A DNA stretch of 64,000 bases, from positions 5,131,470 through 5,195,469 of the forward strand of contig NZ_CP059557.1 of the NCBI RefSeq assembly GCF_022828475.1, given 5' to 3'. A model generated the notes under the pieces. It saw nothing but the letters and a program-made list of their open reading frames with translations, searched no databases and had not been told where the DNA came from. Within the stretch, counting starts at the first letter, position 1; every line of letters begins with the position of its first letter. Shown in pieces: positions 1 to 64,000 of the stretch. The translations under genes and the position numbers were made by a program. The stretch comes from Saccharopolyspora gloriosae. Lineage in GTDB: Bacteria > Actinomycetota > Actinomycetes > Mycobacteriales > Pseudonocardiaceae.

Positions 1-817
1 GTTCGACTTTGCCGTTGGTTTGGGGTCGGTAGGGGCGGGTGCGGAGGTGTGTGATGCCGGCGGCGGTGAGTGTGGCGGTCCAGAGGTGGGAGCGGTAGCA
101 GGAGCCGTTGTCGGTCAGTACTCGGAGCACGGTGATCCCGGCATCGGTGAAGAATGTGTGTGCTCGTTGCCAGAACGCGGCGGCGGTTTCGCGTGTCTCG
201 TCGGGAAGGATTTCGGTGTAGGCAAGCCGCGAGTGGTCATCGACGGCGTTGTGCAGGTAGCTGTAGCCGATGGCGGGTTTCTTCCCGCCGGCGCGGCGGC
301 GGTCGGTGACGGTGGCCTGGCTGTTGTGGCTGCCGGCCTGGCGGCCGAGGACTTTGCTGCCGCCGCCGTCGGGGACGTTGCCGACTTTCTTGATGTCGAC
401 GTGGACGAGGCCGCCGGGCTGCGGGTACTCGTAGCGGCGGATCACCCGCCCGGTGGCCCGGTCCAGGTGTGCGAGCCGGGCCAGCCTGTAGCGGCCCAAG
501 ACCCGGTGCACGGTAGCCGGGTTCAAGCCCAGCAAAAACGCGATCCGTGCCGGCCCCCACCGGCGGATCACCCGGACCTTGATGATCCGCCGCTCGGTGC
601 GCGACGGAGTGCGCCGCGGACTGTGATGCGGACGCGAGGACCGGTCTGCCATCCCCGCCTCGCCCTCGGTGCGATACCGATCCGCCCACCGTTGCGCGGT
701 GCTGGGCGAGACTTGGAAACGCTCAGCCGCACGCCGCAACGGCCAGCGATCGTCCACGACACACCGAGCCAGACGCAGCCTGCCCGTCTCAGTCAACGGA
801 GCGTTACGGTGACACAC
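1..817 (-). CDS. IS481-family transposase, 3' part outside window
   Basis: This is a DDE transposase that cuts and joins the IS ends. The start is the GTG at 817, preceded by GGAGG inside a hairpin (see the complete copy). The N-terminal part carries a helix-turn-helix of the LxxAAERFxVSxxTAQRW type, followed by the rve integrase core with DVKKVG-like and TDNGS strands. The visible sequence stops before the last catalytic region, because the window ends at codon 272 or so. The protein is the same as residues 1-272 of the copy at 45976-47064. The two copies are in opposite orientation. It is probably functional if its missing end is intact. Confidence 0.9.
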   Translation of the reverse strand, partial: MCHRNAPLTETGRLRLARCVVDDRWPLRRAAERFQVSPSTAQRWADRYRTEGEAGMADRSSRPHHSPRRTPSRTERRIIKVRVIRRWGPARIAFLLGLNPATVHRVLGRYRLARLAHLDRATGRVIRRYEYPQPGGLVHVDIKKVGNVPDGGGSKVLGRQAGSHNSQATVTDRRRAGGKKPAIGYSYLHNAVDDHSRLAYTEILPDETRETAAAFWQRAHTFFTDAGITVLRVLTDNGSCYRSHLWTATLTAAGITHLRTRPYRPQTNGKVE

Positions 818-933
818 GAGGACCTCCAGGTATTCGGTGCAGATGTCGTGATCCACACCGAACCCGGAGGTCCTCACTCATTCCAAGATCATCCGCCCCG
901 TGTCCCCCGTTCACAACCTCCCGAGACACAACA
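1..933 (-). mobile_element. IS481-family element, copy 1, cut by window edge
   Basis: This segment is the reverse complement of 45860-46792, the first 933 of 1107 bases of the complete copy, and appears identical wherever I compared the two. Its left inverted repeat ends at 933 (TGTTGTGTCTCGGGAGGTTG on the minus strand). It is followed by GGTAGC at 934-939, the complement of the GCTACC target duplication seen at the complete copy. The right end lies outside the window. Confidence 0.93.
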
Positions 934-1050
934 GGTAGCGGAACCTCAGTGAGCCTCTCGCTGCGGGATCTTTTTCCCGAGTGGCTCCGCCACGAGGGAA
1001 AAAGCTGTCCTCGCGAGAGGCTCACTGAGAACCCGCCGGTGGTCACCTTT
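934..1050 (+). repeat. Dispersed long palindrome, copy A
   Basis: The perfect outer stem is CTCAGTGAGCCTCTCG (945-960) with CGAGAGGCTCACTGAG (1014-1029). The inner stem is at 970-985 and 989-1004 (CTTTTTCCC, a 2-base internal loop, GTGGC, loop TCC). The flanks are GCGGAACCTCAG on the left and CTGAGAACCCGCCGGTGGTC on the right. Related copies lie at 30258-30480, 39446-39604 and 45747-45853. It contains no gene. It touches the IS481 end, which lies inside the conserved left flank. Confidence 0.9.
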
Positions 1051-1052
1051 TT

Positions 1053-1290
1053 GACGTGGGCTATGTGCTTCGCACATACAGGCACGGCTTCGCCGCAAGG
1101 CACGGCCGTTGGCCGTAAGGCAGGCGGGCTTCGCCGCCCTTTGCGGGCTTCGCCGCTGAGAACCTGCATGTGGTCGGCTTTTCGACGTGGGCTATGTGCT
1201 TTGCACATACAGGCACGGCTTCGCCGCAAGGCACGGCCGTTGGCCGTAAGGCAGGCGGGCTTCGCCGCCCATTGCGGGCTTCGCCGCTGG
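1053..1290 (+). repeat. 131-bp direct repeat made of mini-hairpins (1.8 units)
   Basis: A unit starting GACGTGGGC at 1053 repeats at 1184, so the period is 131 bases; the second copy fades near 1290. Each unit holds several small hairpins: TATGTGC-TTC-GCACATA (TTT loop in the second unit), CGGCTTCGCCG, CGGCC-GTT-GGCCG and GCGGGCTTCGCCGC. One 18-base piece (CGGCTTCGCCGCAAGGCA) is the same unit that is expanded about ten-fold at 45529-45708. Bases 1291-1351 hold nothing recognisable. Confidence 0.85.
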
Positions 1291-1351
1291 AGGGCGTTGC
1301 TTGCTGGGAGGTTTTGTTGCTCGGGTGGCTAGGTCGGATGAGCTTGCGGGG

Positions 1352-2200
1352 TCAGGGGGTTTCGCCTGTTTTGGCAGGGCGGGTGGGGTCTGTCGTCCAG
1401 TGGGACCAGGAGCCGGCGTAAAGGGCTGCCGGGTTGGCCGGGCCGCTGAGGCCTGCGTGTTCCAGGGCCAGCAAGGCCGAGCACGCTGTCACGCCTGAGC
1501 CGCAGTAGGTCGCGACTCGGGAGGTGCCGTCCACGCCTAGTTCGCGGAACAGCGCCGCGACGTCCTCCGGTGGCCGCCATGTCCCGTCCTCGGTGACGTT
1601 GGACGCGAACGGGGCGTTGCGTGCGCCGGGGATGTGGCCGGCCCGCGGGTCAACGGGTTCCACCTCGCCTCGGTATCGCTCAGGTGCGCGGGCGTCGAGC
1701 AGTCGCCCGTCCTCCGCCATCCGCGCCGCCTCGTCCGCGTTGATCACCGGCAGTGAATCCGGGACGACCTGGAAATCCGTCGGCACGACCTCCGGCACCT
1801 CGGCCGTGACCGGGTTTCCTCGCGCGACCCAGGCCCGGTATCCGCCGTCGAGCACCCGGACCCGTGGATGCCCCGCCCATCGCAGCAACCACCAGGCTCG
1901 CGCGGCCGCCGAACCGTTGTCCGCGTCGTAGGCCACGACCTCCCGCTCCGCGGTGATCCCCGCCCGCCGGAACACGGCTTGCAGGTCGGCGGCGGCGGGC
2001 AACGGATGGCGGCCGCCCGCGCCGGGTGGCGCGGAAAGTTCGGTGTCGAGATCCACGAACACCGCGCCCGGTAGGTGATCCTGCTCGTAGTCCTGCCTGC
2101 CGGGCGGCCCCAGCAGGCTCCACCGGACGTCGAGCAGCACCGGCGGGCGCGAACCCGCAAGCTGTTCGGAAAGATCATCCACGCTGATCAGCGGGTCCAT
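1352..2200 (-). CDS. sseA: 3-mercaptopyruvate/thiosulfate sulfurtransferase
   Basis: A 282-residue tandem-rhodanese enzyme that moves sulfane sulfur from mercaptopyruvate or thiosulfate to an acceptor in the cytoplasm. Two rhodanese domains are visible (about 8-125 and 155-270). The catalytic cysteine is Cys233 in the loop CGSGVTA, which is closer to the mercaptopyruvate type than to classical rhodanese (CRKGVTA). I chose the ATG at 2200 because AGGAGG stands just upstream and the protein then begins at the first domain. It is divergent from ideR with a 136-base shared promoter region. The substrate preference is inferred from the loop only. Confidence 0.9.
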   Translation of the reverse strand: MDPLISVDDLSEQLAGSRPPVLLDVRWSLLGPPGRQDYEQDHLPGAVFVDLDTELSAPPGAGGRHPLPAAADLQAVFRRAGITAEREVVAYDADNGSAAARAWWLLRWAGHPRVRVLDGGYRAWVARGNPVTAEVPEVVPTDFQVVPDSLPVINADEAARMAEDGRLLDARAPERYRGEVEPVDPRAGHIPGARNAPFASNVTEDGTWRPPEDVAALFRELGVDGTSRVATYCGSGVTACSALLALEHAGLSGPANPAALYAGSWSHWTTDPTRPAKTGETP

Positions 2201-2336
2201 GTCGACCTCCTGGACGGAATGCGGGACTGAGCCGGAACAGCGGCCCCGAACACTGGAAACGGCTGCTCGGAAGCCACCGACCGGCGGTAGTGCCGCAGGA
2301 CTAGAATCGTGGGTGGGACTGCAACGGGGAGCCAGC

Positions 2337-3035
2337 GTGAACGATCTCATCGATACCACCGAGATGTACCTTCGCACCATTTACGACTTGGAGGAGGAGG
2401 GTGTCGTCCCGCTGCGCGCCCGAATCGCGGAACGCCTGGAACAGAGCGGGCCGACCGTGAGCCAGACCGTGGCTCGGATGGAACGCGACGGACTGCTCAC
2501 CGTGGCCGAGGACCGGCACCTGGAGCTCACCGAGGCGGGGCGTACCCGAGCCGTTCGGGTGATGCGCAAGCACCGGCTCGCCGAGCGGTTGCTGGTCGAC
2601 GTGATCGGCCTGGAGTGGGAACACGTGCACGACGAGGCGTGCCGGTGGGAGCACGTGATGAGCGAGGCGGTGGAACGCAAGCTCGTCGCCCTGCTCGGCA
2701 ACCCCGCCACTTCCCCGTACGGCAACCCGATTCCCGGTCTCGAAGAGCTCGGCGCCGAGCCGCAGCCCGCACCCGTGAACGAGTCCGACCTGCAGCGCGT
2801 CGACGAGATCGCCCGCCAGGGCGGCGGCCGGGCCACGGTATGCCGAATCGCCGAGCACGTGCAGCTCGACCCCGACCTGATGAGCGAGCTCAAGGAAGTC
2901 GGGCTGATGCCCTCCCAGGAGATCGAGATCGTTCCGGTCACCGGAGTGAACAAGCCGATCGAGGTCAACGGCCCCAAGGGCAGCACCCAACTCGCCCCCG
3001 GCATCGCCCACGCCGTCCTGGTCCGCGCCCGGTGA
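2337..3035 (+). CDS. ideR: Iron-dependent repressor IdeR/DtxR
   Basis: A 232-residue metal-sensing repressor. Starting from the GTG at 2337, the numbering coincides with DtxR: Met10, Cys102, Glu105 and His106 (primary site) and His79, Glu83 and His98 (ancillary site) are all present. Residues 1-70 form the winged helix (GPTVSQTVARMERDGL) and the C-terminal part an SH3-like domain. In actinobacteria this protein with Fe(II) represses siderophore and iron-uptake genes. The upstream in-frame extension lacks family similarity and was rejected. Its stop overlaps the galK start (GTGA), so the two are probably cotranscribed. Confidence 0.95.
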   Translation: MNDLIDTTEMYLRTIYDLEEEGVVPLRARIAERLEQSGPTVSQTVARMERDGLLTVAEDRHLELTEAGRTRAVRVMRKHRLAERLLVDVIGLEWEHVHDEACRWEHVMSEAVERKLVALLGNPATSPYGNPIPGLEELGAEPQPAPVNESDLQRVDEIARQGGGRATVCRIAEHVQLDPDLMSELKEVGLMPSQEIEIVPVTGVNKPIEVNGPKGSTQLAPGIAHAVLVRAR

Positions 3036-4210
3036 GCCCCGCGGAGTCCGCCGCCGAAGCGTTCGGCGGCGCGCACGGGCATGCCCCGAGCGCGGTCTGG
3101 TCCGCCCCCGGCCGGGTCAACTTGATCGGTGAGCACACCGACTACAACGACGGTTTTGTGCTGCCGATCGCCTTGCCGCACCGGATCGCGGTAGCCGCCT
3201 CGCCGCGCACCGACGGGATGCTGTCGGTGGCCACCCTCGGCGACGACGACGTGCTGCACCGAGCGGATCCGACGCCGCTGGACGCACTGGCTCCCGGTTC
3301 GCAGACCGGCTGGGCCGCGTACCCCGCCGGAGTCGCGTGGGCGCTGCGCGGACAGGACATCGACATTCCCGGAGCGAACCTGGTCATCGCCGGGGACGTG
3401 CCCGCGGGCGCCGGGCTGTCGTCCTCGCACGCGCTGGAGTGCGCGGTCGCGCTGGCGCTGCTCGACCTGGCCGGTCGGCCCGCGGACGGGCCGGATGCGG
3501 CGCCGCTGTCCGACATAGCCCGCTGGGTGCAGATCTCGGAGAATGACTTCGTCGGCGCCCCCACCGGCCTGTTGGACCAGACCGCCTCGCTGAGTTGCAC
3601 CGAGTCGCACGCGCTGTTCTTCGACGTGCGTTCCGGTGAGCTCGAGCAGATCCCGTTCGACACCGGCGCGGTCGGCCTCGAACTTCTGGTGATCGACACC
3701 CGGGCGAAGCATTCGCACAGTGAGTCCGGGTACGGCGAGCGCCGGCGCGGCTGCGAGCACGCCGCCGAGCTGCTCGGGATCAAGGCGTTGCGGGACGTGT
3801 CCGTCGCGGAACTGGACGGCGCGCTCACCGTGCTGCCGGACGAGCTGCGCCCGCTGGTTCGCCACGTCGTGACCGAGAACGATCGGGTGATCTCCACGGT
3901 CGCCGAACTCGACGCCGGTGATCTCGCCGCGATCGGGCCGCTGCTGACCGCCTCGCACGTGAGCATGCGCGACGACTACCGGATCTCCTGCCTGGAACTG
4001 GACGTCGCGGTGGATGCGGCGCTGGAGGCCGGTGCGCTGGGCGCCCGGATGACCGGCGGCGGTTTCGGCGGGTCGGCCATCGCGCTGGTCCGCGCGCAGG
4101 ACCGGGAGGAGATCGGGCAGGCGGTGCTCAACTCCTATGCGGAGCACGGGCTGACGACGCCGCGGTTGTTCACCGCGACCCCGGCGGGAGGGGCCGGCCG
4201 AGACCGATAG
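3032..4210 (+). CDS. galK: Galactokinase
   Basis: A 392-residue GHMP kinase that phosphorylates D-galactose to galactose-1-phosphate in the Leloir pathway. The galactokinase signature GRVNLIGEHTDYNDG is near the N-terminus, the ATP loop PAGAGLSSSHALE is at about residue 130, and the third GHMP motif GARMTGGGFGGS is near the C-terminus. The GTG start overlaps the ideR stop by four bases. galE follows after 87 bases, but no galT (uridylyltransferase) is visible here, so the pathway must be completed elsewhere. Coupling galK to ideR by overlap is odd, since iron and galactose are not usually linked. Confidence 0.95.
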   Translation: MSPAESAAEAFGGAHGHAPSAVWSAPGRVNLIGEHTDYNDGFVLPIALPHRIAVAASPRTDGMLSVATLGDDDVLHRADPTPLDALAPGSQTGWAAYPAGVAWALRGQDIDIPGANLVIAGDVPAGAGLSSSHALECAVALALLDLAGRPADGPDAAPLSDIARWVQISENDFVGAPTGLLDQTASLSCTESHALFFDVRSGELEQIPFDTGAVGLELLVIDTRAKHSHSESGYGERRRGCEHAAELLGIKALRDVSVAELDGALTVLPDELRPLVRHVVTENDRVISTVAELDAGDLAAIGPLLTASHVSMRDDYRISCLELDVAVDAALEAGALGARMTGGGFGGSAIALVRAQDREEIGQAVLNSYAEHGLTTPRLFTATPAGGAGRDR

Positions 4211-4223
4211 CCTCGCCCGCTCA

Positions 4224-4243
4224 GCCCCGCGGTGCCGCGGGGC
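4224..4243 (+). terminator. Short GC hairpin between galK and galE
   Basis: GCCCCGCGG, a two-base loop, then CCGCGGGGC. There is no T-run. It may attenuate readthrough from galK into galE or be a structural element only. Confidence 0.4.
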
Positions 4244-4297
4244 CGCCGAGTCAGCATTCTCAGGCGAGTCCGACGTCTCAGGAAAGGCAGAACCTCC

Positions 4298-5260
4298 GTG
4301 AAGCTCCTCGTCACCGGTGGTGCGGGATATGTGGGCAGCGTGTGCGCGGCACGTCTGCTGGAGAACGGCCACGACGTCACCGTGGTCGACGACCTCTCGA
4401 CCGGTCACGCCGACGCGGTGCCGCCCGGCTGCACCTTCGTGCAAGCAGACATCGCGGCGGCCGCCGGTGACCTGCTCGCCGACGGGTACGACGGGGTGCT
4501 GCACTTCGCGGCCAAGTCGCTGGTCGGCGAGTCGATGCAGGATCCGCACAAATACTGGCAGGGCAACGTGCTCACCTCGCTGCGCCTGCTGGAGGCGGTT
4601 CGCCGGCACGGCACGCCGCGACTGGTGTTCTCCTCCACCGCCGCCACCTACGGCGAGCCCGACACCGTGCCGATCCCGGAGACCGCTCCGGCCCGGCCCA
4701 CCAACACCTACGGAGCGACGAAGCTCGCGATCGACCACGCGATCAGCTCCTACGCCACGGCCCACGGCCTGGGCGCGGTGAGCCTGCGCTACTTCAACGT
4801 GGCCGGTGCGCACGGCGCGTTCGGCGAGCGGCACACCGTCGAGACGCACCTGATCCCGATCGTGCTGCAGGTCGCGCTGGGGCAGCGCGAGCAGGTGCAG
4901 ATGTACGGCGACGACTGGCCCACCGAGGACGGCACCTGCGTCCGTGACTACATCCACGTCACCGACCTCGCCGACGCGCACCTGCTGGCGCTGGACAACG
5001 CCCGTCCCGGTGAGCACCGGATCTACAACCTGGGTAATGGAACCGGGTTCTCGGTGCAACAGGTGATCAAGACCTGCCGCGAGGTGACCGGTCACCCGAT
5101 CCCGGCCGCGGTGGCACCGCGCCGGGCCGGTGACCCAGCGACGCTGGTGGCCGCCAGCGACCGCGCTCGCGAAGAGCTGTCCTGGAAGCCGAAGCTGGCC
5201 GACCTGTCCGTGATCGTGCGCGACGCCTGGGAGTTCACCCGCGACCGCCAGCAGGCCTGA
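4298..5260 (+). CDS. galE: UDP-glucose 4-epimerase
   Basis: A 320-residue short-chain dehydrogenase/reductase that interconverts UDP-galactose and UDP-glucose. The NAD loop TGGAGYVGS is at residues 6-14, the catalytic Ser/Thr lies in the FSSTAATYG region and the catalytic pair is YGATK (Tyr-x3-Lys). The GTG at 4298 is preceded by AGGAAAGG. The length and motifs match bacterial GalE. It follows galK and supplies galactose catabolism, or UDP-galactose for cell-wall galactan. It converges on the DUF4192 gene across a terminator hairpin. Confidence 0.95.
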
Positions 5261-5266
5261 TCCGTC

Positions 5267-5299
5267 CCGGTGCCCGGCCGCCGAACCACCGGGCACCGG
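5267..5299. terminator. Bidirectional terminator between galE and DUF4192 gene
   Basis: CCGGTGCCCGG (5267-5277) pairs perfectly with CCGGGCACCGG (5289-5299) across an 11-base loop, followed by ATCGGTTTT on the plus strand. It lies between convergent genes. Confidence 0.75.
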
Positions 5300-5334
5300 A
5301 TCGGTTTTCCGTTCGTGGTGAACCACGGCGCCCA

Positions 5335-6420
5335 TCAGGATTCCTCCTCTTCGATCATCAACTGGGCATCGGTCATCGCTTCCTTGGCCATGTCGGCCAT
5401 CTCCTTGGGGGAGACCCCGGTGTCCAGCGCCTGGCGCAGCAGGCGGCCCAGCGTGTGTTCGGGTCGTCCGGCCTCGACTCGTTCCAGCGCCACGCTCGCC
5501 AGCGCGCCTTCACCGCGCAGGTAGGCGAAAAAGGCCAGCAAAGCGCCGACCTCGGCGACCTCCGGTTCCGGTGCTTTGCGCACGAGGCTCAGCCACAGCT
5601 GTTCCGCGGCCATCGCCGAGTCCCCCAGCGCCACCCCGAGGCAGAGATCGCGGACCCGGTGGTCGGACAGCGCGAGCAGGATGCGGAGCTGGTCGTCTTC
5701 GGTCAACGCCTCCCCCGCCGCCGTCCGGCGGATCCCGGCGAGGGTGATGGCCACATCTCGGTGCACGCGGCCGCTTTCCGGCTCCCGCTCGACGTCCTCG
5801 ATCATCGCGGCGAGCCGCGCCGACCAGCGGGCGACGGCTCGCTCGGATTCCGGCGCGACCAGCCGTTGCAGCTCCTCGCGGCTGTCGAAGGTGACCGAGC
5901 CGGACGCGGCCATCGCGGCGCCGAGCGCGGTGCGCTTCGGGTCGGGAATGCGGCCGGCGCACACGGGGTCGTCGTAGCACTGCCACGATCCGCCCGCCTC
6001 CAGCCGATCGGCCCAGAGCTCGTGCAGCACCTCGATTCCGGCTTCGGCCAACCCTTCCCGGAGCAATGCGATCAGTTCGAGCTCGGGAGCCTCGACATGT
6101 TCGTCCACTTCGGACCCTTCGGGCGGCGGACCGCCCGGGTCGTGTCCGGCGGTTCCGGATCCGGCGACCACCGCGATGACGCCGGTGATGCCCCGCCGGA
6201 TCAGCGGGCCGGTGGAGACGTATTCGACCAGTGCACGGCGATGTTCCGGCGGCGGTAGGTCCAGCCTCAGCGTGAGACCGAACGTCGCGGCGTCACCGGT
6301 GGTGTGCAGGCCGATCAGGATCAGTGAATCGGCGGGGATGAATCCGAGCAGGTGCGGGACGGCGGCCAGCACCTCGCCGGCGTCGCCGATGCGGATGCGT
6401 GCGTTCAGCGGAGTGGTCAT
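5335..6420 (-). CDS. DUF4192 family protein
   Basis: A 361-residue protein of the actinobacterial DUF4192 family, recognisable from the N-terminal stretch with LLGFIPADSLILIGL followed by a long alpha-rich C-terminal part. No catalytic motif, signal peptide or membrane segment is seen; the C-terminus is acidic (ending EEEES). The ATG at 6420 is preferred because it begins at the conserved block; an in-frame extension to 6501 has no family similarity. It stands alone, convergent with galE and 105 bases downstream of the next minus-strand gene. Function unknown. Confidence 0.85.
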   Translation of the reverse strand: MTTPLNARIRIGDAGEVLAAVPHLLGFIPADSLILIGLHTTGDAATFGLTLRLDLPPPEHRRALVEYVSTGPLIRRGITGVIAVVAGSGTAGHDPGGPPPEGSEVDEHVEAPELELIALLREGLAEAGIEVLHELWADRLEAGGSWQCYDDPVCAGRIPDPKRTALGAAMAASGSVTFDSREELQRLVAPESERAVARWSARLAAMIEDVEREPESGRVHRDVAITLAGIRRTAAGEALTEDDQLRILLALSDHRVRDLCLGVALGDSAMAAEQLWLSLVRKAPEPEVAEVGALLAFFAYLRGEGALASVALERVEAGRPEHTLGRLLRQALDTGVSPKEMADMAKEAMTDAQLMIEEEES

Positions 6421-6525
6421 ACCCAGAACATCGGTGGTGCCGGGCGAAGCGCCGCAGGGTCGAGTTCCGAATCTGTGGATGGATCGGCCACCTGTGGACA
6501 ACTTTGCCGCCGCACACCGGAAAAC

Positions 6526-9500
6526 TCACTTCTGAGTGACCGTGAATACGGTGCTCTGCTTCACCCCATTGACCATCACGCTCAGTTCTCCCCGACCTGG
6601 CCGCAATCCGGTCAGCGAACCGGTGATCGGATCGAACGCCGCGACCGATCCCGGAGCGGCCTCCTCGGGCCGTCCGATGTGCACCGATCGGCCGCCTTCC
6701 CAGTACGCGCTCACCGGATACCGCACCGGCACCACCCGGTCGCCCTGCGCCACATCGGCCGTCACCGGCACCACCGCGTCCGGCGCCAGCGGCGGCACCG
6801 CCAGCTCGATCCGGTCGACGTGCGGCCGCGTCTCCCACCGCACCGAGCCGCGCCGGTCGCCCGGATCGACCCGCAACAAGCTCCACCCGGTGAAGCCGCC
6901 GTCCTCGGGGGCAGCCGCGGGCTGCTTGCCCGCGTTGCCGTTCACCTCCAGATTCACACCATCCACAGTGGACGAATGGAACACGCCGGCGTGGCCGGCG
7001 ACCAGCACGGCGGATTTCCCCGTATCCCGCTCGAAATCCGCCAGCCACCGGTTGAGCAGCCCGGCCTCCTTCGGATCCGCGAGCTCGGACGCCTCGCTCG
7101 GACCGGGATCATCCAGCGGATGGTGCAAGAACACCGAGACCGAATGGATCCGCGGATCCCGGGACGCCTCGTCCAGCGCGGAACGCAACATCCGGACCTG
7201 GCCGAACCCGCCGCCGAGCAGCGAGCCCGACGAGGAATCCAGCAGCACCGCCCTGCTTCCCGCGACGTCGGCGACCTGGTGGGTCGCACCGAACTCGGCG
7301 GCGAACTCGCTGAGATCCCCCGGCCCGGACGCCTCGTGGTTTCCCGGCACGTAATACCAAGGCACCCGGCCGCCCACTTCCGAATCGATCATCTGCCGCG
7401 CCAGGTCGAAATCGGCCGCCGTCCCCCGGTCCACCAGGTCCCCGTTGATCACCAGCGCGTCCGGCCCGCTCGCCACCGCCTCACGCAGCGACCGCCGCGC
7501 CTGCGCCACCAGCGGCCCGTCCGGATCGTCGGCGGTGAACTGCGCGTCGCTGACCACCGCGATCCGCGCCGCCCCCGGGGCAGGCGGCAACGTCGCGTCC
7601 TGCACCACCGCCGGGTCCCGGGGCCGCGGATCCGGCGGAACCGGCACGTCCGGCGCGACCCGTGCGGTCAGCTCGTCGAACACCAGCCGTCCCGCGTACT
7701 GCCGAGCCCCATCGGGTTCGACCACGTACAACCGCTGCAGCCGCAGCGCACCGGCCGCACCGGCGGGCAGTGGTGCCTCGACGTAGCGCCACCCCGTCCA
7801 GTCCACGTTCCGCGCCAAGTCCACGGTCGTGGCGACGCCCGCCGCGTCCTCAACGGTGCCGCGCAGCCAGGCTCCGTTGCCGTCACCGTTCACCCACACC
7901 CCCACGCGCTGCGTTCCCGGCGGCAGCGGCAACGCCTGATCCGCGTTGACGTAGGCCGCGCGGGTCGTGGTGCTGCCGGTGAGCGCGTAATCCAAGGCCA
8001 GGCCGGGCGTTCCCGCATGCCCCGGCGCCTGGCTCAGCGAGGCGCGCACCGATTCCGGGAAAACAGCGGTGTTCCAGCCCGCAGCCCCGTCCAACGGCGC
8101 CAGCGGTTCCGGCCGGGATCCGGTGGTGATCCCCAGATGCGTGACCTGATCACCCACCCGCGCCGTGACGGCGGAGCTCGCCGACGGCGACAGCGCCGTC
8201 ACCGCGAACCCGTCCCCGTTCGGCTCGATCCGCACCGCTCGCCGGTCGTACTCCAGCCGCACGTCCGCCGGTTCCACCCAGGTCTCGAAACCCTCCGAAT
8301 CGTGCCCGAGCACCTGGAACCGCCCCCGGGATCCCTGCGCGGGCAACTCGACCCGCTCGGTGTCCGTGCTGAGCCTGACGGGCGGCCCGAGCACAGTCAG
8401 CTCCGCCGATCCCGTCGCCCCCGGCGCGCTCGCGGTGACAGTGCTCGTCCCCGGGCGCCCCGCGTGCAGGACTCCGCCGTTCACCCGGCCACCGCCGGGC
8501 GGCGACACCGACCACGCCGGTTCGGCCGCCACCGGCGCTCCGCTCTCGTCATGCCCGTGCGCCGTCAGCTTCCGGGTGAGTCCGGACAGCACCCGCGTGC
8601 CATCGGCCGGGTCGACCCGGAACCCGCGCAGCCGCCCGCTTCCGGGCGCGGTGGAGAACCCGATCCCGTTCGGAACCGGCCGCAGCTCACCGTCCGAAGG
8701 GGAGTTGTGCACCTCTGCTGCGGCGGCGCCACGTTCCCGCGCCAGCAACGTCGACGATCCGCCCCCGTCGAGATTGATCGCATCGACCGCCCCCAGCGCG
8801 CGCAGCCGCTCGGCGAGTTCCCGCTCCGTCGCGCCGCGGCTGTCGGCCTGCCTGCCGTCGATGGTGACCAGCCACATCCGCGCACCGTCCGCGGAGAAGC
8901 CCACGGCGGTGCGCGGGTGCAGCGCCTTGTCGTCGACCGGCTGCACTTCTCCCCCGCGCAGCAACACCTTGTTCCCGCCGACGGCCACGTCCGCGCCTTC
9001 GGTCCGCGGCCGGTAATGGACGGTGGCGCGGTCTCCCGGCCGCAACGAACGGAGCGCCTCGGCTCCGCCGCCGACTCCGAGCAATCGCGCCGCACCATCC
9101 GGAACGGGACCCTCCGCCGGTGCCGGACGAACCTGAGTCACCACATCACCGGCCAGTTCCACCTCTACCACCGGCGCATGCCCGTCCACGACCGACGTGC
9201 GAGAAGCCCCTCCCCAATACGGCGTGTACAGCCCGATGCCGTCCGCGGCGATCGTCGGTGCGTTCAGGTCGGTGATCGGTGTGGCCGTGCCATCGGCGCG
9301 GGTGAGTTCGGCCGCCAAGAACACCTGCATCAGGCGGCCGGCGGCTTCGGCGCCACCGACCGCGGCCACCTCGTTGTGCCCGGCGGCCGGCGCGCTGAGC
9401 AGCTCACCGCCGGAGATCGCCGCGCCGAGCGGAGCGCCGGACGCATCGATGTCGAAGAAGTCCCCGTTCACCCCGGCCACCGCCCCCGACAGCTGCTCCG

Positions 9501-9879
9501 TCAACGGAGCGCGCGCCGAAGCGACTCCCGGACTCAGATATTCGGGCCGCAGTCCCGAACCGGCCAGGTCAGCGGTGAGCACATCGCCGCGCAACCAGCC
9601 CTCCGGCTCGTAGCGCTCGAACTCGGTCAGCGTGAGCCCCGGAGCGAGCGTCGACGTCTCCCGTGCCGTGTCGAACCCGTCCGAGCCGGACGTCCGGTCC
9701 GGAGCGGAACGGACGCTGACCGGCCCGTGTTCGGCCGCAGACGCGGCGGGAACGTCCTCCACCGGCGGCGGCCCGACCGGCGCGGTGAACCCGCTCGAGG
9801 TGGCGGCCCCGGCGGGCGCGGTCACCACACCCATCAGGACCGCACCGGACACCACCACGACCAGACCGCGCGACCGCAT
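6526..9879 (-). CDS. Secreted phosphodiester glycosidase fused to metallophosphoesterase
   Basis: A 1117-residue exported protein. A signal peptide covers about residues 1-25 (hydrophobic core, then APAGAA). Residues about 90-410 form a NAGPA-type phosphodiester glycosidase domain, with GVNGDFFDID at 136-145 and the INLDGGGSS strand near 370. A beta-rich, Ig-like region follows. Residues about 770-1000 are a calcineurin-type metallophosphoesterase, with VVSDAQF, INGDLVDRG, PGNHE and GHAG metal-binding blocks. The two activities could act in turn on phosphodiester-linked wall sugars such as teichoic acids or exopolysaccharide; that substrate is inference. It stands alone and is divergent from the small gene at 10061. 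Confidence 0.85.
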   Translation of the reverse strand: MRSRGLVVVVSGAVLMGVVTAPAGAATSSGFTAPVGPPPVEDVPAASAAEHGPVSVRSAPDRTSGSDGFDTARETSTLAPGLTLTEFERYEPEGWLRGDVLTADLAGSGLRPEYLSPGVASARAPLTEQLSGAVAGVNGDFFDIDASGAPLGAAISGGELLSAPAAGHNEVAAVGGAEAAGRLMQVFLAAELTRADGTATPITDLNAPTIAADGIGLYTPYWGGASRTSVVDGHAPVVEVELAGDVVTQVRPAPAEGPVPDGAARLLGVGGGAEALRSLRPGDRATVHYRPRTEGADVAVGGNKVLLRGGEVQPVDDKALHPRTAVGFSADGARMWLVTIDGRQADSRGATERELAERLRALGAVDAINLDGGGSSTLLARERGAAAAEVHNSPSDGELRPVPNGIGFSTAPGSGRLRGFRVDPADGTRVLSGLTRKLTAHGHDESGAPVAAEPAWSVSPPGGGRVNGGVLHAGRPGTSTVTASAPGATGSAELTVLGPPVRLSTDTERVELPAQGSRGRFQVLGHDSEGFETWVEPADVRLEYDRRAVRIEPNGDGFAVTALSPSASSAVTARVGDQVTHLGITTGSRPEPLAPLDGAAGWNTAVFPESVRASLSQAPGHAGTPGLALDYALTGSTTTRAAYVNADQALPLPPGTQRVGVWVNGDGNGAWLRGTVEDAAGVATTVDLARNVDWTGWRYVEAPLPAGAAGALRLQRLYVVEPDGARQYAGRLVFDELTARVAPDVPVPPDPRPRDPAVVQDATLPPAPGAARIAVVSDAQFTADDPDGPLVAQARRSLREAVASGPDALVINGDLVDRGTAADFDLARQMIDSEVGGRVPWYYVPGNHEASGPGDLSEFAAEFGATHQVADVAGSRAVLLDSSSGSLLGGGFGQVRMLRSALDEASRDPRIHSVSVFLHHPLDDPGPSEASELADPKEAGLLNRWLADFERDTGKSAVLVAGHAGVFHSSTVDGVNLEVNGNAGKQPAAAPEDGGFTGWSLLRVDPGDRRGSVRWETRPHVDRIELAVPPLAPDAVVPVTADVAQGDRVVPVRYPVSAYWEGGRSVHIGRPEEAAPGSVAAFDPITGSLTGLRPGRGELSVMVNGVKQSTVFTVTQK

Positions 9880-10060
9880 GAACCCTCCCGAGTACGCCGG
9901 ATCATCAGCAGATCGCACCGGTGCTGCCGGATGCGAGCGCCGAACTGAACAACACTCGAACAGCCCATGCCGATCGGTCACGCGTGGTCCCGGCGGCGGG
10001 CCGGGCACTGCGAAGCCGCCGGTACAGTCGAAGAACCACTTCCCGCGAAGGAGTCAGGTC

Positions 10061-10393
10061 ATGCGCAGCGCTTCGCCCGCTCTGCTCTCGTCCGCGGGAC
10101 TGATCGCCGGTTTCGGTGTCACCAGGCTGCAACGCCACCGCTCCTGGAGCGGGCTGGTCGCGGGAGCCGGTGGCCTCGCCGCGATGGACAGCTGCCGACG
10201 GCGCAGCGGCGGCGGCCGGGCGCTCGTGCTCGGAGCCGCGTACGCGGGCGCGCTCGCCGGATCACACCCGTTGGCGCGGCGAATCGGCGCATGGCCCGCG
10301 GTCCTCACCGCCGCAGCGGGCGTCGCCGGGGCCGCGCACCTGCTCGTTCAAGGCGGCACCGCCACCGATCGAACGGAAGAACGCGGGTCCTGA
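10061..10393 (+). CDS. Small Ala/Gly-rich membrane protein, unknown
   Basis: A 110-residue protein with three or four short hydrophobic stretches (about 8-20, 28-42, 55-68 and 80-100) separated by Arg-rich turns, suggesting a small integral membrane protein. The ATG at 10061 has GAAGGAG eight bases upstream. I do not recognise a family. Codon use is strongly actinobacterial (third positions nearly all G/C), supporting a real gene. It is divergent from the glycosidase gene, with 181 bases between the starts. Confidence 0.65.
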   Translation: MRSASPALLSSAGLIAGFGVTRLQRHRSWSGLVAGAGGLAAMDSCRRRSGGGRALVLGAAYAGALAGSHPLARRIGAWPAVLTAAAGVAGAAHLLVQGGTATDRTEERGS

Positions 10394-10501
10394 GCCGCGG
10401 AGCGGCCGGCGAATATCCCCCGACCGGTGCGTACGTCCAGTACAGGTCCTCATTAGGCTGTCCGGGTGGCTTTCCACGTTTTTCACGGTGAAGGGACTCC
10501 G

Positions 10502-11782
10502 GTGACCGCTCAAGCCTCGACCATCGAAGAGCTGACCGCCCGGCGCGATCGCGCCCGCCACGACCACGCGGAATTGGCCGCGCGCGGGCTGAAACTGGAC
10601 CTCACCAGGGGGAAGCCTTCGCCGCAGCAGCTTGATCTCTCGAACGGGCTGCTGGAGTCTCCGGCGGCAGCCGTCTCCGCCGATGGCACCGACCTGCGCA
10701 ATTACGGCGGCTTGCAGGGCCTGCCCGAGCTGCGGGCGATCTTCAGCGACGCGTTGCAGGTACCGGTGGATCAGTTGCTGGCGGCGGGGAACTCCAGTCT
10801 GGAACTGATGCACGACGCACTCGTCTTCTCGCTGCTCGGGACGCTGCCCGGCGGGCAGCGCCGCTGGGTGGACGAGCCGGAGATCGCGTTCCTCTGCCCG
10901 GTGCCCGGCTACGACCGGCACTTCGCGCTGTGCGAACGGCTGGGCATCAAGATGATCCAGGTGCCGATGACCTCGCACGGCCCGGACATGGACGTCGTCG
11001 AACGGCTCGCCGCCGAGGACCCGCGGGTGAAGGGCATCTGGTGCGTGCCCAAGTACAGCAACCCGGACGGCGCGGTCTACTCCGACGCCACGGTGCGCAG
11101 GCTGGCGGCGATGCCGGCCGCCGCGCCCGACTTCCGGATCTTCTGGGACAACGCCTACGCGGTGCATCACCTCGCCGATGAGCCTGCCGAGATCGCGGAC
11201 CTGCTCGCGCTCTGCGCGGAGCACGACAACCCGGACCGAGCGTTCGTGTTCGGTTCCACCTCGAAGATCACGTTCGCGGGTAGCGGGGTCGCCTTCTTCG
11301 GCTCGTCGGCCGCCAACGTCCAGTGGTGGCTCGGCTGCACCGCCAAGCGCAGCATCGGACCCGACAAGGTCAACCAGCTGCGGCACGTGCGGTTCCTCCG
11401 CGACGCGGACGGGCTGCGCGAGCACATGCGCCAGCACGCGGCGCTGATCCGGCCCAAGTTCGACGCGGTCGACAAGATCCTCCACGCCGAGTTGGGCGGT
11501 ACCGGCCTCGCCGAGTGGACGCGCCCGGAGGGCGGCTACTTCATCAGCGTGCAGGTGCCCGCGGGCTGCGCCCGCGCGGTGGTCGCCAAGGCGCAGGAGG
11601 CGGGCATCGCCCTCACTCCGGCGGGCGCGACTCACCCTGCCGGGGACGACCCGCTCGACCAGGTGATCCGCATCGCGCCGACCTACCCGGAGCAGTCGGA
11701 GCTCGAGATGGCCATCGCCGGTTTCGCGACCTGCGTACGCCTCGTCGGCACCGAGAAGCTGCTCGCCGAACACCAGGGCTGA
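10502..11782 (+). CDS. PLP-dependent aminotransferase (PF12897-like, alanine-glyoxylate type)
   Basis: A 426-residue fold-type I aminotransferase. The probable Schiff-base lysine is in GSTSKITFAGSG. The Asn and Tyr of VPKYSNPDGAVYS and the Asp of FWDNAYAVHH fit the cofactor-binding positions. The N-terminal LDLTRGKP motif marks the group usually annotated as aspartate aminotransferase of the alanine-glyoxylate type. I prefer the GTG at 10502, with GAAGG upstream; an in-frame GTG at 10466 would add 12 residues. The substrate is not determined from sequence. The gene ends at a strong terminator. Confidence 0.9.
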   Translation: MTAQASTIEELTARRDRARHDHAELAARGLKLDLTRGKPSPQQLDLSNGLLESPAAAVSADGTDLRNYGGLQGLPELRAIFSDALQVPVDQLLAAGNSSLELMHDALVFSLLGTLPGGQRRWVDEPEIAFLCPVPGYDRHFALCERLGIKMIQVPMTSHGPDMDVVERLAAEDPRVKGIWCVPKYSNPDGAVYSDATVRRLAAMPAAAPDFRIFWDNAYAVHHLADEPAEIADLLALCAEHDNPDRAFVFGSTSKITFAGSGVAFFGSSAANVQWWLGCTAKRSIGPDKVNQLRHVRFLRDADGLREHMRQHAALIRPKFDAVDKILHAELGGTGLAEWTRPEGGYFISVQVPAGCARAVVAKAQEAGIALTPAGATHPAGDDPLDQVIRIAPTYPEQSELEMAIAGFATCVRLVGTEKLLAEHQG

Positions 11783-11786
11783 GCGC

Positions 11787-11822
11787 AACCAGGTGGGGAG
11801 CCCTGCCACTCCCCACCTGGTT
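11787..11822 (+). terminator. Terminator after aminotransferase
   Basis: Perfect 14-base stem AACCAGGTGGGGAG (11787-11800) with CTCCCCACCTGGTT (11809-11822) and an 8-base loop, directly after the stop codon. Confidence 0.85.
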
Positions 11823-11892
11823 CATGACGATCCGCCGGGTTTCCGCGAACGACGCCGCTCGCCGGAACTTCCGAGTCGACTCGGCCACGACA

Positions 11893-11931
11893 GCAGAAGG
11901 TGGCCCGGCGGGATGCCGGGCCACCTTCTGC
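11893..11931 (-). terminator. Terminator after nrdJ
   Basis: Perfect 17-base stem (11893-11909 with 11915-11931) and a 5-base loop, 53 bases downstream of the nrdJ stop. It stands back to back with the aminotransferase terminator. Confidence 0.85.
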
Positions 11932-11983
11932 ACTGCTATTTCAGTTCTGCTCGCGAACTATCGCCGTCGCGCCTTGCGCTCGA

Positions 11984-14812
11984 TCAGCTGCAGCCCGAGG
12001 TAGAGCCGCAGCCCTCGCAGAGGTAGCAGGAACCGGACGGACGCATCTTCGTGCCGCAGGTCATGCACAGCGGCGCGTCCGCGGCCTTGCCCAGCCGCAG
12101 CTCCAACAACTCCGTAGAGCTGCCCGCCCCGCGACCGTCCTCGTCCCGCCGCGAGTCCGAGGCCGAGGACTCCACAGTGGAACGCATGGTGTCCAGGTCG
12201 ACCTCACCACCACTGGCCGAACCCGAGCCGTAGTCCGCGGTCTGGGCCGTGCGCTCGTCCGAGGTGAAGATGCCCAGCTGAGCACGCTTCTCGTAGGGCA
12301 GGTAGTCCAGCGCCAGCCTGCGGAACAGGTAGTCCAAGACGCTGCCCGCCATCCGCACGTCCGGGTCGTCGGTCATGCCCGCCGGCTCGAAGCGCAGGTT
12401 CTGGAACTTCGAGACGTAGAACTCCAGCGGGATGCCGTACTGCAGGCCCACCGAGATCGACATCGAGAAGGCGTCCATCACGCCCGCCAGCGTCGACCCC
12501 TGCTTGCCCAGCTTCACGAAGATCTCGCCCAAGCCGTCGTCCGGGTAGGAACCGGCGTGCAGGTAACCCTCGGCACCGCCCACGGTGAACGAGACGGTCT
12601 GGCTCGGCCGCTTCTTCGGCAGCCGCTTGCGGACCGGGCGGTACTCGATCTGCTTCTCGACCTCCTTCTCGGAGGACGCCTTGTCGCCCTTTCCTGCCGA
12701 CAACGGCTGGCCGACCTTGCAGTTGTCCCGGTAGATGGCCAGTGCCTTGAGGCCCAGCCGCCAGCCCTCGAAGTAGATCTCCTCGACGTCGGCGACCGAC
12801 GCCGCCTCCGGCATGTTCACCGTCTTCGAGATGGCGCCGGACAAGAACGGCTGCACCGCGGCCATCATCCGGACGTGGCCCATCGGGGCGATCGAACGCT
12901 CGCCCATCGCGCAGTCGAACACCTCGTAGTGCTCGGGGCGCAGTCCGGGAGCGTCCACGACGTGGCCGTGCTCGGCGATGTACTCGACGATCGCCTCGAT
13001 CTGCTCTTCCTGGTAGTTCAGCGCCTTGAGCGCCCGCGGCACCGTCTGGTTGACGATCTGCATGGAGCCGCCGCCGACCAGCTTCTTGAACTTCACCAGC
13101 GCGAGGTCGGGCTCGACTCCGGTGGTGTCGCAGTCCATCATCAAGCCGATCGTGCCGGTCGGGGCCAGCAACGACGCCTGCGCGTTGCGCCACCCGTTGC
13201 GGGCACCGATCTCCAGGCCGTCCTGCCAGACCTTGGTGGCCAGCTTGTGCACGGCCACGTCGTTGTGGTGGTACGTGCGGACCAGGTCGTTGGCCGCGGC
13301 GTGCTTGCGCATCACCCGCTGGTGCGCGTCGGCGTTGCGCGCGTAGCCCTCGTACGGGCCGACCGCGCCGGCGAGCTCCGCCGACCTCTTGTAGGCGGTG
13401 CCGGTCATCAGCGAGGTGATCGCCGCCGACAGCGCACGGCCCCCGTCGGAGTCGTAGGCGTGCCCGGTGGCCATCAGCAGCGCGCCCAGGTTCGCGTACC
13501 CGATGCCGAGCTGGCGGTACTTGCGGGTCGTCTCGCCGATGGCCTCGGTCGGGAAGTCCGCGAAGCTGATCGAGATGTCCATCGCGGTGATGACGAACTC
13601 GACGGTCTTCTCGAACAGTTCCGCGTCGAAGGTCAGGTCCGAACGCAGGAACTTCATCAGGTTCAACGAGGCGAGGTTGCAGCTGGAGTTGTCCAGGTGC
13701 ATGTACTCGGAGCACGGGTTCGAAGCCGAGATCCGACCGCTCTCCGGAGCGGTGTGCCAGTCGTTGATCGTGCCGTCGTACTGGATACCGGGGTCGGCGC
13801 TGTCCCAGGCGGCCTGCGCCATCTTCCGGAACACGTCGCGCGCCTGGACCGTCTCGACCACCGAGCCGTCGGTACGGGCACGCAGGTTGAACGGACCGCC
13901 GCTCTCGACGGCCCGCATGAACTCGTCGTTGACGCGGATCGAGTTGTTCGCGTTCTGGTACTGCACGGAGGACATGTCCGAGCCGCCCAGGTCCACGTCG
14001 AACCCGGCGTCGCGCAGCGCACGGATCTTGCGCTCTTCCTTGGACTTGGTCTCGACGAACTCCTCGACGTCCGGGTGGTCCACGTCGAGGATGACCATCT
14101 TCGCGGCCCGGCGGGTCGCGCCACCGGACTTGATGGTGCCCGCGGACGCGTCGGCGCCGCGCATGAACGAGACGGGTCCCGAGGCGGTGCCGCCGGAGGA
14201 CAGCAGTTCCTTGGAGGAACGGATCCGGGACAGGTTCAGGCCCGCGCCCGAACCGCCCTTGAAGATCAGGCCCTCTTCCTTGTACCAGTCGAGGATCGAC
14301 TCCATGGTGTCGTCCACGGAGAGGATGAAGCAGGCCGAGACCTGCTGGCGCGAGCTGGTGCCCACGTTGAACCAGACCGGCGAGTTGAAGCTGAACACCT
14401 GGTGCAGCAGCATCCAGGTCAGCTCGTGCTCGAAGATCTCGGCGTCCGCGTCAGTGGCGAAGTAGTCGTGCTCGACGCCCGCGCCCGCGTAGGTCTTCAC
14501 GACCCGGTCGATCAGCTGCCGCAAGCTGCTCTCCCGCTGCTCAGTGCCCTGCGCACCGCGGAAGTACTTGCTGGTCACGATGTTGACCGCGTTCAGCGAC
14601 CAGAAGTCGGGGAATTCGACTCCGCGCTGTTCGAAGTTGACCGAACCGTCCCGCCAGTTGGTCATCACCACGTCCCTGCGCTCCCACGACACCTCGTCGT
14701 AGGGGTGCACCCCCTCGGTGGTGTAGACGCGCTGCACCCGGATGCCCTTGGTACGAACACCTGAATCCGGCTCCCCCGCGGCGCCGGCCGGGCTGCCCAC
14801 GGTCTCTGTCAT
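11984..14812 (-). CDS. nrdJ: Adenosylcobalamin-dependent ribonucleotide reductase
   Basis: A 942-residue class II ribonucleotide reductase that makes deoxyribonucleotides independently of oxygen, using coenzyme B12. Seen: the SACFILSVDDTM and NPCSEYMHLDNSSCN blocks carrying active-site cysteines, FKGGSGAGLNLSRIRS, and a C-terminal Cys-rich tail (CMTCGTKMRPSGSCYLCEGC) that re-reduces the active site or binds zinc. The ATG at 14812 has a purine-rich GAGGGACAGG upstream. nrdR lies 121 bases upstream on the same strand, as in Streptomyces nrdRJ, so it is probably cotranscribed and NrdR-repressed. There is no sign of a cobalamin riboswitch or an intein. Confidence 0.96.
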   Translation of the reverse strand: MTETVGSPAGAAGEPDSGVRTKGIRVQRVYTTEGVHPYDEVSWERRDVVMTNWRDGSVNFEQRGVEFPDFWSLNAVNIVTSKYFRGAQGTEQRESSLRQLIDRVVKTYAGAGVEHDYFATDADAEIFEHELTWMLLHQVFSFNSPVWFNVGTSSRQQVSACFILSVDDTMESILDWYKEEGLIFKGGSGAGLNLSRIRSSKELLSSGGTASGPVSFMRGADASAGTIKSGGATRRAAKMVILDVDHPDVEEFVETKSKEERKIRALRDAGFDVDLGGSDMSSVQYQNANNSIRVNDEFMRAVESGGPFNLRARTDGSVVETVQARDVFRKMAQAAWDSADPGIQYDGTINDWHTAPESGRISASNPCSEYMHLDNSSCNLASLNLMKFLRSDLTFDAELFEKTVEFVITAMDISISFADFPTEAIGETTRKYRQLGIGYANLGALLMATGHAYDSDGGRALSAAITSLMTGTAYKRSAELAGAVGPYEGYARNADAHQRVMRKHAAANDLVRTYHHNDVAVHKLATKVWQDGLEIGARNGWRNAQASLLAPTGTIGLMMDCDTTGVEPDLALVKFKKLVGGGSMQIVNQTVPRALKALNYQEEQIEAIVEYIAEHGHVVDAPGLRPEHYEVFDCAMGERSIAPMGHVRMMAAVQPFLSGAISKTVNMPEAASVADVEEIYFEGWRLGLKALAIYRDNCKVGQPLSAGKGDKASSEKEVEKQIEYRPVRKRLPKKRPSQTVSFTVGGAEGYLHAGSYPDDGLGEIFVKLGKQGSTLAGVMDAFSMSISVGLQYGIPLEFYVSKFQNLRFEPAGMTDDPDVRMAGSVLDYLFRRLALDYLPYEKRAQLGIFTSDERTAQTADYGSGSASGGEVDLDTMRSTVESSASDSRRDEDGRGAGSSTELLELRLGKAADAPLCMTCGTKMRPSGSCYLCEGCGSTSGCS

Positions 14813-14933
14813 GACCTGTCCCTCTTCCCTGTTGCTCGCTCGTGCATTCCCGCCACCGTCCGGGCTCCCCGTCCGGCTCGGTCGCATCCCACCCACGTTC
14901 GCCGACCCGCGCCTCGCGTGTCGCCGCTTCGAC

Positions 14934-15422
14934 CTAGCCACCGGCATTCCCTTCGGCCACCCGGGGAACCACGCCGCCCGACGCATCCCGGAGGTCCGCG
15001 ATCTCCTTCTCGAAGTCCTCCACGGAGGAGAAGGCCCGATACACGCTGGCGAACCGCAGGTACGCGACCTCGTCCAGTTCGCGCAGCGGCCCCAGAATCG
15101 CGAGTCCGACCTCATGGCTGGGCAACTCCGACACACCTCGGGAGCGGACCGCGTCCTCAACGCGGTGTGCGAGCTGCTGCAGAGCGTCCTCCTGCACGGG
15201 ACGCCCCTGGCAGGCACGCCGGACCCCCCGGACCACCTTCTCCCGGCTGAACGCCTCGGTGACGCCGGAACGCTTGACGACCGACAGCACGAGCTCTTCC
15301 ACCGTCGTGAACCGGCGACCGCAGGCGGAACATGATCGCCTGCGCCGGATCGCCTGGCCTTCCTCGACCTCGCGCGAGTCGACCACTCGCGAATCGTCGC
15401 CCCGGCAGAACGGGCACCGCAT
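14934..15422 (-). CDS. nrdR: Transcriptional repressor NrdR
   Basis: A 162-residue repressor of ribonucleotide reductase genes. The N-terminal zinc ribbon has CPFC and CSAC pairs with [13 protein letters not shown] between, followed by an ATP-cone domain ([16 protein letters not shown] onward) that senses ATP/dATP. The ATG at 15422 gives the canonical MRCPFC N-terminus, 21 codons after the longest open start. It sits upstream of nrdJ, its expected target. Two NrdR-box-like sites lie upstream. The length is slightly above the usual 150-160. Confidence 0.96.
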
Positions 15423-15522
15423 CGGACTCACCCCCTTCCCGGCGTCGTCATCACCCACACCATCTCGGCAGCCGGTCGCGCTCACGGTCCGTGGACGCGC
15501 GAATACTCCGTGATCCCAACCT

Positions 15523-15560
15523 GTGGAGTAACTACACCGGCGTAACTACTAGATGTTGTG
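15523..15560 (-). promoter_or_regulatory. Possible NrdR boxes upstream of nrdR
   Basis: CTAGATGTTGTG at 15549-15560 agrees with the known NrdR-box core CWATATATWGTG at 10 of 12 positions. A second imperfect palindrome, GTGGAGTAACTACAC, lies at 15523-15537. The centre-to-centre spacing is about 25 bases, not the usual near-integral helical spacing, so the second site is weaker evidence. Confidence 0.45.
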
Positions 15561-15694
15561 GTCGACTTTAATCCGCCGCAGATCGGGAAGCAAACCGACC
15601 CACCCTGCCTCGCACGGTCGAGTGACATCGAACCAAGCGACCTGCGAAAGCCCCAGCCGACACCCCGCGGAGCGAGCGAGATGACGCCTCGGCG

Positions 15695-16156
15695 TCAGCC
15701 GCGCTGAGCGGGAACGATCAACGTGCCGCCTAACCGGGACCCGCCGACATCAAGGTGGTTGAGCTCGACGATCCGGCCGACCACCGCGCGCTGGTCACTG
15801 TCCGGAGCGGAACGGGCCGCCACCGACCACAGCGTGTCGCCATCCGTAACCCGAGCGACCGCAGTAGCATCCGGCACCGGACGCGCCCCCGAATCCAGCG
15901 CGAGCATGCCGAACAGAAGGACACCGACGAATGCACAGGCGCCCACCACGGCCAGCCATGCGCATTCGCGGACGGCGGCGAGCCACCCCGCCCGGCCGGA
16001 CACGACCCGCGGAACGGACGGCGCGAACCCCCTCGGCCCCGGCTCGGCCACGACGCCGCCGCGCAGCGCTGAACGCTCCCCGGCCGCGACCGTCGGGGAT
16101 CCCATTCTCGCAGCGCCGGATCGCGACCGGGTCGCCGCACCGGATATCGCCACCAT
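15695..16156 (-). CDS. LysM-domain membrane protein, ChiZ/DivS position (SOS division inhibitor)
   Basis: A 153-residue protein with a positively charged N-terminal half, one membrane segment at about 75-97 and a C-terminal extracytoplasmic LysM domain (VTDGDTLWSVA ... VVGRIVELNHLD ... LIVPAQRG). Divergent from lexA, it occupies the position of M. tuberculosis Rv2719c (ChiZ) and Corynebacterium DivS, SOS-induced proteins that halt division. An SOS box lies 54-69 bases upstream of its start. The ATG at 16156 has GGAGG seven bases upstream. The division role is inferred from position, topology and the SOS box; no hydrolase motif is visible. Confidence 0.8.
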   Translation of the reverse strand: MVAISGAATRSRSGAARMGSPTVAAGERSALRGGVVAEPGPRGFAPSVPRVVSGRAGWLAAVRECAWLAVVGACAFVGVLLFGMLALDSGARPVPDATAVARVTDGDTLWSVAARSAPDSDQRAVVGRIVELNHLDVGGSRLGGTLIVPAQRG

Positions 16157-16209
16157 GAGCACCTCCAGCATCAGGGCCTAGGGGCGGCCCGCGGGTCGAT
16201 GTATCAAGA

Positions 16210-16225
16210 TCGAAAAGATGTTCGA
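16210..16225. promoter_or_regulatory. LexA (SOS) box, LysM-gene side
   Basis: TCGAAAAGATGTTCGA matches the actinobacterial SOS palindrome TCGAAC-N4-GTTCGA at all but one defined position. It is nearer the divergent LysM gene than lexA and probably controls that gene. Confidence 0.7.
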
Positions 16226-16290
16226 TCGAACCTGCGTGCGATTGTGTACCAACAGTGCCCGAATGCGCCAGAGTCTGGCCCAAATTAACT

Positions 16291-16304
16291 CGAACAGGTG
16301 TTTG
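16291..16304. promoter_or_regulatory. LexA (SOS) box, lexA autoregulation
   Basis: CGAACAGGTGTTTG (GAAC-N4-GTTT) lies 75 bases upstream of the lexA start, as expected for autoregulation. Confidence 0.8.
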
Positions 16305-16378
16305 ATCTTCCACTTTGCCCCGTCTACTGTGGAAATCGGAGTCACGAGCAGTCCCGTTCACGAGGACAGGAGGCAGTG

Positions 16379-17164
16379 GTGGTCAGTAACACGACCGAAT
16401 CGATCAATGACGAACTCGGCACGCCCGACGGCGCCGGATCGACGAACGGTTCTCGCGGCGCGGAGGCGATCGTGACCGACATTCAAGGCGGCGTCGCGGC
16501 GGAGCCGGCCGCACCCGCATCGTCGGTCCCCGAACAGCCGGGCACCGATGAACTCAGCGACCGGCAGCTCAAAGTGCTCGAGTCGATCCGCAGCTGGATG
16601 CGGGAGCACGGCTACCCGCCGAGCGTGCGCGAGATCGGTGACGCGGTGGGCCTCACGTCCACTTCCTCCGTGGCCTACCAGCTGCGCGTGCTGGAGCGGA
16701 AGGGCTTCCTGCGGCGCGATCCGCATCGTCCGCGCACGGTGGGCGTGCTGGTCGCCGACTCCGAGCAGTCCGAGCTCGCCGGACGTCCGAAGCCCGCGTA
16801 CGTCCCGGTGGTGGGCCGGATCGCCGCGGGTGGACCGATCCTGGCCGAGGAATCGGTGGAGGACGTCTTCCCGCTGCCGAAGGAGATCGTCGGCGAGGGC
16901 TCGCTGTTCCTGCTCCAGGTCGTCGGCGATTCGATGACGGACCTGGCCATCACCGACGGCGACTGGGTCGCGGTGCGCCAGCAGCCGGACGCGGACAACG
17001 GTGACGTGGTGGCGGCGATGATCGACGGCGAGGCGACGGTCAAGACGTTCAAGCGCACCGAGGACCACGTGTGGCTGGTGCCGCACAACGAGGCGTACCA
17101 GCCCATCCTGGGCGACGACGCGACGATTCTGGGCAAGGTCGTGGCGGTGCTGCGCAGGCTGTGA
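16379..17164 (+). CDS. lexA: SOS repressor LexA
   Basis: A 261-residue repressor and self-cleaving protease. The winged helix starts at about residue 60 ([12 protein letters not shown] ... [10 protein letters not shown]). The cleavage site Ala-Gly lies in VGRIAAGGP, the catalytic Ser in VVGDSM and the Lys in [10 protein letters not shown]. The GTG at 16379 (or the adjacent GTG at 16376) follows ACAGGAGG. The N-terminal 60 residues are a low-complexity Ala/Gly/acidic extension, a feature shared with other filamentous actinomycete LexA proteins. RecA, its co-protease, is encoded at 38140-39183 in this window. Confidence 0.97.
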
Positions 17165-17177
17165 GCCGTCGCCGCGG

Positions 17178-18248
17178 TCAGCGGCGGCGCATCCGGGCGA
17201 GGAAGTACAGCAGCAAGGCGGCCAGGCCACCGGCGACGACCAGCGCAGGTGCCGTGGAGAGCGCGTCGCTTCCGTCGTGCTGCTCGGCGGCGTCGTCCTG
17301 CTCCGGCGCGGGCGGCGTCTGCCCGGCGGGCGGCTCCGGCCTCGGTTCAGGCTCGGGTTGCGCCTCCGGCAGCAAAGCCGCAGCGGCAGGAAAGGCGAAC
17401 ACCGGCTGCAGTCCTTCGGAGGTCGTCACGAGGGTGCCGTCCGGTTCCCAGGCGATCGCCTCGCCCTGCGGCTCGGGTGGCAACCGAACCGGCACCGGGA
17501 TGCGCTGCAAGGCCGCGCCGAGATCCCCATCGGGGGCGTGGAACAGGTACGCCTCGGTGTAGGTGCGCAGCGCGATCATGGTTCCGTCCCGGCTCACCGA
17601 CCCACCGGTCACCAGGCGCGTGCCGATTCCCTTGATAGGGCCGTCCGGCGAGTCCGTGGTGGGCAGGGTGATCGCGCCGACCCGTTCCCATGGCACTGTC
17701 GCGTCCGCGACCAGCGGAGCAGCCGGGCGGTACACGTAGGCCACGCCGAACGGCTCCTTGGTGACCACGTACGGAGTGCCCGTGCGATCCAGCAGGATCG
17801 CCTCCGCGTCATGCGGACCGTCGGGATAGTTGAGCCGGTACAGCGTCGAATCGCCGTTCGCGGTCAGTCGGTGCAAGGCCACGGTGCTTCGTTCACGCCG
17901 GTTGTCGCCGGTGTCGGCCAGCCACACCGAGCCGTCCGGGGCGAGCGCGAGATCCTCGATGTCGTACGGGTCCGTCTCGGAGGTCCACACGTCCCGAACC
18001 GAGCAGTCACCGCGGTCCAGCAAGGCGACCCGGATCGAGCTCCCGCCGTCGTCGACCGCGTACCAATACCGGCCGTCGGACGCGAGGCCGGACAGTTCCG
18101 TCAGGTTCGGGTCGCCGATCCGGCAGCGCTGTTCAGCGGCCGGAGCCCCCTGAGCCCCGGCCGCACCCGTCGGGAGCCCCAACAGCGCTACGGCTGCGAC
18201 GAGAGCGCCCGTCCGCCGCAGCCGGTGACCACGGTCCGACGCGGTCAC
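17178..18248 (-). CDS. Exported, membrane-anchored beta-propeller-like protein
   Basis: A 356-residue protein with a signal peptide (residues about 10-35, ending GAAGAQG) and repeated strands typical of a propeller: LTELSGLASDGRYWYAVDD, IEDLALAPDGSVWLADTGD and EAIAWEPDGTLV. A Pro/Glu-rich linker (about 290-325) and one C-terminal membrane helix followed by RMRRR anchor it outside the cell. The GTG at 18248 is chosen because the signal peptide begins there. The function is not recognised. It follows hflX by 40 bases on the same strand and converges on lexA with 13 bases between the stops. Confidence 0.75.
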   Translation of the reverse strand: MTASDRGHRLRRTGALVAAVALLGLPTGAAGAQGAPAAEQRCRIGDPNLTELSGLASDGRYWYAVDDGGSSIRVALLDRGDCSVRDVWTSETDPYDIEDLALAPDGSVWLADTGDNRRERSTVALHRLTANGDSTLYRLNYPDGPHDAEAILLDRTGTPYVVTKEPFGVAYVYRPAAPLVADATVPWERVGAITLPTTDSPDGPIKGIGTRLVTGGSVSRDGTMIALRTYTEAYLFHAPDGDLGAALQRIPVPVRLPPEPQGEAIAWEPDGTLVTTSEGLQPVFAFPAAAALLPEAQPEPEPRPEPPAGQTPPAPEQDDAAEQHDGSDALSTAPALVVAGGLAALLLYFLARMRRR

Positions 18249-18288
18249 CGCGTGCGAACGACTACGGCACGGACACCCTTCGTCGGGC

Positions 18289-19833
18289 TCATCCGACCCC
18301 TGCGAACGGGCGCAGCGCCCCTGCCAGGTCGGAACGAACCTTGGCCCGCAACCGGGTGCCTTCGGCAGTGTGCTCCTCGGCGACGAGCTCTCCCTCGGCA
18401 TGCACTCGGGCCACCAGCTCGCCGCGGGTGTAAGGCACCAAGACATCGATGAGCACGTCGGGCCGGGGAAGCCGATCGGAGATGATCTCGCGGAGTTCGG
18501 CGATGCCTTCGCCGCTGTGCGCGGAGACGAACACCGCGCCCGGCAGCAGCCGGCGCAGCTCGGCGATGCGAGTCGGATCGACCTGATCGACCTTGTTCAC
18601 CACCAGCAGTTCTTCCGGCACCGGAGCCCCGTGTTCCGCGGCGATGTCGGAGACGACGGTGCGCACCGCGGCGACCTGCTCGTGCGGCTGCGGATCGGAA
18701 CCGTCCACCACGTGCACCAGCAGATCGGCCGCGGTGACCTCTTCGAGCGTCGAGCGGAACGCCTCCACCAGCTGGTGAGGCAGGTGCCGGACGAAACCGA
18801 CCGTGTCGGTCAGGGTGTAAGGCCTGCCGTCCGGCGTCTCGGCGCGGCGGGTCGTCGGATCCAGCGTCGCGAACAACGCGTCCTCGACCAGCACACCGGC
18901 CCCGGTCAGGGCGTTGAGCAGGCTGGACTTGCCTGCGTTCGTGTAACCCGCGATGGCCACTCCGGACACGGGCTGTGCTTCCCGCCGACCGCGTTTGGTG
19001 CTGCGAACGGTGCTCATGGCCTTGAGCTCCTTGCGGAGCTTGCTGATCCGCTTGTGGATCAGCCTGCGGTCCGTCTCCAGCTTCGTCTCACCGGGACCAC
19101 GGGTACCGACACCGCCGGTGGCGCCACCGGCACGACCACCGGCCTGGCGGGACATCGCCTCGCCCCAGCCGCGCAGTCGCGGCAGGAAGTACTGCAGCTG
19201 AGCAAGTTCGACCTGCGCCTTGCCCTCCTTGGAACTGGCGTGCTGGGCGAAGATGTCCAAGATCAGCGCGGTCCGGTCGATGACCTTGACCTTGAGCTTC
19301 TCCTCCAACTGGCGCAGCTGACCGGCGGACAGCTCGCCGTCGCAGACCACGGTGTCCGCACCGGTGGAGATCACGACGTCGCGCAGCTCTTTGACCTTGC
19401 CGGAACCGACATAGGTGGCCGGGTCCGGGCGCGGTCTGCGCTGCACCAGCCCGTCGAGCACCTCGGAACCCGCGGTCTCGGCGAGCCGAGCGAGCTCCGC
19501 CAGCGACGCCTCGGCGTGCGCGGCGTCGCCCTCGGTCCAGACGCCGACCAGCACCACGCGTTCCAGGCGCAGGCGCCGGTACTCGACCTCGGTGATGTCG
19601 GCGAGCTCGGTGGACAATCCGGCGACGCGGCGCAGTGAAGCGCGCTCTTCGCGTGCCATCTCCCCCGCGGACGGGTCCGCGAGGTCGTCATCGGGCAGGA
19701 AGTCGAATTCGCCGTCGTCGAACGAGGTGTCCTCGTCCAGGTGATCGTGGATGCCTTCGTCGGCCTCGGCTGCCGGGCGGGCACTCCCGGCCGGGGTGCC
19801 TGCCTCATGTGACCACAATGCGGATTTCTTCAT
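18289..19833 (-). CDS. hflX: Ribosome-associated GTPase HflX
   Basis: A 514-residue GTPase that splits or rescues stalled ribosomes in other bacteria. An N-terminal HflX domain contains YVGSGKVKEL and the Gly-rich GGRAGGATGGVGTRGPGETKLE loop region. The GTPase domain has GYTNAGKSS (G1), DTVGFVRHLPH (G3) and NKVD (G4). The start is uncertain: the ATG at 19833 lacks a good ribosome site, and a GTG at 19872 would add 13 residues. The acidic N-terminal extension (DEDTSFDDGEFDFLPDDD) is unusual. It lies downstream of dapF and upstream of the propeller gene, matching mycobacterial order. Confidence 0.94.
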   Translation of the reverse strand: MKKSALWSHEAGTPAGSARPAAEADEGIHDHLDEDTSFDDGEFDFLPDDDLADPSAGEMAREERASLRRVAGLSTELADITEVEYRRLRLERVVLVGVWTEGDAAHAEASLAELARLAETAGSEVLDGLVQRRPRPDPATYVGSGKVKELRDVVISTGADTVVCDGELSAGQLRQLEEKLKVKVIDRTALILDIFAQHASSKEGKAQVELAQLQYFLPRLRGWGEAMSRQAGGRAGGATGGVGTRGPGETKLETDRRLIHKRISKLRKELKAMSTVRSTKRGRREAQPVSGVAIAGYTNAGKSSLLNALTGAGVLVEDALFATLDPTTRRAETPDGRPYTLTDTVGFVRHLPHQLVEAFRSTLEEVTAADLLVHVVDGSDPQPHEQVAAVRTVVSDIAAEHGAPVPEELLVVNKVDQVDPTRIAELRRLLPGAVFVSAHSGEGIAELREIISDRLPRPDVLIDVLVPYTRGELVARVHAEGELVAEEHTAEGTRLRAKVRSDLAGALRPFAGVG

Positions 19834-19981
19834 ATCGGCACCATTGTCCCACGGCACGCGAGTGGTTTTCACCCTTCGGACGGTGCGACCGCCGGCTGCG
19901 GCGACTCAGCAGTCCTCACAGACCGGCTCTTGATCTTGCCGCTGAGCGCACGGCTACGCGGACCAGTCGAAGAGGGACTCT

Positions 19982-20833
19982 TCAGCCGCCCTCGACCTGC
20001 CGCCACCAGCCTGCGTCGAGCCTGCCACCGCCGACGAGCACAGCAGGGCCGGTGAGCAGGGTCGTCGTCTCGGTCACGTCGACCTGGACGGTGCCGCCGG
20101 GGATGTCGACGATCCGACGTCCCGTGTCCGCGCCGTCGGCGCGCAGTGCCGCGACGGCGGCCGCGACGGTGCCGGTGCCGCAGGAGCGGGTTTCGCCGAC
20201 GCCACGTTCATGCACGCGCATCCGCACCCGCTGCGGCCCCGTGGGGTGCACGAATTCCACGTTGACGCCGTTCGGGAACAGTGCGCCGTCGTGCGCGGGC
20301 GCCTCGGCGAGGTCGAGGGCGTCGAGGTCCGCGTCGGTGACACACGCCAGGTGCGGGTTGCCCAGGTCCACCGCCACTCCCGCGAACTCCCGGCCGCCGA
20401 GCGTCGCCGCGGAGTCTCCGAAGACCCGTGCCGCCCCCATGTCAACGGTGCTGCCGCCGTCCGGGTGGGCGTGGACCTCACGGAGTCCGGCGCGGGTGCC
20501 GACGGGGAACTCGGATTCCGAGACCAGTCCCGATTCGACGAGGTAACGGGCGAACACCCGGACCCCGTTGCCGCACATCTCGGCGACCGAGCCGTCCGCG
20601 TTGCGGTAGTCCATGAACCACACGTCCGGGGCGATGTCGCCGGGAGCGTCGGGCACCGCGGCCGCGGGCACGACGCGCAGCACGCCATCGGCGCCCAGGC
20701 CGCGTCGCCGGTCGCACAGCGCGCGCACGTGGGAGTCGGTGAGCTTCAGTTCACCGTCCGGGTCGGGCAGCACGATGAAATCGTTCTGCGTGCCATGGCC
20801 CTTGGTGAACTCTGGTCCTTCGGAAAACCGCAC
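19982..20833 (-). CDS. dapF: Diaminopimelate epimerase
   Basis: A 283-residue cofactor-independent epimerase converting LL- to meso-diaminopimelate for lysine and peptidoglycan. The two catalytic cysteines are Cys87 (MCGNG) and Cys218 (RSCGTGT). The N-terminal FTKGHGTQNDF block is typical. The start is the GTG at 20833. It is nine bases downstream of the miaA stop on the same strand, so the two are cotranscribed as in mycobacteria. Confidence 0.96.
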   Translation of the reverse strand: MRFSEGPEFTKGHGTQNDFIVLPDPDGELKLTDSHVRALCDRRRGLGADGVLRVVPAAAVPDAPGDIAPDVWFMDYRNADGSVAEMCGNGVRVFARYLVESGLVSESEFPVGTRAGLREVHAHPDGGSTVDMGAARVFGDSAATLGGREFAGVAVDLGNPHLACVTDADLDALDLAEAPAHDGALFPNGVNVEFVHPTGPQRVRMRVHERGVGETRSCGTGTVAAAVAALRADGADTGRRIVDIPGGTVQVDVTETTTLLTGPAVLVGGGRLDAGWWRQVEGG

Positions 20834-20842
20834 GTGACGAGT

Positions 20843-21754
20843 CTACGTACGCAGCAGCGCACGGACACCGGGCACCGCGTTCGCGGGCTCGAACCAGTGG
20901 ATGCGGTCGTCGCGGCGGAACCAGGAGCGCTGCTTGCGCACGAACTTCCTGGTCAGCCGGGCCGTCTCGGCCGCGGCGACGGTCATGTCACCGGAGCCGT
21001 CGAGTTCGGCCAGGACCTGCTGGTAGCCCAGCGCGCGCGACGCCGTCCGGCCGTGGCGGAGTCCGTGACCGAGCAGCTCCCGAACCTCGGCGACCAGCCC
21101 GGCGTCGAACATCCGGGTGACCCGTCGATCGACCCGGTCATCGAGTTCCGCGATCGGCCGGTCCAAACCGATCAGCACGGTGCCGTAGCGGGCCGGCCCG
21201 GGCACGGGCAGGTTCGCCGAGAACGGCTGCCCGGTGAGCTCGATGACCTCCAGCGCCCGCACGAGACGTCGCCCATTGGAGGGGATGATCGCTTCGGCTG
21301 CGGGCGGATCCAGTTCCGTCAGGTGCCGGTGCAGCGCCTCGGAGCCACGGGTTCGCAGCTCCTCCTCCCAACGCGCTCGCACCGCCGGGTCGGTGCCGGG
21401 GAATCTCAGGTCGTCGAGCACCGCCTGCACGTAGAGGCCGCTGCCGCCGACCAGCACGGGAGTGCGCCCGCGAGCGAGCACGTCCTCGACCGCGACCCGC
21501 GCCTCCCGCTGGTAGGCGGCGACGGAGGCCGCTTCCGTCACGTCGAGCACGTCGAGCAGGTGGTGCGGGACGCCGTGGCGTTCGGCTTCGGTGAGCTTGG
21601 CGGTGCCGATGTCCATGCCGCGGTAGAGCTGCATCGCGTCGGCGTTGATCACCTCGCCGCCGAACTCGGTCGCGACCTCGATGGCGAGGTCCGACTTGCC
21701 GGTGGCGGTAGGCCCGACGATCGCCACCGGTCGAGCTGTGGATGCGGCGGACAC
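20843..21754 (-). CDS. miaA: tRNA dimethylallyltransferase
   Basis: A 303-residue enzyme that adds an isoprenyl group to A37 of tRNAs reading UNN codons. The P-loop GPTATGKS is at residues 14-21, the [15 protein letters not shown] motif follows, and GGSGLYVQA and the C-terminal ALGYQQ ... RRDDRIHWF blocks are present. The product feeds MiaB, encoded at 24735-26225. It is followed by dapF and preceded by an Rv2728c-like gene. Confidence 0.96.
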
Positions 21755-21796
21755 GGGGCCGACTGTAAAGGCCGTCGCGGTATTCGTTCCCGGCCG

Positions 21797-22510
21797 CTAG
21801 GCGACTCTGGACCACACCCCGACGTGGTAAGTGATGCCCAGCGGGGTGCCCGAGTAGAGCGATTCGGCCTGCCAGGTTCCGTTCGCGGCCACGCCTGCCG
21901 CGACCTGCCATGCGGCTCGGCTGTGCACGCCCAGCTCGGCGCACTCCTGCGAGTCCAGGCCGAGCAGACCGGCACCGTCGACGTCGCGCAGCGCCCTGCG
22001 CAGGGTCTCGTCGAGCTCCGGCGCCCGTGGATCCGGCGGGTGCGGTGACCGTTCGTCCTGGCGGCTGCCGCCTTCGGCGAGCACCAGCAGCGCCGTCTCC
22101 GGACCATCCGCGTCGAGCCGCGCGCCGAGCTCCGCAGCCTGCCGGGCCGGGGTGTCCGGTGCGAGCAGCCGCACGGTGACCGACCGCGCACCGGCCTGCG
22201 CACGCAGGAAACCCGCGATCAGCGCGGGCAGTGGCAGGTCCGGATCGGGTGCCGTCGAATCGTCATGCTCCCGCAGCGCCACCGGAACGTCGACGCCGTA
22301 GCCGGCGAACGTGCCGGCGGTGGGCGCCTCCACGACGGCCGGGCCGGAACGATCTACGCCGACAGCCACCCATTCGGTTGCGGCTTCCGTCAAACTGGTG
22401 GCGGCGCGCAGGCATGCGCTCCGCACGGGCTCGATCAACGAATTCGACCGCACGGTGAGTTCGGGGACGAGCAACGGCGGGTAAGGCACCACGGCGATGC
22501 GGGTGATCAC
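21797..22510 (-). CDS. Rv2728c-like protein (class III extradiol dioxygenase-like fold)
   Basis: A 237-residue protein of the family found beside miaA in many actinobacteria. The N-terminus VVPYPPLLVPEL and the overall pattern resemble the class III extradiol dioxygenase (LigB-like) superfamily, but I do not see the full set of metal-binding His/Glu residues, so enzymatic activity is doubtful. It starts with ATG at 22510 and lies 42 bases upstream of miaA. Role unknown; its context suggests tRNA or wall-precursor metabolism. Confidence 0.75.
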   Translation of the reverse strand: MITRIAVVPYPPLLVPELTVRSNSLIEPVRSACLRAATSLTEAATEWVAVGVDRSGPAVVEAPTAGTFAGYGVDVPVALREHDDSTAPDPDLPLPALIAGFLRAQAGARSVTVRLLAPDTPARQAAELGARLDADGPETALLVLAEGGSRQDERSPHPPDPRAPELDETLRRALRDVDGAGLLGLDSQECAELGVHSRAAWQVAAGVAANGTWQAESLYSGTPLGITYHVGVWSRVA

Positions 22511-22791
22511 ACTCGTGCACGGTAAAGGTCACGGTCAGCGGTGAGCGGAGCAGGGACCCGATCAGGGCTCGGAACGGGCGGTGGCAGCCCGCGCCCCGGC
22601 CCCGCGTGCGCGGCTGCCGGCGGCGCGAGTGGTACCGCCGGAATTCCGGCGTCGGGGGCGACCTGTTTGAATGCGCCAGCGGAGATCGGACTCACCATGC
22701 GAGTCCGGATCGCCGCGCACCGGCCCCGCATGTGCGGGGCGCCCGTGCCCGGCACGGGCACCGAAGCGGGTACCCGAGGAGGATTCCGGTC
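22511..22791 (+). other. Gene-free leader of the DUF349 gene with small hairpins
   Basis: 281 bases between divergent genes. Near the start codon there are two tight hairpins: CCCCGCA-TG-TGCGGGG (about 22725-22740) and GCCCGTGC-CCG-GCACGGGC (about 22740-22760), followed by the ribosome site GAGGAGG. No gene is seen. They may be 5' untranslated structures, but no known regulator class is recognised. Confidence 0.4.
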
Positions 22792-24120
22792 ATGACGCAC
22801 CAGGACACGACCCCTGAGAGCACTGCGGGCGCCACGCCCGAGACGGCCGCGGCCGCCACTGGGACCGGGTCCACCTCGACGGCTCCCACGGTCCCGGCGG
22901 CTTCGGCGAATCCGGACCGGTGGGGCCGGGTGGACGAAGCAGGAACCGTGTGGGTGCGCACGGCGGACGGCGAGCGCTCCGTGGGTTCGTGGCAGGCGGG
23001 CGAGCCGTCAGAGGGCTTGGCGCACTTCGCGCGCAAGTTCGACGACCTGCGCACCGAGGCCGAGCTGCTGGAGAAGCGGCTCAGCACCCGATCCGGTGAC
23101 GCGAAGCAGTCGCTGACCAGCGCCAAGCACCTGCGGGACGGGATTCCCGAAGCCGCCGTCGTCGGCGACCTCGAGGCCTTGCAAGCCCTGGTCGAGCACC
23201 TCGTGCAGCACGCCGAGAAGGCGGTCGAGGAAGCGAAGGCGCACAAGGAGAAGGCCCGCATCGACGCGGTGGCGCGCAAGGAGGCGCTGGCCGCCGAGGC
23301 CGAGCAGATCGCCGCGGAGGCGACGCACTGGAAGTCCGCCGGGGACCGGCTTCGCGGGATCCTCGACGAGTGGAAGTCGGTGCGCGGCGTCGACCGCAAG
23401 ACCGACGAGCAGCTCTGGCGGCGGTTCTCCAAGGCTCGTGACGCGTTCAACCGCAGGCGCGGATCGCACTTCGCCGACCTCGACCGCCAGCGCGCGGCGT
23501 CGAAGGTCCGCAAGCAGGAACTGGTCGACGAGGCCGAATCGCTCACCGAATCGACGGATTGGGGCGCGACCGCGACGCGCTACAAGGATCTGATGGCGGA
23601 GTGGAAGGAGAGCGGCCGCGCGCCGAAGGACAGCGACGACGCGCTGTGGCAGCGGTTCCGCGCCGCGCAGGACGCGTTCTTCGCGCGCCGTTCGGCGGCG
23701 TTCTCGGAGCGCGACGCGGAGTTCGCGGAGAACGCGAAGCTGAAGGAGGCGCTGCTCACCGAGGCCGAGACGATCGACCCGAGTGCGGACCTGGCTGCGG
23801 CGCAGGCGCACCTGCAGCGGATTCAGCAGCGCTGGGACGAGATCGGCAAGGTGCCGCGGGAGCGGATGCGCGAGCTCGAAGGCCGGTTGCGCACCGTCGC
23901 AGACCGGGTGCGCTCGGCTTCGGACGCGCAGTGGCGCCGCACGGACCCGGAGGCACAGGCACGGGTCGACCAGTTCCGCGAACGGGTCGAGCAGTTCGAA
24001 GCGCAGGCCGAGAAGGCACGTGCGGCGGGCGACGAGAAGCGCGCGAAGAAGGCCGACGAGCAGGCCGGCCAGTGGCGCGTGTGGCTCTCGGCAGCCGAGC
24101 AGGCCTTGGCCGACCGCTGA
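22792..24120 (+). CDS. DUF349 coiled-coil protein
   Basis: A 442-residue largely alpha-helical protein. After a Thr/Ala-rich 45-residue N-terminus come repeated DUF349 units, recognisable by LRGILDEWKSVRGVDRKTDEQLWRRF, YKDLMAEWKESGRAPKDSDDALWQRF and IQQRWDEIGKVPRERM at about residues 180, 265 and 345. The family corresponds to Rv2731 and its function is unknown. Strong charge alternation suggests coiled coils. The ATG at 22792 has GAGGAGGA upstream. It ends at a 15-base stem terminator. Confidence 0.85.
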   Translation: MTHQDTTPESTAGATPETAAAATGTGSTSTAPTVPAASANPDRWGRVDEAGTVWVRTADGERSVGSWQAGEPSEGLAHFARKFDDLRTEAELLEKRLSTRSGDAKQSLTSAKHLRDGIPEAAVVGDLEALQALVEHLVQHAEKAVEEAKAHKEKARIDAVARKEALAAEAEQIAAEATHWKSAGDRLRGILDEWKSVRGVDRKTDEQLWRRFSKARDAFNRRRGSHFADLDRQRAASKVRKQELVDEAESLTESTDWGATATRYKDLMAEWKESGRAPKDSDDALWQRFRAAQDAFFARRSAAFSERDAEFAENAKLKEALLTEAETIDPSADLAAAQAHLQRIQQRWDEIGKVPRERMRELEGRLRTVADRVRSASDAQWRRTDPEAQARVDQFRERVEQFEAQAEKARAAGDEKRAKKADEQAGQWRVWLSAAEQALADR

Positions 24121-24125
24121 CCGGC

Positions 24126-24160
24126 ACGAGGTGGGTGCCGCTGACCGGCACCCACCTCGT
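24126..24160. terminator. Terminator between DUF349 gene and Rv2732c-like gene
   Basis: Perfect stem ACGAGGTGGGTGCCG (24126-24140) with CGGCACCCACCTCGT (24146-24160) and a 5-base loop. It abuts both convergent stops and so can serve both strands. Confidence 0.85.
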
Positions 24161-24747
24161 CACGGCCGCGTCAGTACGACCCTGAGCCACTGCACGGCGA
24201 GCACCACCATGCACAGGGCTGCGAGCACGAGGCCCCACGAAGGACCGCCGGTGGGCACGGTCTGGCGGGACCAGATCGCGATCATGCCTTCGAAGGACAC
24301 GATGATCGCCGCCATTCCGGCCACCCAGGCGATCGCCCAGCGGCGGGTGGTGAGCGCGAGCGCTCCGATCAGCACGCCGACGATGGTGGCGTTCAACGCG
24401 AACAACCTGGGCAGCAGGCCGACGTCCAGCGACGGGTCGGCTTGCCCGAGCAGGATCTGCAGGCCGGTGGCGTCGCCGATCCACGGCAGCAGCGAACTGA
24501 CGATCAGCACCAGGATCACGGCCGCGATGGTGACGGCCGTGCTGCCCGGGTCGATGCGGCGGAGCAGGTCGCGCTCGGCCTTGGAGAGTTGCCGCCGGTC
24601 GGCGCGATCCTGGTCGGTGCCGTTCGCCGGGTCCGATGATTCCGCGCGTTGCACGTGAGTACCTTCCTGCGATCCGGTTTCCGGGGCGTCCGCCGGTTCT
24701 TCCGGATCGGGACGGGATCGCCGGTCGTCGTCGCTCAACAGCCACAT
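24160..24747 (-). CDS. Rv2732c-like membrane protein
   Basis: A 195-residue protein: an acidic, Asp/Arg-rich cytoplasmic N-terminus of about 65 residues, then four predicted membrane helices (about 75-95, 110-128, 132-153 and 168-188). Its size and position next to miaB match M. tuberculosis Rv2732c, a conserved membrane protein of unknown role. The ATG at 24747 overlaps the end of miaB by 13 bases, indicating translational coupling. A GTG in the middle of the N-terminus is an alternative start. Confidence 0.8.
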
Positions 24748-26225
24748 CCTTGTTCGGTCGCGGGCTCCGCCGCCGGGGCACCGAAGGAGGGCAACCCGAG
24801 GCTGACCCCGGAGGTCTTGGGTTTGCGGCCCTCTTCCCACCGGTCGCCCGCCGTGGTGCGGCGGTGCGCGGTGAGTTCGCCGTCGGCGACGAGGTGGTGC
24901 GGGGCGCCCCTGGTGATGCGGGTGTGCACGATGTCGCCGGGCCGGATCTCGCGGTCGATGGCGCCGCCCGGGTGGAAGTGCACGAGCCGCCCGTCCCGCG
25001 CCCGCCCGGAGAGCCTGCGGGTCTCGACGTCCTTGCGGCCTTCGCCTTCGGCGACGAGCAGTTCGACGTCGTGGCCGACGAGCTGCTTGTTGAGTTCCCA
25101 AGACATCTCGTTCTGCACCGCTACGAGCCGTTCGTAGCGTTCCTGCACGACTTCCTTGGGCAGCTGACCGGGCAGCTCGGCGGCGGGAGTACCGGGACGC
25201 TTGGAGTACTGGAAGGTGAAGGCCGTGCTGAAGCGCGCCTGGCGGACGACGTCGAGGGTCGCTTCGAAGTCCTCTTCGGTCTCGCCGGGGAATCCGACGA
25301 TGAGATCCGTGGTGATCGACGCGTCCGGCATCGCCTCGCGCACCTTGCGCAGGATGTTCAGGTAGCGGTCCGAGCGGTAGGACCGGCGCATCGCCTTGAG
25401 CACCCGGTCGGAACCGGATTGCAGGGGCATGTGCAGCTGATGGCAGACGTTGGGGGTCTCGGCCATCGCCTCGATCACGTCGTCGGTGAAGTCGCGCGGG
25501 TGCGGCGAGGTGAAGCGCACGCGTTCGAGGCCGTTGATCTCACCGCAGGAGCGCAGCAGCTTGCCGAACGCGAGGCGGTCGCCGAACTCGACGCCGTAGG
25601 CGTTGACGTTCTGGCCGAGCAGCGTCACCTCGAGCACGCCTTCGTCGGCCAGTGCCTGGACTTCGGCGAGCACGTCGCCCGGCCTGCGGTCCTTCTCCTT
25701 GCCGCGCAGCGCGGGCACGATGCAGAACGTGCAGGTGTTGTTGCAGCCCACCGACACCGAGACCCAGCCCGAGTAGGCCGATTCGCGCCGGGCGGGCAGC
25801 GTGGAGGGGAACGTCTCCAGCGATTCGAGGATCTCGACCTCGGCCTCTTCGTTGTGCCGGGCGCGTTCGAGCAGCGTGGGCAGCGAGCCGAGGTTGTGGG
25901 TGCCGAACACGACGTCGACCCAGGGCGCGCGGCGGACGATCTCGCTGCGGTCCTTCTGCGCGAGGCAGCCGCCGACGGCGATCTGCATGCCGGGGTGCTC
26001 TTGCTTGGCCGGGCGGAGGCGGCCGAGGTTGCCGTAGAGCCGGTTGTCCGCGTTCTCCCGGACCGCGCAGGTGTTGAACACGACCACGTCGGGGTCGTGG
26101 TCCTTCGCGGCGCGCACGTAGCCGGCGTCTTCCAGCATTCCGGACAGCCGCTCGGAATCGTGCACGTTCATCTGACACCCGTACGTGCGGATGTCATATG
26201 TCCTGGAAACGCTCGTCGTGCTCAC
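24735..26225 (-). CDS. miaB: tRNA-2-methylthio-N6-dimethylallyladenosine synthase
   Basis: A 496-residue radical-SAM methylthiotransferase that modifies the A37 prepared by MiaA. The N-terminal UPF0004 domain holds Cys17 (TYGCQMN) and further cluster cysteines ([14 protein letters not shown]). The radical-SAM motif is CNNTCTFC, followed by a TRAM domain near the C-terminus. The C-terminal tail ends CGC, beyond the usual length of about 450-460 residues. GTG start at 26225. The downstream gene overlaps it. Confidence 0.96.
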
Positions 26226-26916
26226 CCCGCCACCATATCGGCTGCTCAGGAGTGTTCGATGGCCGCCCGGAGCGCGGCTTCGCCGGCTCCGCCGAAGATC
26301 CTCTCCGGGCCTGCGCGGAAGCTTCGGGAGCTGGGACGACCTTCGATCTTCCCGGCAGGCGGGCCGGATCCGCCGACCGGCCGCACCCGCTGGGCCGCCC
26401 GGCCCCGCCCCCGGTTCTCACCGCTGTGCGGAATCCCCTGAACCCGAGGGCGGGCGAGATTTTCGGACCGTCGTGGAAATCGAATGAAAGCGCCCCACCA
26501 CTCGGTCCGATTCATTCATAGTGGGCATTGTTCGAGTCGCCGACGGCCCCGATGAGGCCCAGATCCGAACACACGACGATGGCAAATGGCGCAATCAAGC
26601 CTCACCCGCCGGCACTACTACGAGTTATCCGCACAAGCGTCCGCACGAGCGAACCCGCCACCGTGCAAGCACGGACAGTCACCAGCCGCGACGAGCCGAG
26701 GACGCCCGAAAGGATCATCGAATCCACTGCCGACGAAACCCGTACACGCAGCTGGCGACGCTGTGAACAGATCTTGGGAGAATCCGGGAAAACCCTCGTC
26801 ATTCCCGGCCGTGTAACCGAGTTGCAACCTGAGTTGACCCGCACCATATGGACTAATCGTGTCCGGCGGCTTAAATTTTCGCCATCAGATCCGGACTTCT
26901 CGGGCTAGGAGAGTGC
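26226..26916. other. 691-base intergenic region, no supported gene
   Basis: It lies between divergent miaB and gluA. Base composition falls noticeably from about 26440 onwards compared with the flanking genes. Short open frames exist on both strands (e.g. 26259-26441 plus, 26246-26515 minus), but none has a convincing ribosome site or codon bias. It could contain the glu promoter, a small RNA or decayed sequence. The last bases (TAGGAGAG) are the gluA ribosome site. Confidence 0.5.
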
Positions 26917-27672
26917 ATGACCGCAGGTTCCCCGGATTCGCCGATGATCCGCATGTCCTCGGTCGACAAGCACTTCGGGTCCCTGCACGTGTTGCAGGAC
27001 ATCGACCTGACGGTGCCCTCCGGCCAGGTCGTGGTCGTGCTCGGCCCCTCCGGATCGGGCAAGTCCACGCTGTGCCGCGCGATCAACCGGCTCGAACCCA
27101 TCGACTCCGGCACCGTCGAGATCGACGGCAAGCCACTGCCCGCCGAAGGCCGCGCGCTCGCCGAGCTCCGCGCCGACGTGGGCATGGTGTTCCAGCAGTT
27201 CAACCTGTTCGCGCACAAGACGATCCTCGAGAACGTGCTGCTCGGCCCGATCAAGGTCCGCAAGCTGGACAAGGCCACCGCCGAGCAGGAGGCATCGGCC
27301 CTGCTGGAGCGCGTCGGCATCGCCGACCAGGCGCAGAAGTACCCCGCGCAGCTCTCCGGCGGCCAGCAGCAGCGAGCGGCCATCGCCCGCGCCCTGGCGA
27401 TGAAACCGAAGGTCATGCTGTTCGACGAGCCGACCTCGGCGCTGGACCCGGAAATGGTCAACGAGGTGCTCGACGTGATGGCCGGGCTCGCCGCCGAGGG
27501 CATGACGATGCTCGTCGTCACGCACGAGATGGGCTTCGCCCGCCGCGCCGCGCACCGCGTGCTGTTCATGGCCGACGGCCGCATCGTCGAGGACTCCACG
27601 CCGAGCCGGTTCTTCGAAGCACCGGAGAGCGCACGAGCCCAGGACTTCCTGAGCAAGATCCTCACCCACTGA
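26917..27672 (+). CDS. gluA: Glutamate ABC transporter, ATP-binding protein
   Basis: A 251-residue ATPase of a polar amino-acid importer. Walker [11 protein letters not shown]-loop VFQQFNLF, signature LSGGQQQR, Walker B VMLFDEP and the H-loop THEMGFA are all present. It is first of four genes in the order gluABCD, as in Corynebacterium glutamicum, powering uptake of glutamate or a related acidic amino acid. TAGGAGAG lies six bases upstream of the ATG. Substrate assignment rests on operon order and on the binding protein. Confidence 0.93.
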
Positions 27673-27743
27673 CCCCGCGGCCCCGCGCACGTCGCGGGAC
27701 GCATCGCGGAGCGTTCGGCTCAGTTCAGAGAGGGGCATTCGAG

Positions 27744-28637
27744 ATGAAAGCGCGGAACATGCGCTGGGGCGTGCTGGTGGCGTCGATGGCGCTGGCGTTG
27801 ACCGCCTGCGGAGGCGGCGAGGGCAATCAGCTCGCGGGCGGCACCGACGTACCGGTCGATGCGAACGCCCAGTTCGAACCCGGGACCACGATGGCGAACC
27901 TGAAGCAGGCGGGCAAGATCCGCATCGGCACCAAGTTCGACCAGCCGCTGTTCGGCCTCAAGGGGCTCGACGGCACGCCGCAGGGCTTCGACGTGGAGAT
28001 CGGCAAGATCGTCGCGGCCAAGCTCGGCCTCTCCGCGGAGCAGATCGAATGGGTCGAGGCCCCGAGCAAGACCCGTGAAGAGATCATCGAGCAGGACCGG
28101 GTCGACATGGTCGTGGCCACCTACACGATCAACGACAAGCGCAAGGAACGGATCGGCTTCGCCGGGCCGTACTACGAGGCCGGTCAGGACCTGATGGTCA
28201 AGAACGACAACACTGAGATCACCGGGCCGGAGTCGCTGCGCGCCAGCGGCGCGAAGGTCTGCTCGGTCACCGGCTCCACCCCGGCCGAAGAGATCAAGAA
28301 GTACGTCGATCCGCAGAACCTGACGCTGTTCGACGTCTACTCGAAGTGCTCCGACGCGCTGCGCACCGGGCAGGTGCAGGCCGTGACCACCGACAACGTG
28401 ATCCTGATGGGTCTGGTGGACAACAGCGGCGGGCAGTACAAGCTCGTGGACAAGCAGTTCACCTCGGAGCCCTACGGCCTCGGCATCAAGAAGGGCGACG
28501 TGCCGTTCTGCCAGTTCATCGACGACACGCTCACCAAGGCCGTCGGCGACGGGACCTACGAGAAGGCCTGGCAATCCACCGCGGGCAAGGTGTCGCCGCA
28601 GACGCCGGCGCTGCCGCAACCGGACCCTTGTAGCTGA
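27744..28637 (+). CDS. gluB: Glutamate-binding lipoprotein
   Basis: A 297-residue periplasmic-type binding protein tethered by a lipid. The signal peptide ends in the lipobox LTAC with the modified Cys near residue 21. Two alpha/beta lobes of the SBP_bac_3 family follow: FDQPLFGLKGLDGTPQGFDVEIGKI, the TYTINDKRKERIGFAGPYY strand and a C-terminal lobe-one return. Two Cys pairs in lobe two could form disulfides. A strong hairpin follows the stop, which typically lets the binding protein be made in excess over the permeases. Confidence 0.93.
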   Translation: MKARNMRWGVLVASMALALTACGGGEGNQLAGGTDVPVDANAQFEPGTTMANLKQAGKIRIGTKFDQPLFGLKGLDGTPQGFDVEIGKIVAAKLGLSAEQIEWVEAPSKTREEIIEQDRVDMVVATYTINDKRKERIGFAGPYYEAGQDLMVKNDNTEITGPESLRASGAKVCSVTGSTPAEEIKKYVDPQNLTLFDVYSKCSDALRTGQVQAVTTDNVILMGLVDNSGGQYKLVDKQFTSEPYGLGIKKGDVPFCQFIDDTLTKAVGDGTYEKAWQSTAGKVSPQTPALPQPDPCS

Positions 28638-28647
28638 TCGGATTCCG

Positions 28648-28676
28648 GTGCGGGGCGCCACCACGGCGCCCCGCAC
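28648..28676 (+). terminator. Intra-operon hairpin between gluB and gluC
   Basis: Perfect 12-base stem GTGCGGGGCGCC with GGCGCCCCGCAC and a 5-base loop, 11 bases after the gluB stop. There is no T-run. It probably protects or attenuates, giving more gluAB than gluCD. Confidence 0.7.
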
Positions 28677-28711
28677 TCATGCCTCCCCTGTCCGCAGAGC
28701 CGGAGAGAACC

Positions 28712-29362
28712 GTGCACGTCATCATCGACAACCTGCCGCTGTATCTGAGCGGGCTGCAGCGCACGCTGCAGATCTGCCTGTACGCCGGGGTGCTCGCGCT
28801 GGTCCTGGGGACCGTGATCGCGGCGTTCCGGGTGGCCCCGCTGCCACCGTTGCGCGCCACCGGCACCTCTTGGGTCACCGTGTTCCGCAACTGCCCGCTG
28901 ACCGTGGTGCTGTTCTTCATGGCCTTCGGGCTGCCCGAACTGGGCCTCAACGGCTCGTACTTCTGGTTCGGCACCATCGGCCTCGCGCTCTACACCTCGG
29001 CGTTCGTGTGCGAGGCGATCCGCAGCGGCATCAACGCCGTACCGCCGGGCCAGGCTGAGGCGGCACGGGCGATCGGCCTCGGGTTCGGCCAGACGCTGGG
29101 GCTGGTCGTGCTGCCGCAGGCGGTGCGCACCGTGGTGCCGCCGCTGGGCAACGTGATCATCGCGATGATCAAGAACTCGGCGATCGTGGGCGCGTTCGGC
29201 GTCGGCGGTGACCTGTTCGCCGTCGGCGACACGCTGACCTCGGCGCGCGGGGAGGCCGTGCTGCCGGTGCTCATCGGGGTGGTCCTCGGCTACCTGGTGA
29301 TCACGATCCCGGCCGGGCTGCTGCTCGGCGTCCTGGAGCGGAAGGTGGCGATCGCCCGATGA
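28712..29362 (+). CDS. gluC: Glutamate ABC transporter, permease
   Basis: A 216-residue membrane protein with about five helices. The ABC permease coupling (EAA) loop is GQAEAARAIGLGFGQTLGLVVLPQA. I chose the GTG at 28712 because GGAGAG precedes it; an ATG at 28679 would start two bases past the hairpin and lacks a ribosome site. It pairs with GluD to form the pore. The stop overlaps gluD (ATGA). Confidence 0.92.
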   Translation: MHVIIDNLPLYLSGLQRTLQICLYAGVLALVLGTVIAAFRVAPLPPLRATGTSWVTVFRNCPLTVVLFFMAFGLPELGLNGSYFWFGTIGLALYTSAFVCEAIRSGINAVPPGQAEAARAIGLGFGQTLGLVVLPQAVRTVVPPLGNVIIAMIKNSAIVGAFGVGGDLFAVGDTLTSARGEAVLPVLIGVVLGYLVITIPAGLLLGVLERKVAIAR

Positions 29363-30222
29363 CGAACTCGGTGCTCTACGAAGCTCCCGGGCCGGTGGCC
29401 AAGCGGCGCGGCCTGGTGGTCAGCGTCGTCGTGGGCGTGCTGCTGCTGGCACTGCTGACGTGGGTGCTGGTGACGCTCGGTGTGAACGGCCAGCTCACCG
29501 TGGAGAAGTGGGGGCCGCTGATCGACCCCACCAACGGGACGTTCACCGCGCTGTGGGGCCTGCTCGGCGCCGGGCTCGGCAACACGCTGCTCGCGGCCGT
29601 GCTGGCGATGGCGTTCTCACTGGTCATCGGCACGCTGCTCGCGGTTTCGCGGGTGATCGCGGCGCCCTGGTACCGGTGGGCCGTGGTCGGCCTCGTCGAG
29701 CTGCTGCGCGGCGTGCCGGTCGTCATCGCGGTCTTCTTCGCCAGCCGCGTGCTGCCGTCGTTCGGCCTGGACATGCCGGTGATGTGGTACCTGGTGATCG
29801 GGCTGACCGCGTACAACTCGGTGATCATCGCCGAGATCGTGCGCGCCGGGATCCTGTCGCTGCCGCGCGGCCAGAGCGAGGCGGCTTACGCGATCGGGCT
29901 GCGGCGCTCGCAGGTGCTGCGCACCGTGGTGCTGCCGCAGGCGTTCCGGGCGATGCTGCCCGCACTGATCAGCCAGCTCGTGGTGATCGTGAAGGACACC
30001 TCGCTGGGCTTCATCATCTCGTACGTGGATCTGGTGCGGCAGGGGCAGATCGTCATCCAGAACCTGAACAACCCGATCCAGACGTACTTCGTCGTCGGCG
30101 TGGTGTTCGTCCTGATCAACTACGCGTTGAGCCGAGCCGCGGTGTTCACCGAACGCCGACTCAGCCAGGGTCGCAAGGGCGGATTCACCGCGCCCCGTGT
30201 GACGGAGACCGGAACCGCTTAG
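29359..30222 (+). CDS. gluD: Glutamate ABC transporter, permease
   Basis: A 287-residue permease with an N-terminal membrane helix (about 16-38), a further five helices and the coupling loop GQSEAAYAIGLRRSQVLRTVVLPQA. The N-terminal cytoplasmic stretch and Arg-rich C-terminus are typical of GluD. It overlaps the gluC stop by four bases, so it is translationally coupled. It is the last gene of the operon; palindromic repeats follow. Confidence 0.92.
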   Translation: MTNSVLYEAPGPVAKRRGLVVSVVVGVLLLALLTWVLVTLGVNGQLTVEKWGPLIDPTNGTFTALWGLLGAGLGNTLLAAVLAMAFSLVIGTLLAVSRVIAAPWYRWAVVGLVELLRGVPVVIAVFFASRVLPSFGLDMPVMWYLVIGLTAYNSVIIAEIVRAGILSLPRGQSEAAYAIGLRRSQVLRTVVLPQAFRAMLPALISQLVVIVKDTSLGFIISYVDLVRQGQIVIQNLNNPIQTYFVVGVVFVLINYALSRAAVFTERRLSQGRKGGFTAPRVTETGTA

Positions 30223-30257
30223 AAGTCCCCGCACGATGACCTGCGCAGTGCGTCGTT

Positions 30258-30381
30258 CAGCGGAACCTCAGCGGCTTCCCTCACTGCGGGATCCATTTCT
30301 CACGCAGCAGCCCTACTCAGCGAAATCCGGGTCCGGGCTGCTGTCCGCGCGAGGAAGCCGCTGAGCACCCGCCGGTGGTCC
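30258..30381 (+). repeat. Dispersed long palindrome, copy C (diverged)
   Basis: Outer stem CTCAGCGGCTTCC (30267-30279) with GGAAGCCGCTGAG (30353-30365), perfect over 13 bases but with a sequence different from copies A and B. The inner stem is also changed: CAGCAGCCC (30305-30313) with GGGCTGCTG (30335-30343). The conserved parts are CGGAACCTCAG at the left edge, CTGCGGGATC after the left arm and CACCCGCCGGTGGTC after the right arm. It lies in the convergent gap after gluD. Confidence 0.85.
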
Positions 30382-30480
30382 ATCTGCTCAAGCTGGTCAC
30401 TGCTCAGCGGCTCCGCCGCTGACGGGGCAACTGTCAGAAGATCCTTCTGCAACGTCCCCGGAGGAGCCGCTGAGCGACCC
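30382..30480 (+). repeat. Linker plus second palindrome, copy D
   Basis: The linker at 30382-30402 is the complement of 39461-39481 apart from its edges. It is followed by a 13-base perfect stem, GCTCAGCGGCTCC (30402-30414) with GGAGCCGCTGAGC (30463-30475). Inside are CAGAAG-ATC-CTTCTG and a GGGG/CCCC pairing. It may also terminate transcription of gluD and of the convergent gene. Confidence 0.8.
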
Positions 30481-30495
30481 GATGCACAGGATCGC

Positions 30496-31110
30496 TCACC
30501 GAGGAGCGGGGCGGGCCTGTACTCCGGCGGGGGCGAGGGTGTCGTCGTAGGCGCGTTGCCAGCTGCCGTCCTGCACGACTGCGGAGAGCGCCTCGGCGAG
30601 CTGATCCCGCATCGCGTCGTCCCCGGACTTGATCGCCAGGAAGTGCTCGGTGGCCTCGTCGGTGACCGCGTACGGTCCGACGGCGGCGACACCGGGCGCG
30701 GCGGGATCCAAGCCGCCGACCTGCAGGTCCACGCTGCCGCCCGCGAGCGCGTCGGCTGTCAGCGTCTTCGGCAGCAGCCGGAAGGAGACCTGCGTTTCCG
30801 GATCGAGGCCGAGCTTCTGGGCGACGAGCTTCGCGACCTCGACGTCGAAGCCCCGGTAGCCGCCGACACCGTCGCGCGCGGCGAACTCCGGCGCGTCGGC
30901 CCGCAACCCGACCAGCAGCGAACCGCGCCTGCGGATCTGCTCCAGGGTCGGCGAGGAGTCGAGCTCCACTGGGGGCGGCGGTGCCACGCTGGTCGGCGGC
31001 GCCACCGGAGGCGGCGCAGCACTGGGCGGCTGCTCCGGTTCGCCGCCGCCCGAACATCCGGCCAGCGCCATCGCGCTCGTCAGCACCACTGCCACCACAC
31101 CGCTGCGCAT
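30496..31110 (-). CDS. Short glutamate-binding-protein-like lipoprotein lacking lobe two
   Basis: A 204-residue lipoprotein: signal peptide, lipobox LAGC and a Pro-rich linker (about 25-55), then the first lobe of an SBP_bac_3 protein (LEQIRRRGSLLVGL ... GGYRGFDVEVAKLVAQKLGLD). The family normally has a second lobe of about 90 residues. Here the sequence passes from the lobe-one strand GVAAVGPYAVTDEATEHFLAIKSGDDA straight to the C-terminal helices (LAEALSAVVQDGSWQRAYDDTL). Compared with GluB (297 residues) the missing part is the central lobe. It converges on gluABCD. It could be a remnant or a regulatory ligand-trap; codon use looks intact. Confidence 0.8.
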   Translation of the reverse strand: MRSGVVAVVLTSAMALAGCSGGGEPEQPPSAAPPPVAPPTSVAPPPPVELDSSPTLEQIRRRGSLLVGLRADAPEFAARDGVGGYRGFDVEVAKLVAQKLGLDPETQVSFRLLPKTLTADALAGGSVDLQVGGLDPAAPGVAAVGPYAVTDEATEHFLAIKSGDDAMRDQLAEALSAVVQDGSWQRAYDDTLAPAGVQARPAPR

Positions 31111-31486
31111 GTGCCACATCCTGCCAGCCGAGCGGATCTTCGGAAGGCCCTCGCCCAACCCGGCAGATCCGAACACGAACAGTGATCAACGAAACGGCTT
31201 CAGCGGGCTCGGGAAATCCCCAGAACCTCGCCTAGCCCCGACGGTCGATCCGCAAGTGCCGGGCATTCGACGCCGTCGAGCATCGGTCCAGGTCAGCACC
31301 GCTGAACGGACGCGTACTGCGGCTCGTCATCCATCCGACATGCACCGTTCACACTCGCAACCGATTCTGTATCGGTTTTGAATTCTGCATCACACCCGAT
31401 AGTGTGGCTGGCGTCACGAAGATCAGAGGCGCCAATGTCGTCGCCCGTGAGCGCAACTCAGCATCAATTGCGTCAGGAGGCGACGA
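31111..31486. other. 376-base intergenic region upstream of edd
   Basis: The divergent promoter region for the short binding protein and edd. Composition drops in GC towards edd. The only marked structure is the inverted repeat at 31359-31377. No gene is supported. Confidence 0.6.
31359..31377. promoter_or_regulatory. Candidate operator before edd
   Basis: Perfect inverted repeat AACCGAT-TCTGT-ATCGGTT, about 110 bases upstream of the edd start. The arms and spacing suit a dimeric repressor, but no regulator gene is adjacent. Confidence 0.4.
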
Positions 31487-33346
31487 ATGGCGACACGAGC
31501 GGCCATCCACCCCGTCGTGCAGCGAGTCACGGAACGTATCCGAAGCCGCAGTGAGCAGACCCGGCGCGACTACCTCGAACGCATCAGCGCCGCCTCGGCA
31601 GACAAGCCGGTCCGGGCCGGCATGCCCTGCAGCAACCTGGCCCACGGGTTCGCCGCGTGTAGCGGCGCCGACCGGATCGCGGTGCGCGGCGAGACGAAGC
31701 CGGGCGTGGCGATCGTGTCGGCCTACAACGACATGCTCTCCGCGCACCAGCCCTACGAAGAATTTCCGGCCTGGATCAAGGACTCCGTGCGCGAAGCCGG
31801 TGGCGTCGCCCAGTTCGCCGGCGGGGTCCCCGCGATGTGCGACGGCATCACCCAAGGCCGGGCGGGCATGGAACTGTCCCTGTTCTCCCGGGACGTGATC
31901 GCGATGGCCACCGGCGTCGCGCTGTCCCACGAGATGTTCGACGGCGCGCTGCTGCTCGGAGTCTGCGACAAGATCGTGCCGGGGCTGCTGATCGGCGCCC
32001 TCGCCTTCGGGCACCTGCCGACGATCCTGGTGCCCGCGGGACCGATGGCCTCCGGTCTGCCCAACGGCGAGAAGAGCCGCATCCGGCAGCTGTTCGCCGA
32101 AGGCAAAGCCACCCGCGAGAACCTGCTCGAAGCCGAATCGGCCTCGTACCACTCCCCCGGCACCTGCACGTTCTACGGCACCGCGAACTCCAACCAGCTC
32201 GTCGTCGAAGTGATGGGGCTGCACCTGCCCGGCTCCAGCTTCGTCACCCCCGGCACCCCGCTGCGCCGGGCGCTCACCGAGGAGGCCTCGCGGCGCATGG
32301 TGCGGCTCGCGCGCGGCGAGGAGCACACCCCGATCGGACGGCTGCTGGACGAGCGCGCACTGGTCAACGGGGTCGTCGCGCTGCTGGCCACCGGCGGATC
32401 GACCAACCACACGCTGCACCTGCCTGCCATCGCCGCCGCCGCGGGCATCGATCTCACCTGGGACGACTTCGCGGAGCTCTCCGCCGTCGTGCCGTCGTTG
32501 TCGCGCGTCTACCCGAACGGCTCCGCCGACATCAACCACTTCGCCGCCGCCGGAGGCGTGCAGACCCTGATCGGCCAGCTGCTCGACGCCGGCCTGCTGC
32601 ACCCCGACGTGCACACCGTCGCCGGGTTCGGCCTGGACCACTACCGCAAGCAGCCGTTCCTCGAGGACGGCGAACTGGTGTGGCGCGACGCGCCTACCGA
32701 GAGCCTCGATCCGGACGTGCTGCGCGGTGTGCAGGATCCTTTCGCGCCCGACGGCGGGTTGCGAGTGCTGCGCGGCAACCTCGGCAGCTCCGTCATCAAG
32801 GTCTCCGCGGTCAAACCGGAGAACCGCGTCGTCACCGCGCCCGCGCGGGTCTTCGACGACCAGCACGACTTCACCGAACTCTTCCGGTCCGGTGAGCTCG
32901 ACCAGGACGTCGTGGTCGTGATCCGCAACCAGGGGCCGCAGGCCAACGGCATGCCGGAACTGCACGGGCTCACCCCGTCGCTGGGCGTGCTCATGGACCG
33001 CGGACACCAGGTCGCGCTGGTCACCGACGGGCGCATGTCCGGGGCCTCCGGCAAGATCCCCGCCGCCATCCAGCTCACCCCCGAGGCGACCGCGGGCGGC
33101 CCGCTCGCGCGGGTGCGGGACGGCGACATGATCCGGCTCGACGCCGAACAAGGAACCCTGGAAGTGCTCGTCGGGGACGAGGACTTCGCGGCCCGCGAAC
33201 CGGCTCGCGGCGCCCCCGCCACCCAGTACGGCACCGGGCGCGAACTGTTCGCGGCGTTCCGCCGCTCCGTCGGCCGCGCCGACCAAGGCGCTAGCGTGTT
33301 CGCACCGCAGCAGCGCACCGCCGCGCCGAGCGACCTGCCCGTCTGA
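31487..33346 (+). CDS. edd: 6-phosphogluconate dehydratase
   Basis: A 619-residue IlvD/Edd-family dehydratase making 2-keto-3-deoxy-6-phosphogluconate, the first committed Entner-Doudoroff step. The Edd-type blocks [23 protein letters not shown] and [20 protein letters not shown] contain iron-sulfur and substrate residues, with cluster cysteines also at [22 protein letters not shown] is in the C-terminal domain. The ATG at 31487 has AGGAGG upstream. eda follows after 105 bases. Confidence 0.96.
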
Positions 33347-33451
33347 TCCTCCGCCGAGAGCCGCGGACCTCCGGCGTCCCGCGCGCGACATGACAGGATC
33401 AGTGCGATCGACCGCCTGAACTGGCGTTTACGGAAACAGGTGAACCCCGCC

Positions 33452-34075
33452 ATGAACACTGCCTCCGAAGTGCTCGACATCAGTCCCGTCGTACCCGTCG
33501 TCGCCCTCGACGACGCCGCGCACGCGGTCCCGTTGGGGCAGGCGCTGCTGCGCGGCGGCATCCGCACCATCGAAGTCACCCTGCGCACGCCCGCCGGGCT
33601 GCCCGCGATCGAACGGCTCGCCGCCGAGGTGCCGGAGATCGTGGTCGGCGCGGGCACCGTCACCGAGGTCGGGCAGGCCGACAAGGTCCGCGAAGCCGGG
33701 GCGCGCTACATCGTCACGCCCGGCGCCACCGACCGGCTGCTCGACGACATCGACGCCGCCGGAGTCCCTTACCTCGCCGGGATCAGCACCGTGTCCGAGG
33801 CGATGCGGCTGGCCGAACGCGGCGTGACGGCGATGAAGTTCTTCCCCGCCGAGGCCAGCGGCGGCGTGCCGTACCTGAAGTCCATCGCCGGGCCGTTGCC
33901 GCAGCTGCGCTTCTGCCCCACCGGCGGCATCGACACCGACAATGCCGGGCGCTACCTCGCGCTGCCCAACGTGGGATGCGTCGGCGGGTCCTGGCTGACC
34001 CCGAAGCAGCTGCTCGCCACCGGCCAGTGGGGCCAGATCGAGGCGCTCGCGCGGCAGGCCGCGGCCCTCGGCTGA
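33452..34075 (+). CDS. eda: KDPG aldolase
   Basis: A 207-residue class I aldolase splitting KDPG into pyruvate and glyceraldehyde-3-phosphate. The Schiff-base Lys is in VTAMKFFPAEA and the proton-transfer Glu in IRTIEVTLRT. The phosphate-binding GGIDTDNAGRYL block is present. I chose the ATG at 33452 (AGGTGA eight bases upstream) over the GTG at 33440. It completes the Entner-Doudoroff pair with edd and is followed by a very stable terminator. Confidence 0.95.
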   Translation: MNTASEVLDISPVVPVVALDDAAHAVPLGQALLRGGIRTIEVTLRTPAGLPAIERLAAEVPEIVVGAGTVTEVGQADKVREAGARYIVTPGATDRLLDDIDAAGVPYLAGISTVSEAMRLAERGVTAMKFFPAEASGGVPYLKSIAGPLPQLRFCPTGGIDTDNAGRYLALPNVGCVGGSWLTPKQLLATGQWGQIEALARQAAALG

Positions 34076-34081
34076 TCACGA

Positions 34082-34120
34082 CCGGTGCCGCCCGCGGCTC
34101 CCGGCCGCGGGCGGCACCGG
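34082..34120 (+). terminator. Terminator after eda
   Basis: Perfect 17-base stem (34082-34098 with 34104-34120, arms beginning CCGGTGCCGCCC) and a 5-base loop, seven bases after the stop. Confidence 0.88.
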
Positions 34121-34222
34121 CTCTCGTGCGAACGCGGTAGGCGGTGTCCCCTCCGGAGGCGATCCGGGCGGTGGCCGACGGCTCGTAGCGTCGGAGGACC
34201 TCGAAGCTTGGGCGGTCACCGA

Positions 34223-35623
34223 ATGCATCTGCGCGACATCCGACACCGCTGGCCGGGTCGCCTCCGCTCGCGCCGGCGAGCACCCGGCTCCCTGTTGCTC
34301 GCAGCCGTGCTCGGCATCGCGGCGGCAAGTCCGGTCACGGCCGCCCCCGAACCGCACTCCTCGCAGCCGAACACCGTGGTCACCTTCACCTTCGACGACG
34401 GCAGCGCATCGCAGTCCACGGGCGCGGAAGTCCTGCATCGGCACGGGATGCGCGGCACCTTCTACATCATTTCCGGCGCCATCGGGAGCCCCGGCTACCT
34501 CGGCCACGACGAGCTGCGGCGCATCGCCGAGACGGGCCACGAGATCGGCGGGCACACCGTCACCCACCCCGACCTCACCCAGGTGAGCCCCGATGAGATG
34601 CGCAGGCAGATCTGCGACGACCGCGCCAACCTCGACCGGTGGGGCCACCAGGTCACCTCGTTCACCGCACCGTTCGACGAGGTCGACGACAACGTGCGCG
34701 CCGCTGTCCAGCGGTGCGGGTACAGCAGCGCGCGCACCATGGGCGGGCTCCGCGTGCGGGACTGCCCGGACTGCGTCGCCGCCGAATCCATGCCGCCCGC
34801 CGACCCCTACGAGATCAGGTCGCCGGGCATGCTCACGCGGGAGACGACCGTCGACGAGTTGAAGGAGTCGGTGACCCGCGCGGACGACTCCGGGGGCGGA
34901 TGGGTGCCGTTGGTGCTGCATCAGACCTGCGACAGGTGCGGCCCGCTGGCTGTGAGCCCTCGGGTGCTCGACGAGTTCGCGGGCTGGCTGCACGATCGCG
35001 GCACCGCCGTGCGCACCGTGCACGAGGTCGTCGGCGGCCCGGTCGCGCCGGTGCGCCACGCGCCGCCTCCGCAAGAGCGGGATCGACCGGTGAACGCCTC
35101 GTTGGAACAGGCCGGTCCCGACGGCGTCCCGCTCGGCTGGGAAACCGGCGGCTGGGGCACGAACACTCCGGTGTGGAGCAGGACCCGCGACGCGCACGAA
35201 GGGGAATGGGCGCAGCGGCTGGACATGCCCCACTTCACCGACGGCGACGCCAAACTGATGTCCACCCTGGATCTCGGGGAGTACTCGCTGCCCGCGCGCA
35301 AAGGGCAGAACTACACGCTCAGCACCTGGTACAAGGCCACCGCGCCCACTCAGCTGGCGGTGTACTACCGGGACCGCGTCGGTCAATGGCGGTATTGGGC
35401 GGCGGGTCCCACGTTCGCGCCCGCCGAGCAGTGGTCGAAGGCGCACTGGACCACTCCGCCCGTGCCCGATGAGGCGACCGGGATCAGCTTCGGCCTCGCC
35501 CTGTTCTCCCGCGGTTCGCTCACCACCGACGACTACGGGGTGCGGCTCAACACCGAGGCCAGCAACGACAGCTCCTGCCGCGAACTGGACTGGTGGGTGC
35601 CCAGGAGGTGGCTGTGCCTGTGA
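34223..35623 (+). CDS. Secreted polysaccharide deacetylase with C-terminal jelly-roll-like domain
   Basis: A 466-residue exported enzyme. A signal peptide follows an Arg-rich N-region (about 1-40, ending VTAAPEP). The NodB deacetylase domain spans about 50-270, with metal/catalytic motifs TFDDG and HTVTHPD and a C-terminal LHQ. Residues about 310-455 form a separate beta-rich domain (YTLSTWYKATAPTQLAVYY), likely carbohydrate-binding. It may remove acetyl groups from wall or extracellular glycans; substrate not known. The ATG at 34223 is chosen because the signal peptide starts there. A putative lipoprotein gene follows after 26 bases. Confidence 0.87.
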   Translation: MHLRDIRHRWPGRLRSRRRAPGSLLLAAVLGIAAASPVTAAPEPHSSQPNTVVTFTFDDGSASQSTGAEVLHRHGMRGTFYIISGAIGSPGYLGHDELRRIAETGHEIGGHTVTHPDLTQVSPDEMRRQICDDRANLDRWGHQVTSFTAPFDEVDDNVRAAVQRCGYSSARTMGGLRVRDCPDCVAAESMPPADPYEIRSPGMLTRETTVDELKESVTRADDSGGGWVPLVLHQTCDRCGPLAVSPRVLDEFAGWLHDRGTAVRTVHEVVGGPVAPVRHAPPPQERDRPVNASLEQAGPDGVPLGWETGGWGTNTPVWSRTRDAHEGEWAQRLDMPHFTDGDAKLMSTLDLGEYSLPARKGQNYTLSTWYKATAPTQLAVYYRDRVGQWRYWAAGPTFAPAEQWSKAHWTTPPVPDEATGISFGLALFSRGSLTTDDYGVRLNTEASNDSSCRELDWWVPRRWLCL

Positions 35624-35649
35624 CCTGCACGGAACCGGGGTGAGCGCGC

Positions 35650-36393
35650 ATGCCGTCGCCTCGGGCGCGCGTGTCGGCGGCACTCGTCGCGGCGCTGATC
35701 ACCGCTTCCTGCGCGGGCGGTGAGCCGGTGCCCCGCCGCGAATATCCGTGGCACACCGGCATCGTGGCGACCACCTTCTGGGTCGGGGAGATCCTCGACC
35801 CGGACACCTCCGATGGCAGCCAGGTCATCTCGACCTACGACTCGGCCTGGCAGGAGCACTACGGCGGCTGCGACGGCGTCCTGGTCGGTGGCCGGTGCGA
35901 AACGGAGCCACGGACCGCCGCCAACGGCTACTTCCCGACCCGGATGACACCGCGGGAGAACCCGTTCTACCTGGACCTTCCCTTCGATGACCTCAACGAT
36001 CCGATCGCCTTCGCGCAGCGCGCGGCCGTGGTGCCGTGGAGCCGGGATCCGGGCTACGCCGGGCGTGAGAAGGACGAGTCGTTCAGCTACTTGAAGAACC
36101 GCTGGGTGCAGCTCACCAAGGGCCGCGCGGTCTGCTACGGCCAGGTCCAGGACGCCGGTCCCGCCGAGTACCACGACTCCCGGTACGTCTTCGGGCACGA
36201 CGACCCGCGACCGGTGAACACGCGGTTCAACGGGGCGGGTCTGGACGTGTCGCCCGCGTTGAACGGCTGCCTCGGGTTCACCCACCTCAACGGCGCGCAG
36301 GACCGGGTGGACTGGCGCTTCGTCGACGAGGTCGATGTCCCCGACGGCCCGTGGCGACGCGTCGTCACCACGTCACCGCCGACGTTGTACTGA
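35650..36393 (+). CDS. Putative lipoprotein, unknown, paired with deacetylase
   Basis: A 247-residue exported protein. The signal peptide ends ITASC, an acceptable lipobox, giving a lipid-anchored Cys near residue 21. The mature part is rich in aromatic residues and includes WHTGIVATTFWVGEI, YDSAWQEHYGGCDG and NGYFPTRMTPRENPFYLDLPFDD. There are several cysteines, probably disulfide-bonded. I do not recognise the fold. It follows the deacetylase by 26 bases in the same direction, so it may be a partner in glycan processing (inference). Confidence 0.75.
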   Translation: MPSPRARVSAALVAALITASCAGGEPVPRREYPWHTGIVATTFWVGEILDPDTSDGSQVISTYDSAWQEHYGGCDGVLVGGRCETEPRTAANGYFPTRMTPRENPFYLDLPFDDLNDPIAFAQRAAVVPWSRDPGYAGREKDESFSYLKNRWVQLTKGRAVCYGQVQDAGPAEYHDSRYVFGHDDPRPVNTRFNGAGLDVSPALNGCLGFTHLNGAQDRVDWRFVDEVDVPDGPWRRVVTTSPPTLY

Positions 36394-36410
36394 GCGGCCG
36401 CGAGCCCGAA

Positions 36411-37094
36411 TCAGGCCGCGAGGTCCCTGGTGATCCGGGCCACCGCTTCCGGAACGGAATCGACCACGGGGAACCCGGCGGTCTCCAGCGAGCGCCTGCT
36501 CATCACGCCCGTCGTGACCAGGACGCAGTCGGTGCCGACCTCCTCGGCCGCGCGGGCGTCGTCGAGCACGTCACCGATGAGCACCACGTCGGCCGGGGCG
36601 AGGTCCTGCGCCGCGAGGTGGTGACGCAGGTGTTCGGTCTTGCCGCCGCCACCGACGTCGGCGCGCAATCCGTCGACCCGCTCGAACAGCGGCAGCAGGT
36701 CCAGTTCGGTGATCAGCGGGACCAGTTCGTCGTGGAACCACATCGACAGCAAGGACTGGGTGCGGTCGGACTCTCCCCACTCGCGCAGCACGTCCGGGAC
36801 GCCCGCCGCGAGCTTCGCCGTGTGCAGCAGCTCCCGGTAGTGCTCGTGGTAGAGCACGTCGAGCTTGTTCCAGTCCGCTTCGGTGAGCGGACGGTCCAGC
36901 AGCCGCTCGTAGCACTGCTGGAGCGGGCGGCTGAAGATCGACCGCCACTGCTCGAGGTCGATGTGCTCGCGCCCGAACTCCGCGCACACCGCGTTCACCG
37001 CCGAGACGACCGCGTCGTTGTCGTCCAGCAACGTGCCGTTCCAGTCCCACACGATGTGCTGTGCCGCCGAACTCATTCCACCACCGACTCGCAT
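36411..37094 (-). CDS. HAD-superfamily hydrolase (phosphoglycolate-phosphatase-like)
   Basis: A 227-residue cytoplasmic phosphatase. Motif I is DWNGTLLDDND, where the usual DxDGT is replaced by D-W-N-G-T; the aspartate nucleophile is retained but the second Asp is Asn. Motif III Lys is in GGGGKTEHL and motif IV is LIGDVLDD. A helical cap lies at about 20-90. The Asn for the acid/base Asp is a real deviation and may slow the reaction or change substrate. The start could be 37094 (AGGGG upstream) or 37076. It converges on the lipoprotein gene. Confidence 0.85.
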   Translation of the reverse strand: MRVGGGMSSAAQHIVWDWNGTLLDDNDAVVSAVNAVCAEFGREHIDLEQWRSIFSRPLQQCYERLLDRPLTEADWNKLDVLYHEHYRELLHTAKLAAGVPDVLREWGESDRTQSLLSMWFHDELVPLITELDLLPLFERVDGLRADVGGGGKTEHLRHHLAAQDLAPADVVLIGDVLDDARAAEEVGTDCVLVTTGVMSRRSLETAGFPVVDSVPEAVARITRDLAA

Positions 37095-37119
37095 GACGCC
37101 CCTGTACCGATCGACTACC

Positions 37120-37137
37120 GCTGCCCGATCGGGCAGC
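37120..37137. other. Perfect 18-base palindrome upstream of HAD gene
   Basis: GCTGCCCGATCGGGCAGC, 26 bases upstream of the HAD start and about 120 bases past the recX stop. It could be an operator or a small terminator for recX. Confidence 0.4.
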
Positions 37138-37255
37138 CTAGCGAAAACCGCCGATCTCCCGTCATCCCCCGACCGAGCAAGGCGCCGTGGACCTGCGTCA
37201 ACCGATCACTCAGCGGGATCGTCGGGAACGGCGATGCGGGTGAAGTTCGTTGCGC

Positions 37256-38131
37256 TCAAGGTGTTTCTGAGGCATCCGCACCGCCTTCGAGGTCTGATCG
37301 GTCGAGTTCGTCTTTGACCACGCGGAAGGCCATGCCCTCCGAGTAGCCCTTGCGGGCCAGCATTCCGACCAGCCTGCGCAGCCGTTTCTCCGGATCGTCC
37401 ACGTTGATCGAGCGGAGCTTGCGGCGCACCAGCTCGCGCGCCCGCTCCTCCTCGGCGTCAGCGTCCACAGTGGAGAGAGCTTCGGCGACCAGGTGTTCCT
37501 CAACGCCTTTGCGGCGCAGCTCGTAGCCCAGCGCCTTGCGGCCCAGGCCTTGGTTGCGCTGCCGCTCGCTGACCCATGCCTCGGCGAACTCGGCGTCGTC
37601 CACCAAGCCCGCGTCGACGAACTTCTGCAACACCGCGTCCGCGACGTCTTCGTCGATCTCCTTGCGCAGCAAGGCCTGGCGCAGCTCGGCCCGGCTGCGG
37701 GCGCGCACCGCCAGCAGCCGGTACACCGTGTCGCGGGCCAACGCCTCCGGAGACTGCGGCACCCCCGGCGGCCGTTCGTCCTGCTGCCGCCGCTTGCCGG
37801 TGCGCCCCTGCGACCGGGTCGCTGCGGAATCCGGGGACGCGGGCTCCGGGGACTGCGAGGTTTCCGCCATCGCGGTGCGGCGGCGGCGCTTGCCGGTGCC
37901 CCGCGCGGCGGCGCCGTCCGGTGCGGCGCCGGCCTCCGGTGGTGACGCCGGCGTCGGTGCGGTCTCCGCTTCGGATGAGCTCAGCCCCGCACCGGTGCCC
38001 GGCGACGCGGGCGCGTGGTCGGTACTGCGCCACACGCCCCGCCCGGAACGGCCGTCCCGCTGCCCGCCGGACCCCGAAGCGCCCGCGCGCGACCGCGATC
38101 GGGAGAACTCCGCGGAGTCGTCTCCTGACAC
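37256..38131 (-). CDS. recX: Regulatory protein RecX
   Basis: A 291-residue inhibitor/modulator of RecA filaments. The RecX three-helix repeats occupy about 130-285 (YRLLAVRARSRAELRQALL, VDDAEFAEAWVSERQRNQGLG, RLVGMLARKGYS). The first 120 residues are Ser/Pro/Ala-rich low complexity with basic clusters, much longer than in mycobacterial RecX (about 174 residues). The GTG start at 38131 lies eight bases past the recA stop, so the two are cotranscribed and SOS-induced. A later start is possible, but no strong ribosome site was seen inside the extension. Confidence 0.92.
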   Translation of the reverse strand: MSGDDSAEFSRSRSRAGASGSGGQRDGRSGRGVWRSTDHAPASPGTGAGLSSSEAETAPTPASPPEAGAAPDGAAARGTGKRRRRTAMAETSQSPEPASPDSAATRSQGRTGKRRQQDERPPGVPQSPEALARDTVYRLLAVRARSRAELRQALLRKEIDEDVADAVLQKFVDAGLVDDAEFAEAWVSERQRNQGLGRKALGYELRRKGVEEHLVAEALSTVDADAEEERARELVRRKLRSINVDDPEKRLRRLVGMLARKGYSEGMAFRVVKDELDRSDLEGGADASETP

Positions 38132-38139
38132 CGCCGGAC

Positions 38140-39183
<1,044 letters not shown>

Positions 39184-39340
39184 CGGGGGTCCACCTCGGT
39201 CAAGTCGAACTTCGTCGTGTGCGCACGACGCTACGGGTAGGGACCGACACTCCGGTGGACTGCCCTGATCACCCGGCCGCCCGCCTTCCGGCGACGGGTC
39301 CGGCGAACACCGAGGTCCGATCCGCACATCCGATCATAGG

Positions 39341-39354
39341 CGAACGGATGTTCG
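39341..39354. promoter_or_regulatory. LexA (SOS) box upstream of recA
   Basis: CGAACGGATGTTCG is a perfect CGAAC-N4-GTTCG palindrome, 158 bases upstream of the recA start. Confidence 0.88.
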
Positions 39355-39445
39355 ATCATCGAGCCGACACGCCAACACCGTCCCTCTTCCGCATGAACCA
39401 TGATCGCGATTGAAGGCGCCTTCAGCTTTTGATCTTCATCTTGTT

Positions 39446-39604
39446 AGCGGCGAAGCCGCTGAGCAGTGACCAGCTTGAGCAACCGGCACCGCGGCGGGTT
39501 CTCAGCCGTCTTCTCGCGAGGACGGCTTTTTCCCTCGTGGCAGAGGCCACTCGGGAAAAAGATCCCGCAGCGAGAAGACAGCTGAGGTTCCGCCACCCGG
39601 CCAC
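39446..39604 (-). repeat. Dispersed long palindrome, copy B, with linker
   Basis: It begins with a small hairpin AGCGGC-GAA-GCCGCT (39446-39460) and the linker at 39461-39500. The long palindrome has outer arms CTCAGCCGTCTTCTCG (39501-39516) and CGAGAAGACAGCTGAG (39571-39586), with 15 of 16 pairs. The inner arms, 39526-39541 and 39546-39561, are the same as in copy A. It ends GGTTCCGCCACCCGGCCACC, the uninterrupted form of the site into which IS481 has inserted at 45860. It lies between recA's promoter and the DUF3046 gene, on the strand opposite to copy A. The rest of 39184-39626 holds the recA promoter and SOS box. Confidence 0.88.
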
Positions 39605-39626
39605 CAAAGCAGCCCACGAAAGAGGA

Positions 39627-39821
39627 TCAACGCCGAGCAGCCGGGACTTCGAAGCTTTCGCAGAGGGCTAGCCACACCTGCTTCGGCGAAAGCCCCGCCT
39701 CCAGTGCCTGGTCCACGGTGCGACCGCCGAGCTCCGACATCACGTGGTCCTCGGCGAGCATCTCGGCTCGCAACCGGCCGAACTCCTCGGCCATGCGTTC
39801 GCGGAAGTCGGTGTGTCGCAT
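39627..39821 (-). CDS. DUF3046 protein (Rv2738c-like)
   Basis: A 64-residue helical protein starting MRHTDFRERM. The family (DUF3046) is encoded beside recA in most actinobacteria, as Rv2738c in M. tuberculosis. Function unknown. The ATG at 39821 gives the family's normal length; the frame stays open upstream but loses similarity. Here it is separated from recA by a repeat insertion of about 160 bases. Confidence 0.88.
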   Translation of the reverse strand: MRHTDFRERMAEEFGRLRAEMLAEDHVMSELGGRTVDQALEAGLSPKQVWLALCESFEVPAARR

Positions 39822-39863
39822 CGAGCCCAGCCTACCGAGGGCGTCCGCGGGTACCGTCGTGGT

Positions 39864-39989
39864 GTGCTGCCGATGCAAGCCGACCCGACCGGACTGTCCA
39901 GCCCGCTGGGGCAACTCGTGATCGCGGCGATGCTGCTGGTCGCGATCATCGTTGCGCTGCGCTGGCTGTGGAACCAGCGCGGACGCTGA
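39864..39989 (+). CDS. Short single-pass membrane protein
   Basis: A 41-residue reading frame from the GTG at 39864 (or the ATG at 39873). It has a single hydrophobic segment (LVIAAMLLVAIIVALRWLW) and a basic end (NQRGR). It is divergent from the DUF3046 gene, 42 bases away. No ribosome site is evident, so a leaderless message is likely if it is expressed. I do not recognise a family. Confidence 0.45.
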   Translation: MLPMQADPTGLSSPLGQLVIAAMLLVAIIVALRWLWNQRGR

Positions 39990-40196
39990 GCACGCCGCGC
40001 CCGGCCGCACGGTGCGCTCGAATTCGTCGGCCAGCGCGTCCGGCGTCAGCCGCCCGTCCCGGTTCGGGGCCGGCACCATGCCCACCAGCGGCCGGTCGGC
40101 GACGGTGAACACCAGCGTCCCCGTGGTCTCCCCCGCGACCGCGCGATACCGGCCCGAGTAGCCGTTGCCGGACCATCGACAACACGCGCACCGGTT
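39985..40196 (-). pseudogene. Gene remnant without a start codon
   Basis: On the minus strand the frame after a TAA at 40199-40197 reads about 70 codons with almost every third base G or C (NGYSGRYRAVAG ... LVFTVADRPLVGMVPAPNR ... LTPDALADEFERTV). This strong codon bias fades where it meets the small plus-strand gene. The first 29 codons contain no ATG, GTG or TTG; the first GTG is in the middle of the apparent domain. That fits a 5'-truncated, decaying gene. I do not recognise the product. Confidence 0.45.
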
Positions 40197-40330
40197 TTAT
40201 CCCTCCGTAGCCGGATTCGGGGCGAACTCACCCGTTCTGCGGAATGTTGTCACGCCGGACGATCACCAATGGGCGGATCGGGCGAATCGTCGGCGTCGGC
40301 GATGTCGGTGCCGTGGTCCAGCATGGAGGG

Positions 40331-43300
40331 GTGAGCAACCCGCTGGACGACTTCTCCCCCGCGACCCGCGAGTGGTTCCGGGGCGCGTTCGACGCGCCGA
40401 CGCAGGCTCAGGCCGGGGCGTGGCAGGCGATCGGCGCGGGTGAGCACGCGCTGGTCGTGGCGCCGACCGGGTCCGGGAAGACGCTCGCCGCGTTCCTGTC
40501 CGCCCTGGACGGCCTGGCTTCCGCCCCGCCTCCGGAAGAGCCGAAGCGGCGCTGCCGCGTGCTGTACGTGTCGCCGTTGAAGGCGCTCGCGGTGGACGTC
40601 GAGCGCAACCTGCGCGCCCCGCTCACCGGGATCCGGCAAGCCACCCAACGCCACGGCGGGGTGCCGCCGGAGATCCGGGTCGGGATGCGGACCGGGGACA
40701 CGCCTGCCGACGAACGGCGCGGCTTCAACCGGAAACCCCCGGACGTGCTGGTGACCACCCCGGAGTCGCTGTTCCTGCTGCTGACCTCGGCGGCACGGGA
40801 GTCGCTGCGCGGCGTGGAGACGGTGATCGTGGACGAGGTGCACGCGGTGGCGGGCACCAAACGCGGAGCGCACCTGGCGTTGTCGCTGGAGCGGCTGGAC
40901 GAGCTGCTGGCACGACCGGCGCAGCGGATCGGGTTGTCGGCCACGGTGCGCCCGGTCTCCGAGGTGAGCACGTTCCTCGGCGGCGGCCGCCCGGTGCGCA
41001 CGGTGCAGCCGGAGCACGCCAAGCAGGTGCAGGTCACCGTCGAGGTCCCGGTGCCGGACCTGGCCGAGCTGGGGCAGCCGACCGGCGAGGTGACGGGTTC
41101 GGCCGCGGGCGCCGAGCAGCGCACCTCGATCTGGCCGTCGGTGCAGGAACGCGTCCTCGACCTGATCGGACGACACCGGTCGACGATCGTGTTCGCGAAC
41201 TCGCGGCGGCTCGCGGAGCGGCTGACGGCGGGCATCAACGAACTCGCCACCGAGCAGGCCGGGGAGACCGCCGAGCAGACCGGGAAGTTCCCGGCGGAGG
41301 CGGTGGGCGGTTCCGGTGTCACCTCCGGAGCGGCGGTGACCGTGGCACGAGCGCACCACGGGTCCATGTCGAAGGAACAGCGCTCGGTGGTCGAAGAGGA
41401 GTTGAAGTCCGGCCGGCTGCCCTGCGTGGTCGCGACCTCCTCGCTGGAGCTGGGCATCGACATGGGCGCGGTGGACCTGGTGGTGCAGGTGGAGACGCCG
41501 CCGAGCGTCGCTTCCGGGATGCAGCGCATCGGCCGGGGCGGGCACCAGGTGGGGGCGATCTCGCGCGGGGTCGTGTTCCCGAAGTTCCGGGGCGACCTGG
41601 TGGGTTGCGCGGTGGTGGCGGAACGGATGGCGGCCGGGCTGATCGAGTCGTTGTCGTTCCCGCGGAATCCGCTGGACGTGCTGGCTCAGCACGTCGTGTC
41701 GATGGTGGCGATGGAATCGTGGCCGCTGGAGTCGCTGGCCAGGGTGGTTCGGCGCGCGGCACCGTTCGCGGGGCTGCCGGATTCCGCGCTGTACGCGGTG
41801 CTGGACATGCTGGCGGGCCGGTACCCGAGCGAGGAGTTCGGCGAGCTGCGGGCGCGCATCGTGTGGGACCGGGTGCAGGACGAGCTGTGGGCGCGGCCGG
41901 GCGCGCAACGGCTGGCGGTGACCTCGGGCGGCACCATCCCCGATCGGGGCTTGTTCACGGTGACCACGCCAGGTGACGAGGAGGCCGGTCGCGGCGGCGT
42001 GCGGGTCGGTGAGCTCGACGAGGAGATGGTCTACGAGTCGCGGGTGGGCGACACGTTCCTGTTGGGCACCTCGTCGTGGAAGGTGCAGGACATCACGCAC
42101 GACCGGGTCGTCGTGGTGCCCGCGCCGGGCCAGGCCGCGCGGATGCCGTTCTGGAAGGGCGATTCCCCTGGCCGGCCGCTGGAGCTGGGCCGGGCGCTGG
42201 GCGCCTTCGTGCGGGAAGTGGTGGCCGCGGACCGGGAGTCGGCGACCGAGCGGATGGCGCGCGCCGGGTTGGACGAGTGGGCGCGGGACAACCTGCTGGC
42301 GTACCTGGCGGAGCAGCGGGAGGCGACGCGGCACGTCCCGGACGATCGGACGATCGTGGTGGAGCGGTTCCGCGACGAGCTCGGCGATTGGCGGATGGTG
42401 GTGCATTCGCCGTTCGGTGCGCAGGTCAACGGGCCGTGGGGTTTGGCCATCGGGGCTCGGTTGCGGGAGCGGCGCGGCATCGATCCGCAGGTCGCGTCCT
42501 CGGACGACGGGATCGTGGTGCGGCTGGCGGACGCGCTGGACGAGTCGGGCGCGGACGTGCTGCCGACGGCGGAGGACGTGCTGCTGTCCCCGGACGAGGT
42601 GCACCAGGTGATCACCGATGAGGTCGGTGGTTCGGCGCTGTTCGCCGCGCGGTTCCGGGAGTGCGCCGCGCGGGCGTTGTTGCTGCCGCGCCGGGATCCG
42701 CGGAAGCGCTCACCGCTGTGGCAGCAGCGGCAGCGCTCGGCGCAACTGCTGGCGGTGGCGGCGCAGTACGAGCAGTTCCCGATCGTGCTGGAGGCGATGC
42801 GGGAATGCGTGCAGGACGTCTACGACGTGCCGGGTTTGACCGAACTGATGTCGCAGGTCGCCGCCCGCAAGGTGCGGGTGGTGGAGGTGGAGACGCCGTC
42901 GCCGTCGCCGTTCGCGCGCAGCCTGCTGTTCGGCTACATCGGCATGTTCCTGTACGAGACGGACGCGCCGCTGGCTGAGCGGCGGTCGGCGGCGTTGAGC
43001 CTGGACTCGACGTTGCTGGCCGAGCTGCTCGGTTCGGAGGCGTTGCGGGAGCTGCTGGATCCGGAGGTGGTCGCCGAGGTCGAGCGGCAGCTGCAACGGC
43101 TCGTCCCGGAACGGCACGCGAAGGACGCGGAGTCCGCGGCGGACCTGCTGCGGTTCCTGGGCGATCTGTCCACGGCGGAGGCCGCGGAGCGCGGCATCCG
43201 TCCAGAGTGGCTGGCGGAACTCCAAGCGCAGCGGCGAGTCCTGGAAGTGCGGATCGCCGGGGAGTCCCGGTGGATCGCGATCGAGGACGCGGGCAAGGTC

Positions 43301-44917
43301 CGGGATGCGCTGGGCGTCGCGTTGCCGGTGGGCGTGCCGGAGGCGTTCACCGAGCCGGTCACGGATCCGTTGGGAGAACTGCTGATCCGGTACGCGCGCT
43401 GCCGTGGCCCGTTCGCCGCGGAGTCCGCGGCGCGGCGGTTCGGCTTGGGCGTCGCGGTGGTGCACGACGTGCTGGATCGGCTGGCGGGTTCGGGCCGGTT
43501 GGTGCGCGGCGAGTTGCGCCCGCTGGAGGCCGGTGGCGGCCGGGCTCTGGAGTACTGCGACGCGGAGGTGCTGCGGCGGTTGCGGCGCGGTTCGCTGGCG
43601 CGGTTGCGGGCCGAGGTGGAACCGGTGGAACCCGCTGCGCTGGGCCGGTTCCTGCCGGTGTGGCACGGAGTGGGCGCCCGGTTGCGCACGGCGCCCACGG
43701 TGGATGACGTGTATTCGGTGGTGGAGCAGTTGGCGGGCGCCCCGGTTCCGGCGAGCGCGTTGGAGTCGCTGGTGCTGCCCGCCAGGTTGCCGGGCTATTC
43801 GCCTGCGCTGCTGGACGAGTTGACTTCGACCGGCGAGGTGACCTGGGTGGGGTCGGGTTCGCTGGCCGGTGGTGACGGGTGGATCGCGCTGGCTCCCACC
43901 GATGTGGCGGATCTGTTGTTGCCGGATCTTCCGGAGGCGACGGCGGAAACCCCGTTGCACGAAGCCATTCTGTCCACTTTGGATGGTGGGGCTCAGTTCT
44001 TCCGGCCGTTGGCCGACCGGGCGGGGGCGATCGTCGTGGAAGGCGGCGAATCGGCACCCGCCGACGACGCGGTGATCTCCGCGCTGTGGGATCTGGTGTG
44101 GTCCGGCAAAGCCACCAACGACACGCTCGCTCCGCTGCGCGCACTGGTCTCCGGCAAGGGGGCCGCGCACAAGCCGCGGCGCAACGCGCCGCGCGGCAGG
44201 TATGCGCGGTTGCGCGCCGGGCGCCCGTCGATGCCGAGTCGCAGCGGGCCTCCGACGGTGTCCGGCAGGTGGTCGCTGGCTCCGGCGCCGGCGGCGGAAC
44301 CGACGCGGCGGGCGCACGCCCGGGCCGAGGCCTTCCTGGAACGGCACGGGGTGCTGACCCGCGGCGCGCTGGAGACGGAGCGGGTCACCGGCGGGTTCTC
44401 CGCCGTGTACAAGGTGTTGCGGGCGATGGAGGAGTCCGGGCGGTGCCGTCGCGGTTACGTCGTCGAGGGTTTGGGGGCGGCGCAGTTCGCGGTGCCCGGC
44501 GCGATCGACCGGGTGCGTGCGCTGTCCGGCGCGGACGAACGGGAGGACCGTTCGGCGGTGGTGCTGGCGGCGGCGGATCCCGCACAGCCCTACGGTGCCG
44601 CGTTGCCGTGGCCGGATCCGGTCGGCGACACCCGGCACCGGCCGGGCCGCAAGGCCGGTTCGCTGGTGGTGCTGGTCTCCGGCGCGGCCGTGCTGTACGT
44701 GGAGCGCGGCGGGAAGTCGCTGCTGTCGTTCACCGAAGACGAGCAACCGCTGCGGGACGCGGCGGACGGTCTCGCGCGGGCGGTGCGCGAAGGCTGGCTG
44801 GAGCAGCTTGCGGTACAACGGACCGACGGCGCAGGCGCTTGGGGATCCCGAATGGCCGACATCCTCACCGACGCCGGATTCCGCGCCACCCCGAAAGGCC
44901 TCCGCCTGCGCGCGTGA
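40331..44917 (+). CDS. lhr: Lhr-type ATP-dependent DNA helicase
   Basis: A 1528-residue superfamily 2 helicase that moves 3' to 5' along DNA in DNA repair. Motif I APTGSGKT is near residue 43, the DEVH box (VIVDEVHAV) near 168, motif III LSATVRP, and the C-terminal RecA-like domain has HHGSMSKEQR and QRIGRGGHQ. A long Lhr-specific winged-helix and C-terminal region follows. Size matches mycobacterial Lhr (about 1510). The GTG at 40331 begins the conserved SNPLDDFSPATREWF, but GGAGG is only one base away from it, so a slightly earlier start is possible. Its stop abuts the next convergent gene. Confidence 0.95.
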   Translation: MSNPLDDFSPATREWFRGAFDAPTQAQAGAWQAIGAGEHALVVAPTGSGKTLAAFLSALDGLASAPPPEEPKRRCRVLYVSPLKALAVDVERNLRAPLTGIRQATQRHGGVPPEIRVGMRTGDTPADERRGFNRKPPDVLVTTPESLFLLLTSAARESLRGVETVIVDEVHAVAGTKRGAHLALSLERLDELLARPAQRIGLSATVRPVSEVSTFLGGGRPVRTVQPEHAKQVQVTVEVPVPDLAELGQPTGEVTGSAAGAEQRTSIWPSVQERVLDLIGRHRSTIVFANSRRLAERLTAGINELATEQAGETAEQTGKFPAEAVGGSGVTSGAAVTVARAHHGSMSKEQRSVVEEELKSGRLPCVVATSSLELGIDMGAVDLVVQVETPPSVASGMQRIGRGGHQVGAISRGVVFPKFRGDLVGCAVVAERMAAGLIESLSFPRNPLDVLAQHVVSMVAMESWPLESLARVVRRAAPFAGLPDSALYAVLDMLAGRYPSEEFGELRARIVWDRVQDELWARPGAQRLAVTSGGTIPDRGLFTVTTPGDEEAGRGGVRVGELDEEMVYESRVGDTFLLGTSSWKVQDITHDRVVVVPAPGQAARMPFWKGDSPGRPLELGRALGAFVREVVAADRESATERMARAGLDEWARDNLLAYLAEQREATRHVPDDRTIVVERFRDELGDWRMVVHSPFGAQVNGPWGLAIGARLRERRGIDPQVASSDDGIVVRLADALDESGADVLPTAEDVLLSPDEVHQVITDEVGGSALFAARFRECAARALLLPRRDPRKRSPLWQQRQRSAQLLAVAAQYEQFPIVLEAMRECVQDVYDVPGLTELMSQVAARKVRVVEVETPSPSPFARSLLFGYIGMFLYETDAPLAERRSAALSLDSTLLAELLGSEALRELLDPEVVAEVERQLQRLVPERHAKDAESAADLLRFLGDLSTAEAAERGIRPEWLAELQAQRRVLEVRIAGESRWIAIEDAGKVRDALGVALPVGVPEAFTEPVTDPLGELLIRYARCRGPFAAESAARRFGLGVAVVHDVLDRLAGSGRLVRGELRPLEAGGGRALEYCDAEVLRRLRRGSLARLRAEVEPVEPAALGRFLPVWHGVGARLRTAPTVDDVYSVVEQLAGAPVPASALESLVLPARLPGYSPALLDELTSTGEVTWVGSGSLAGGDGWIALAPTDVADLLLPDLPEATAETPLHEAILSTLDGGAQFFRPLADRAGAIVVEGGESAPADDAVISALWDLVWSGKATNDTLAPLRALVSGKGAAHKPRRNAPRGRYARLRAGRPSMPSRSGPPTVSGRWSLAPAPAAEPTRRAHARAEAFLERHGVLTRGALETERVTGGFSAVYKVLRAMEESGRCRRGYVVEGLGAAQFAVPGAIDRVRALSGADEREDRSAVVLAAADPAQPYGAALPWPDPVGDTRHRPGRKAGSLVVLVSGAAVLYVERGGKSLLSFTEDEQPLRDAADGLARAVREGWLEQLAVQRTDGAGAWGSRMADILTDAGFRATPKGLRLRA

Positions 44918-45430
44918 TCACAGGTCGTTGAACGGTTTCGCGTATTCGAAGGTGCCGGTGAGTTCCGGGGTGTGGGCGGTGAGCGCGCGGGCTTGGAAGT
45001 GCGCGGCCCACTCGGGGTCCGGTGGGGCGATGCCGAGTTCCGTGGACGGCACGAACCCGAAACGCGGGTAGTACTCGGTGTGGCCGAGCAGCACGACGAG
45101 CGGTTCGTCGCGCGCGTCGGCGGCGGCCAGCACGGCGTGCATCAGCGCACTGCCGACGCCGCGGCGCTGCACCCGGCTCAGCACCCCGATCGGCCCCAGC
45201 CCCAGCGCGGGACGACCGTCCACGTGGCCGCGCGTCGCCACGACGTGACCAACGATCTGCCCGTCCGGCTCGACCGCCACGATCGACAGCGCAGGTATCC
45301 ACCCGACATCGGCCCGCAACGCATCAACGAGCCCGACCTCGGCCGGAGTCCCTTCCGAACCGGCAAAAGCATCGCGGTGAACATCCCGCACAGCTCCCAC
45401 ATCAGCCCCGCACTCACGCCTCAACAACAT
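44918..45430 (-). CDS. GNAT-family N-acetyltransferase
   Basis: A 170-residue acetyl-CoA-dependent transferase. The acetyl-CoA loop is VQRRGVGSALM, preceded by LGLGPIGVLS, and the C-terminal part has YYPRFGFVPSTELGI. The pattern resembles YhbS-type acetyltransferases. The ATG at 45430 gives the family start (LLRRECGADVGAV). Substrate unknown. It is transcribed away from the repeat array and converges on lhr with no bases between the stop codons. Confidence 0.88.
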   Translation of the reverse strand: MLLRRECGADVGAVRDVHRDAFAGSEGTPAEVGLVDALRADVGWIPALSIVAVEPDGQIVGHVVATRGHVDGRPALGLGPIGVLSRVQRRGVGSALMHAVLAAADARDEPLVVLLGHTEYYPRFGFVPSTELGIAPPDPEWAAHFQARALTAHTPELTGTFEYAKPFNDL

Positions 45431-45516
45431 GCACCAACCATGCCAACCCCCAACTCCCCCGACAAACCAATTGACCACCACCCTTCAGCTGTGGAATTGG
45501 CAGCCTCGTCTCGCCA
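45431..45516. other. Promoter region of the acetyltransferase
   Basis: 86 bases between the acetyltransferase start and the tandem array, lower in GC than its surroundings (many CAAC/AACC words). No gene is seen. Confidence 0.5.
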
Positions 45517-45712
45517 GCGGCAAAGCCGTGCCTTGCGGCAAAGCCGTGCCTTGCGGCAAAGCCGTGCCTTGCGGCGAAGCCGTGCCTTGCGGCAAAGCCG
45601 TGCCTTGCGGCAAAGCCGTGCCTTGCGGCGAAGCCGTGCCTTGCGGCAAAGCCGTGCCTTGCGGCAAAGCCGTGCCTTGCGGCGAAGCCGTGCCTTGCGG
45701 CGAAGCCGTGCC
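45517..45712 (+). repeat. 18-bp tandem array (10 full units plus partial ends)
   Basis: The unit TGCCTTGCGGCAAAGCCG repeats without gaps from 45529 to 45708, with partial units at both ends. Each unit holds a CGGC-AAA-GCCG or CGGC-GAA-GCCG mini-hairpin. The one variable base (A or G in CAAAG/CGAAG) follows the order A,A,A,G,A,A,G,A,A,G,G counting the partial first unit, which points to amplification of 54-bp triplets. The same unit occurs once per repeat beside copy A. It can be read as a hexapeptide repeat, but I see no gene. Confidence 0.92.
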
Positions 45713-45746
45713 TGGATGTGCGAAGCACATAGCCCACGTCAAGAAG

Positions 45747-45853
45747 GTGACCACCGGCGGGTTCTCAGTGAGCCTCTCGCGAGGACAGCTTTTTCCCTCG
45801 TGGCGGAGCCACTAGGGAAAAAGATCCCGCAGCGAGAGGCTCACTGAGGTTCC
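45747..45853 (-). repeat. Dispersed long palindrome, copy A2
   Basis: Outer arms CTCAGTGAGCCTCTCG (45764-45779) and CGAGAGGCTCACTGAG (45833-45848), identical to copy A. Over about 180 bases with the flanking TATGTGC hairpin it differs from copy A at about three positions. It ends with GGTTCC then GCTACC and the IS481 left end. Confidence 0.92.
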
Positions 45854-45859
45854 GCTACC

Positions 45860-46966
45860 TGTTGTGTCTCGGGAGGTTGTGAACGGGGGACACGGGGCGG
45901 ATGATCTTGGAATGAGTGAGGACCTCCGGGTTCGGTGTGGATCACGACATCTGCACCGAATACCTGGAGGTCCTCGTGTGTCACCGTAACGCTCCGTTGA
46001 CTGAGACGGGCAGGCTGCGTCTGGCTCGGTGTGTCGTGGACGATCGCTGGCCGTTGCGGCGTGCGGCTGAGCGTTTCCAAGTCTCGCCCAGCACCGCGCA
46101 ACGGTGGGCGGATCGGTATCGCACCGAGGGCGAGGCGGGGATGGCAGACCGGTCCTCGCGTCCGCATCACAGTCCGCGGCGCACTCCGTCGCGCACCGAG
46201 CGGCGGATCATCAAGGTCCGGGTGATCCGCCGGTGGGGGCCGGCACGGATCGCGTTTTTGCTGGGCTTGAACCCGGCTACCGTGCACCGGGTCTTGGGCC
46301 GCTACAGGCTGGCCCGGCTCGCACACCTGGACCGGGCCACCGGGCGGGTGATCCGCCGCTACGAGTACCCGCAGCCCGGCGGCCTCGTCCACGTCGACAT
46401 CAAGAAAGTCGGCAACGTCCCCGACGGCGGCGGCAGCAAAGTCCTCGGCCGCCAGGCCGGCAGCCACAACAGCCAGGCCACCGTCACCGACCGCCGCCGC
46501 GCCGGCGGGAAGAAACCCGCCATCGGCTACAGCTACCTGCACAACGCCGTCGATGACCACTCGCGGCTTGCCTACACCGAAATCCTTCCCGACGAGACAC
46601 GCGAAACCGCCGCCGCGTTCTGGCAACGAGCACACACATTCTTCACCGATGCCGGGATCACCGTGCTCCGAGTACTGACCGACAACGGCTCCTGCTACCG
46701 CTCCCACCTCTGGACCGCCACACTCACCGCCGCCGGCATCACACACCTCCGCACCCGCCCCTACCGACCCCAAACCAACGGCAAAGTCGAACGCTACAAC
46801 CGCACCCTGCTCGACGAATGGGCCTACGCCCAGCTCTACCTCTCCGACACCGAACGCCGAAACGCCCTCCCACACTGGCTCCACACCTACAATCACCACC
46901 GCGGCCACACCGCACTCGGCGGCCACCCACCCGCCAGCCGCGTCCCCAACCTCACAAGACACAACA
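45860..46966 (+). mobile_element. Complete IS481-family insertion sequence, 1107 bp
   Basis: Terminal inverted repeats TGTTGTGTCTCGGGAGGTTG (45860-45879) and, complementary at 46947-46966, TGTTGTGTCTTGTGAGGTTG (18 of 20 agree). Flanked by a 6-bp direct repeat GCTACC at 45854-45859 and 46967-46972. Removing the element and one GCTACC restores a sequence very like 39582-39609, the edge of palindrome copy B, so the target was that repeat. One gene fills the element. Confidence 0.95.
45918..45975 (+). promoter_or_regulatory. Hairpin hiding the transposase ribosome site
   Basis: GAGGACCTCC (45918-45927) pairs perfectly with GGAGGTCCTC (45966-45975), the right arm containing the GGAGG ribosome site and ending immediately before the GTG start. 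A second nested stem TTCGGTG/CACCGAA (45931-45937 with 45954-45960) extends it. Transcripts entering from outside would fold and block translation, as known for IS10 and other elements. Confidence 0.75.
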
Positions 46967-47064
46967 GCTACCCGACCACCCAAGCAAAAAGAGCCGTCAA
47001 ACAGAACAAAAGTCATCGAGTAGCAAGCCGGAGGAGTCCCCAGAGTTGGGCTATGGCGTCCTGA
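45976..47064 (+). CDS. IS481-family transposase with read-out C-terminus
   Basis: A 362-residue DDE transposase from the GTG at 45976. The N-terminal helix-turn-helix (VVDDRWPLRRAAERF ... STAQRW) is followed by HTH-29-like TRTERRIIKVR and by the integrase core with VHVDIKKVG (first Asp), LTDNGSCY (second Asp) and RPQTNGKVERYNRTLLDEW (Glu). The last IS-encoded residues are NLTRHN. The element has no stop codon of its own, so the frame reads about 33 codons into flanking DNA and overlaps the convergent gene by 52 bases. The extra tail is an accident of the insertion site. Confidence 0.9.
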   Translation: MCHRNAPLTETGRLRLARCVVDDRWPLRRAAERFQVSPSTAQRWADRYRTEGEAGMADRSSRPHHSPRRTPSRTERRIIKVRVIRRWGPARIAFLLGLNPATVHRVLGRYRLARLAHLDRATGRVIRRYEYPQPGGLVHVDIKKVGNVPDGGGSKVLGRQAGSHNSQATVTDRRRAGGKKPAIGYSYLHNAVDDHSRLAYTEILPDETRETAAAFWQRAHTFFTDAGITVLRVLTDNGSCYRSHLWTATLTAAGITHLRTRPYRPQTNGKVERYNRTLLDEWAYAQLYLSDTERRNALPHWLHTYNHHRGHTALGGHPPASRVPNLTRHNSYPTTQAKRAVKQNKSHRVASRRSPQSWAMAS

Positions 47065-47795
47065 TCCCCCGCGGTGGTGATCTCCCGGTCCGGTAGGCGC
47101 CCCCACAGCCAGAGGTAGATCAGGACCGGGTCACCACTGATCAACGCGTCCGCGGACACCGACTCGTCCGGGCCGGTGCGCTGCACGACGGTGCGGGTCG
47201 GGTCCGCGTAGACCAGCCATTCGGCGTCCGCTGTGGACACTCCGACCGAGCAGGGGCGCGTCGAGGTGATGCCGACCGCGTGCAACCGGTAGCCGAGCCA
47301 CAACCGCAGCGCCTCGTCGATGCCGTCGAGCGCCACGTCCACGTCGATGCCGGTGCGGTCCACTCCGGCCGCCCCCTGCACGTCGACCCGGTGCACGGTC
47401 GTGGCGTGCAGCACCCGGCGGATCCAGAACCGCACCGTGTGCTCCTCCGGCCACCAGGTGGGGCAAGCGTCCTCGGGCGGGCGCGTGCCGAACTCGGCGA
47501 GCAGCTCGGCGAGGCGGGCGGTGAATCGCGCCGTCACCTCGCGCAGGCTCACCGGATCCGGCACCGCCCACGTCTCGGCGGTCTGTTCGGAAGCCCCCAT
47601 CCAGGTCAGCACGTCCTCGCATTGACCGCCGAGGAACCAGATCGTCTCGGCGACCGTCCTGCCCGAGGCGCCCTGAACCGGCGCGTCCGGATGCACGTCG
47701 TGCGTCGCCGCGGTGAGCAACTGGCCTTCCACACCGATCAGGTCGAGCATCCGGCCCGGATCGATCGACAGGTCCGCAGGCGGCTTCAAGGTCAT
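47013..47795 (-). CDS. Mycothiol-dependent maleylpyruvate isomerase-family protein
   Basis: A 260-residue protein with the DinB-like four-helix N-terminal domain and C-terminal sterol-carrier-like domain of the actinobacterial TIGR03083 family. The pattern LDLIGVEGQLLTAATHDVHPDAPV and later CPTWWPEEHTVRFWIRRVLHATTVHRVDVQ carry the His residues expected to bind a metal. Substrate unknown; mycothiol dependence is inferred from the family. The ATG at 47795 overlaps the upstream gene's stop (ATGA). The 3' end is overlapped by the transposase frame running in from the other strand. Confidence 0.85.
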   Translation of the reverse strand: MTLKPPADLSIDPGRMLDLIGVEGQLLTAATHDVHPDAPVQGASGRTVAETIWFLGGQCEDVLTWMGASEQTAETWAVPDPVSLREVTARFTARLAELLAEFGTRPPEDACPTWWPEEHTVRFWIRRVLHATTVHRVDVQGAAGVDRTGIDVDVALDGIDEALRLWLGYRLHAVGITSTRPCSVGVSTADAEWLVYADPTRTVVQRTGPDESVSADALISGDPVLIYLWLWGRLPDREITTAGDQDAIAQLWGLLRLATR

Positions 47796-48322
47796 CGGGC
47801 GGCCCCGGACAGGCTGCGCTCGACGATGTCGACGAACTCGGCCGCATGCCGCAGGCAGGTTTCGGCCTCGCCGGGAGTGACGCCGGGACTGCCCGCCTCG
47901 GCTGCGGCACGGCGCAGCGAGCCCGCGGTGAAATGCGCGGCCCACTCGCGCAGTTCGGGGGCGACCCCGGTGAGCTGGAGCCAGACGCTGCCCGAGCGCC
48001 GCGATCGGCTACGCCAGGAGCGGGCGACGACCACGGCGGTCGCGGCGCGCAGCGCGGCCAGATGCGCGAACACGTAGCACTCGGTGGCCCGCGTCGCGAT
48101 CCGCGCGTCGCGCAAGCACGTTTGCGCTTGTTCCAGCAGCGCACGAGCACCCGCGGGCGGCGCGGGCGCGGTCACCGGAAGCCAGTCGTCGCCGTGTCCG
48201 CGTCGGTCGTCGCGGCGGGCAGGCAAGGTGTCGCACTGCCTGCGCTGCGCTGCGTCACCGGACCGGCGCTGCGCCGGGATGGGCAGCGAGCCCGGGATGT
48301 GCGGATGTGCGGATGGGGACAT
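47792..48322 (-). CDS. SAV_6107-type HEPN-domain protein
   Basis: A 176-residue protein. After a Pro/Arg-rich N-terminal 65 residues it has a helical HEPN fold of the SAV_6107 family: LLEQAQTCLRDARIATRATECYVFAHLAALRAATAVVVAR and APELREWAAHFTAGSLRRAAAEAG. HEPN domains often bind nucleotides or act as RNases, but the usual R-x4-6-H motif is not clear here. The ATG at 48322 has GGAG seven bases upstream. The overlap with the next gene suggests translational coupling. Confidence 0.8.
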   Translation of the reverse strand: MSPSAHPHIPGSLPIPAQRRSGDAAQRRQCDTLPARRDDRRGHGDDWLPVTAPAPPAGARALLEQAQTCLRDARIATRATECYVFAHLAALRAATAVVVARSWRSRSRRSGSVWLQLTGVAPELREWAAHFTAGSLRRAAAEAGSPGVTPGEAETCLRHAAEFVDIVERSLSGAAR

Positions 48323-48716
48323 CAGTGTTCTCCGCTCGGTCACGACGATGCCGATCCGGGCGTCACCGGGACGTCCTGGACCGCGATGGGCGTGGTGAGC
48401 CGGGGGGAAGCCGGCCGTCCGGCGGCGGAGTGCTTCCCCCACCCCACCGCCGGACGTGACGTGCGAACCGAAGCCGAGCGCCCTATCCCGGACACCTGCG
48501 GTACCCGAAAACCGGACTTCGAACTTCAGTTCGACTGCCGCCAGAGTAGACCCGAGTCGCGAGGAGCTCAAGGCCTGCGCACTAGATCACCTGTTCGAGT
48601 CACGTCACAGTCGAGTCGCCCACCAGCGCCGACACGTCCGTCCGGTCGGGCAGGCCACCGCAGTTCGATCAAGACCGGACGGCACCGGCCTTGCCCGACC
48701 CTCTAGTGTTCGGCGC
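48323..48716. other. 394-base divergent intergenic region
   Basis: It lies between the HEPN gene and the acetyltransferase at 48717. It holds the interleaved inverted repeats at 48402-48456 and, just before 48717, a possible -10 element (TAGTGT) nine bases from the GTG, suggesting a leaderless message for that gene. No gene is seen. Confidence 0.55.
48402..48456. ncRNA. Possible H-type pseudoknot
   Basis: Two pairings are interleaved: GGGGGAAG (within 48402-48410) with CTTCCCCC (48433-48440), and CGTCCGGCGG (48416-48425) with CCGCCGGACG (48447-48456). The order A-B-A'-B' is a pseudoknot rather than nested hairpins. It lies 80-134 bases upstream of the HEPN gene start, so it could be in that gene's leader. 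It matches no RNA class that I know. Confidence 0.35.
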
Positions 48717-49286
48717 GTGACAGCCGCGCCCTCACCGCACATCGACCGCATCGTCGAGCTGACCACCGACCAGCTCAGGGCACGCTTGGCCGAAGCGCTA
48801 CAGGTCTACGTGGACGCGATGGGCTACCCGCCGTCCACCGCGCAGCAGCGCGCCCCCATGTGGTCGGCGCACATGATGCGGGCGGGCTGGCGCTGCGTCG
48901 CCGCGTTCAACGATGCCGACGAACTCGTCGGCATCGGCTACGGCTACCTCGGCGTGCCCGGCCAGTGGTGGCACGAGCAAGTGTTCCGCGGCCTGCTCAC
49001 CGTCACTCCCCGTGCCGAAGCCGAGCAGTGGATGCGCGACTACTTCGAACTCACCGAACTCCACGTCCGCCCCGACAGCCAGGGCGGCGGCCTCGGCGAG
49101 ACCATCCTGCGCCGGCTGCTCGACGGCGCCCCCGGCCACACGGTCCTGCTGTCCACTCCCGAAGGCCCGACCCGCGCCTGGAAGCTGTACCGCCGAGTCG
49201 GCTTCGCGGACGTGCTCCGCCACTACCAGTTCACCGGCGACCCGCGGCCGTTTGCCGTCCTGGGCCGCGGCCTTCCCCTTTCCTGA
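48717..49286 (+). CDS. GNAT-family N-acetyltransferase
   Basis: A 189-residue acetyltransferase. The acetyl-CoA region is LHVRPDSQGGGLGETILRRLLDG and the C-terminal strand WKLYRRVGFADVLRHYQF. A distinctive N-terminal stretch (YPPSTAQQRAPMWSAHMMRAGWRCVAAF) places it in an actinobacterial subgroup of unknown substrate. The GTG at 48717 has no ribosome site but a -10-like TAGTGT upstream, consistent with leaderless translation. A hairpin terminator follows. Confidence 0.87.
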   Translation: MTAAPSPHIDRIVELTTDQLRARLAEALQVYVDAMGYPPSTAQQRAPMWSAHMMRAGWRCVAAFNDADELVGIGYGYLGVPGQWWHEQVFRGLLTVTPRAEAEQWMRDYFELTELHVRPDSQGGGLGETILRRLLDGAPGHTVLLSTPEGPTRAWKLYRRVGFADVLRHYQFTGDPRPFAVLGRGLPLS

Positions 49287-49305
49287 CACCGAAAACGGGG
49301 GCCTG

Positions 49306-49344
49306 GGCTTCCCCGGCCGAGCCGCACGCTCGCCTGGGGAAGCC
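49306..49344. terminator. Terminator between acetyltransferase and DUF885 gene
   Basis: GGCTTCCCC (49306-49314) with GGGGAAGCC (49336-49344); the loop of 21 bases can pair further. It sits between convergent genes. Confidence 0.65.
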
Positions 49345-49356
49345 GCGGAATGCGAC

Positions 49357-51036
49357 TCACAGCTCGGCGAGTTGCTCCCGGAGCGTGTCGAGGCCCATCG
49401 AACCGAGTTCCAGCGCGCGGCGGTGGAAGTCCTTCGAGTCGAAGGCAGCGCCGTAACGGGCTCGGGCGTCGTCCCGGGCCGCTCGCCAGAGGCGTTCGCC
49501 GATCTTGTACGAGGGCGCCTGTCCCGGCCAGCCCAGGTAGCGGTCGATCTCGTCGTGCACCTGGGCCGGTTCGGCGACGGTGCGGGTGAGCATGAACTCC
49601 GCGGCCAGCTGCGGCGTCCAGCGCTCCCCTTCGTGGAACCCGGTTCCCGCGGGGATCTCCAGCTCCAGGTGCATGCCGATGTCGACGATCACCCGGGCGG
49701 CGCGGAACAGCTGGTCGTTGAGCATGCCCAGCAGGTCGCCGTCGTCGCCGAGGTAGCCGAGCTCCCGCATCAGCCGCTCCGCGTACAGCGCCCAGCCCTC
49801 GGCGTGCCCGGATACGACGCAGGCCAGCCGCTGGAACTTGTTCAACCGGCCCGCCTGGTGCACGGCCGTGGCGATCTGCAGGTGATGTCCCGGCACGCCT
49901 TCGTGGTAGACGACCGTCGTCTCCCGCCACGTCGGGAACTCCTCGCGGTCCGCGGGCACCGACCACCACATCCGCCCCGGCCGGGTGAACCCGTCCGTCG
50001 GGCCGGTGTAGTAGGCGCCGACGCCGCCGCCGGGCGGGGCGATGCGGCACTCCAGGGCCATCAGCTCGTCGGGAATGTCGAAGTGCGTGCCGCGCAGGTC
50101 CTGCAGCGCCTGGTCGGAAAGGCGCTGCATCCACTGCTGCAACCCGTCCTGGCCGTGCACCCGGTACTGCGGGTCGACGTCGAGCTGCGCGGCGGCTTCG
50201 GCGAGCGTCGCACCGGGGCGGATGCGGTCGGCGACCTGCTTCATGTCGGCCTCGATGGCGGCGAACTCCTCCCAGCCCCACTCGTAGGCCTCGCGCAGGT
50301 CCAGCGCGGCGCCGGTGAAGTACCGCGACCACAACCGGTAGCGCGACTCGCCCACCGCGTCGGCCTGCGGCGCCTTCGGCGCGAGCTCGGTGCGCAGGAA
50401 CTCCGCCAGTTCCGCGTAGGAACGCGCCGCCCCGGTGGCCGCCGCGTCCAACTCCGCGCGCAGCGAGTCGGTGACCTCGGCGCGGCCGACGAGGCTCGCG
50501 AAGTACGAGCTCCGGCCACCGGCGCCCGCCCAGGTCTCGCACTGCTCGGCGACCTTGGTGACCTGGCGGATCGCGGCAACATCACCGCGCGCAGCGGCCT
50601 CGGTCAACCCGGCGCGCAGGTTCGACACCGCCTCCGGCATCCGCTCCAGCCGTCGCGCGATGGTGCGCCACTGCTCGGGGGTGTCGGTGGGCATCAGGTC
50701 GAAGATCTGACGCAGGTTCTGCACCGGGCTGGCGATCACGTTCAGCGCGGACATGTCGGCGCCGGCTTCGTGCAGCTCCACGTCCAGGCCGATCCGTTCC
50801 AGGAACACCGCCTTCGCGGCGCGCTCCCCTGCATCGGCGGGTTCGGTCGCGGTCATCTCCGCCAGCGACCGCCGGGCCAGCTCACCCCGAGCGCGGTGCG
50901 CATCGGGTGAGTAATCGGTCAGCAGCTCATCACCACCCGGAAGGCCGAGCGCCGTCGCCTCGATCGGGTCCAGCACGGCGAGTTCGTCGACGAAACGGTC
51001 GCTGATCTGGTGCACGCCACTGCTCTCGGATGCCAT
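49357..51036 (-). CDS. DUF885 metallopeptidase-like protein
   Basis: A 559-residue cytoplasmic protein of the DUF885 family, related to zinc metalloproteases. The active-site helix is YHEGVPGHHLQ (HExxxxHH) at about residue 377, with a downstream ABHAEGWALYAE-like block (SGHAEGWALYAERL) providing the further Glu. No signal peptide. The ATG at 51036 (MASESSGVHQ) is preferred to an in-frame ATG at 51075. Substrate unknown. It stands alone, divergent from lppM. Confidence 0.88.
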   Translation of the reverse strand: MASESSGVHQISDRFVDELAVLDPIEATALGLPGGDELLTDYSPDAHRARGELARRSLAEMTATEPADAGERAAKAVFLERIGLDVELHEAGADMSALNVIASPVQNLRQIFDLMPTDTPEQWRTIARRLERMPEAVSNLRAGLTEAAARGDVAAIRQVTKVAEQCETWAGAGGRSSYFASLVGRAEVTDSLRAELDAAATGAARSYAELAEFLRTELAPKAPQADAVGESRYRLWSRYFTGAALDLREAYEWGWEEFAAIEADMKQVADRIRPGATLAEAAAQLDVDPQYRVHGQDGLQQWMQRLSDQALQDLRGTHFDIPDELMALECRIAPPGGGVGAYYTGPTDGFTRPGRMWWSVPADREEFPTWRETTVVYHEGVPGHHLQIATAVHQAGRLNKFQRLACVVSGHAEGWALYAERLMRELGYLGDDGDLLGMLNDQLFRAARVIVDIGMHLELEIPAGTGFHEGERWTPQLAAEFMLTRTVAEPAQVHDEIDRYLGWPGQAPSYKIGERLWRAARDDARARYGAAFDSKDFHRRALELGSMGLDTLREQLAEL

Positions 51037-51165
51037 GTGACGAAGGTTATCGCGCCACGGAACGGCCTTCGCCACCTTCAGTGTTCGGCGATGATCGCGC
51101 CGCCGTCGCGCGCACGGCGATCAGCGGAAGCCGGTGCGAGCATCACCGGCGTGCGAGGCGAAACG

Positions 51166-51831
51166 ATGCGCGGCGGCAGGCGAGCCATCCTGATGTTGCT
51201 GATGACCCTGGTCGGCGCGCTGCTCAGCGGGTGTCTGCACACCAACGCGTCGGTGACGCTCACCGACGACGACACGGCCAACGGCGAGCTGCTGCTGACC
51301 ACCGAGACCCCGGATGGTCAGGTGCCGTTCCGCCTGCGCCCGCCGGACGACCTCGCCGACCGGGTGCAGGTGACGCCGTACAACGAACAGGGCCGGGTCG
51401 GGTCGCGGCTGACGTTCCGCAACCTCGAGTTCGACGAGCTGGAGCGGCTCAGCAACGCGCTCAGCCCGTCCGACTCCCGGTACAACGTGCACCTGGAGCG
51501 GCAGGGCTCGCTGGTGGAGTTCACCACGATGCTGGACATGACTCCGCTCGCCGACACCGACTCGTCGATCCGGATCGAACTCACCGCGCCGGGCGAAGTG
51601 ACCTCCACCAACGGCAAGGAGACCTCCGGAGTCGTCACGTGGGCGCCGGAACCGGGCGAGGTCAGCGAGCTGAAGGCCACGTTCCAGTACTCCGGGTCGG
51701 GAATGGGCGTCGGCTTCGTGTGGACGATGCTGCTCGCCGGGCTGACGTTGTGCGTCGTGATCGCCGTCGCGTTCCTCGCGCAACGCTCGCACGAGCGGGA
51801 ACGCGCCGAATCCGGAGAGCTCCGGTCTTGA
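51166..51831 (+). CDS. lppM: LppM-like lipoprotein
   Basis: A 221-residue envelope protein. The signal peptide has the lipobox LLSGC; the mature part has a beta-rich domain (VTLTDDDTANGELLLTTETP ... RLTFRNLEFDELERL) and a C-terminal membrane helix at about 190-208 followed by a basic tail. Topology and position upstream of a prenyl synthase match M. tuberculosis Rv2171 (LppM). Role in the envelope not defined by sequence. ATG start at 51166; longer starts lack a signal peptide. Confidence 0.82.
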   Translation: MRGGRRAILMLLMTLVGALLSGCLHTNASVTLTDDDTANGELLLTTETPDGQVPFRLRPPDDLADRVQVTPYNEQGRVGSRLTFRNLEFDELERLSNALSPSDSRYNVHLERQGSLVEFTTMLDMTPLADTDSSIRIELTAPGEVTSTNGKETSGVVTWAPEPGEVSELKATFQYSGSGMGVGFVWTMLLAGLTLCVVIAVAFLAQRSHERERAESGELRS

Positions 51832-51893
51832 CGGCGCCGGCCGAGCCCGGCCCCGTTCGTGCCCGCCAGGGACGCGTCCCGCAGGATGGGGCG

Positions 51894-53033
51894 GTGCCCA
51901 TCAAGGAATCCGCACCGCAGCTGAACGGCCTCGCGGACACGACCATCGAGGACACCGTGGAATCCGATCTCCCCGGTCAGGTGCAGCGCACCCTCACCGA
52001 ACACGTGGAATCCCGGCTGGCCGAGTGCGCGGAACTCGACAGCGGATTCGCCGCCGCCGTGCGGGAGCTGAGCCGGTTCGTGCTCGGCGGCGGCAAGCGC
52101 ATCCGGCCGACGTTCGCGTGGTGGGGGTGGCGCGCGGCGGGGGGTGCCGCGGAGGGTCCTGCGGCCGAGGCGATGCTGCGGACCGCGAGCTCGCTGGAAC
52201 TCATCCAGGCCTGCGCGCTGGTGCACGACGACCTGATCGACGAGTCCGACACCCGCCGCGGCCATCCGACGGTGCACCGCAAGTTCGCCCGCACGCACTA
52301 CGAGGAGCGCTGGGCCGGAGGCTCCGCGCAGTTCGGCATGAGCGCGGCGGTGCTGCTCGGCGACCTGGCGCTGGCCTGGGCCGACGACATGCTGCACACC
52401 GCCGGTCTCGAACCGGCCGCGCTGGTCCGCGGCCTGCGGCCGTGGCGGGCGATGCGCACCGAGATGCTCGCCGGGCAGTACCTCGACGTGTTCAGCCAGG
52501 TCCGCGGCGACGAGACCCCGGAGGCGGCGCTGCGGGTCGCGGAGCTGAAATCCGCCTCCTACACGGTGGCGCGTCCGCTGCAGCTGGGCGCGGAGATCGC
52601 GGGCGCCGATCAGCGGACGCTGGCCGCGCTGGAGAACTTCGGGCACGACATCGGGGTGGCGTTCCAGCTGCGCGACGACCTGCTGGGCGTGTTCGGCGAC
52701 CCGGAGGTCACCGGTAAGCCCGCCGGGGACGATCTGCGGGAGGGCAAGCGCACGCTGCTCATCGCGGAAGCGCTGCAGGAGGCCCGCGCGCAGGGCGACG
52801 AGCGGGCCGTGGCCGAACTGCGGGCGGTGCTCGGCGACCCCGACGTGTCCGCCGACCGGATCGAGTCGGCCCGTTCGGTGCTGGTGCGGCTCGGCGCGCA
52901 GACCGCAGTGGAGAAGCGCATCGCCGAGCTCACCGGCAGCGCGCACCGGACGCTGAACTCGGCCGGATTGGCCGAGCCCGCGGCGACCAGGCTCGGGGAG
53001 CTCGCGGTGGCGGTCACCGACCGGACCCACTGA
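51894..53033 (+). CDS. idsA: Geranylgeranyl-type polyprenyl diphosphate synthase
   Basis: A 379-residue trans-prenyltransferase. The first Asp-rich motif is VHDDLIDESD (near residue 120) and the second FQLRDDLLGVFGD (near 260). GGGKRIRPTFAWWG binds isopentenyl diphosphate. Its place after lppM matches Rv2173 (IdsA2). It overlaps the next gene by one base, the arrangement of crtE-crtI carotenoid clusters. Start is GTG at 51894. Chain length (C15-C20) is not certain. Confidence 0.92.
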   Translation: MPIKESAPQLNGLADTTIEDTVESDLPGQVQRTLTEHVESRLAECAELDSGFAAAVRELSRFVLGGGKRIRPTFAWWGWRAAGGAAEGPAAEAMLRTASSLELIQACALVHDDLIDESDTRRGHPTVHRKFARTHYEERWAGGSAQFGMSAAVLLGDLALAWADDMLHTAGLEPAALVRGLRPWRAMRTEMLAGQYLDVFSQVRGDETPEAALRVAELKSASYTVARPLQLGAEIAGADQRTLAALENFGHDIGVAFQLRDDLLGVFGDPEVTGKPAGDDLREGKRTLLIAEALQEARAQGDERAVAELRAVLGDPDVSADRIESARSVLVRLGAQTAVEKRIAELTGSAHRTLNSAGLAEPAATRLGELAVAVTDRTH

Positions 53034-54493
53034 TGCGGCGGGTTCCGGGCCGCACCGGGCACGTCGTGGTGGTCGGTGCCGGGCTGGCCGGCCTCGCGTG
53101 CGCGCTGCACCTAGCCGGTGCCGGGCGCGAGGTCACCGTCGTCGAACGCGACGCGCTCCCGGGCGGGCGGGCCGGGCGGCTGGAGTTCGACGGGTACCGG
53201 GTGGACACCGGTCCGACGGTGCTGACCATGCCGGACCTCGTCGATGAGGCGTTGTCGGCGGTGGGCGACTCGCTGGCTTCCCGGCTGGACCTGATTGCGC
53301 TGCACCCGGCCTACCGGGCGCGTTTCGCCGACGGTTCCGCGCTGGACGTGCACACCGACGGCGACGCGATGGAGCAGGAGGTCCGCCGGTTCGCCGGTGC
53401 CGAGGAAGCGGCCGGGTACCGGCGGCTGCGGCGGTGGCTCACCGAGGTGTACCGGGCCGAGATGGGCCGGTTCATCGACGCCAACTTCGACTCACCGCTG
53501 AACCTGGTCACGCCCGAGCTGGGCAGGTTGGCCGCGCTGGGCGGATTCGGACGGCTCGGTCCGGCGATCGGGCGATTCTTGCGGGACGAGCGGCTGCGCC
53601 GGGTGTTCTCGTTCCAGGCCCTCTACGCGGGGCTGGATCCGCGGCGGGCGCTGGCGCTGTACGCGGTGATCTCGTACATGGACACCGTCGGCGGCGTGTG
53701 GTTCCCACGCGGCGGCATGCACGCGCTGCCCACCGCGATGGCCGCGGCCGCGGCGAGCGCCGGGGTGCGGTTCCGCTACGGCGCCGAGGTCGACCGGCTG
53801 GAGCAGCGGTCCGGGCGAGTCGTGGCCGTGCACGCGGGCGGAGAGCGGATCGAAGCGGATGCCGTGGTGCTCACGCCGGACCTGCCGGTCGTGCACCGGC
53901 TGCTCGGCGGGCAGCGGCGGCGGCTGCGGTGGTCGCCGTCGGCGGTGGTGGTGCACGCGGGCACCACCCGCAGCTGGCCGGGCACCGCGCACCACACGAT
54001 CTCCTTCGGCGCCGCCTGGGAGGACACCTTCACCGAGATCATCAAGCGCGGCCGGCTGATGAGCGACCCGTCGCTGCTGGTCACCCGGCCGACGGCGAGC
54101 GATCCGGCGCTGGCCCCCGATGGCAGGGAACTGCACTACGTGCTGGCGCCATGCCCGAATCTGGACACCGCGGACTTCGACTGGGACCGGCTCGGACCGG
54201 CCTACCGGGATGAGCTGTTCGCGACGCTGGAGGCCCGCGGTTTCGACGGATTCGCCGACTCCGTGGAGGTGCACCGCGTCGTGACGCCCGCCGGGTGGGC
54301 CGCGCAGGGGCACGCCGCCGGGACGCCGTTCTCCGCCGCGCACACCTTCGCCCAGACCGGGCCGTTCCGGCCGCGCAATCTGCTGCGCAGCCCGGAGAAC
54401 GTGGTGCTGGCGGGTTCGGGGACGACTCCGGGAGTGGGAGTTCCGCCGGTGCTGATCTCCGGGAAACTGGCGGCCCGCCGCATCACCGGGTGA
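53033..54493 (+). CDS. crtI: Phytoene desaturase-like FAD oxidoreductase
   Basis: A 486-residue flavoprotein of the CrtI/phytoene dehydrogenase family. The FAD-binding motif VVVGAGLAGLACALHLAGAG is at residues 12-31, followed by ERDALPGGRAGRLEFDGYRVDTGPTVLTMPDL, and the C-terminal GSGTTPGVGVPPVLISG is diagnostic. It would desaturate phytoene made from the geranylgeranyl diphosphate of the overlapping prenyl synthase. No phytoene synthase (crtB) follows here, so the product depends on a gene elsewhere. ATG overlaps the previous TGA. Confidence 0.9.
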   Translation: MRRVPGRTGHVVVVGAGLAGLACALHLAGAGREVTVVERDALPGGRAGRLEFDGYRVDTGPTVLTMPDLVDEALSAVGDSLASRLDLIALHPAYRARFADGSALDVHTDGDAMEQEVRRFAGAEEAAGYRRLRRWLTEVYRAEMGRFIDANFDSPLNLVTPELGRLAALGGFGRLGPAIGRFLRDERLRRVFSFQALYAGLDPRRALALYAVISYMDTVGGVWFPRGGMHALPTAMAAAAASAGVRFRYGAEVDRLEQRSGRVVAVHAGGERIEADAVVLTPDLPVVHRLLGGQRRRLRWSPSAVVVHAGTTRSWPGTAHHTISFGAAWEDTFTEIIKRGRLMSDPSLLVTRPTASDPALAPDGRELHYVLAPCPNLDTADFDWDRLGPAYRDELFATLEARGFDGFADSVEVHRVVTPAGWAAQGHAAGTPFSAAHTFAQTGPFRPRNLLRSPENVVLAGSGTTPGVGVPPVLISGKLAARRITG

Positions 54494-54675
54494 TTCCGTT
54501 CGCCGCCGGAGGCGACCAGCACATCCGGCTCCTGGATTTCCCGAGATTTTCTCCCGGTTTCGCATTCGGCCGATGCGCTGATCGCATGTACCGCCCGTCA
54601 CCGCGCACACACCCGACGTGCATTAGTCCATTTGAGAGAATCCAGGGAAAACCGGCAACGAGGTCGCTCCCGCAC

Positions 54676-54711
54676 AATTCAAGGCGAGGGAACCTGCCCT
54701 CGCCTTGAATT
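54676..54711. terminator. Bidirectional terminator after crtI-like gene
   Basis: Perfect 15-base stem AATTCAAGGCGAGGG (54676-54690) with CCCTCGCCTTGAATT (54697-54711) and a 6-base loop. The A/T-rich base of the stem gives T-tracts for both convergent genes. Confidence 0.9.
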
Positions 54712-54748
54712 CACCGGAACGAACCGGCGCCCCGCGGAACCGGCCGGC

Positions 54749-55354
54749 TCAGGCCCCCGACCGCGCGTACTGCGGTTGCAGCGCGTGCCGCGGCCGCGGC
54801 CGGGCGGCGGTGAGCGTCTGCGGCAACCGGCCCCACCACGGCCTGCTCACCAGTGCGCCGAGCACCGCGCCGGTGGCGTTGAGCAGCACGTCGTCGGCCG
54901 ACACGACGCGTCCGGTGAGCACGGTGTACTGCAGCAATTCGATACCGCAGGTCACCGCGATGGCACCCAGCGAAATCCGGCTCCAACTCCCGAACCAGGA
55001 CGTTCGCACCGGGATCAGCGCCCCGAACGGCGCCAGCAGCAGCAGGTTGCCGACCAGCTGCAGCCACGGCAGCAGATCGCCCGGCGCTGCCTGCAACGCC
55101 ACCCCGAGGTCGGTTCCGGGCACGAGGCGCACCGCGCCACCCGACATCGCAGGCTGCGGCGCGGCGACCAGGTACGTCACCAGGAACAACGAATAGAGCA
55201 GAACGGCGTCAACGATCGATACGAACAACGCGGGAACAACGGTGAACCTGCGACTGCGCACTATCACGGCGAACACTGCGGCGGCGACCGTCAACAGCAG
55301 GTATGAGGTCGCCGCCGGGACCAAGGCACTCCAGACCGTGGCGAATGGGCGCAC
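54749..55354 (-). CDS. VanZ-like membrane protein
   Basis: A 201-residue membrane protein with about five helices and the VanZ-family centre (VGNLLLLAPFGALIPV ... GIELLQYTVLTGRVVSADDVLLNATGAVLG). The family includes VanZ of teicoplanin resistance, but most members have no known role. The GTG at 55354 is the best start, with AGGACTG upstream; a longer frame to 55471 lacks family similarity. Nothing else of a glycopeptide-resistance cluster is present, so resistance should not be assumed. Confidence 0.86.
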   Translation of the reverse strand: MRPFATVWSALVPAATSYLLLTVAAAVFAVIVRSRRFTVVPALFVSIVDAVLLYSLFLVTYLVAAPQPAMSGGAVRLVPGTDLGVALQAAPGDLLPWLQLVGNLLLLAPFGALIPVRTSWFGSWSRISLGAIAVTCGIELLQYTVLTGRVVSADDVLLNATGAVLGALVSRPWWGRLPQTLTAARPRPRHALQPQYARSGA

Positions 55355-55583
55355 CGATTCACAGTCCTTCCTGTTTTCGGCCGCGCCCGATCGCCGCGCG
55401 TGACGCAGTAGCGGGCGCGACGATGCGGATCCGAGTTCGCCCACCATGAGAACATCCGCACGTGTCATCACGTTTCAATCACGGGGCCTATTCGGTAAAC
55501 GAACGCCCACATCGCCGGACACGCGCCGCGGCCCCGCCACCCGCTCTTGACCGACCGTTCCCGCCTTGCCCTGCACGAACAAC

Positions 55584-55615
55584 GGTGCCGGGCCGCTGTT
55601 GAGCGGCCCGGCACC
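55584..55615. terminator. Terminator hairpin between VanZ and Rv2175c-like genes
   Basis: Perfect 14-base stem GGTGCCGGGCCGCT (55584-55597) with AGCGGCCCGGCACC (55602-55615) and a 4-base loop, about 100 bases past the Rv2175c-like gene's stop on the minus strand. Confidence 0.75.
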
Positions 55616-55714
55616 GGGGGTGGAACGGATGTCGGCTGTTATTCATCTCTCCGGGGCGACCGAAGCCCGGAAGCGGTGCGCGGCGGCCGGCCCCGGCCTC
55701 CCGCGAACCGCGGC

Positions 55715-56080
55715 CTAGAAGCCCATAGCCTGCGCCCTTCGCTTCACCTCACGCCCGCGGTCGCCGCGCAGCGCGTCGATCGGCGTGCCCGGCAGCGTGT
55801 CGTCGGGGGTGAACAGCCAGGTCAGGATCTCGTCCTCGTTGTAGCCGTTGTCCCGGAGCAGGGTGATCGTGCCACCCAGCCCCTTCACGACCGCCGTCTC
55901 GCCCAGGAACGCGGCGGGCACTACGAGAATGCCGTCGCGGCGCATGGCGAGCAGGTGTCCGTCACGGATCATTTGGTGCACCCGGGTGACCACAAGTCCC
56001 AGACGTTCGGCGACGTCGGGCAGCGGTGTCATCTCCACATCAGGAGCAAGCACATCCGGGGCAGCGGGGATAGCACTCAC
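55715..56080 (-). CDS. Rv2175c-like winged-helix DNA-binding protein
   Basis: A 121-residue protein closely patterned on M. tuberculosis Rv2175c, a DNA-binding protein phosphorylated by PknL. The N-terminal winged helix is PLPDVAERLGLVVTRVHQMIRDGHLLAMRRDGILVVPAAFL, then TITLLRDNGYNEDEILTWLFTPDDTLPGTPIDAL and the ending RRAQAMGF. The start is uncertain: GTG at 56080 is used; ATG at 56107 adds nine residues. It is divergent from the Ser/Thr kinase gene, 192 bases away, conserving the kinase-substrate pairing. Confidence 0.88.
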   Translation of the reverse strand: MSAIPAAPDVLAPDVEMTPLPDVAERLGLVVTRVHQMIRDGHLLAMRRDGILVVPAAFLGETAVVKGLGGTITLLRDNGYNEDEILTWLFTPDDTLPGTPIDALRGDRGREVKRRAQAMGF

Positions 56081-56272
56081 CTTGAACACGATGCCACAAC
56101 CACGCATCGGGAGCGTGCCCCGGAAGGGTCATCATCGATACGGTCCGATACCCACCGGGCGCCCTCTGCGACCGAACGGCACCCCGCTGCGCACCGGGCG
56201 CAGGTACGGTCGGTGACTCCTGGAACAATCGTCGCAGGCAAGCGACATCCCTGCGGTTGGCGGACACACACC

Positions 56273-58285
56273 ATGACTCCTGAAACACGACCCGGACGCG
56301 GAACGGAGCTCGTCGGGGCCATGCTGGAGCGCCGCTACCGGGTGGACTCGGTGATCGCGCGCGGCGGCATGTCCGTCGTCTACCGCGGACTGGACACCCG
56401 GCTGGACCGGCCGGTGGCGCTGAAGGTGATGGATTCGCACTACTCGGCGAACCCGTCGTTCGTGGAGCGTTTCGAGCTGGAGGCCCGTTCCGCCGCCCGG
56501 TTGCACCATCCCGCGGTGGTGGCCGTGTACGACCAGGGCGTGGACCGGGAGATCGACGGCGACCACGTGTTCCTGGTGATGCAGCTCGTGGAGGGCTGCA
56601 CGCTGCGGGAAGTGCTGCTGGACCAGGGCGTGCTGTCGTTGCCGATGGCGGTGGGCGTGCTGCGCCCGATGCTGTCGGCGCTGTCCGCCGCGCATCACGC
56701 GGGCATGGTGCACCGGGACATCAAGCCGGAGAACGTGCTGGTCGGGCTGGACGGCTCAGTGCAGGTCGCCGACTTCGGGCTGGTGCGCGCGACCGCCTCC
56801 GCGGGCAGCACCACCGGCAACGTCATCCTCGGCACCGTCGCCTACCTGTCCCCGGAGCAGGTCACCACCGGTGACGCGGATGCCCGCACCGACGTGTACT
56901 CCGCCGGGGTCGTGCTCTACGAGCTGCTGACCGGCCGTCCGCCGTTCACCGGGGACACCGCGCTGTCGGTCGCCTACCAGCACGTGAACTCCGACGTTCC
57001 GCCGCCGAGCGAAATCACCCCGGAGCTGCCGCCCGCGATCGACGACTTGGTGCTGCGCGCGACGCGCCGCGACCCGGCGGGCAGGCCCGTCGACGCCGCG
57101 GCCTTCCTGCGCGAGCTGGAGCGGATCAGCGGCGAACTGGGACTGCGCCCGGTATCGGTGCCGGTGCCGGTCTCGGAGCAGCGGACCGAGATGGTCTCCA
57201 CGGAAGCGGGCGGGCCGCCGACCGAGCGGATCGCGCCCATCACGGAGGCGTCGGTGCCGGAACCGACCGCGCCGTACGACCACTCCGCAGGCCCGCAGGG
57301 CACCCGCGCGATGCCGCGCCCGGCCGACGAGGAGACCACCCACGAGATCGCCGCGGTCCGCCCGTCGCCCGCCGAGCTGCACGAGCGGGAACGCAAGCGC
57401 GGCGGCCGCCGGTTCGCGCTGTGGACGATGGTGATCCTGGTCATCGCGGGACTACTCGGGGGCACCGCGTGGTGGATGGGCAGCGGCCGCTACATCCAGG
57501 TACCGCGGGTGACCGGTGAGACCGAGGAGCTGGCGTCGCAGGTGCTGCGCGGCGCGGACCTCACTCCGGAGATCACCCGCCAGCTCAACGACGACGTGCC
57601 CGCGGGCATCGTCATCAGCTCTTCGCCGGATCAGGGCTCGCGGATCCTCAGCGGGCAGTCCGTGGAGCTCGTGGTGTCCTCGGGCAAGCCGAAGGTCCCC
57701 GATATCGCGCCGGGCACCAGCGTCGACGACGCGCAGCAGGCGTTGCGCGGCGCGTCGCTGCGACCGGAACGGGACACCTCGGCCGACCAGTACGACGCGT
57801 CCGTACCGGAAGGCGCGGTGCTCGGCGTCGATCCGGGGCCGGGCACCGAGCTGGCGATCAGCTCGCCGGTGCGGCTGATCGTGAGCAAGGGGCCGCCGCC
57901 GGTGCCGGTGCCGGACGTGACCGGAGCCAGCAAGGACGAAGCGTTCGCGGCGCTCAGCGCGGCCGGTTTCGAGCCGTACGAGGCGGGCAGGCAGTTCGAC
58001 TCGAACGTCGAGGCCGATCATGTGATCTCCACCGATCCGGCGGCGGACACCGTCGTGAAGCTGTCCGGGAAGCCTCGGGTGGGCGTGGTGCTCTCGAACG
58101 CGGTCACCGTCCCGGACCTCAACGGCAAGGGAACGCAGGAGGCGCAGCAGGAGCTCGCCGCGCTCGGCCTGCAGATCGAAGTGCACTCGTTCTTCGAGCG
58201 GCCGGACGCCTTGATCATCGGCCAGCTGCCGCTGCCCGGTAGCAAGGTCGAACCCGGCTCGGCTGTGGGCGTCACGGCACTGTGA
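56273..58285 (+). CDS. pknL: PASTA-domain Ser/Thr protein kinase at the pknL position
   Basis: A 670-residue membrane kinase. The kinase domain spans about 17-280, with glycine loop ARGGMSVVYRG, catalytic loop HRDIKPEN and DFG as ADFGLVRA. A Pro/Glu-rich juxtamembrane region, one membrane helix (about 379-402) and four extracellular PASTA units (starting near VPRVTG, VPDIAPG, VPDVTGAS and VPDLNGKG) follow. M. tuberculosis PknL at this position has no PASTA units, so this form resembles PknB in architecture. PASTA units bind peptidoglycan fragments. ATG at 56273. Confidence 0.92.
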   Translation: MTPETRPGRGTELVGAMLERRYRVDSVIARGGMSVVYRGLDTRLDRPVALKVMDSHYSANPSFVERFELEARSAARLHHPAVVAVYDQGVDREIDGDHVFLVMQLVEGCTLREVLLDQGVLSLPMAVGVLRPMLSALSAAHHAGMVHRDIKPENVLVGLDGSVQVADFGLVRATASAGSTTGNVILGTVAYLSPEQVTTGDADARTDVYSAGVVLYELLTGRPPFTGDTALSVAYQHVNSDVPPPSEITPELPPAIDDLVLRATRRDPAGRPVDAAAFLRELERISGELGLRPVSVPVPVSEQRTEMVSTEAGGPPTERIAPITEASVPEPTAPYDHSAGPQGTRAMPRPADEETTHEIAAVRPSPAELHERERKRGGRRFALWTMVILVIAGLLGGTAWWMGSGRYIQVPRVTGETEELASQVLRGADLTPEITRQLNDDVPAGIVISSSPDQGSRILSGQSVELVVSSGKPKVPDIAPGTSVDDAQQALRGASLRPERDTSADQYDASVPEGAVLGVDPGPGTELAISSPVRLIVSKGPPPVPVPDVTGASKDEAFAALSAAGFEPYEAGRQFDSNVEADHVISTDPAADTVVKLSGKPRVGVVLSNAVTVPDLNGKGTQEAQQELAALGLQIEVHSFFERPDALIIGQLPLPGSKVEPGSAVGVTAL

Positions 58286-58315
58286 TCGCAACTTGATCAC
58301 ACGTTAACCCGCTCC

Positions 58316-58340
58316 CGGTTGATCACGAAGTGGTCAACCG
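58316..58340 (+). terminator. Hairpin after kinase gene
   Basis: CGGTTGATCAC (58316-58326) with GTGGTCAACCG (58330-58340), one mismatch, 3-base loop, 31 bases past the stop. Confidence 0.55.
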
Positions 58341-58549
58341 AGAGTGGTCTCGCCCGGTGGCTGATCGCCGTGTGGAAACATGGTGCGCACGATGCCGCCG
58401 AGTCCATCCAGCCAACTGAGCGCCGCCGACGAGACCCACCGGTCCCGGCGCGGTGCCGACGCCGCCGCCCAGAGTCCTGATCGCCCGACCGGCTCCCCGG
58501 GACCCGGTTCGAGCCCCCGCGCAAGCGATTACCGCTGCGGACCATCGCG

Positions 58550-60058
58550 TTGGGGGCGATCGGTTCGCTACTGCTGCTGGCGGGTTCGTTCGGCGGTGCC
58601 GGAGTTCTGGTGCACGATCCGATCCTGGGTTCCGGGCCGCTGTCGGCGATGCGCTATGGCCACGGCCGGGATCTCGCGCTGGCCGTGCTCTACACCGGCT
58701 TCGGCGTCCTGGTGTGGGCGTGGGTGCGGCTGGGCCGCGGAGTGCTGGCGCAACTGGTCGACTCGCGCGGAGTGCTGACGGCCACGGCCGCGTGGATCCT
58801 GCCGATGCTGATCACGCCGCCGCTGTTCACCAGGGACGTCTACAGCTATCTGGGCCAGGGACTGCTCGCGCTGCACGGGATCGATCCCTACTCGGTCGGT
58901 CCCTCGACGCTGACCGGCCCCATCCCGGACAACGTGCATCCGACCTGGCAGACCACTCCCGCGCCGTACGGCCCGTTGTTCATGGGCATCGCCAAGGGCG
59001 TCATCCTGATCGCCGGCGACGGCATGATCTCGAGCGTCATCGTGATGCGCCTGGTGCTGCTCTGCGGGCTGGTCATGTTGATCTTCGCACTGCCGGGTCT
59101 GGTAAGGGAACTCGGGGGCCGGTTACCGGTGGCGCTGTGGCTCGCCGCGGCCAGCCCCATGACGGTCGTGCACCTCGTCGGCGGGCCGCACAACGACATG
59201 CTCATGATCGGCCTGCTGGCGCTCGGCACCCTGCTGATGTTGCGCGGCAAGCACGCGGGCGGCATCGCGCTGGTGACGCTGGCGATGACGATCAAGGCGA
59301 CCGCCGGGGTGGCGTTGCCGTTCCTGGTGTGGATCTGGGCGGCCCGGATGCCGGGCAATCGCCTGGAGCGCCTGCTGCGAGCGGGCACCGCCTCGTTGGC
59401 GATCTTCGTTCCGGTGTTCGCCGCGTGCATGGCGCTGGCGAAGGTCGGCTTCGGCTGGCTGTCCGCGCTCTCGGCTCCCGGCATGATCGTGAACTACCTG
59501 TCCGCTCCGACCGGCGTGGGCCAGGCCGTGCACAGCCTCGTATCGCTGTTCGTCGAAGTGGATCGCGGGCCGTTCGTCAACGTCGGCCGCACGCTCGGTT
59601 CGCTGGCGTTGGCCGTGGTGCTGATCTGGCAGTGGTGGCGGGCGCAGGACGGCGGAACCACGGCCGTGCGCCGCGCCGCGATCGGCCTGCTGGCCGCCGC
59701 GCTGCTGTCGCCCGTGGTGCTGCCCTGGTACCTGACCTGGGGTCTGGCGTTGGGCTGCGCGTTGAAGTGGACGCCGCGCGCACTGTCCTACGTGGTCGGG
59801 TTCTCGGTGGTGCTGGTGCTCGCCTACTACCCGGACGGGGAGCAGGCGATGTACAACTGGCCGTTCGTGGCCGTGGGCATCGGCGCCGCGATGCTCGCCG
59901 GGCTGTCGCTGGTGCGGTTCGACCCGCTGGGCCTGAACCGCTTCCGCCGCGGCGACGGCGAGCCTGCCGCGTTCGACGGCATCCCGGAGATCTCCGCTTC
60001 CGCACGGAGTTCGACCCTGCCGAGCTCGGCGATCCAGAACTCCACCGCCAAGGACTGA
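58550..60058 (+). CDS. mptA: Alpha-1,6-mannosyltransferase-like membrane protein (MptA type); 5' end doubtful
   Basis: A 502-residue (from TTG at 58550) polytopic protein with about 11-13 helices, of the GT-C family that uses polyprenyl-phosphate mannose to extend lipomannan. The loop LFTRDVYSYLGQGLLALHGIDPY carries the conserved Asp, and GGPHNDMLM follows. It lies in the pknL block where Rv2174 (mptA) belongs. There is no ATG/GTG between an in-frame TGA at 58478 and the TTG. In another frame an ATG at 58380 opens a plausible N-terminus (MVRTMPPSPSSQLSAAD) with good codon bias to about 58480. So a frameshift near 58480-58500 is likely. Confidence 0.85.
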   Translation: MGAIGSLLLLAGSFGGAGVLVHDPILGSGPLSAMRYGHGRDLALAVLYTGFGVLVWAWVRLGRGVLAQLVDSRGVLTATAAWILPMLITPPLFTRDVYSYLGQGLLALHGIDPYSVGPSTLTGPIPDNVHPTWQTTPAPYGPLFMGIAKGVILIAGDGMISSVIVMRLVLLCGLVMLIFALPGLVRELGGRLPVALWLAAASPMTVVHLVGGPHNDMLMIGLLALGTLLMLRGKHAGGIALVTLAMTIKATAGVALPFLVWIWAARMPGNRLERLLRAGTASLAIFVPVFAACMALAKVGFGWLSALSAPGMIVNYLSAPTGVGQAVHSLVSLFVEVDRGPFVNVGRTLGSLALAVVLIWQWWRAQDGGTTAVRRAAIGLLAAALLSPVVLPWYLTWGLALGCALKWTPRALSYVVGFSVVLVLAYYPDGEQAMYNWPFVAVGIGAAMLAGLSLVRFDPLGLNRFRRGDGEPAAFDGIPEISASARSSTLPSSAIQNSTAKD

Positions 60059-60090
60059 CCCCGTCGCGGGGAACTCGAGCGGAAGGTCCG

Positions 60091-60130
60091 CCGCCGCCCG
60101 GCCGGACGGGGGTGGGCCGGGCGGTGGCGG
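60091..60130. terminator. Terminator between mannosyltransferase and dehydrogenase genes
   Basis: CCGCCGCCCGGCC (60091-60103) with GGCCGGGCGGTGGCGG (60115-60130), one mismatch or bulge, between convergent genes. Confidence 0.75.
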
Positions 60131-60134
60131 AACC

Positions 60135-61139
60135 TCACGCGGAGGGCAGGACCTGCGTCTTGAGCCCGGCGCCGGTGCGGAACTCCTCCAGCGCGGACGC
60201 GTAGTCGTTGAGGCCCGCGGTGTTGGTGATCATCGTGTCCGAGTCGACGGCACCGGAGACCAGCAGGTCCCGCGCGCGGTCGAAGCTGTTGTGCACCGCC
60301 ATCGAACCGACGATGGTGATCTCCTCGTTGTAGACCTTGAACGGGGAGAAGTTCGCGCTCGCCTTCGCGTCCGCGACGCCGAACTGCAGGAAGGTGCCCG
60401 CCTTGCGGACGCGGCCGAGACCGTCCTCGATGGCGGCGACCACACCGGTCGCGTCCACGACGAGGTCCCAGCCGTCGCTGTCCAGCGCCGACGCGTCGGT
60501 CGCCACCGCGCTCACGCCCATCGACCCCGCCACGTCGAGCCGGTCCTGCCTGCGGTCCACCACGGACAGCGTGTTGACTCCCGCCCGCTTGAGCAGCTGG
60601 GCCAGCAGCAGTCCCATCGTGCCCGCGCCGTAGATCAGCACGTCGTCGGTGAGGTCGTGCGGCACCTTGTCCAGCCCGTGCACCGCGCAGGACAGCGGCT
60701 CGATCAGCGCCGCCGCGGTGGCCGGGGTTCCGGCGGGCAGCGGGTAGCACTTCTTGGCCTGCACCTGCACGTATTCGGCGGCACCACCGGGGGAGCTGAT
60801 GCCGATCGCCTGCCACGGCTCGCACAGGTTGCCTTTGCCCTTGCGGCAGTACCGGCACTCACCGCAGGGCAGCGACGGGTCGACCGCCACCAGGTCGCCT
60901 TCGGCGAGCTTGCTGACCTCGCCTCCCACCGCGACCACGCGCCCGGCCAGCTCGTGACCTGGGGTGATCGGGTATTTCACCACCGGGATCTCCCCGTCCA
61001 CCACGTGAAGATCGGTGCCGCAGAGCCCGCAGGCGTCCACCGCAACCACCACATCGTTGGGTCCCGGAGCCGGATCGGGCACCGTGGTCACGGTGATCTG
61101 GCCGGGACCTTCGACGACGACCGCACGCATGCCGGCCAT
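60135..61139 (-). CDS. Zinc-dependent polyol/alcohol dehydrogenase
   Basis: A 334-residue medium-chain dehydrogenase. Catalytic zinc residues: Cys in CGLCGTDLH and Glu/His in TPGHELAG. Structural zinc: four cysteines in LPCGECRYCRKGKGNLC. The NAD fold has YGAGTMGLLLAQLLKRAG. The pattern is closest to sorbitol/galactitol or threonine dehydrogenases. The ATG at 61139 follows GAGAGG. It lies downstream of an ABC importer of the polyol type on the same strand, 330 bases beyond its last gene, and probably oxidises the imported polyol (inference). Confidence 0.88.
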   Translation of the reverse strand: MAGMRAVVVEGPGQITVTTVPDPAPGPNDVVVAVDACGLCGTDLHVVDGEIPVVKYPITPGHELAGRVVAVGGEVSKLAEGDLVAVDPSLPCGECRYCRKGKGNLCEPWQAIGISSPGGAAEYVQVQAKKCYPLPAGTPATAAALIEPLSCAVHGLDKVPHDLTDDVLIYGAGTMGLLLAQLLKRAGVNTLSVVDRRQDRLDVAGSMGVSAVATDASALDSDGWDLVVDATGVVAAIEDGLGRVRKAGTFLQFGVADAKASANFSPFKVYNEEITIVGSMAVHNSFDRARDLLVSGAVDSDTMITNTAGLNDYASALEEFRTGAGLKTQVLPSA

Positions 61140-61470
61140 CCTTTCCTCTCGCCTCTCCCCAAGCGGACGCGTCGCGCCCAGCTCATTGCAAGCCGCCACC
61201 GGGTGCGCGGTGAGTTCCACCGCGACCGCGGGTGCCGACGTGAGGTGATCGCTCGGCCGCCCACCTGGGCGGGCGGCCGAAACCGTCACCTCGACCAGAT
61301 CTCCCGGACGTCACACGCCCGGGGACCGGTGGTCATGGGAGAGCGGGCCGGTGGCGCTGGGGCCACCCGGCCCGCTCCGTCGCGGCCGCCGACGGCGAGC
61401 ACCGCCGCGTCGATCGGTGTCGCCATCCGGCGGCCACGTCTTCACTCAAGGCCCGAACGAGCCGGACCGA
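61140..61470 (-). other. 331-base gap between ABC importer and dehydrogenase
   Basis: It contains the terminator at 61341-61377 and a second GC-rich hairpin near 61254-61279 (CGGCCGCCC with GGGCGGCCG). The stretch between these and the dehydrogenase start probably holds its own promoter. No gene is seen. Confidence 0.55.
61341..61377 (-). terminator. Terminator after ABC importer operon
   Basis: GAGCGGGCCGGTGGC (61341-61355) with GCCACCCGGCCCGCTC (61362-61377), one bulged C, about 94 bases past the permease stop. Confidence 0.75.
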
Positions 61471-62286
61471 TCACTTCAAGGCACCCATGGACAGGCCGCG
61501 CACCAGCTGGCGCTGCGCGATCCAGCCGACGATGACCACCGGCAGCACCGCCAGCGTCGCCGCCGCCGACAACCGCGCCCAGTACAGGCCCTCGCTGGTG
61601 ATGAAGCCGACCAGGAACACCGGCACCGTCGGCCCGTTGATCGCCGTCAGGTTCACCGCGAAGAAGAACTCGTTCCAGGCGAAGATCGCGCAGATCAGCG
61701 CGGTCGCGGCGATGCCGGGAGCCACCATCGGCAGCAGCACCTTGGTGAGCTCCGTGCGCAGCCCGGCACCGTCGATCTTCGCCGCCTCCAGCACCTCCGC
61801 GGGCACTTCCTGGAAGAACGAGCGCATCATCCAGACGGCGATGGGCAGGTTCATGCCGGTGTAGAGCAGCACCAGCGCCCACACGTTGTCCAACAGGTTG
61901 ATCTGCTGCGCCGCCACGAAGATCGGCACGATCGCCGCGACGACCGGCAGCATCTTGGTGGAGATGAAGAAGAACAGCGCGTCCTTGGTGCCCTTGACCG
62001 GCCGAATGGACAGCGCGTAGGCCGCCGGAACGGCCAGCGCCACCACCAGCAGGCAGGACACCACGGTCGCGATCAGCGAGTTGGCCAGGTACGGCCCGAG
62101 CCCGCCGTCGAAGACCAGCTTGTACTGGTCCAGCGTCGGCTTGAACACGAACGTCGGGGTGTCGGTGTAGGCGTCGGCTTCCTGCTTGAACGACGTGAGC
62201 ACCATCCAGAACACCGGGAACACGAACATGATCCCGAGCGCCCAGGCGATGATCGTCAGTGCGGTCCCTCCCGCGCGGCGCTTCAT
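61471..62286 (-). CDS. Polyol/sugar ABC transporter permease (MalG type)
   Basis: A 271-residue membrane protein with six helices. The coupling loop is VLEAAKIDGAGLRTELTKVLLPM. The N-terminal pattern FPVFWMVLTSFKQEADAY and FVFKPTLDQYKLVF fit sorbitol/mannitol permeases (SmoG/MtlG type). The ATG at 62286 overlaps the upstream permease's stop by four bases. No ATPase gene is in the window; it may lie elsewhere, as for shared MsiK/MsmX-type ATPases. Confidence 0.92.
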   Translation of the reverse strand: MKRRAGGTALTIIAWALGIMFVFPVFWMVLTSFKQEADAYTDTPTFVFKPTLDQYKLVFDGGLGPYLANSLIATVVSCLLVVALAVPAAYALSIRPVKGTKDALFFFISTKMLPVVAAIVPIFVAAQQINLLDNVWALVLLYTGMNLPIAVWMMRSFFQEVPAEVLEAAKIDGAGLRTELTKVLLPMVAPGIAATALICAIFAWNEFFFAVNLTAINGPTVPVFLVGFITSEGLYWARLSAAATLAVLPVVIVGWIAQRQLVRGLSMGALK

Positions 62287-63206
62287 TCCGAAACCTCCTT
62301 GCCGGAAATGGCGGTGAAGATCGCGCGCAACGCGAAGGTGGCCACGATGATGGTCAGGATCACGACCACGACACCGAGCGCGGCCGCCTGGCCGACGTCG
62401 AAGCCCTGGAAGACCCGCTGGTACAGGTAGAACGGCAGGTTGGTGGTGGCGATCCCCGGACCGCCCTGGGTCATCATGAAGATCTCGTCGAAGGTGTTCA
62501 CGACGTAGATGGAGCCCAGCAGCCCCGCGAGCTGGATGTAGCGGCGCAGGAACGGCAGCGTCATGAAGCGGAACGTCTGCCAGTTGCTCGCGCCGTCCAT
62601 CCGGGCAGCTTCGAGGATGTCCCGCGGCTGGCTCTGCAAACCGGCCAGGATGATCAGCATCATGAACGGCGTCCAGCGCCAGACCAGCGCGGCCAGCACC
62701 GAGGCCATCGGGTACTCGCCGACCCAGTCGATGCCGCCGAGCCCGATCGGGCCGAGCACGGCGTCCACCAGCCCGTAGGTCGGGTCGAGCATGCTCGTCT
62801 TCCACAGCAGCGCGGAGGCGACCGGCATGATCAGGAACGGGGTGATGAGCATGGTGCGCACCACGCCGCGCCCGAAGAACGGCCGGTCCAGCAGCAGCGC
62901 GAGCCCGAGGCCGAACACCAGCGCCACCAGCACGCATCCGACGGTGACGATCACCGTGTTCAGCGCGGCGGTGTAGAACTCGCTGTCGGTGAACACGTCG
63001 ACGTAGTTCGACAGCCCGGTGAAGCCCCACGAACCGGGGTTGAGCAGGTTCCACGAGTGCAACGAGTAGAAGATCGTCGCGAGGAACGGGGCCTGCGTGA
63101 TGATGATCGTGAAGATCAACGCGGGCAGCAACGGCCCCCGGCGGGACCACTTCTCCTTGCGACTGAGGGTGGCTCCCTTGGCCGCGGTCATCTCAGCAGT
63201 GGTCAT
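62283..63206 (-). CDS. Polyol/sugar ABC transporter permease (MalF type)
   Basis: A 307-residue six-helix permease. The coupling loop is ILEAARMDGASNWQTFRFMTLPFL; the preceding FMMLIILAGLQSQP is typical of polyol-transport MalF-like proteins. The ATG at 63206 overlaps the binding-protein gene's stop (ATGA). It pairs with the MalG-type protein to form the channel. Confidence 0.93.
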   Translation of the reverse strand: MTTAEMTAAKGATLSRKEKWSRRGPLLPALIFTIIITQAPFLATIFYSLHSWNLLNPGSWGFTGLSNYVDVFTDSEFYTAALNTVIVTVGCVLVALVFGLGLALLLDRPFFGRGVVRTMLITPFLIMPVASALLWKTSMLDPTYGLVDAVLGPIGLGGIDWVGEYPMASVLAALVWRWTPFMMLIILAGLQSQPRDILEAARMDGASNWQTFRFMTLPFLRRYIQLAGLLGSIYVVNTFDEIFMMTQGGPGIATTNLPFYLYQRVFQGFDVGQAAALGVVVVILTIIVATFALRAIFTAISGKEVSE

Positions 63207-64000
63207 GGCCGGTAGTTCTCCCCCACTGTCTCGGCGTACTGCTGCGCCTGCTCCAACGCTTCGTCGACGGTCTTGGCCCCGGAGATGGCAGCGGACATCT
63301 GCTGGCTCACTCGGGTGCCGAGGTCGACGAACTCGGGGATGCGCACGAACTGCAACCCCTCGTAGGGCGTGGGCTGGGAACTCGGCCTGGTCTGGTCCAC
63401 GCGGCTGATGCCGTGCAGGGTCTGCTGGCCGAAGGCCGCGGCGGCCTTCTTGTACTCCGGCATCTCGTAGGTGGACCGGCGGCTACCGGGCGGCAGGTTC
63501 TGCCAGCCGAGGTTCTCACCGACGGTCCGCAGGTAGTTCTTCGACGTGGACCAGGCGATGAAGTCCCAGGCGTCGTCGGACATCTCGGTCGTCTTCGGGA
63601 CCGCGAGCGCCCAGGTGTAGAGCCAGCTCGCCGGCTTGCCGCCGGGGCCGGTGGGAGCGTTCGCGTAGCCGACCTTGCCGGAGACGTTGCTCTCCTTCGG
63701 GTCCTCCAAGGTGCCCGCCGAGGACGTCGAGTCGAACATCATCGCCGCGTTGCCCTGGCCGAATTCGGTGAGGCATTCGCTGAAGCCACTGCTGGACGCG
63801 CCCGGCTCGCCGTGCTCGCGCACCAGGTCGACGTAGAAGTTCGCTGCCTCGCGCACCTCCGGGGAGGTGAGCTGCGCGTTCCACTGCGGGTCGAACCAAC
63901 GGCCGCCGAAAGAGTTGATCATGGTGTTGAGCGGGGCCATCACCTCGCCCCACCCGGGCAGCCCGCGCAGGCAGATGCCCGCCCGGCCGTTGGCGTCGTC
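63203..64000 (-). CDS. Polyol/sugar-binding protein of ABC importer, 5' end outside window
   Basis: The visible 265 residues are the C-terminal two thirds of an SBP_bac_1 extracellular binding protein (FGGRWFDPQWNAQLTSPEVREAANFYVDLV, AAMMFDSTSSAGTL, DDAWDFIAWSTSKNYL). The N-terminal part with signal peptide lies beyond base 64000. The pattern fits sorbitol/mannitol binding proteins. It is the first visible gene of the importer operon and is translationally coupled to the MalF-type permease. Confidence 0.92.
   Translation of the reverse strand, partial: DDANGRAGICLRGLPGWGEVMAPLNTMINSFGGRWFDPQWNAQLTSPEVREAANFYVDLVREHGEPGASSSGFSECLTEFGQGNAAMMFDSTSSAGTLEDPKESNVSGKVGYANAPTGPGGKPASWLYTWALAVPKTTEMSDDAWDFIAWSTSKNYLRTVGENLGWQNLPPGSRRSTYEMPEYKKAAAAFGQQTLHGISRVDQTRPSSQPTPYEGLQFVRIPEFVDLGTRVSQQMSAAISGAKTVDEALEQAQQYAETVGENYRP

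Follow-up and report, generated by a model that had tools for sequence, protein, structure and literature searches.

What kind of element carries long palindromes whose outer stems differ from copy to copy while their flanks and loops stay alike? This question is raised by a 64,000-nucleotide stretch of the Saccharopolyspora gloriosae genome (the window). The original prediction described four types of dispersed palindrome there, A to D, and read their covariation as selection for a fold rather than for sequence.

Hairpin elements of the window

Elements A1, A2, B and C proved genuine. Their sequences, flanks and loop were verified, and each outer stem is matched by its own complementary arm, as originally described. 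A1 (938–1036, + strand) is a complete palindrome running from GCGG-AAC-CTCAG to CTGAG-AAC-CCGC, with an outer stem of the TGAGCCTC type; a copy with 100% identity lies at another location in the same genome. A2 (45757–45855, − strand) is of the same type as A1. B (39494–39593, − strand) has the outer stem CTGTCTTC/CCGTCTTC, and its base lies 33 nt past the stop of a DUF3046 gene (39627–40112, −). The base of C (30260–30372, + strand), which has a CGGCTTCC-type outer stem and a longer inner arm, lies 37 nt past the stop of an ABC-transporter permease gene (29359–30222, +), the leader from stop codon to hairpin base occupying 30223–30259 (+). C has a type-2 tail hairpin (30398–30424, +; CAGCGGCTCCGCCGCTG, partly assigned by eye). 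The A1 tail (1037–1286, +; GACGTGGGCTATGTGCTTCGCACATACAGGCACGG...) is of type 1, with a 131-nt tandem duplication spanning 1025–1286, and the A2 tail (45517–45756, −) includes short C(TTCG)G hairpins in an 18-nt tandem array.

The predicted element D is not a family member. The segment concerned (30402–30475, no strand assigned) comprises the C tail hairpin and a leader-like fragment in opposite orientation. It lacks GCGGAACC, CTGCGGGATC and GCTGTCCTCGCGAG, and the family profile search returned no element at these positions. Read by eye, D is probably a deletion relic; scars of a like kind are present at other sites, where hairpins have been deleted between short repeats.

An IS481-type insertion sequence interrupts both A1 and A2 at the base of the hairpin, which makes 1–1106 and 45687–46792 of the window mutual inverted copies. 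The original prediction had missed this interruption. In the A2 leader the insertion sequence spans 45860–46966 (+) and is flanked on both sides by GCTACC (45854–45859 and 46967–46972); the remaining leader (46967–47012, −) reaches the stop of an ORF at 47013–47945 (−). Part of the same insertion sequence occupies the A1 leader (1–933, −). An IS481-type transposase was the sole mobile-element gene recognized in the 30 largest clusters of element-adjacent proteins. As mobilizer of the hairpins IS481 was rejected, its ends being unrelated, and we read it as a parasite of the hairpin site.

The repeat unit consists of a leader of ~30 nt, a hairpin of ~100 nt and a tail. At the hairpin base, GCGG/CCGC pairs are followed by a symmetric AAC/AAC loop, unpaired on both sides. 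The outer stem of 17 bp comes next; CTCAG and its four final pairs are near-constant, and some 8 others vary. Beyond it follow a conserved unequal loop (TGCGGGATC opposite GCTGTCCTC), the inner stem and, at the tip, the apical stem. The three inner stems are variable, the base stem and loop boxes scarcely change, and the unequal internal loops are kept across genera. Of 322 readable copies, 268 have GTRG immediately 5′ of the hairpin (GTAG in 131, GTGG in 137), and direct repeats GGCGGTGCGGGT, seen by eye, bracket the hairpin in other genera.

Covariation of the stems is genuine and reaches across genera. Among 45 copies from the S. gloriosae genome, 94.1% of cells were paired, with 91 double-change cells against 31.9 in shuffles; as the copies are related, the shuffles here and below are comparisons and not probabilities. 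For 30 copies from other genera (as grouped by the search tool), aligned without structure, 94.8% of cells were paired, 21 of 38 pairs had changed on both sides, and 159 double-change cells compared with 51.3 after shuffling and at most 23 with the partner slid. Of 222 readable elements, 136 had perfect outer arms. Chimeric stems, with arms drawn from two types, occur in a minority of copies, and the same mismatched pair of inner arms is found again in Amycolatopsis, Sciscionella and further relatives; the persistence of both indicates that pairing is not strictly required everywhere. The idea of selection for fold and not sequence survives in part: the stems do vary with compensation, but the loop boxes are conserved as sequence and part of the variation is due to recombination between copies.

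Copy number, range and turnover

The S. gloriosae genome, a single contig of 6.88 Mb, contains 193 exact matches (95 + 98) to the pattern CGGAACCTCAGN{0,30}GGGATC, compared with 0 for the reversed-pattern control. Allowing up to three mismatches in the 3′ end gave 289 matches, versus 7 in the control. A covariance-model search of relatives had been proposed originally, and a model built from the 45 S. gloriosae copies detected elements in 66 of the 249 genomes sampled from the host's taxonomic family, representing 14 of 46 genera, with no more than 14 candidates scored per genome. Thirty chosen genomes from 10 genera held from 3 to at least 123 copies apiece (up to 123 candidates scored). An order-level sample of 397 genomes, whose share from other families is not stated, gave 32 matches, all 32 within the own family. 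An exact scan of named genomes, among the matches listed, placed loci in species of Saccharopolyspora, Amycolatopsis and Sciscionella. Saccharopolyspora and Sciscionella belong to the Pseudonocardiaceae, as does Amycolatopsis, and by named hits the range in the present sampling is Pseudonocardiaceae only. With regard to a phage origin, the exact pattern had 0 matches in viral contigs. The view that no named family fits was borne out, no Rfam match reaching the gathering score in the window (cmscan) or in 20 loci of other genomes. The PMC papers searched, among which most subscription literature is missing, gave no account of repeats like these for Saccharopolyspora, Amycolatopsis or the Pseudonocardiaceae, which falls short of proof that none exists. 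The hairpins apparently form a large, uncatalogued family.

Turnover between relatives was extensive. Syntenic stretches of three more distant congeners, G101, G079 and G046 (S. sp. HNM0986), had no element at the S. gloriosae sites compared (the A2 site was not comparable), and these genomes carry 43 to at least 123 copies at other places. The host genes keep their syntenic place in relatives without the element. For the pair G120 and G137 (S. sp. NFXS83), with 94–95% identity in such stretches, 15 of 22 elements in the G137 stretches had a G120 counterpart, 5 had none and 2 were unmappable; 12 of 28 G120 elements were unpaired, several since the G137 stretches end there. Orientation was the same at 14 of the 15 sites filled in both. 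Stems were readable in both genomes at 10 of these sites; none was identical and one site shared one arm, with 68 of 160 arm letters differing, against a divergence of 5.0% in their flanking sequence upstream. Genomes have different assortments of stem types, a few of which they share, and near-identical copies occur within genomes.

A closer pair, G079 and G046, provided 9 orthologous element pairs with 97.6–99.8% identity over the aligned loci. In 4 of the 9 the apical hairpin had been exchanged, drawing on the same small set, with leader and tail mostly kept. Among four further sites, one showed a hairpin-only absence in G046, with leader and tail retained and GCGG repeats at the ends of the precise loss; one showed a whole-unit absence in G079; one was shared; and at the fourth the G046 contig passes from GGTAGC into an insertion sequence and then ends. 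The single whole-unit presence/absence pair had no clear target-site duplication, and unit ends in this family are not sharply defined. Across orthologous gaps, elements appear, vanish and face either way.

Placement, folding strand and competing explanations

Gene context was analyzed in 40 S. gloriosae tiles of 20 kb, with genes called, here and in the loci of other genomes, by a simple script that missed, for example, the DUF3046 gene beside B. Only 1 of 104 element places fell inside a called gene; 101 had two called neighbors and 74 a same-strand gene upstream. For the 74 sense copies the median distance from stop codon to hairpin was 33 nt, and in 62 of them it was 6–56 nt; distances here and below are measured to the profile start, about 4–5 nt before the hairpin base. 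A sense position with the stop codon 15–60 nt before the element was observed for 60 of 102 copies, against 13.8 expected from random placement in the same gaps. Loci from other genomes, which include the congeners G137 and G046 and, through an overlap of two loci, contain one element or more in duplicate, gave a same-strand upstream gene for 100 of 139 classed elements, with the stop 15–60 nt before in 85 of the 100 (median 35). Tile gaps of at least 130 nt held an element in 38 of 63 cases where the flanking genes converge, in 53 of 217 where they run in tandem and in 8 of 87 where they diverge; these fractions describe tiles picked for containing elements and are not genome-wide.

Host genes were diverse, the largest homologous clusters holding 9 of 695 adjacent proteins, and a regulon of particular genes was rejected on this account. 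The stop-codon trinucleotide itself was also rejected as target, since copies that do not follow a stop codon, inspected by eye, have no regular TGA, TAG or TAA at that position. Some copies were seen by eye downstream of an apparently normal terminator. The 3′ position may reflect tolerance, a barrier or terminator role, or targeting.

If selection acted on a fold of the sense RNA, T.G/G.T mismatches would be expected to exceed C.A/A.C mismatches. Of 371 distinct elements, 146 were unreadable and 3 had unequal arms. The remaining 222, less 8 with more than two mismatches, contained 15 sense G.U-type and 69 A.C-type mismatches; in those of the loci that were fetched by the exact pattern, the pattern itself fixes the constant 3′ part. 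A C.A mismatch at stem position 9 recurs in 34 of 122 elements outside the S. gloriosae genome and 1 of 100 inside it, amid many different stems. Without this conserved C.A, the counts outside S. gloriosae were 5 G.U-type versus 23 A.C-type (4 versus 17 for unique arm pairs), while within it they were 10 versus 12 and the bias was absent; p-values on such counts are overstated, given the relatedness of copies from one genome. A sense-RNA fold is unlikely to be the selection target because the mismatches do not favor sense G.U pairs, and the small RNA or terminator role considered in the original prediction is disfavored, in the sense direction, by the same pattern. Both strands fold well as DNA. 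The wobble bias suggests, indirectly, pairing of the bottom strand outside S. gloriosae only.

We think it probable that the hairpins are non-autonomous dispersed DNA repeats in the style of REP/REPIN sequences, homogenized within each genome by recombination between copies and dependent on an inferred trans-acting factor. Units would spread to new gene 3′ flanks. Gene conversion, as short-tract recombination through the conserved boxes, would let copies replace each other's sequence and would give each species its own mix of stem types. Pairing would be maintained because a single strand in its folded state, possibly the bottom one, is the substrate either of a putative trans-acting nuclease or transposase or of a replication or recombination process. 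Copies near stop codons would be tolerated there and may serve as 3′-end barriers. Several observations count against this explanation. No mobilizing gene was found, mobility alone does not explain the tight stop-codon distance, the S. gloriosae genome has no mismatch bias, and the one informative case gave no clear target-site duplication. Intrastrand copying, rather than selection, could also partly produce compensated arms.

This last process, taken further, would account for compensation with no selection on the fold at all: template switching between arms (quasipalindrome correction) would combine with gene conversion. The many perfect outer arms, the near-identical copies within genomes and the existence of recombinant arms are consistent with it, but copying from arm to arm should erase the unequal loops that are conserved across genera, and the C.A irregularity keeps reappearing amid otherwise variable stem sequence, which together make it a rather improbable account. 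A structured 3′-UTR RNA with a terminator, stability or regulatory role, its fold selected in the host-gene transcript, would fit the sense position ~33–35 nt past stop codons, the richness of convergent gaps and the strong covariation alongside conserved internal loops. Set against these are the mismatch counts, overall and outside S. gloriosae even without the conserved C.A, together with the diversity of host genes, the lack of an Rfam match and the gain, loss and flipping of elements at orthologous gaps, and we regard such an RNA as unlikely. An antisense transcript may still fit.

Replacement of hairpins at fixed sites, and the one site at which the hairpin is precisely missing between leader and tail, could alternatively point to a dedicated system for hairpin exchange or site-specific recombination, which would handle the folded bottom strand in attC-like style and use a stop-proximal receiving site. 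The bottom-strand wobble bias and conserved stem irregularity outside S. gloriosae, the direct repeats around the hairpin in other genera and a post-stop location like that of gene cassettes would agree with such a system. We nevertheless hold it to be quite unlikely, as integron integrase above its cut-off, attC core boxes, cassette arrays and a partner gene were all missing from the results, and ordinary palindrome slippage between the GCGG repeats suffices for the precise loss. More speculatively, and with a low likelihood, a novel enzyme might recognize the conserved loops and the bottom-strand stem irregularity and insert or exchange hairpins just behind stop codons. If so, hairpins at hundreds of chromosomal sites in each genome would be turned over by an exchange system belonging to neither the TnpA-REP nor the integron-integrase class, with the stems free to drift.

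With these elements the 3′ flanks of actinomycete genes gain a large repeat family that is apparently uncatalogued. The elements document in nature how sequence at fixed sites turns over very fast and with compensation, and close strain pairs make the spread, recombination and kept pairing of palindromes testable without TnpA-REP. The hairpins are also landing sites for insertion sequences, and possible recombination hot spots, in an industrially used group.

Comparison with known systems

The REP/attC-like role originally suggested fits in style; the known enzymes of such systems were not linked to the elements. REP/REPIN sequences, served by TnpA-REP (RAYT), are likewise high-copy extragenic palindromes, often beside gene ends. 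In published work, REPINs show compensatory changes in the hairpin spacer, the varying part staying paired (PMC3116915); the E. coli REP requires a mismatch bulge in its stem, and the GTAG before the hairpin matters (PMC8266576); GTAG REPs often provide the stop codon of flanking ORFs (PMC3733652); and IS elements insert into REPs (PMC8450116). The stem irregularity and IS insertion are REP-like traits of the present family, and GTRG before the hairpin resembles the GTAG of REPs. GTAG itself is only partly shared, GTGG being about as frequent here. A single hairpin of ~100 nt with several stems also differs from REPs of 20–40 nt or inverted REP pairs, and replacement of stems at shared sites within 5% divergence is unlike REP/REPIN. 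Y1_Tnp (PF01797) had 0 matches in the S. gloriosae genome, and the Y1 transposase was absent from the copy-bearing congeners G101, G120 and G137. In Y1 neighborhoods of 6–8 kb from element-bearing genomes, an element occurred in 1 of 20, at 180 nt and 30.6 bits. Y1 was present in 20 of 66 genomes with elements versus 30 of 183 others, a mild excess that counts against our reading. TnpA-REP was rejected as mobilizer, being absent from the S. gloriosae genome and not flanked by elements elsewhere.

The ERIC and YPAL repeats of enterobacteria are intergenic, hairpin-forming and MITE-like, about 100–170 bp long. By description, rather than by sequence, the present family resembles them in location, hairpin formation and size; the one whole-unit case here gave no clear target-site duplication, and we know of no fixed stop-codon distance or swapped stem types in ERIC/YPAL. 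Strong hairpins ~33 nt past the stop, frequent between convergent genes, recall intrinsic terminators, from which the family is set apart by its conserved loop sequences, its presence or absence between congeners and, by eye, the mostly lacking T-run directly after the stem.

The attC site is a folded imperfect palindrome after a stop codon, with a variable stem and conserved ends, used as its bottom strand; its core boxes, GTTRRRY and RYYYAAC, pair at the base. The present elements share the palindrome after a stop codon, the variable stem and the conserved ends. Unlike attC, they have the base GCGG-AAC/AAC-CCGC with no core boxes (judged by eye) and are dispersed singly, with no cassette arrays seen and with host genes that keep their place in relatives lacking the element. 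Integron integrase (TIGR02249) exceeded the cut-off in 0 of 249 genomes. Weaker matches, found in all 249 genomes and in 14 of 14 controls, presumably represent other tyrosine recombinases. Given the differing length and design, the absent or unlinked Y1 transposase and the integrase result, the family is filed under neither REP nor attC and is described, without an identified partner gene, as REP-like.

Insertions at the hairpin base

The base of the element hairpin carries GGTAGC/GCTACC, which by eye is a repeated entry site of IS481-type elements. Within the window such entries lie at 45854-46972, at the element copy A2 (45757..45855, minus strand), where a 6-bp repeat accompanies the insertion, and at 1-939. 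Further entries, likewise identified by eye, lie at the element-bearing loci L009, L022 and L045, and the congener genome G046 contributes two further elements (L106 and L325) with a similar IS at the same hairpin-base position. Pfam LZ_Tnp_IS481 and rve were both matched in the window copy of the IS481-type element.

Inner stem and competing base pairing

An inner stem whose left arm reads GCCTCC and whose right arm reads GTCGGC recurs in L119, L128, L206, L231, L241 and L280 of an alignment of 30 element copies from other genera (alignment A2), with Amycolatopsis bartoniae, Sciscionella and two other genomes as hosts. Two central mismatches remain in this stem. It appears to be a recombinant that has multiplied in its own right. 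Predicted DNA folds of L206, L121 and L127 provide the 3' base AACCCGC with an alternative pairing partner, a downstream GCGGGTT; this pairing can, in the modelled folds, yield a second hairpin competing with the base stem.

Tails, host genes and orientation

The A2 tail (window 45517-45713) holds an 18-nt unit (TGCGGCGAAGCCGTGCCT) in tandem array, which by eye forms short C(TTCG)G hairpins in series. Similar units, also judged by eye, stand downstream of many copies whose tail belongs to type 1, the class to which the tail of A1 (938..1036, plus strand) belongs. A 131-nt tandem duplication (94%) at window 1025-1286 includes the A1 3' end and tail.

One host gene, which we take from its sequence to be adenylosuccinate synthase, is followed by an element in three species: S. 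spinosa (L257), S. sp. NFXS83 (L315) and S. gloriosae itself. The S. gloriosae element L071:761 and its counterpart L132 in the congener genome G120 occupy the same convergent gap, but in opposite orientations.
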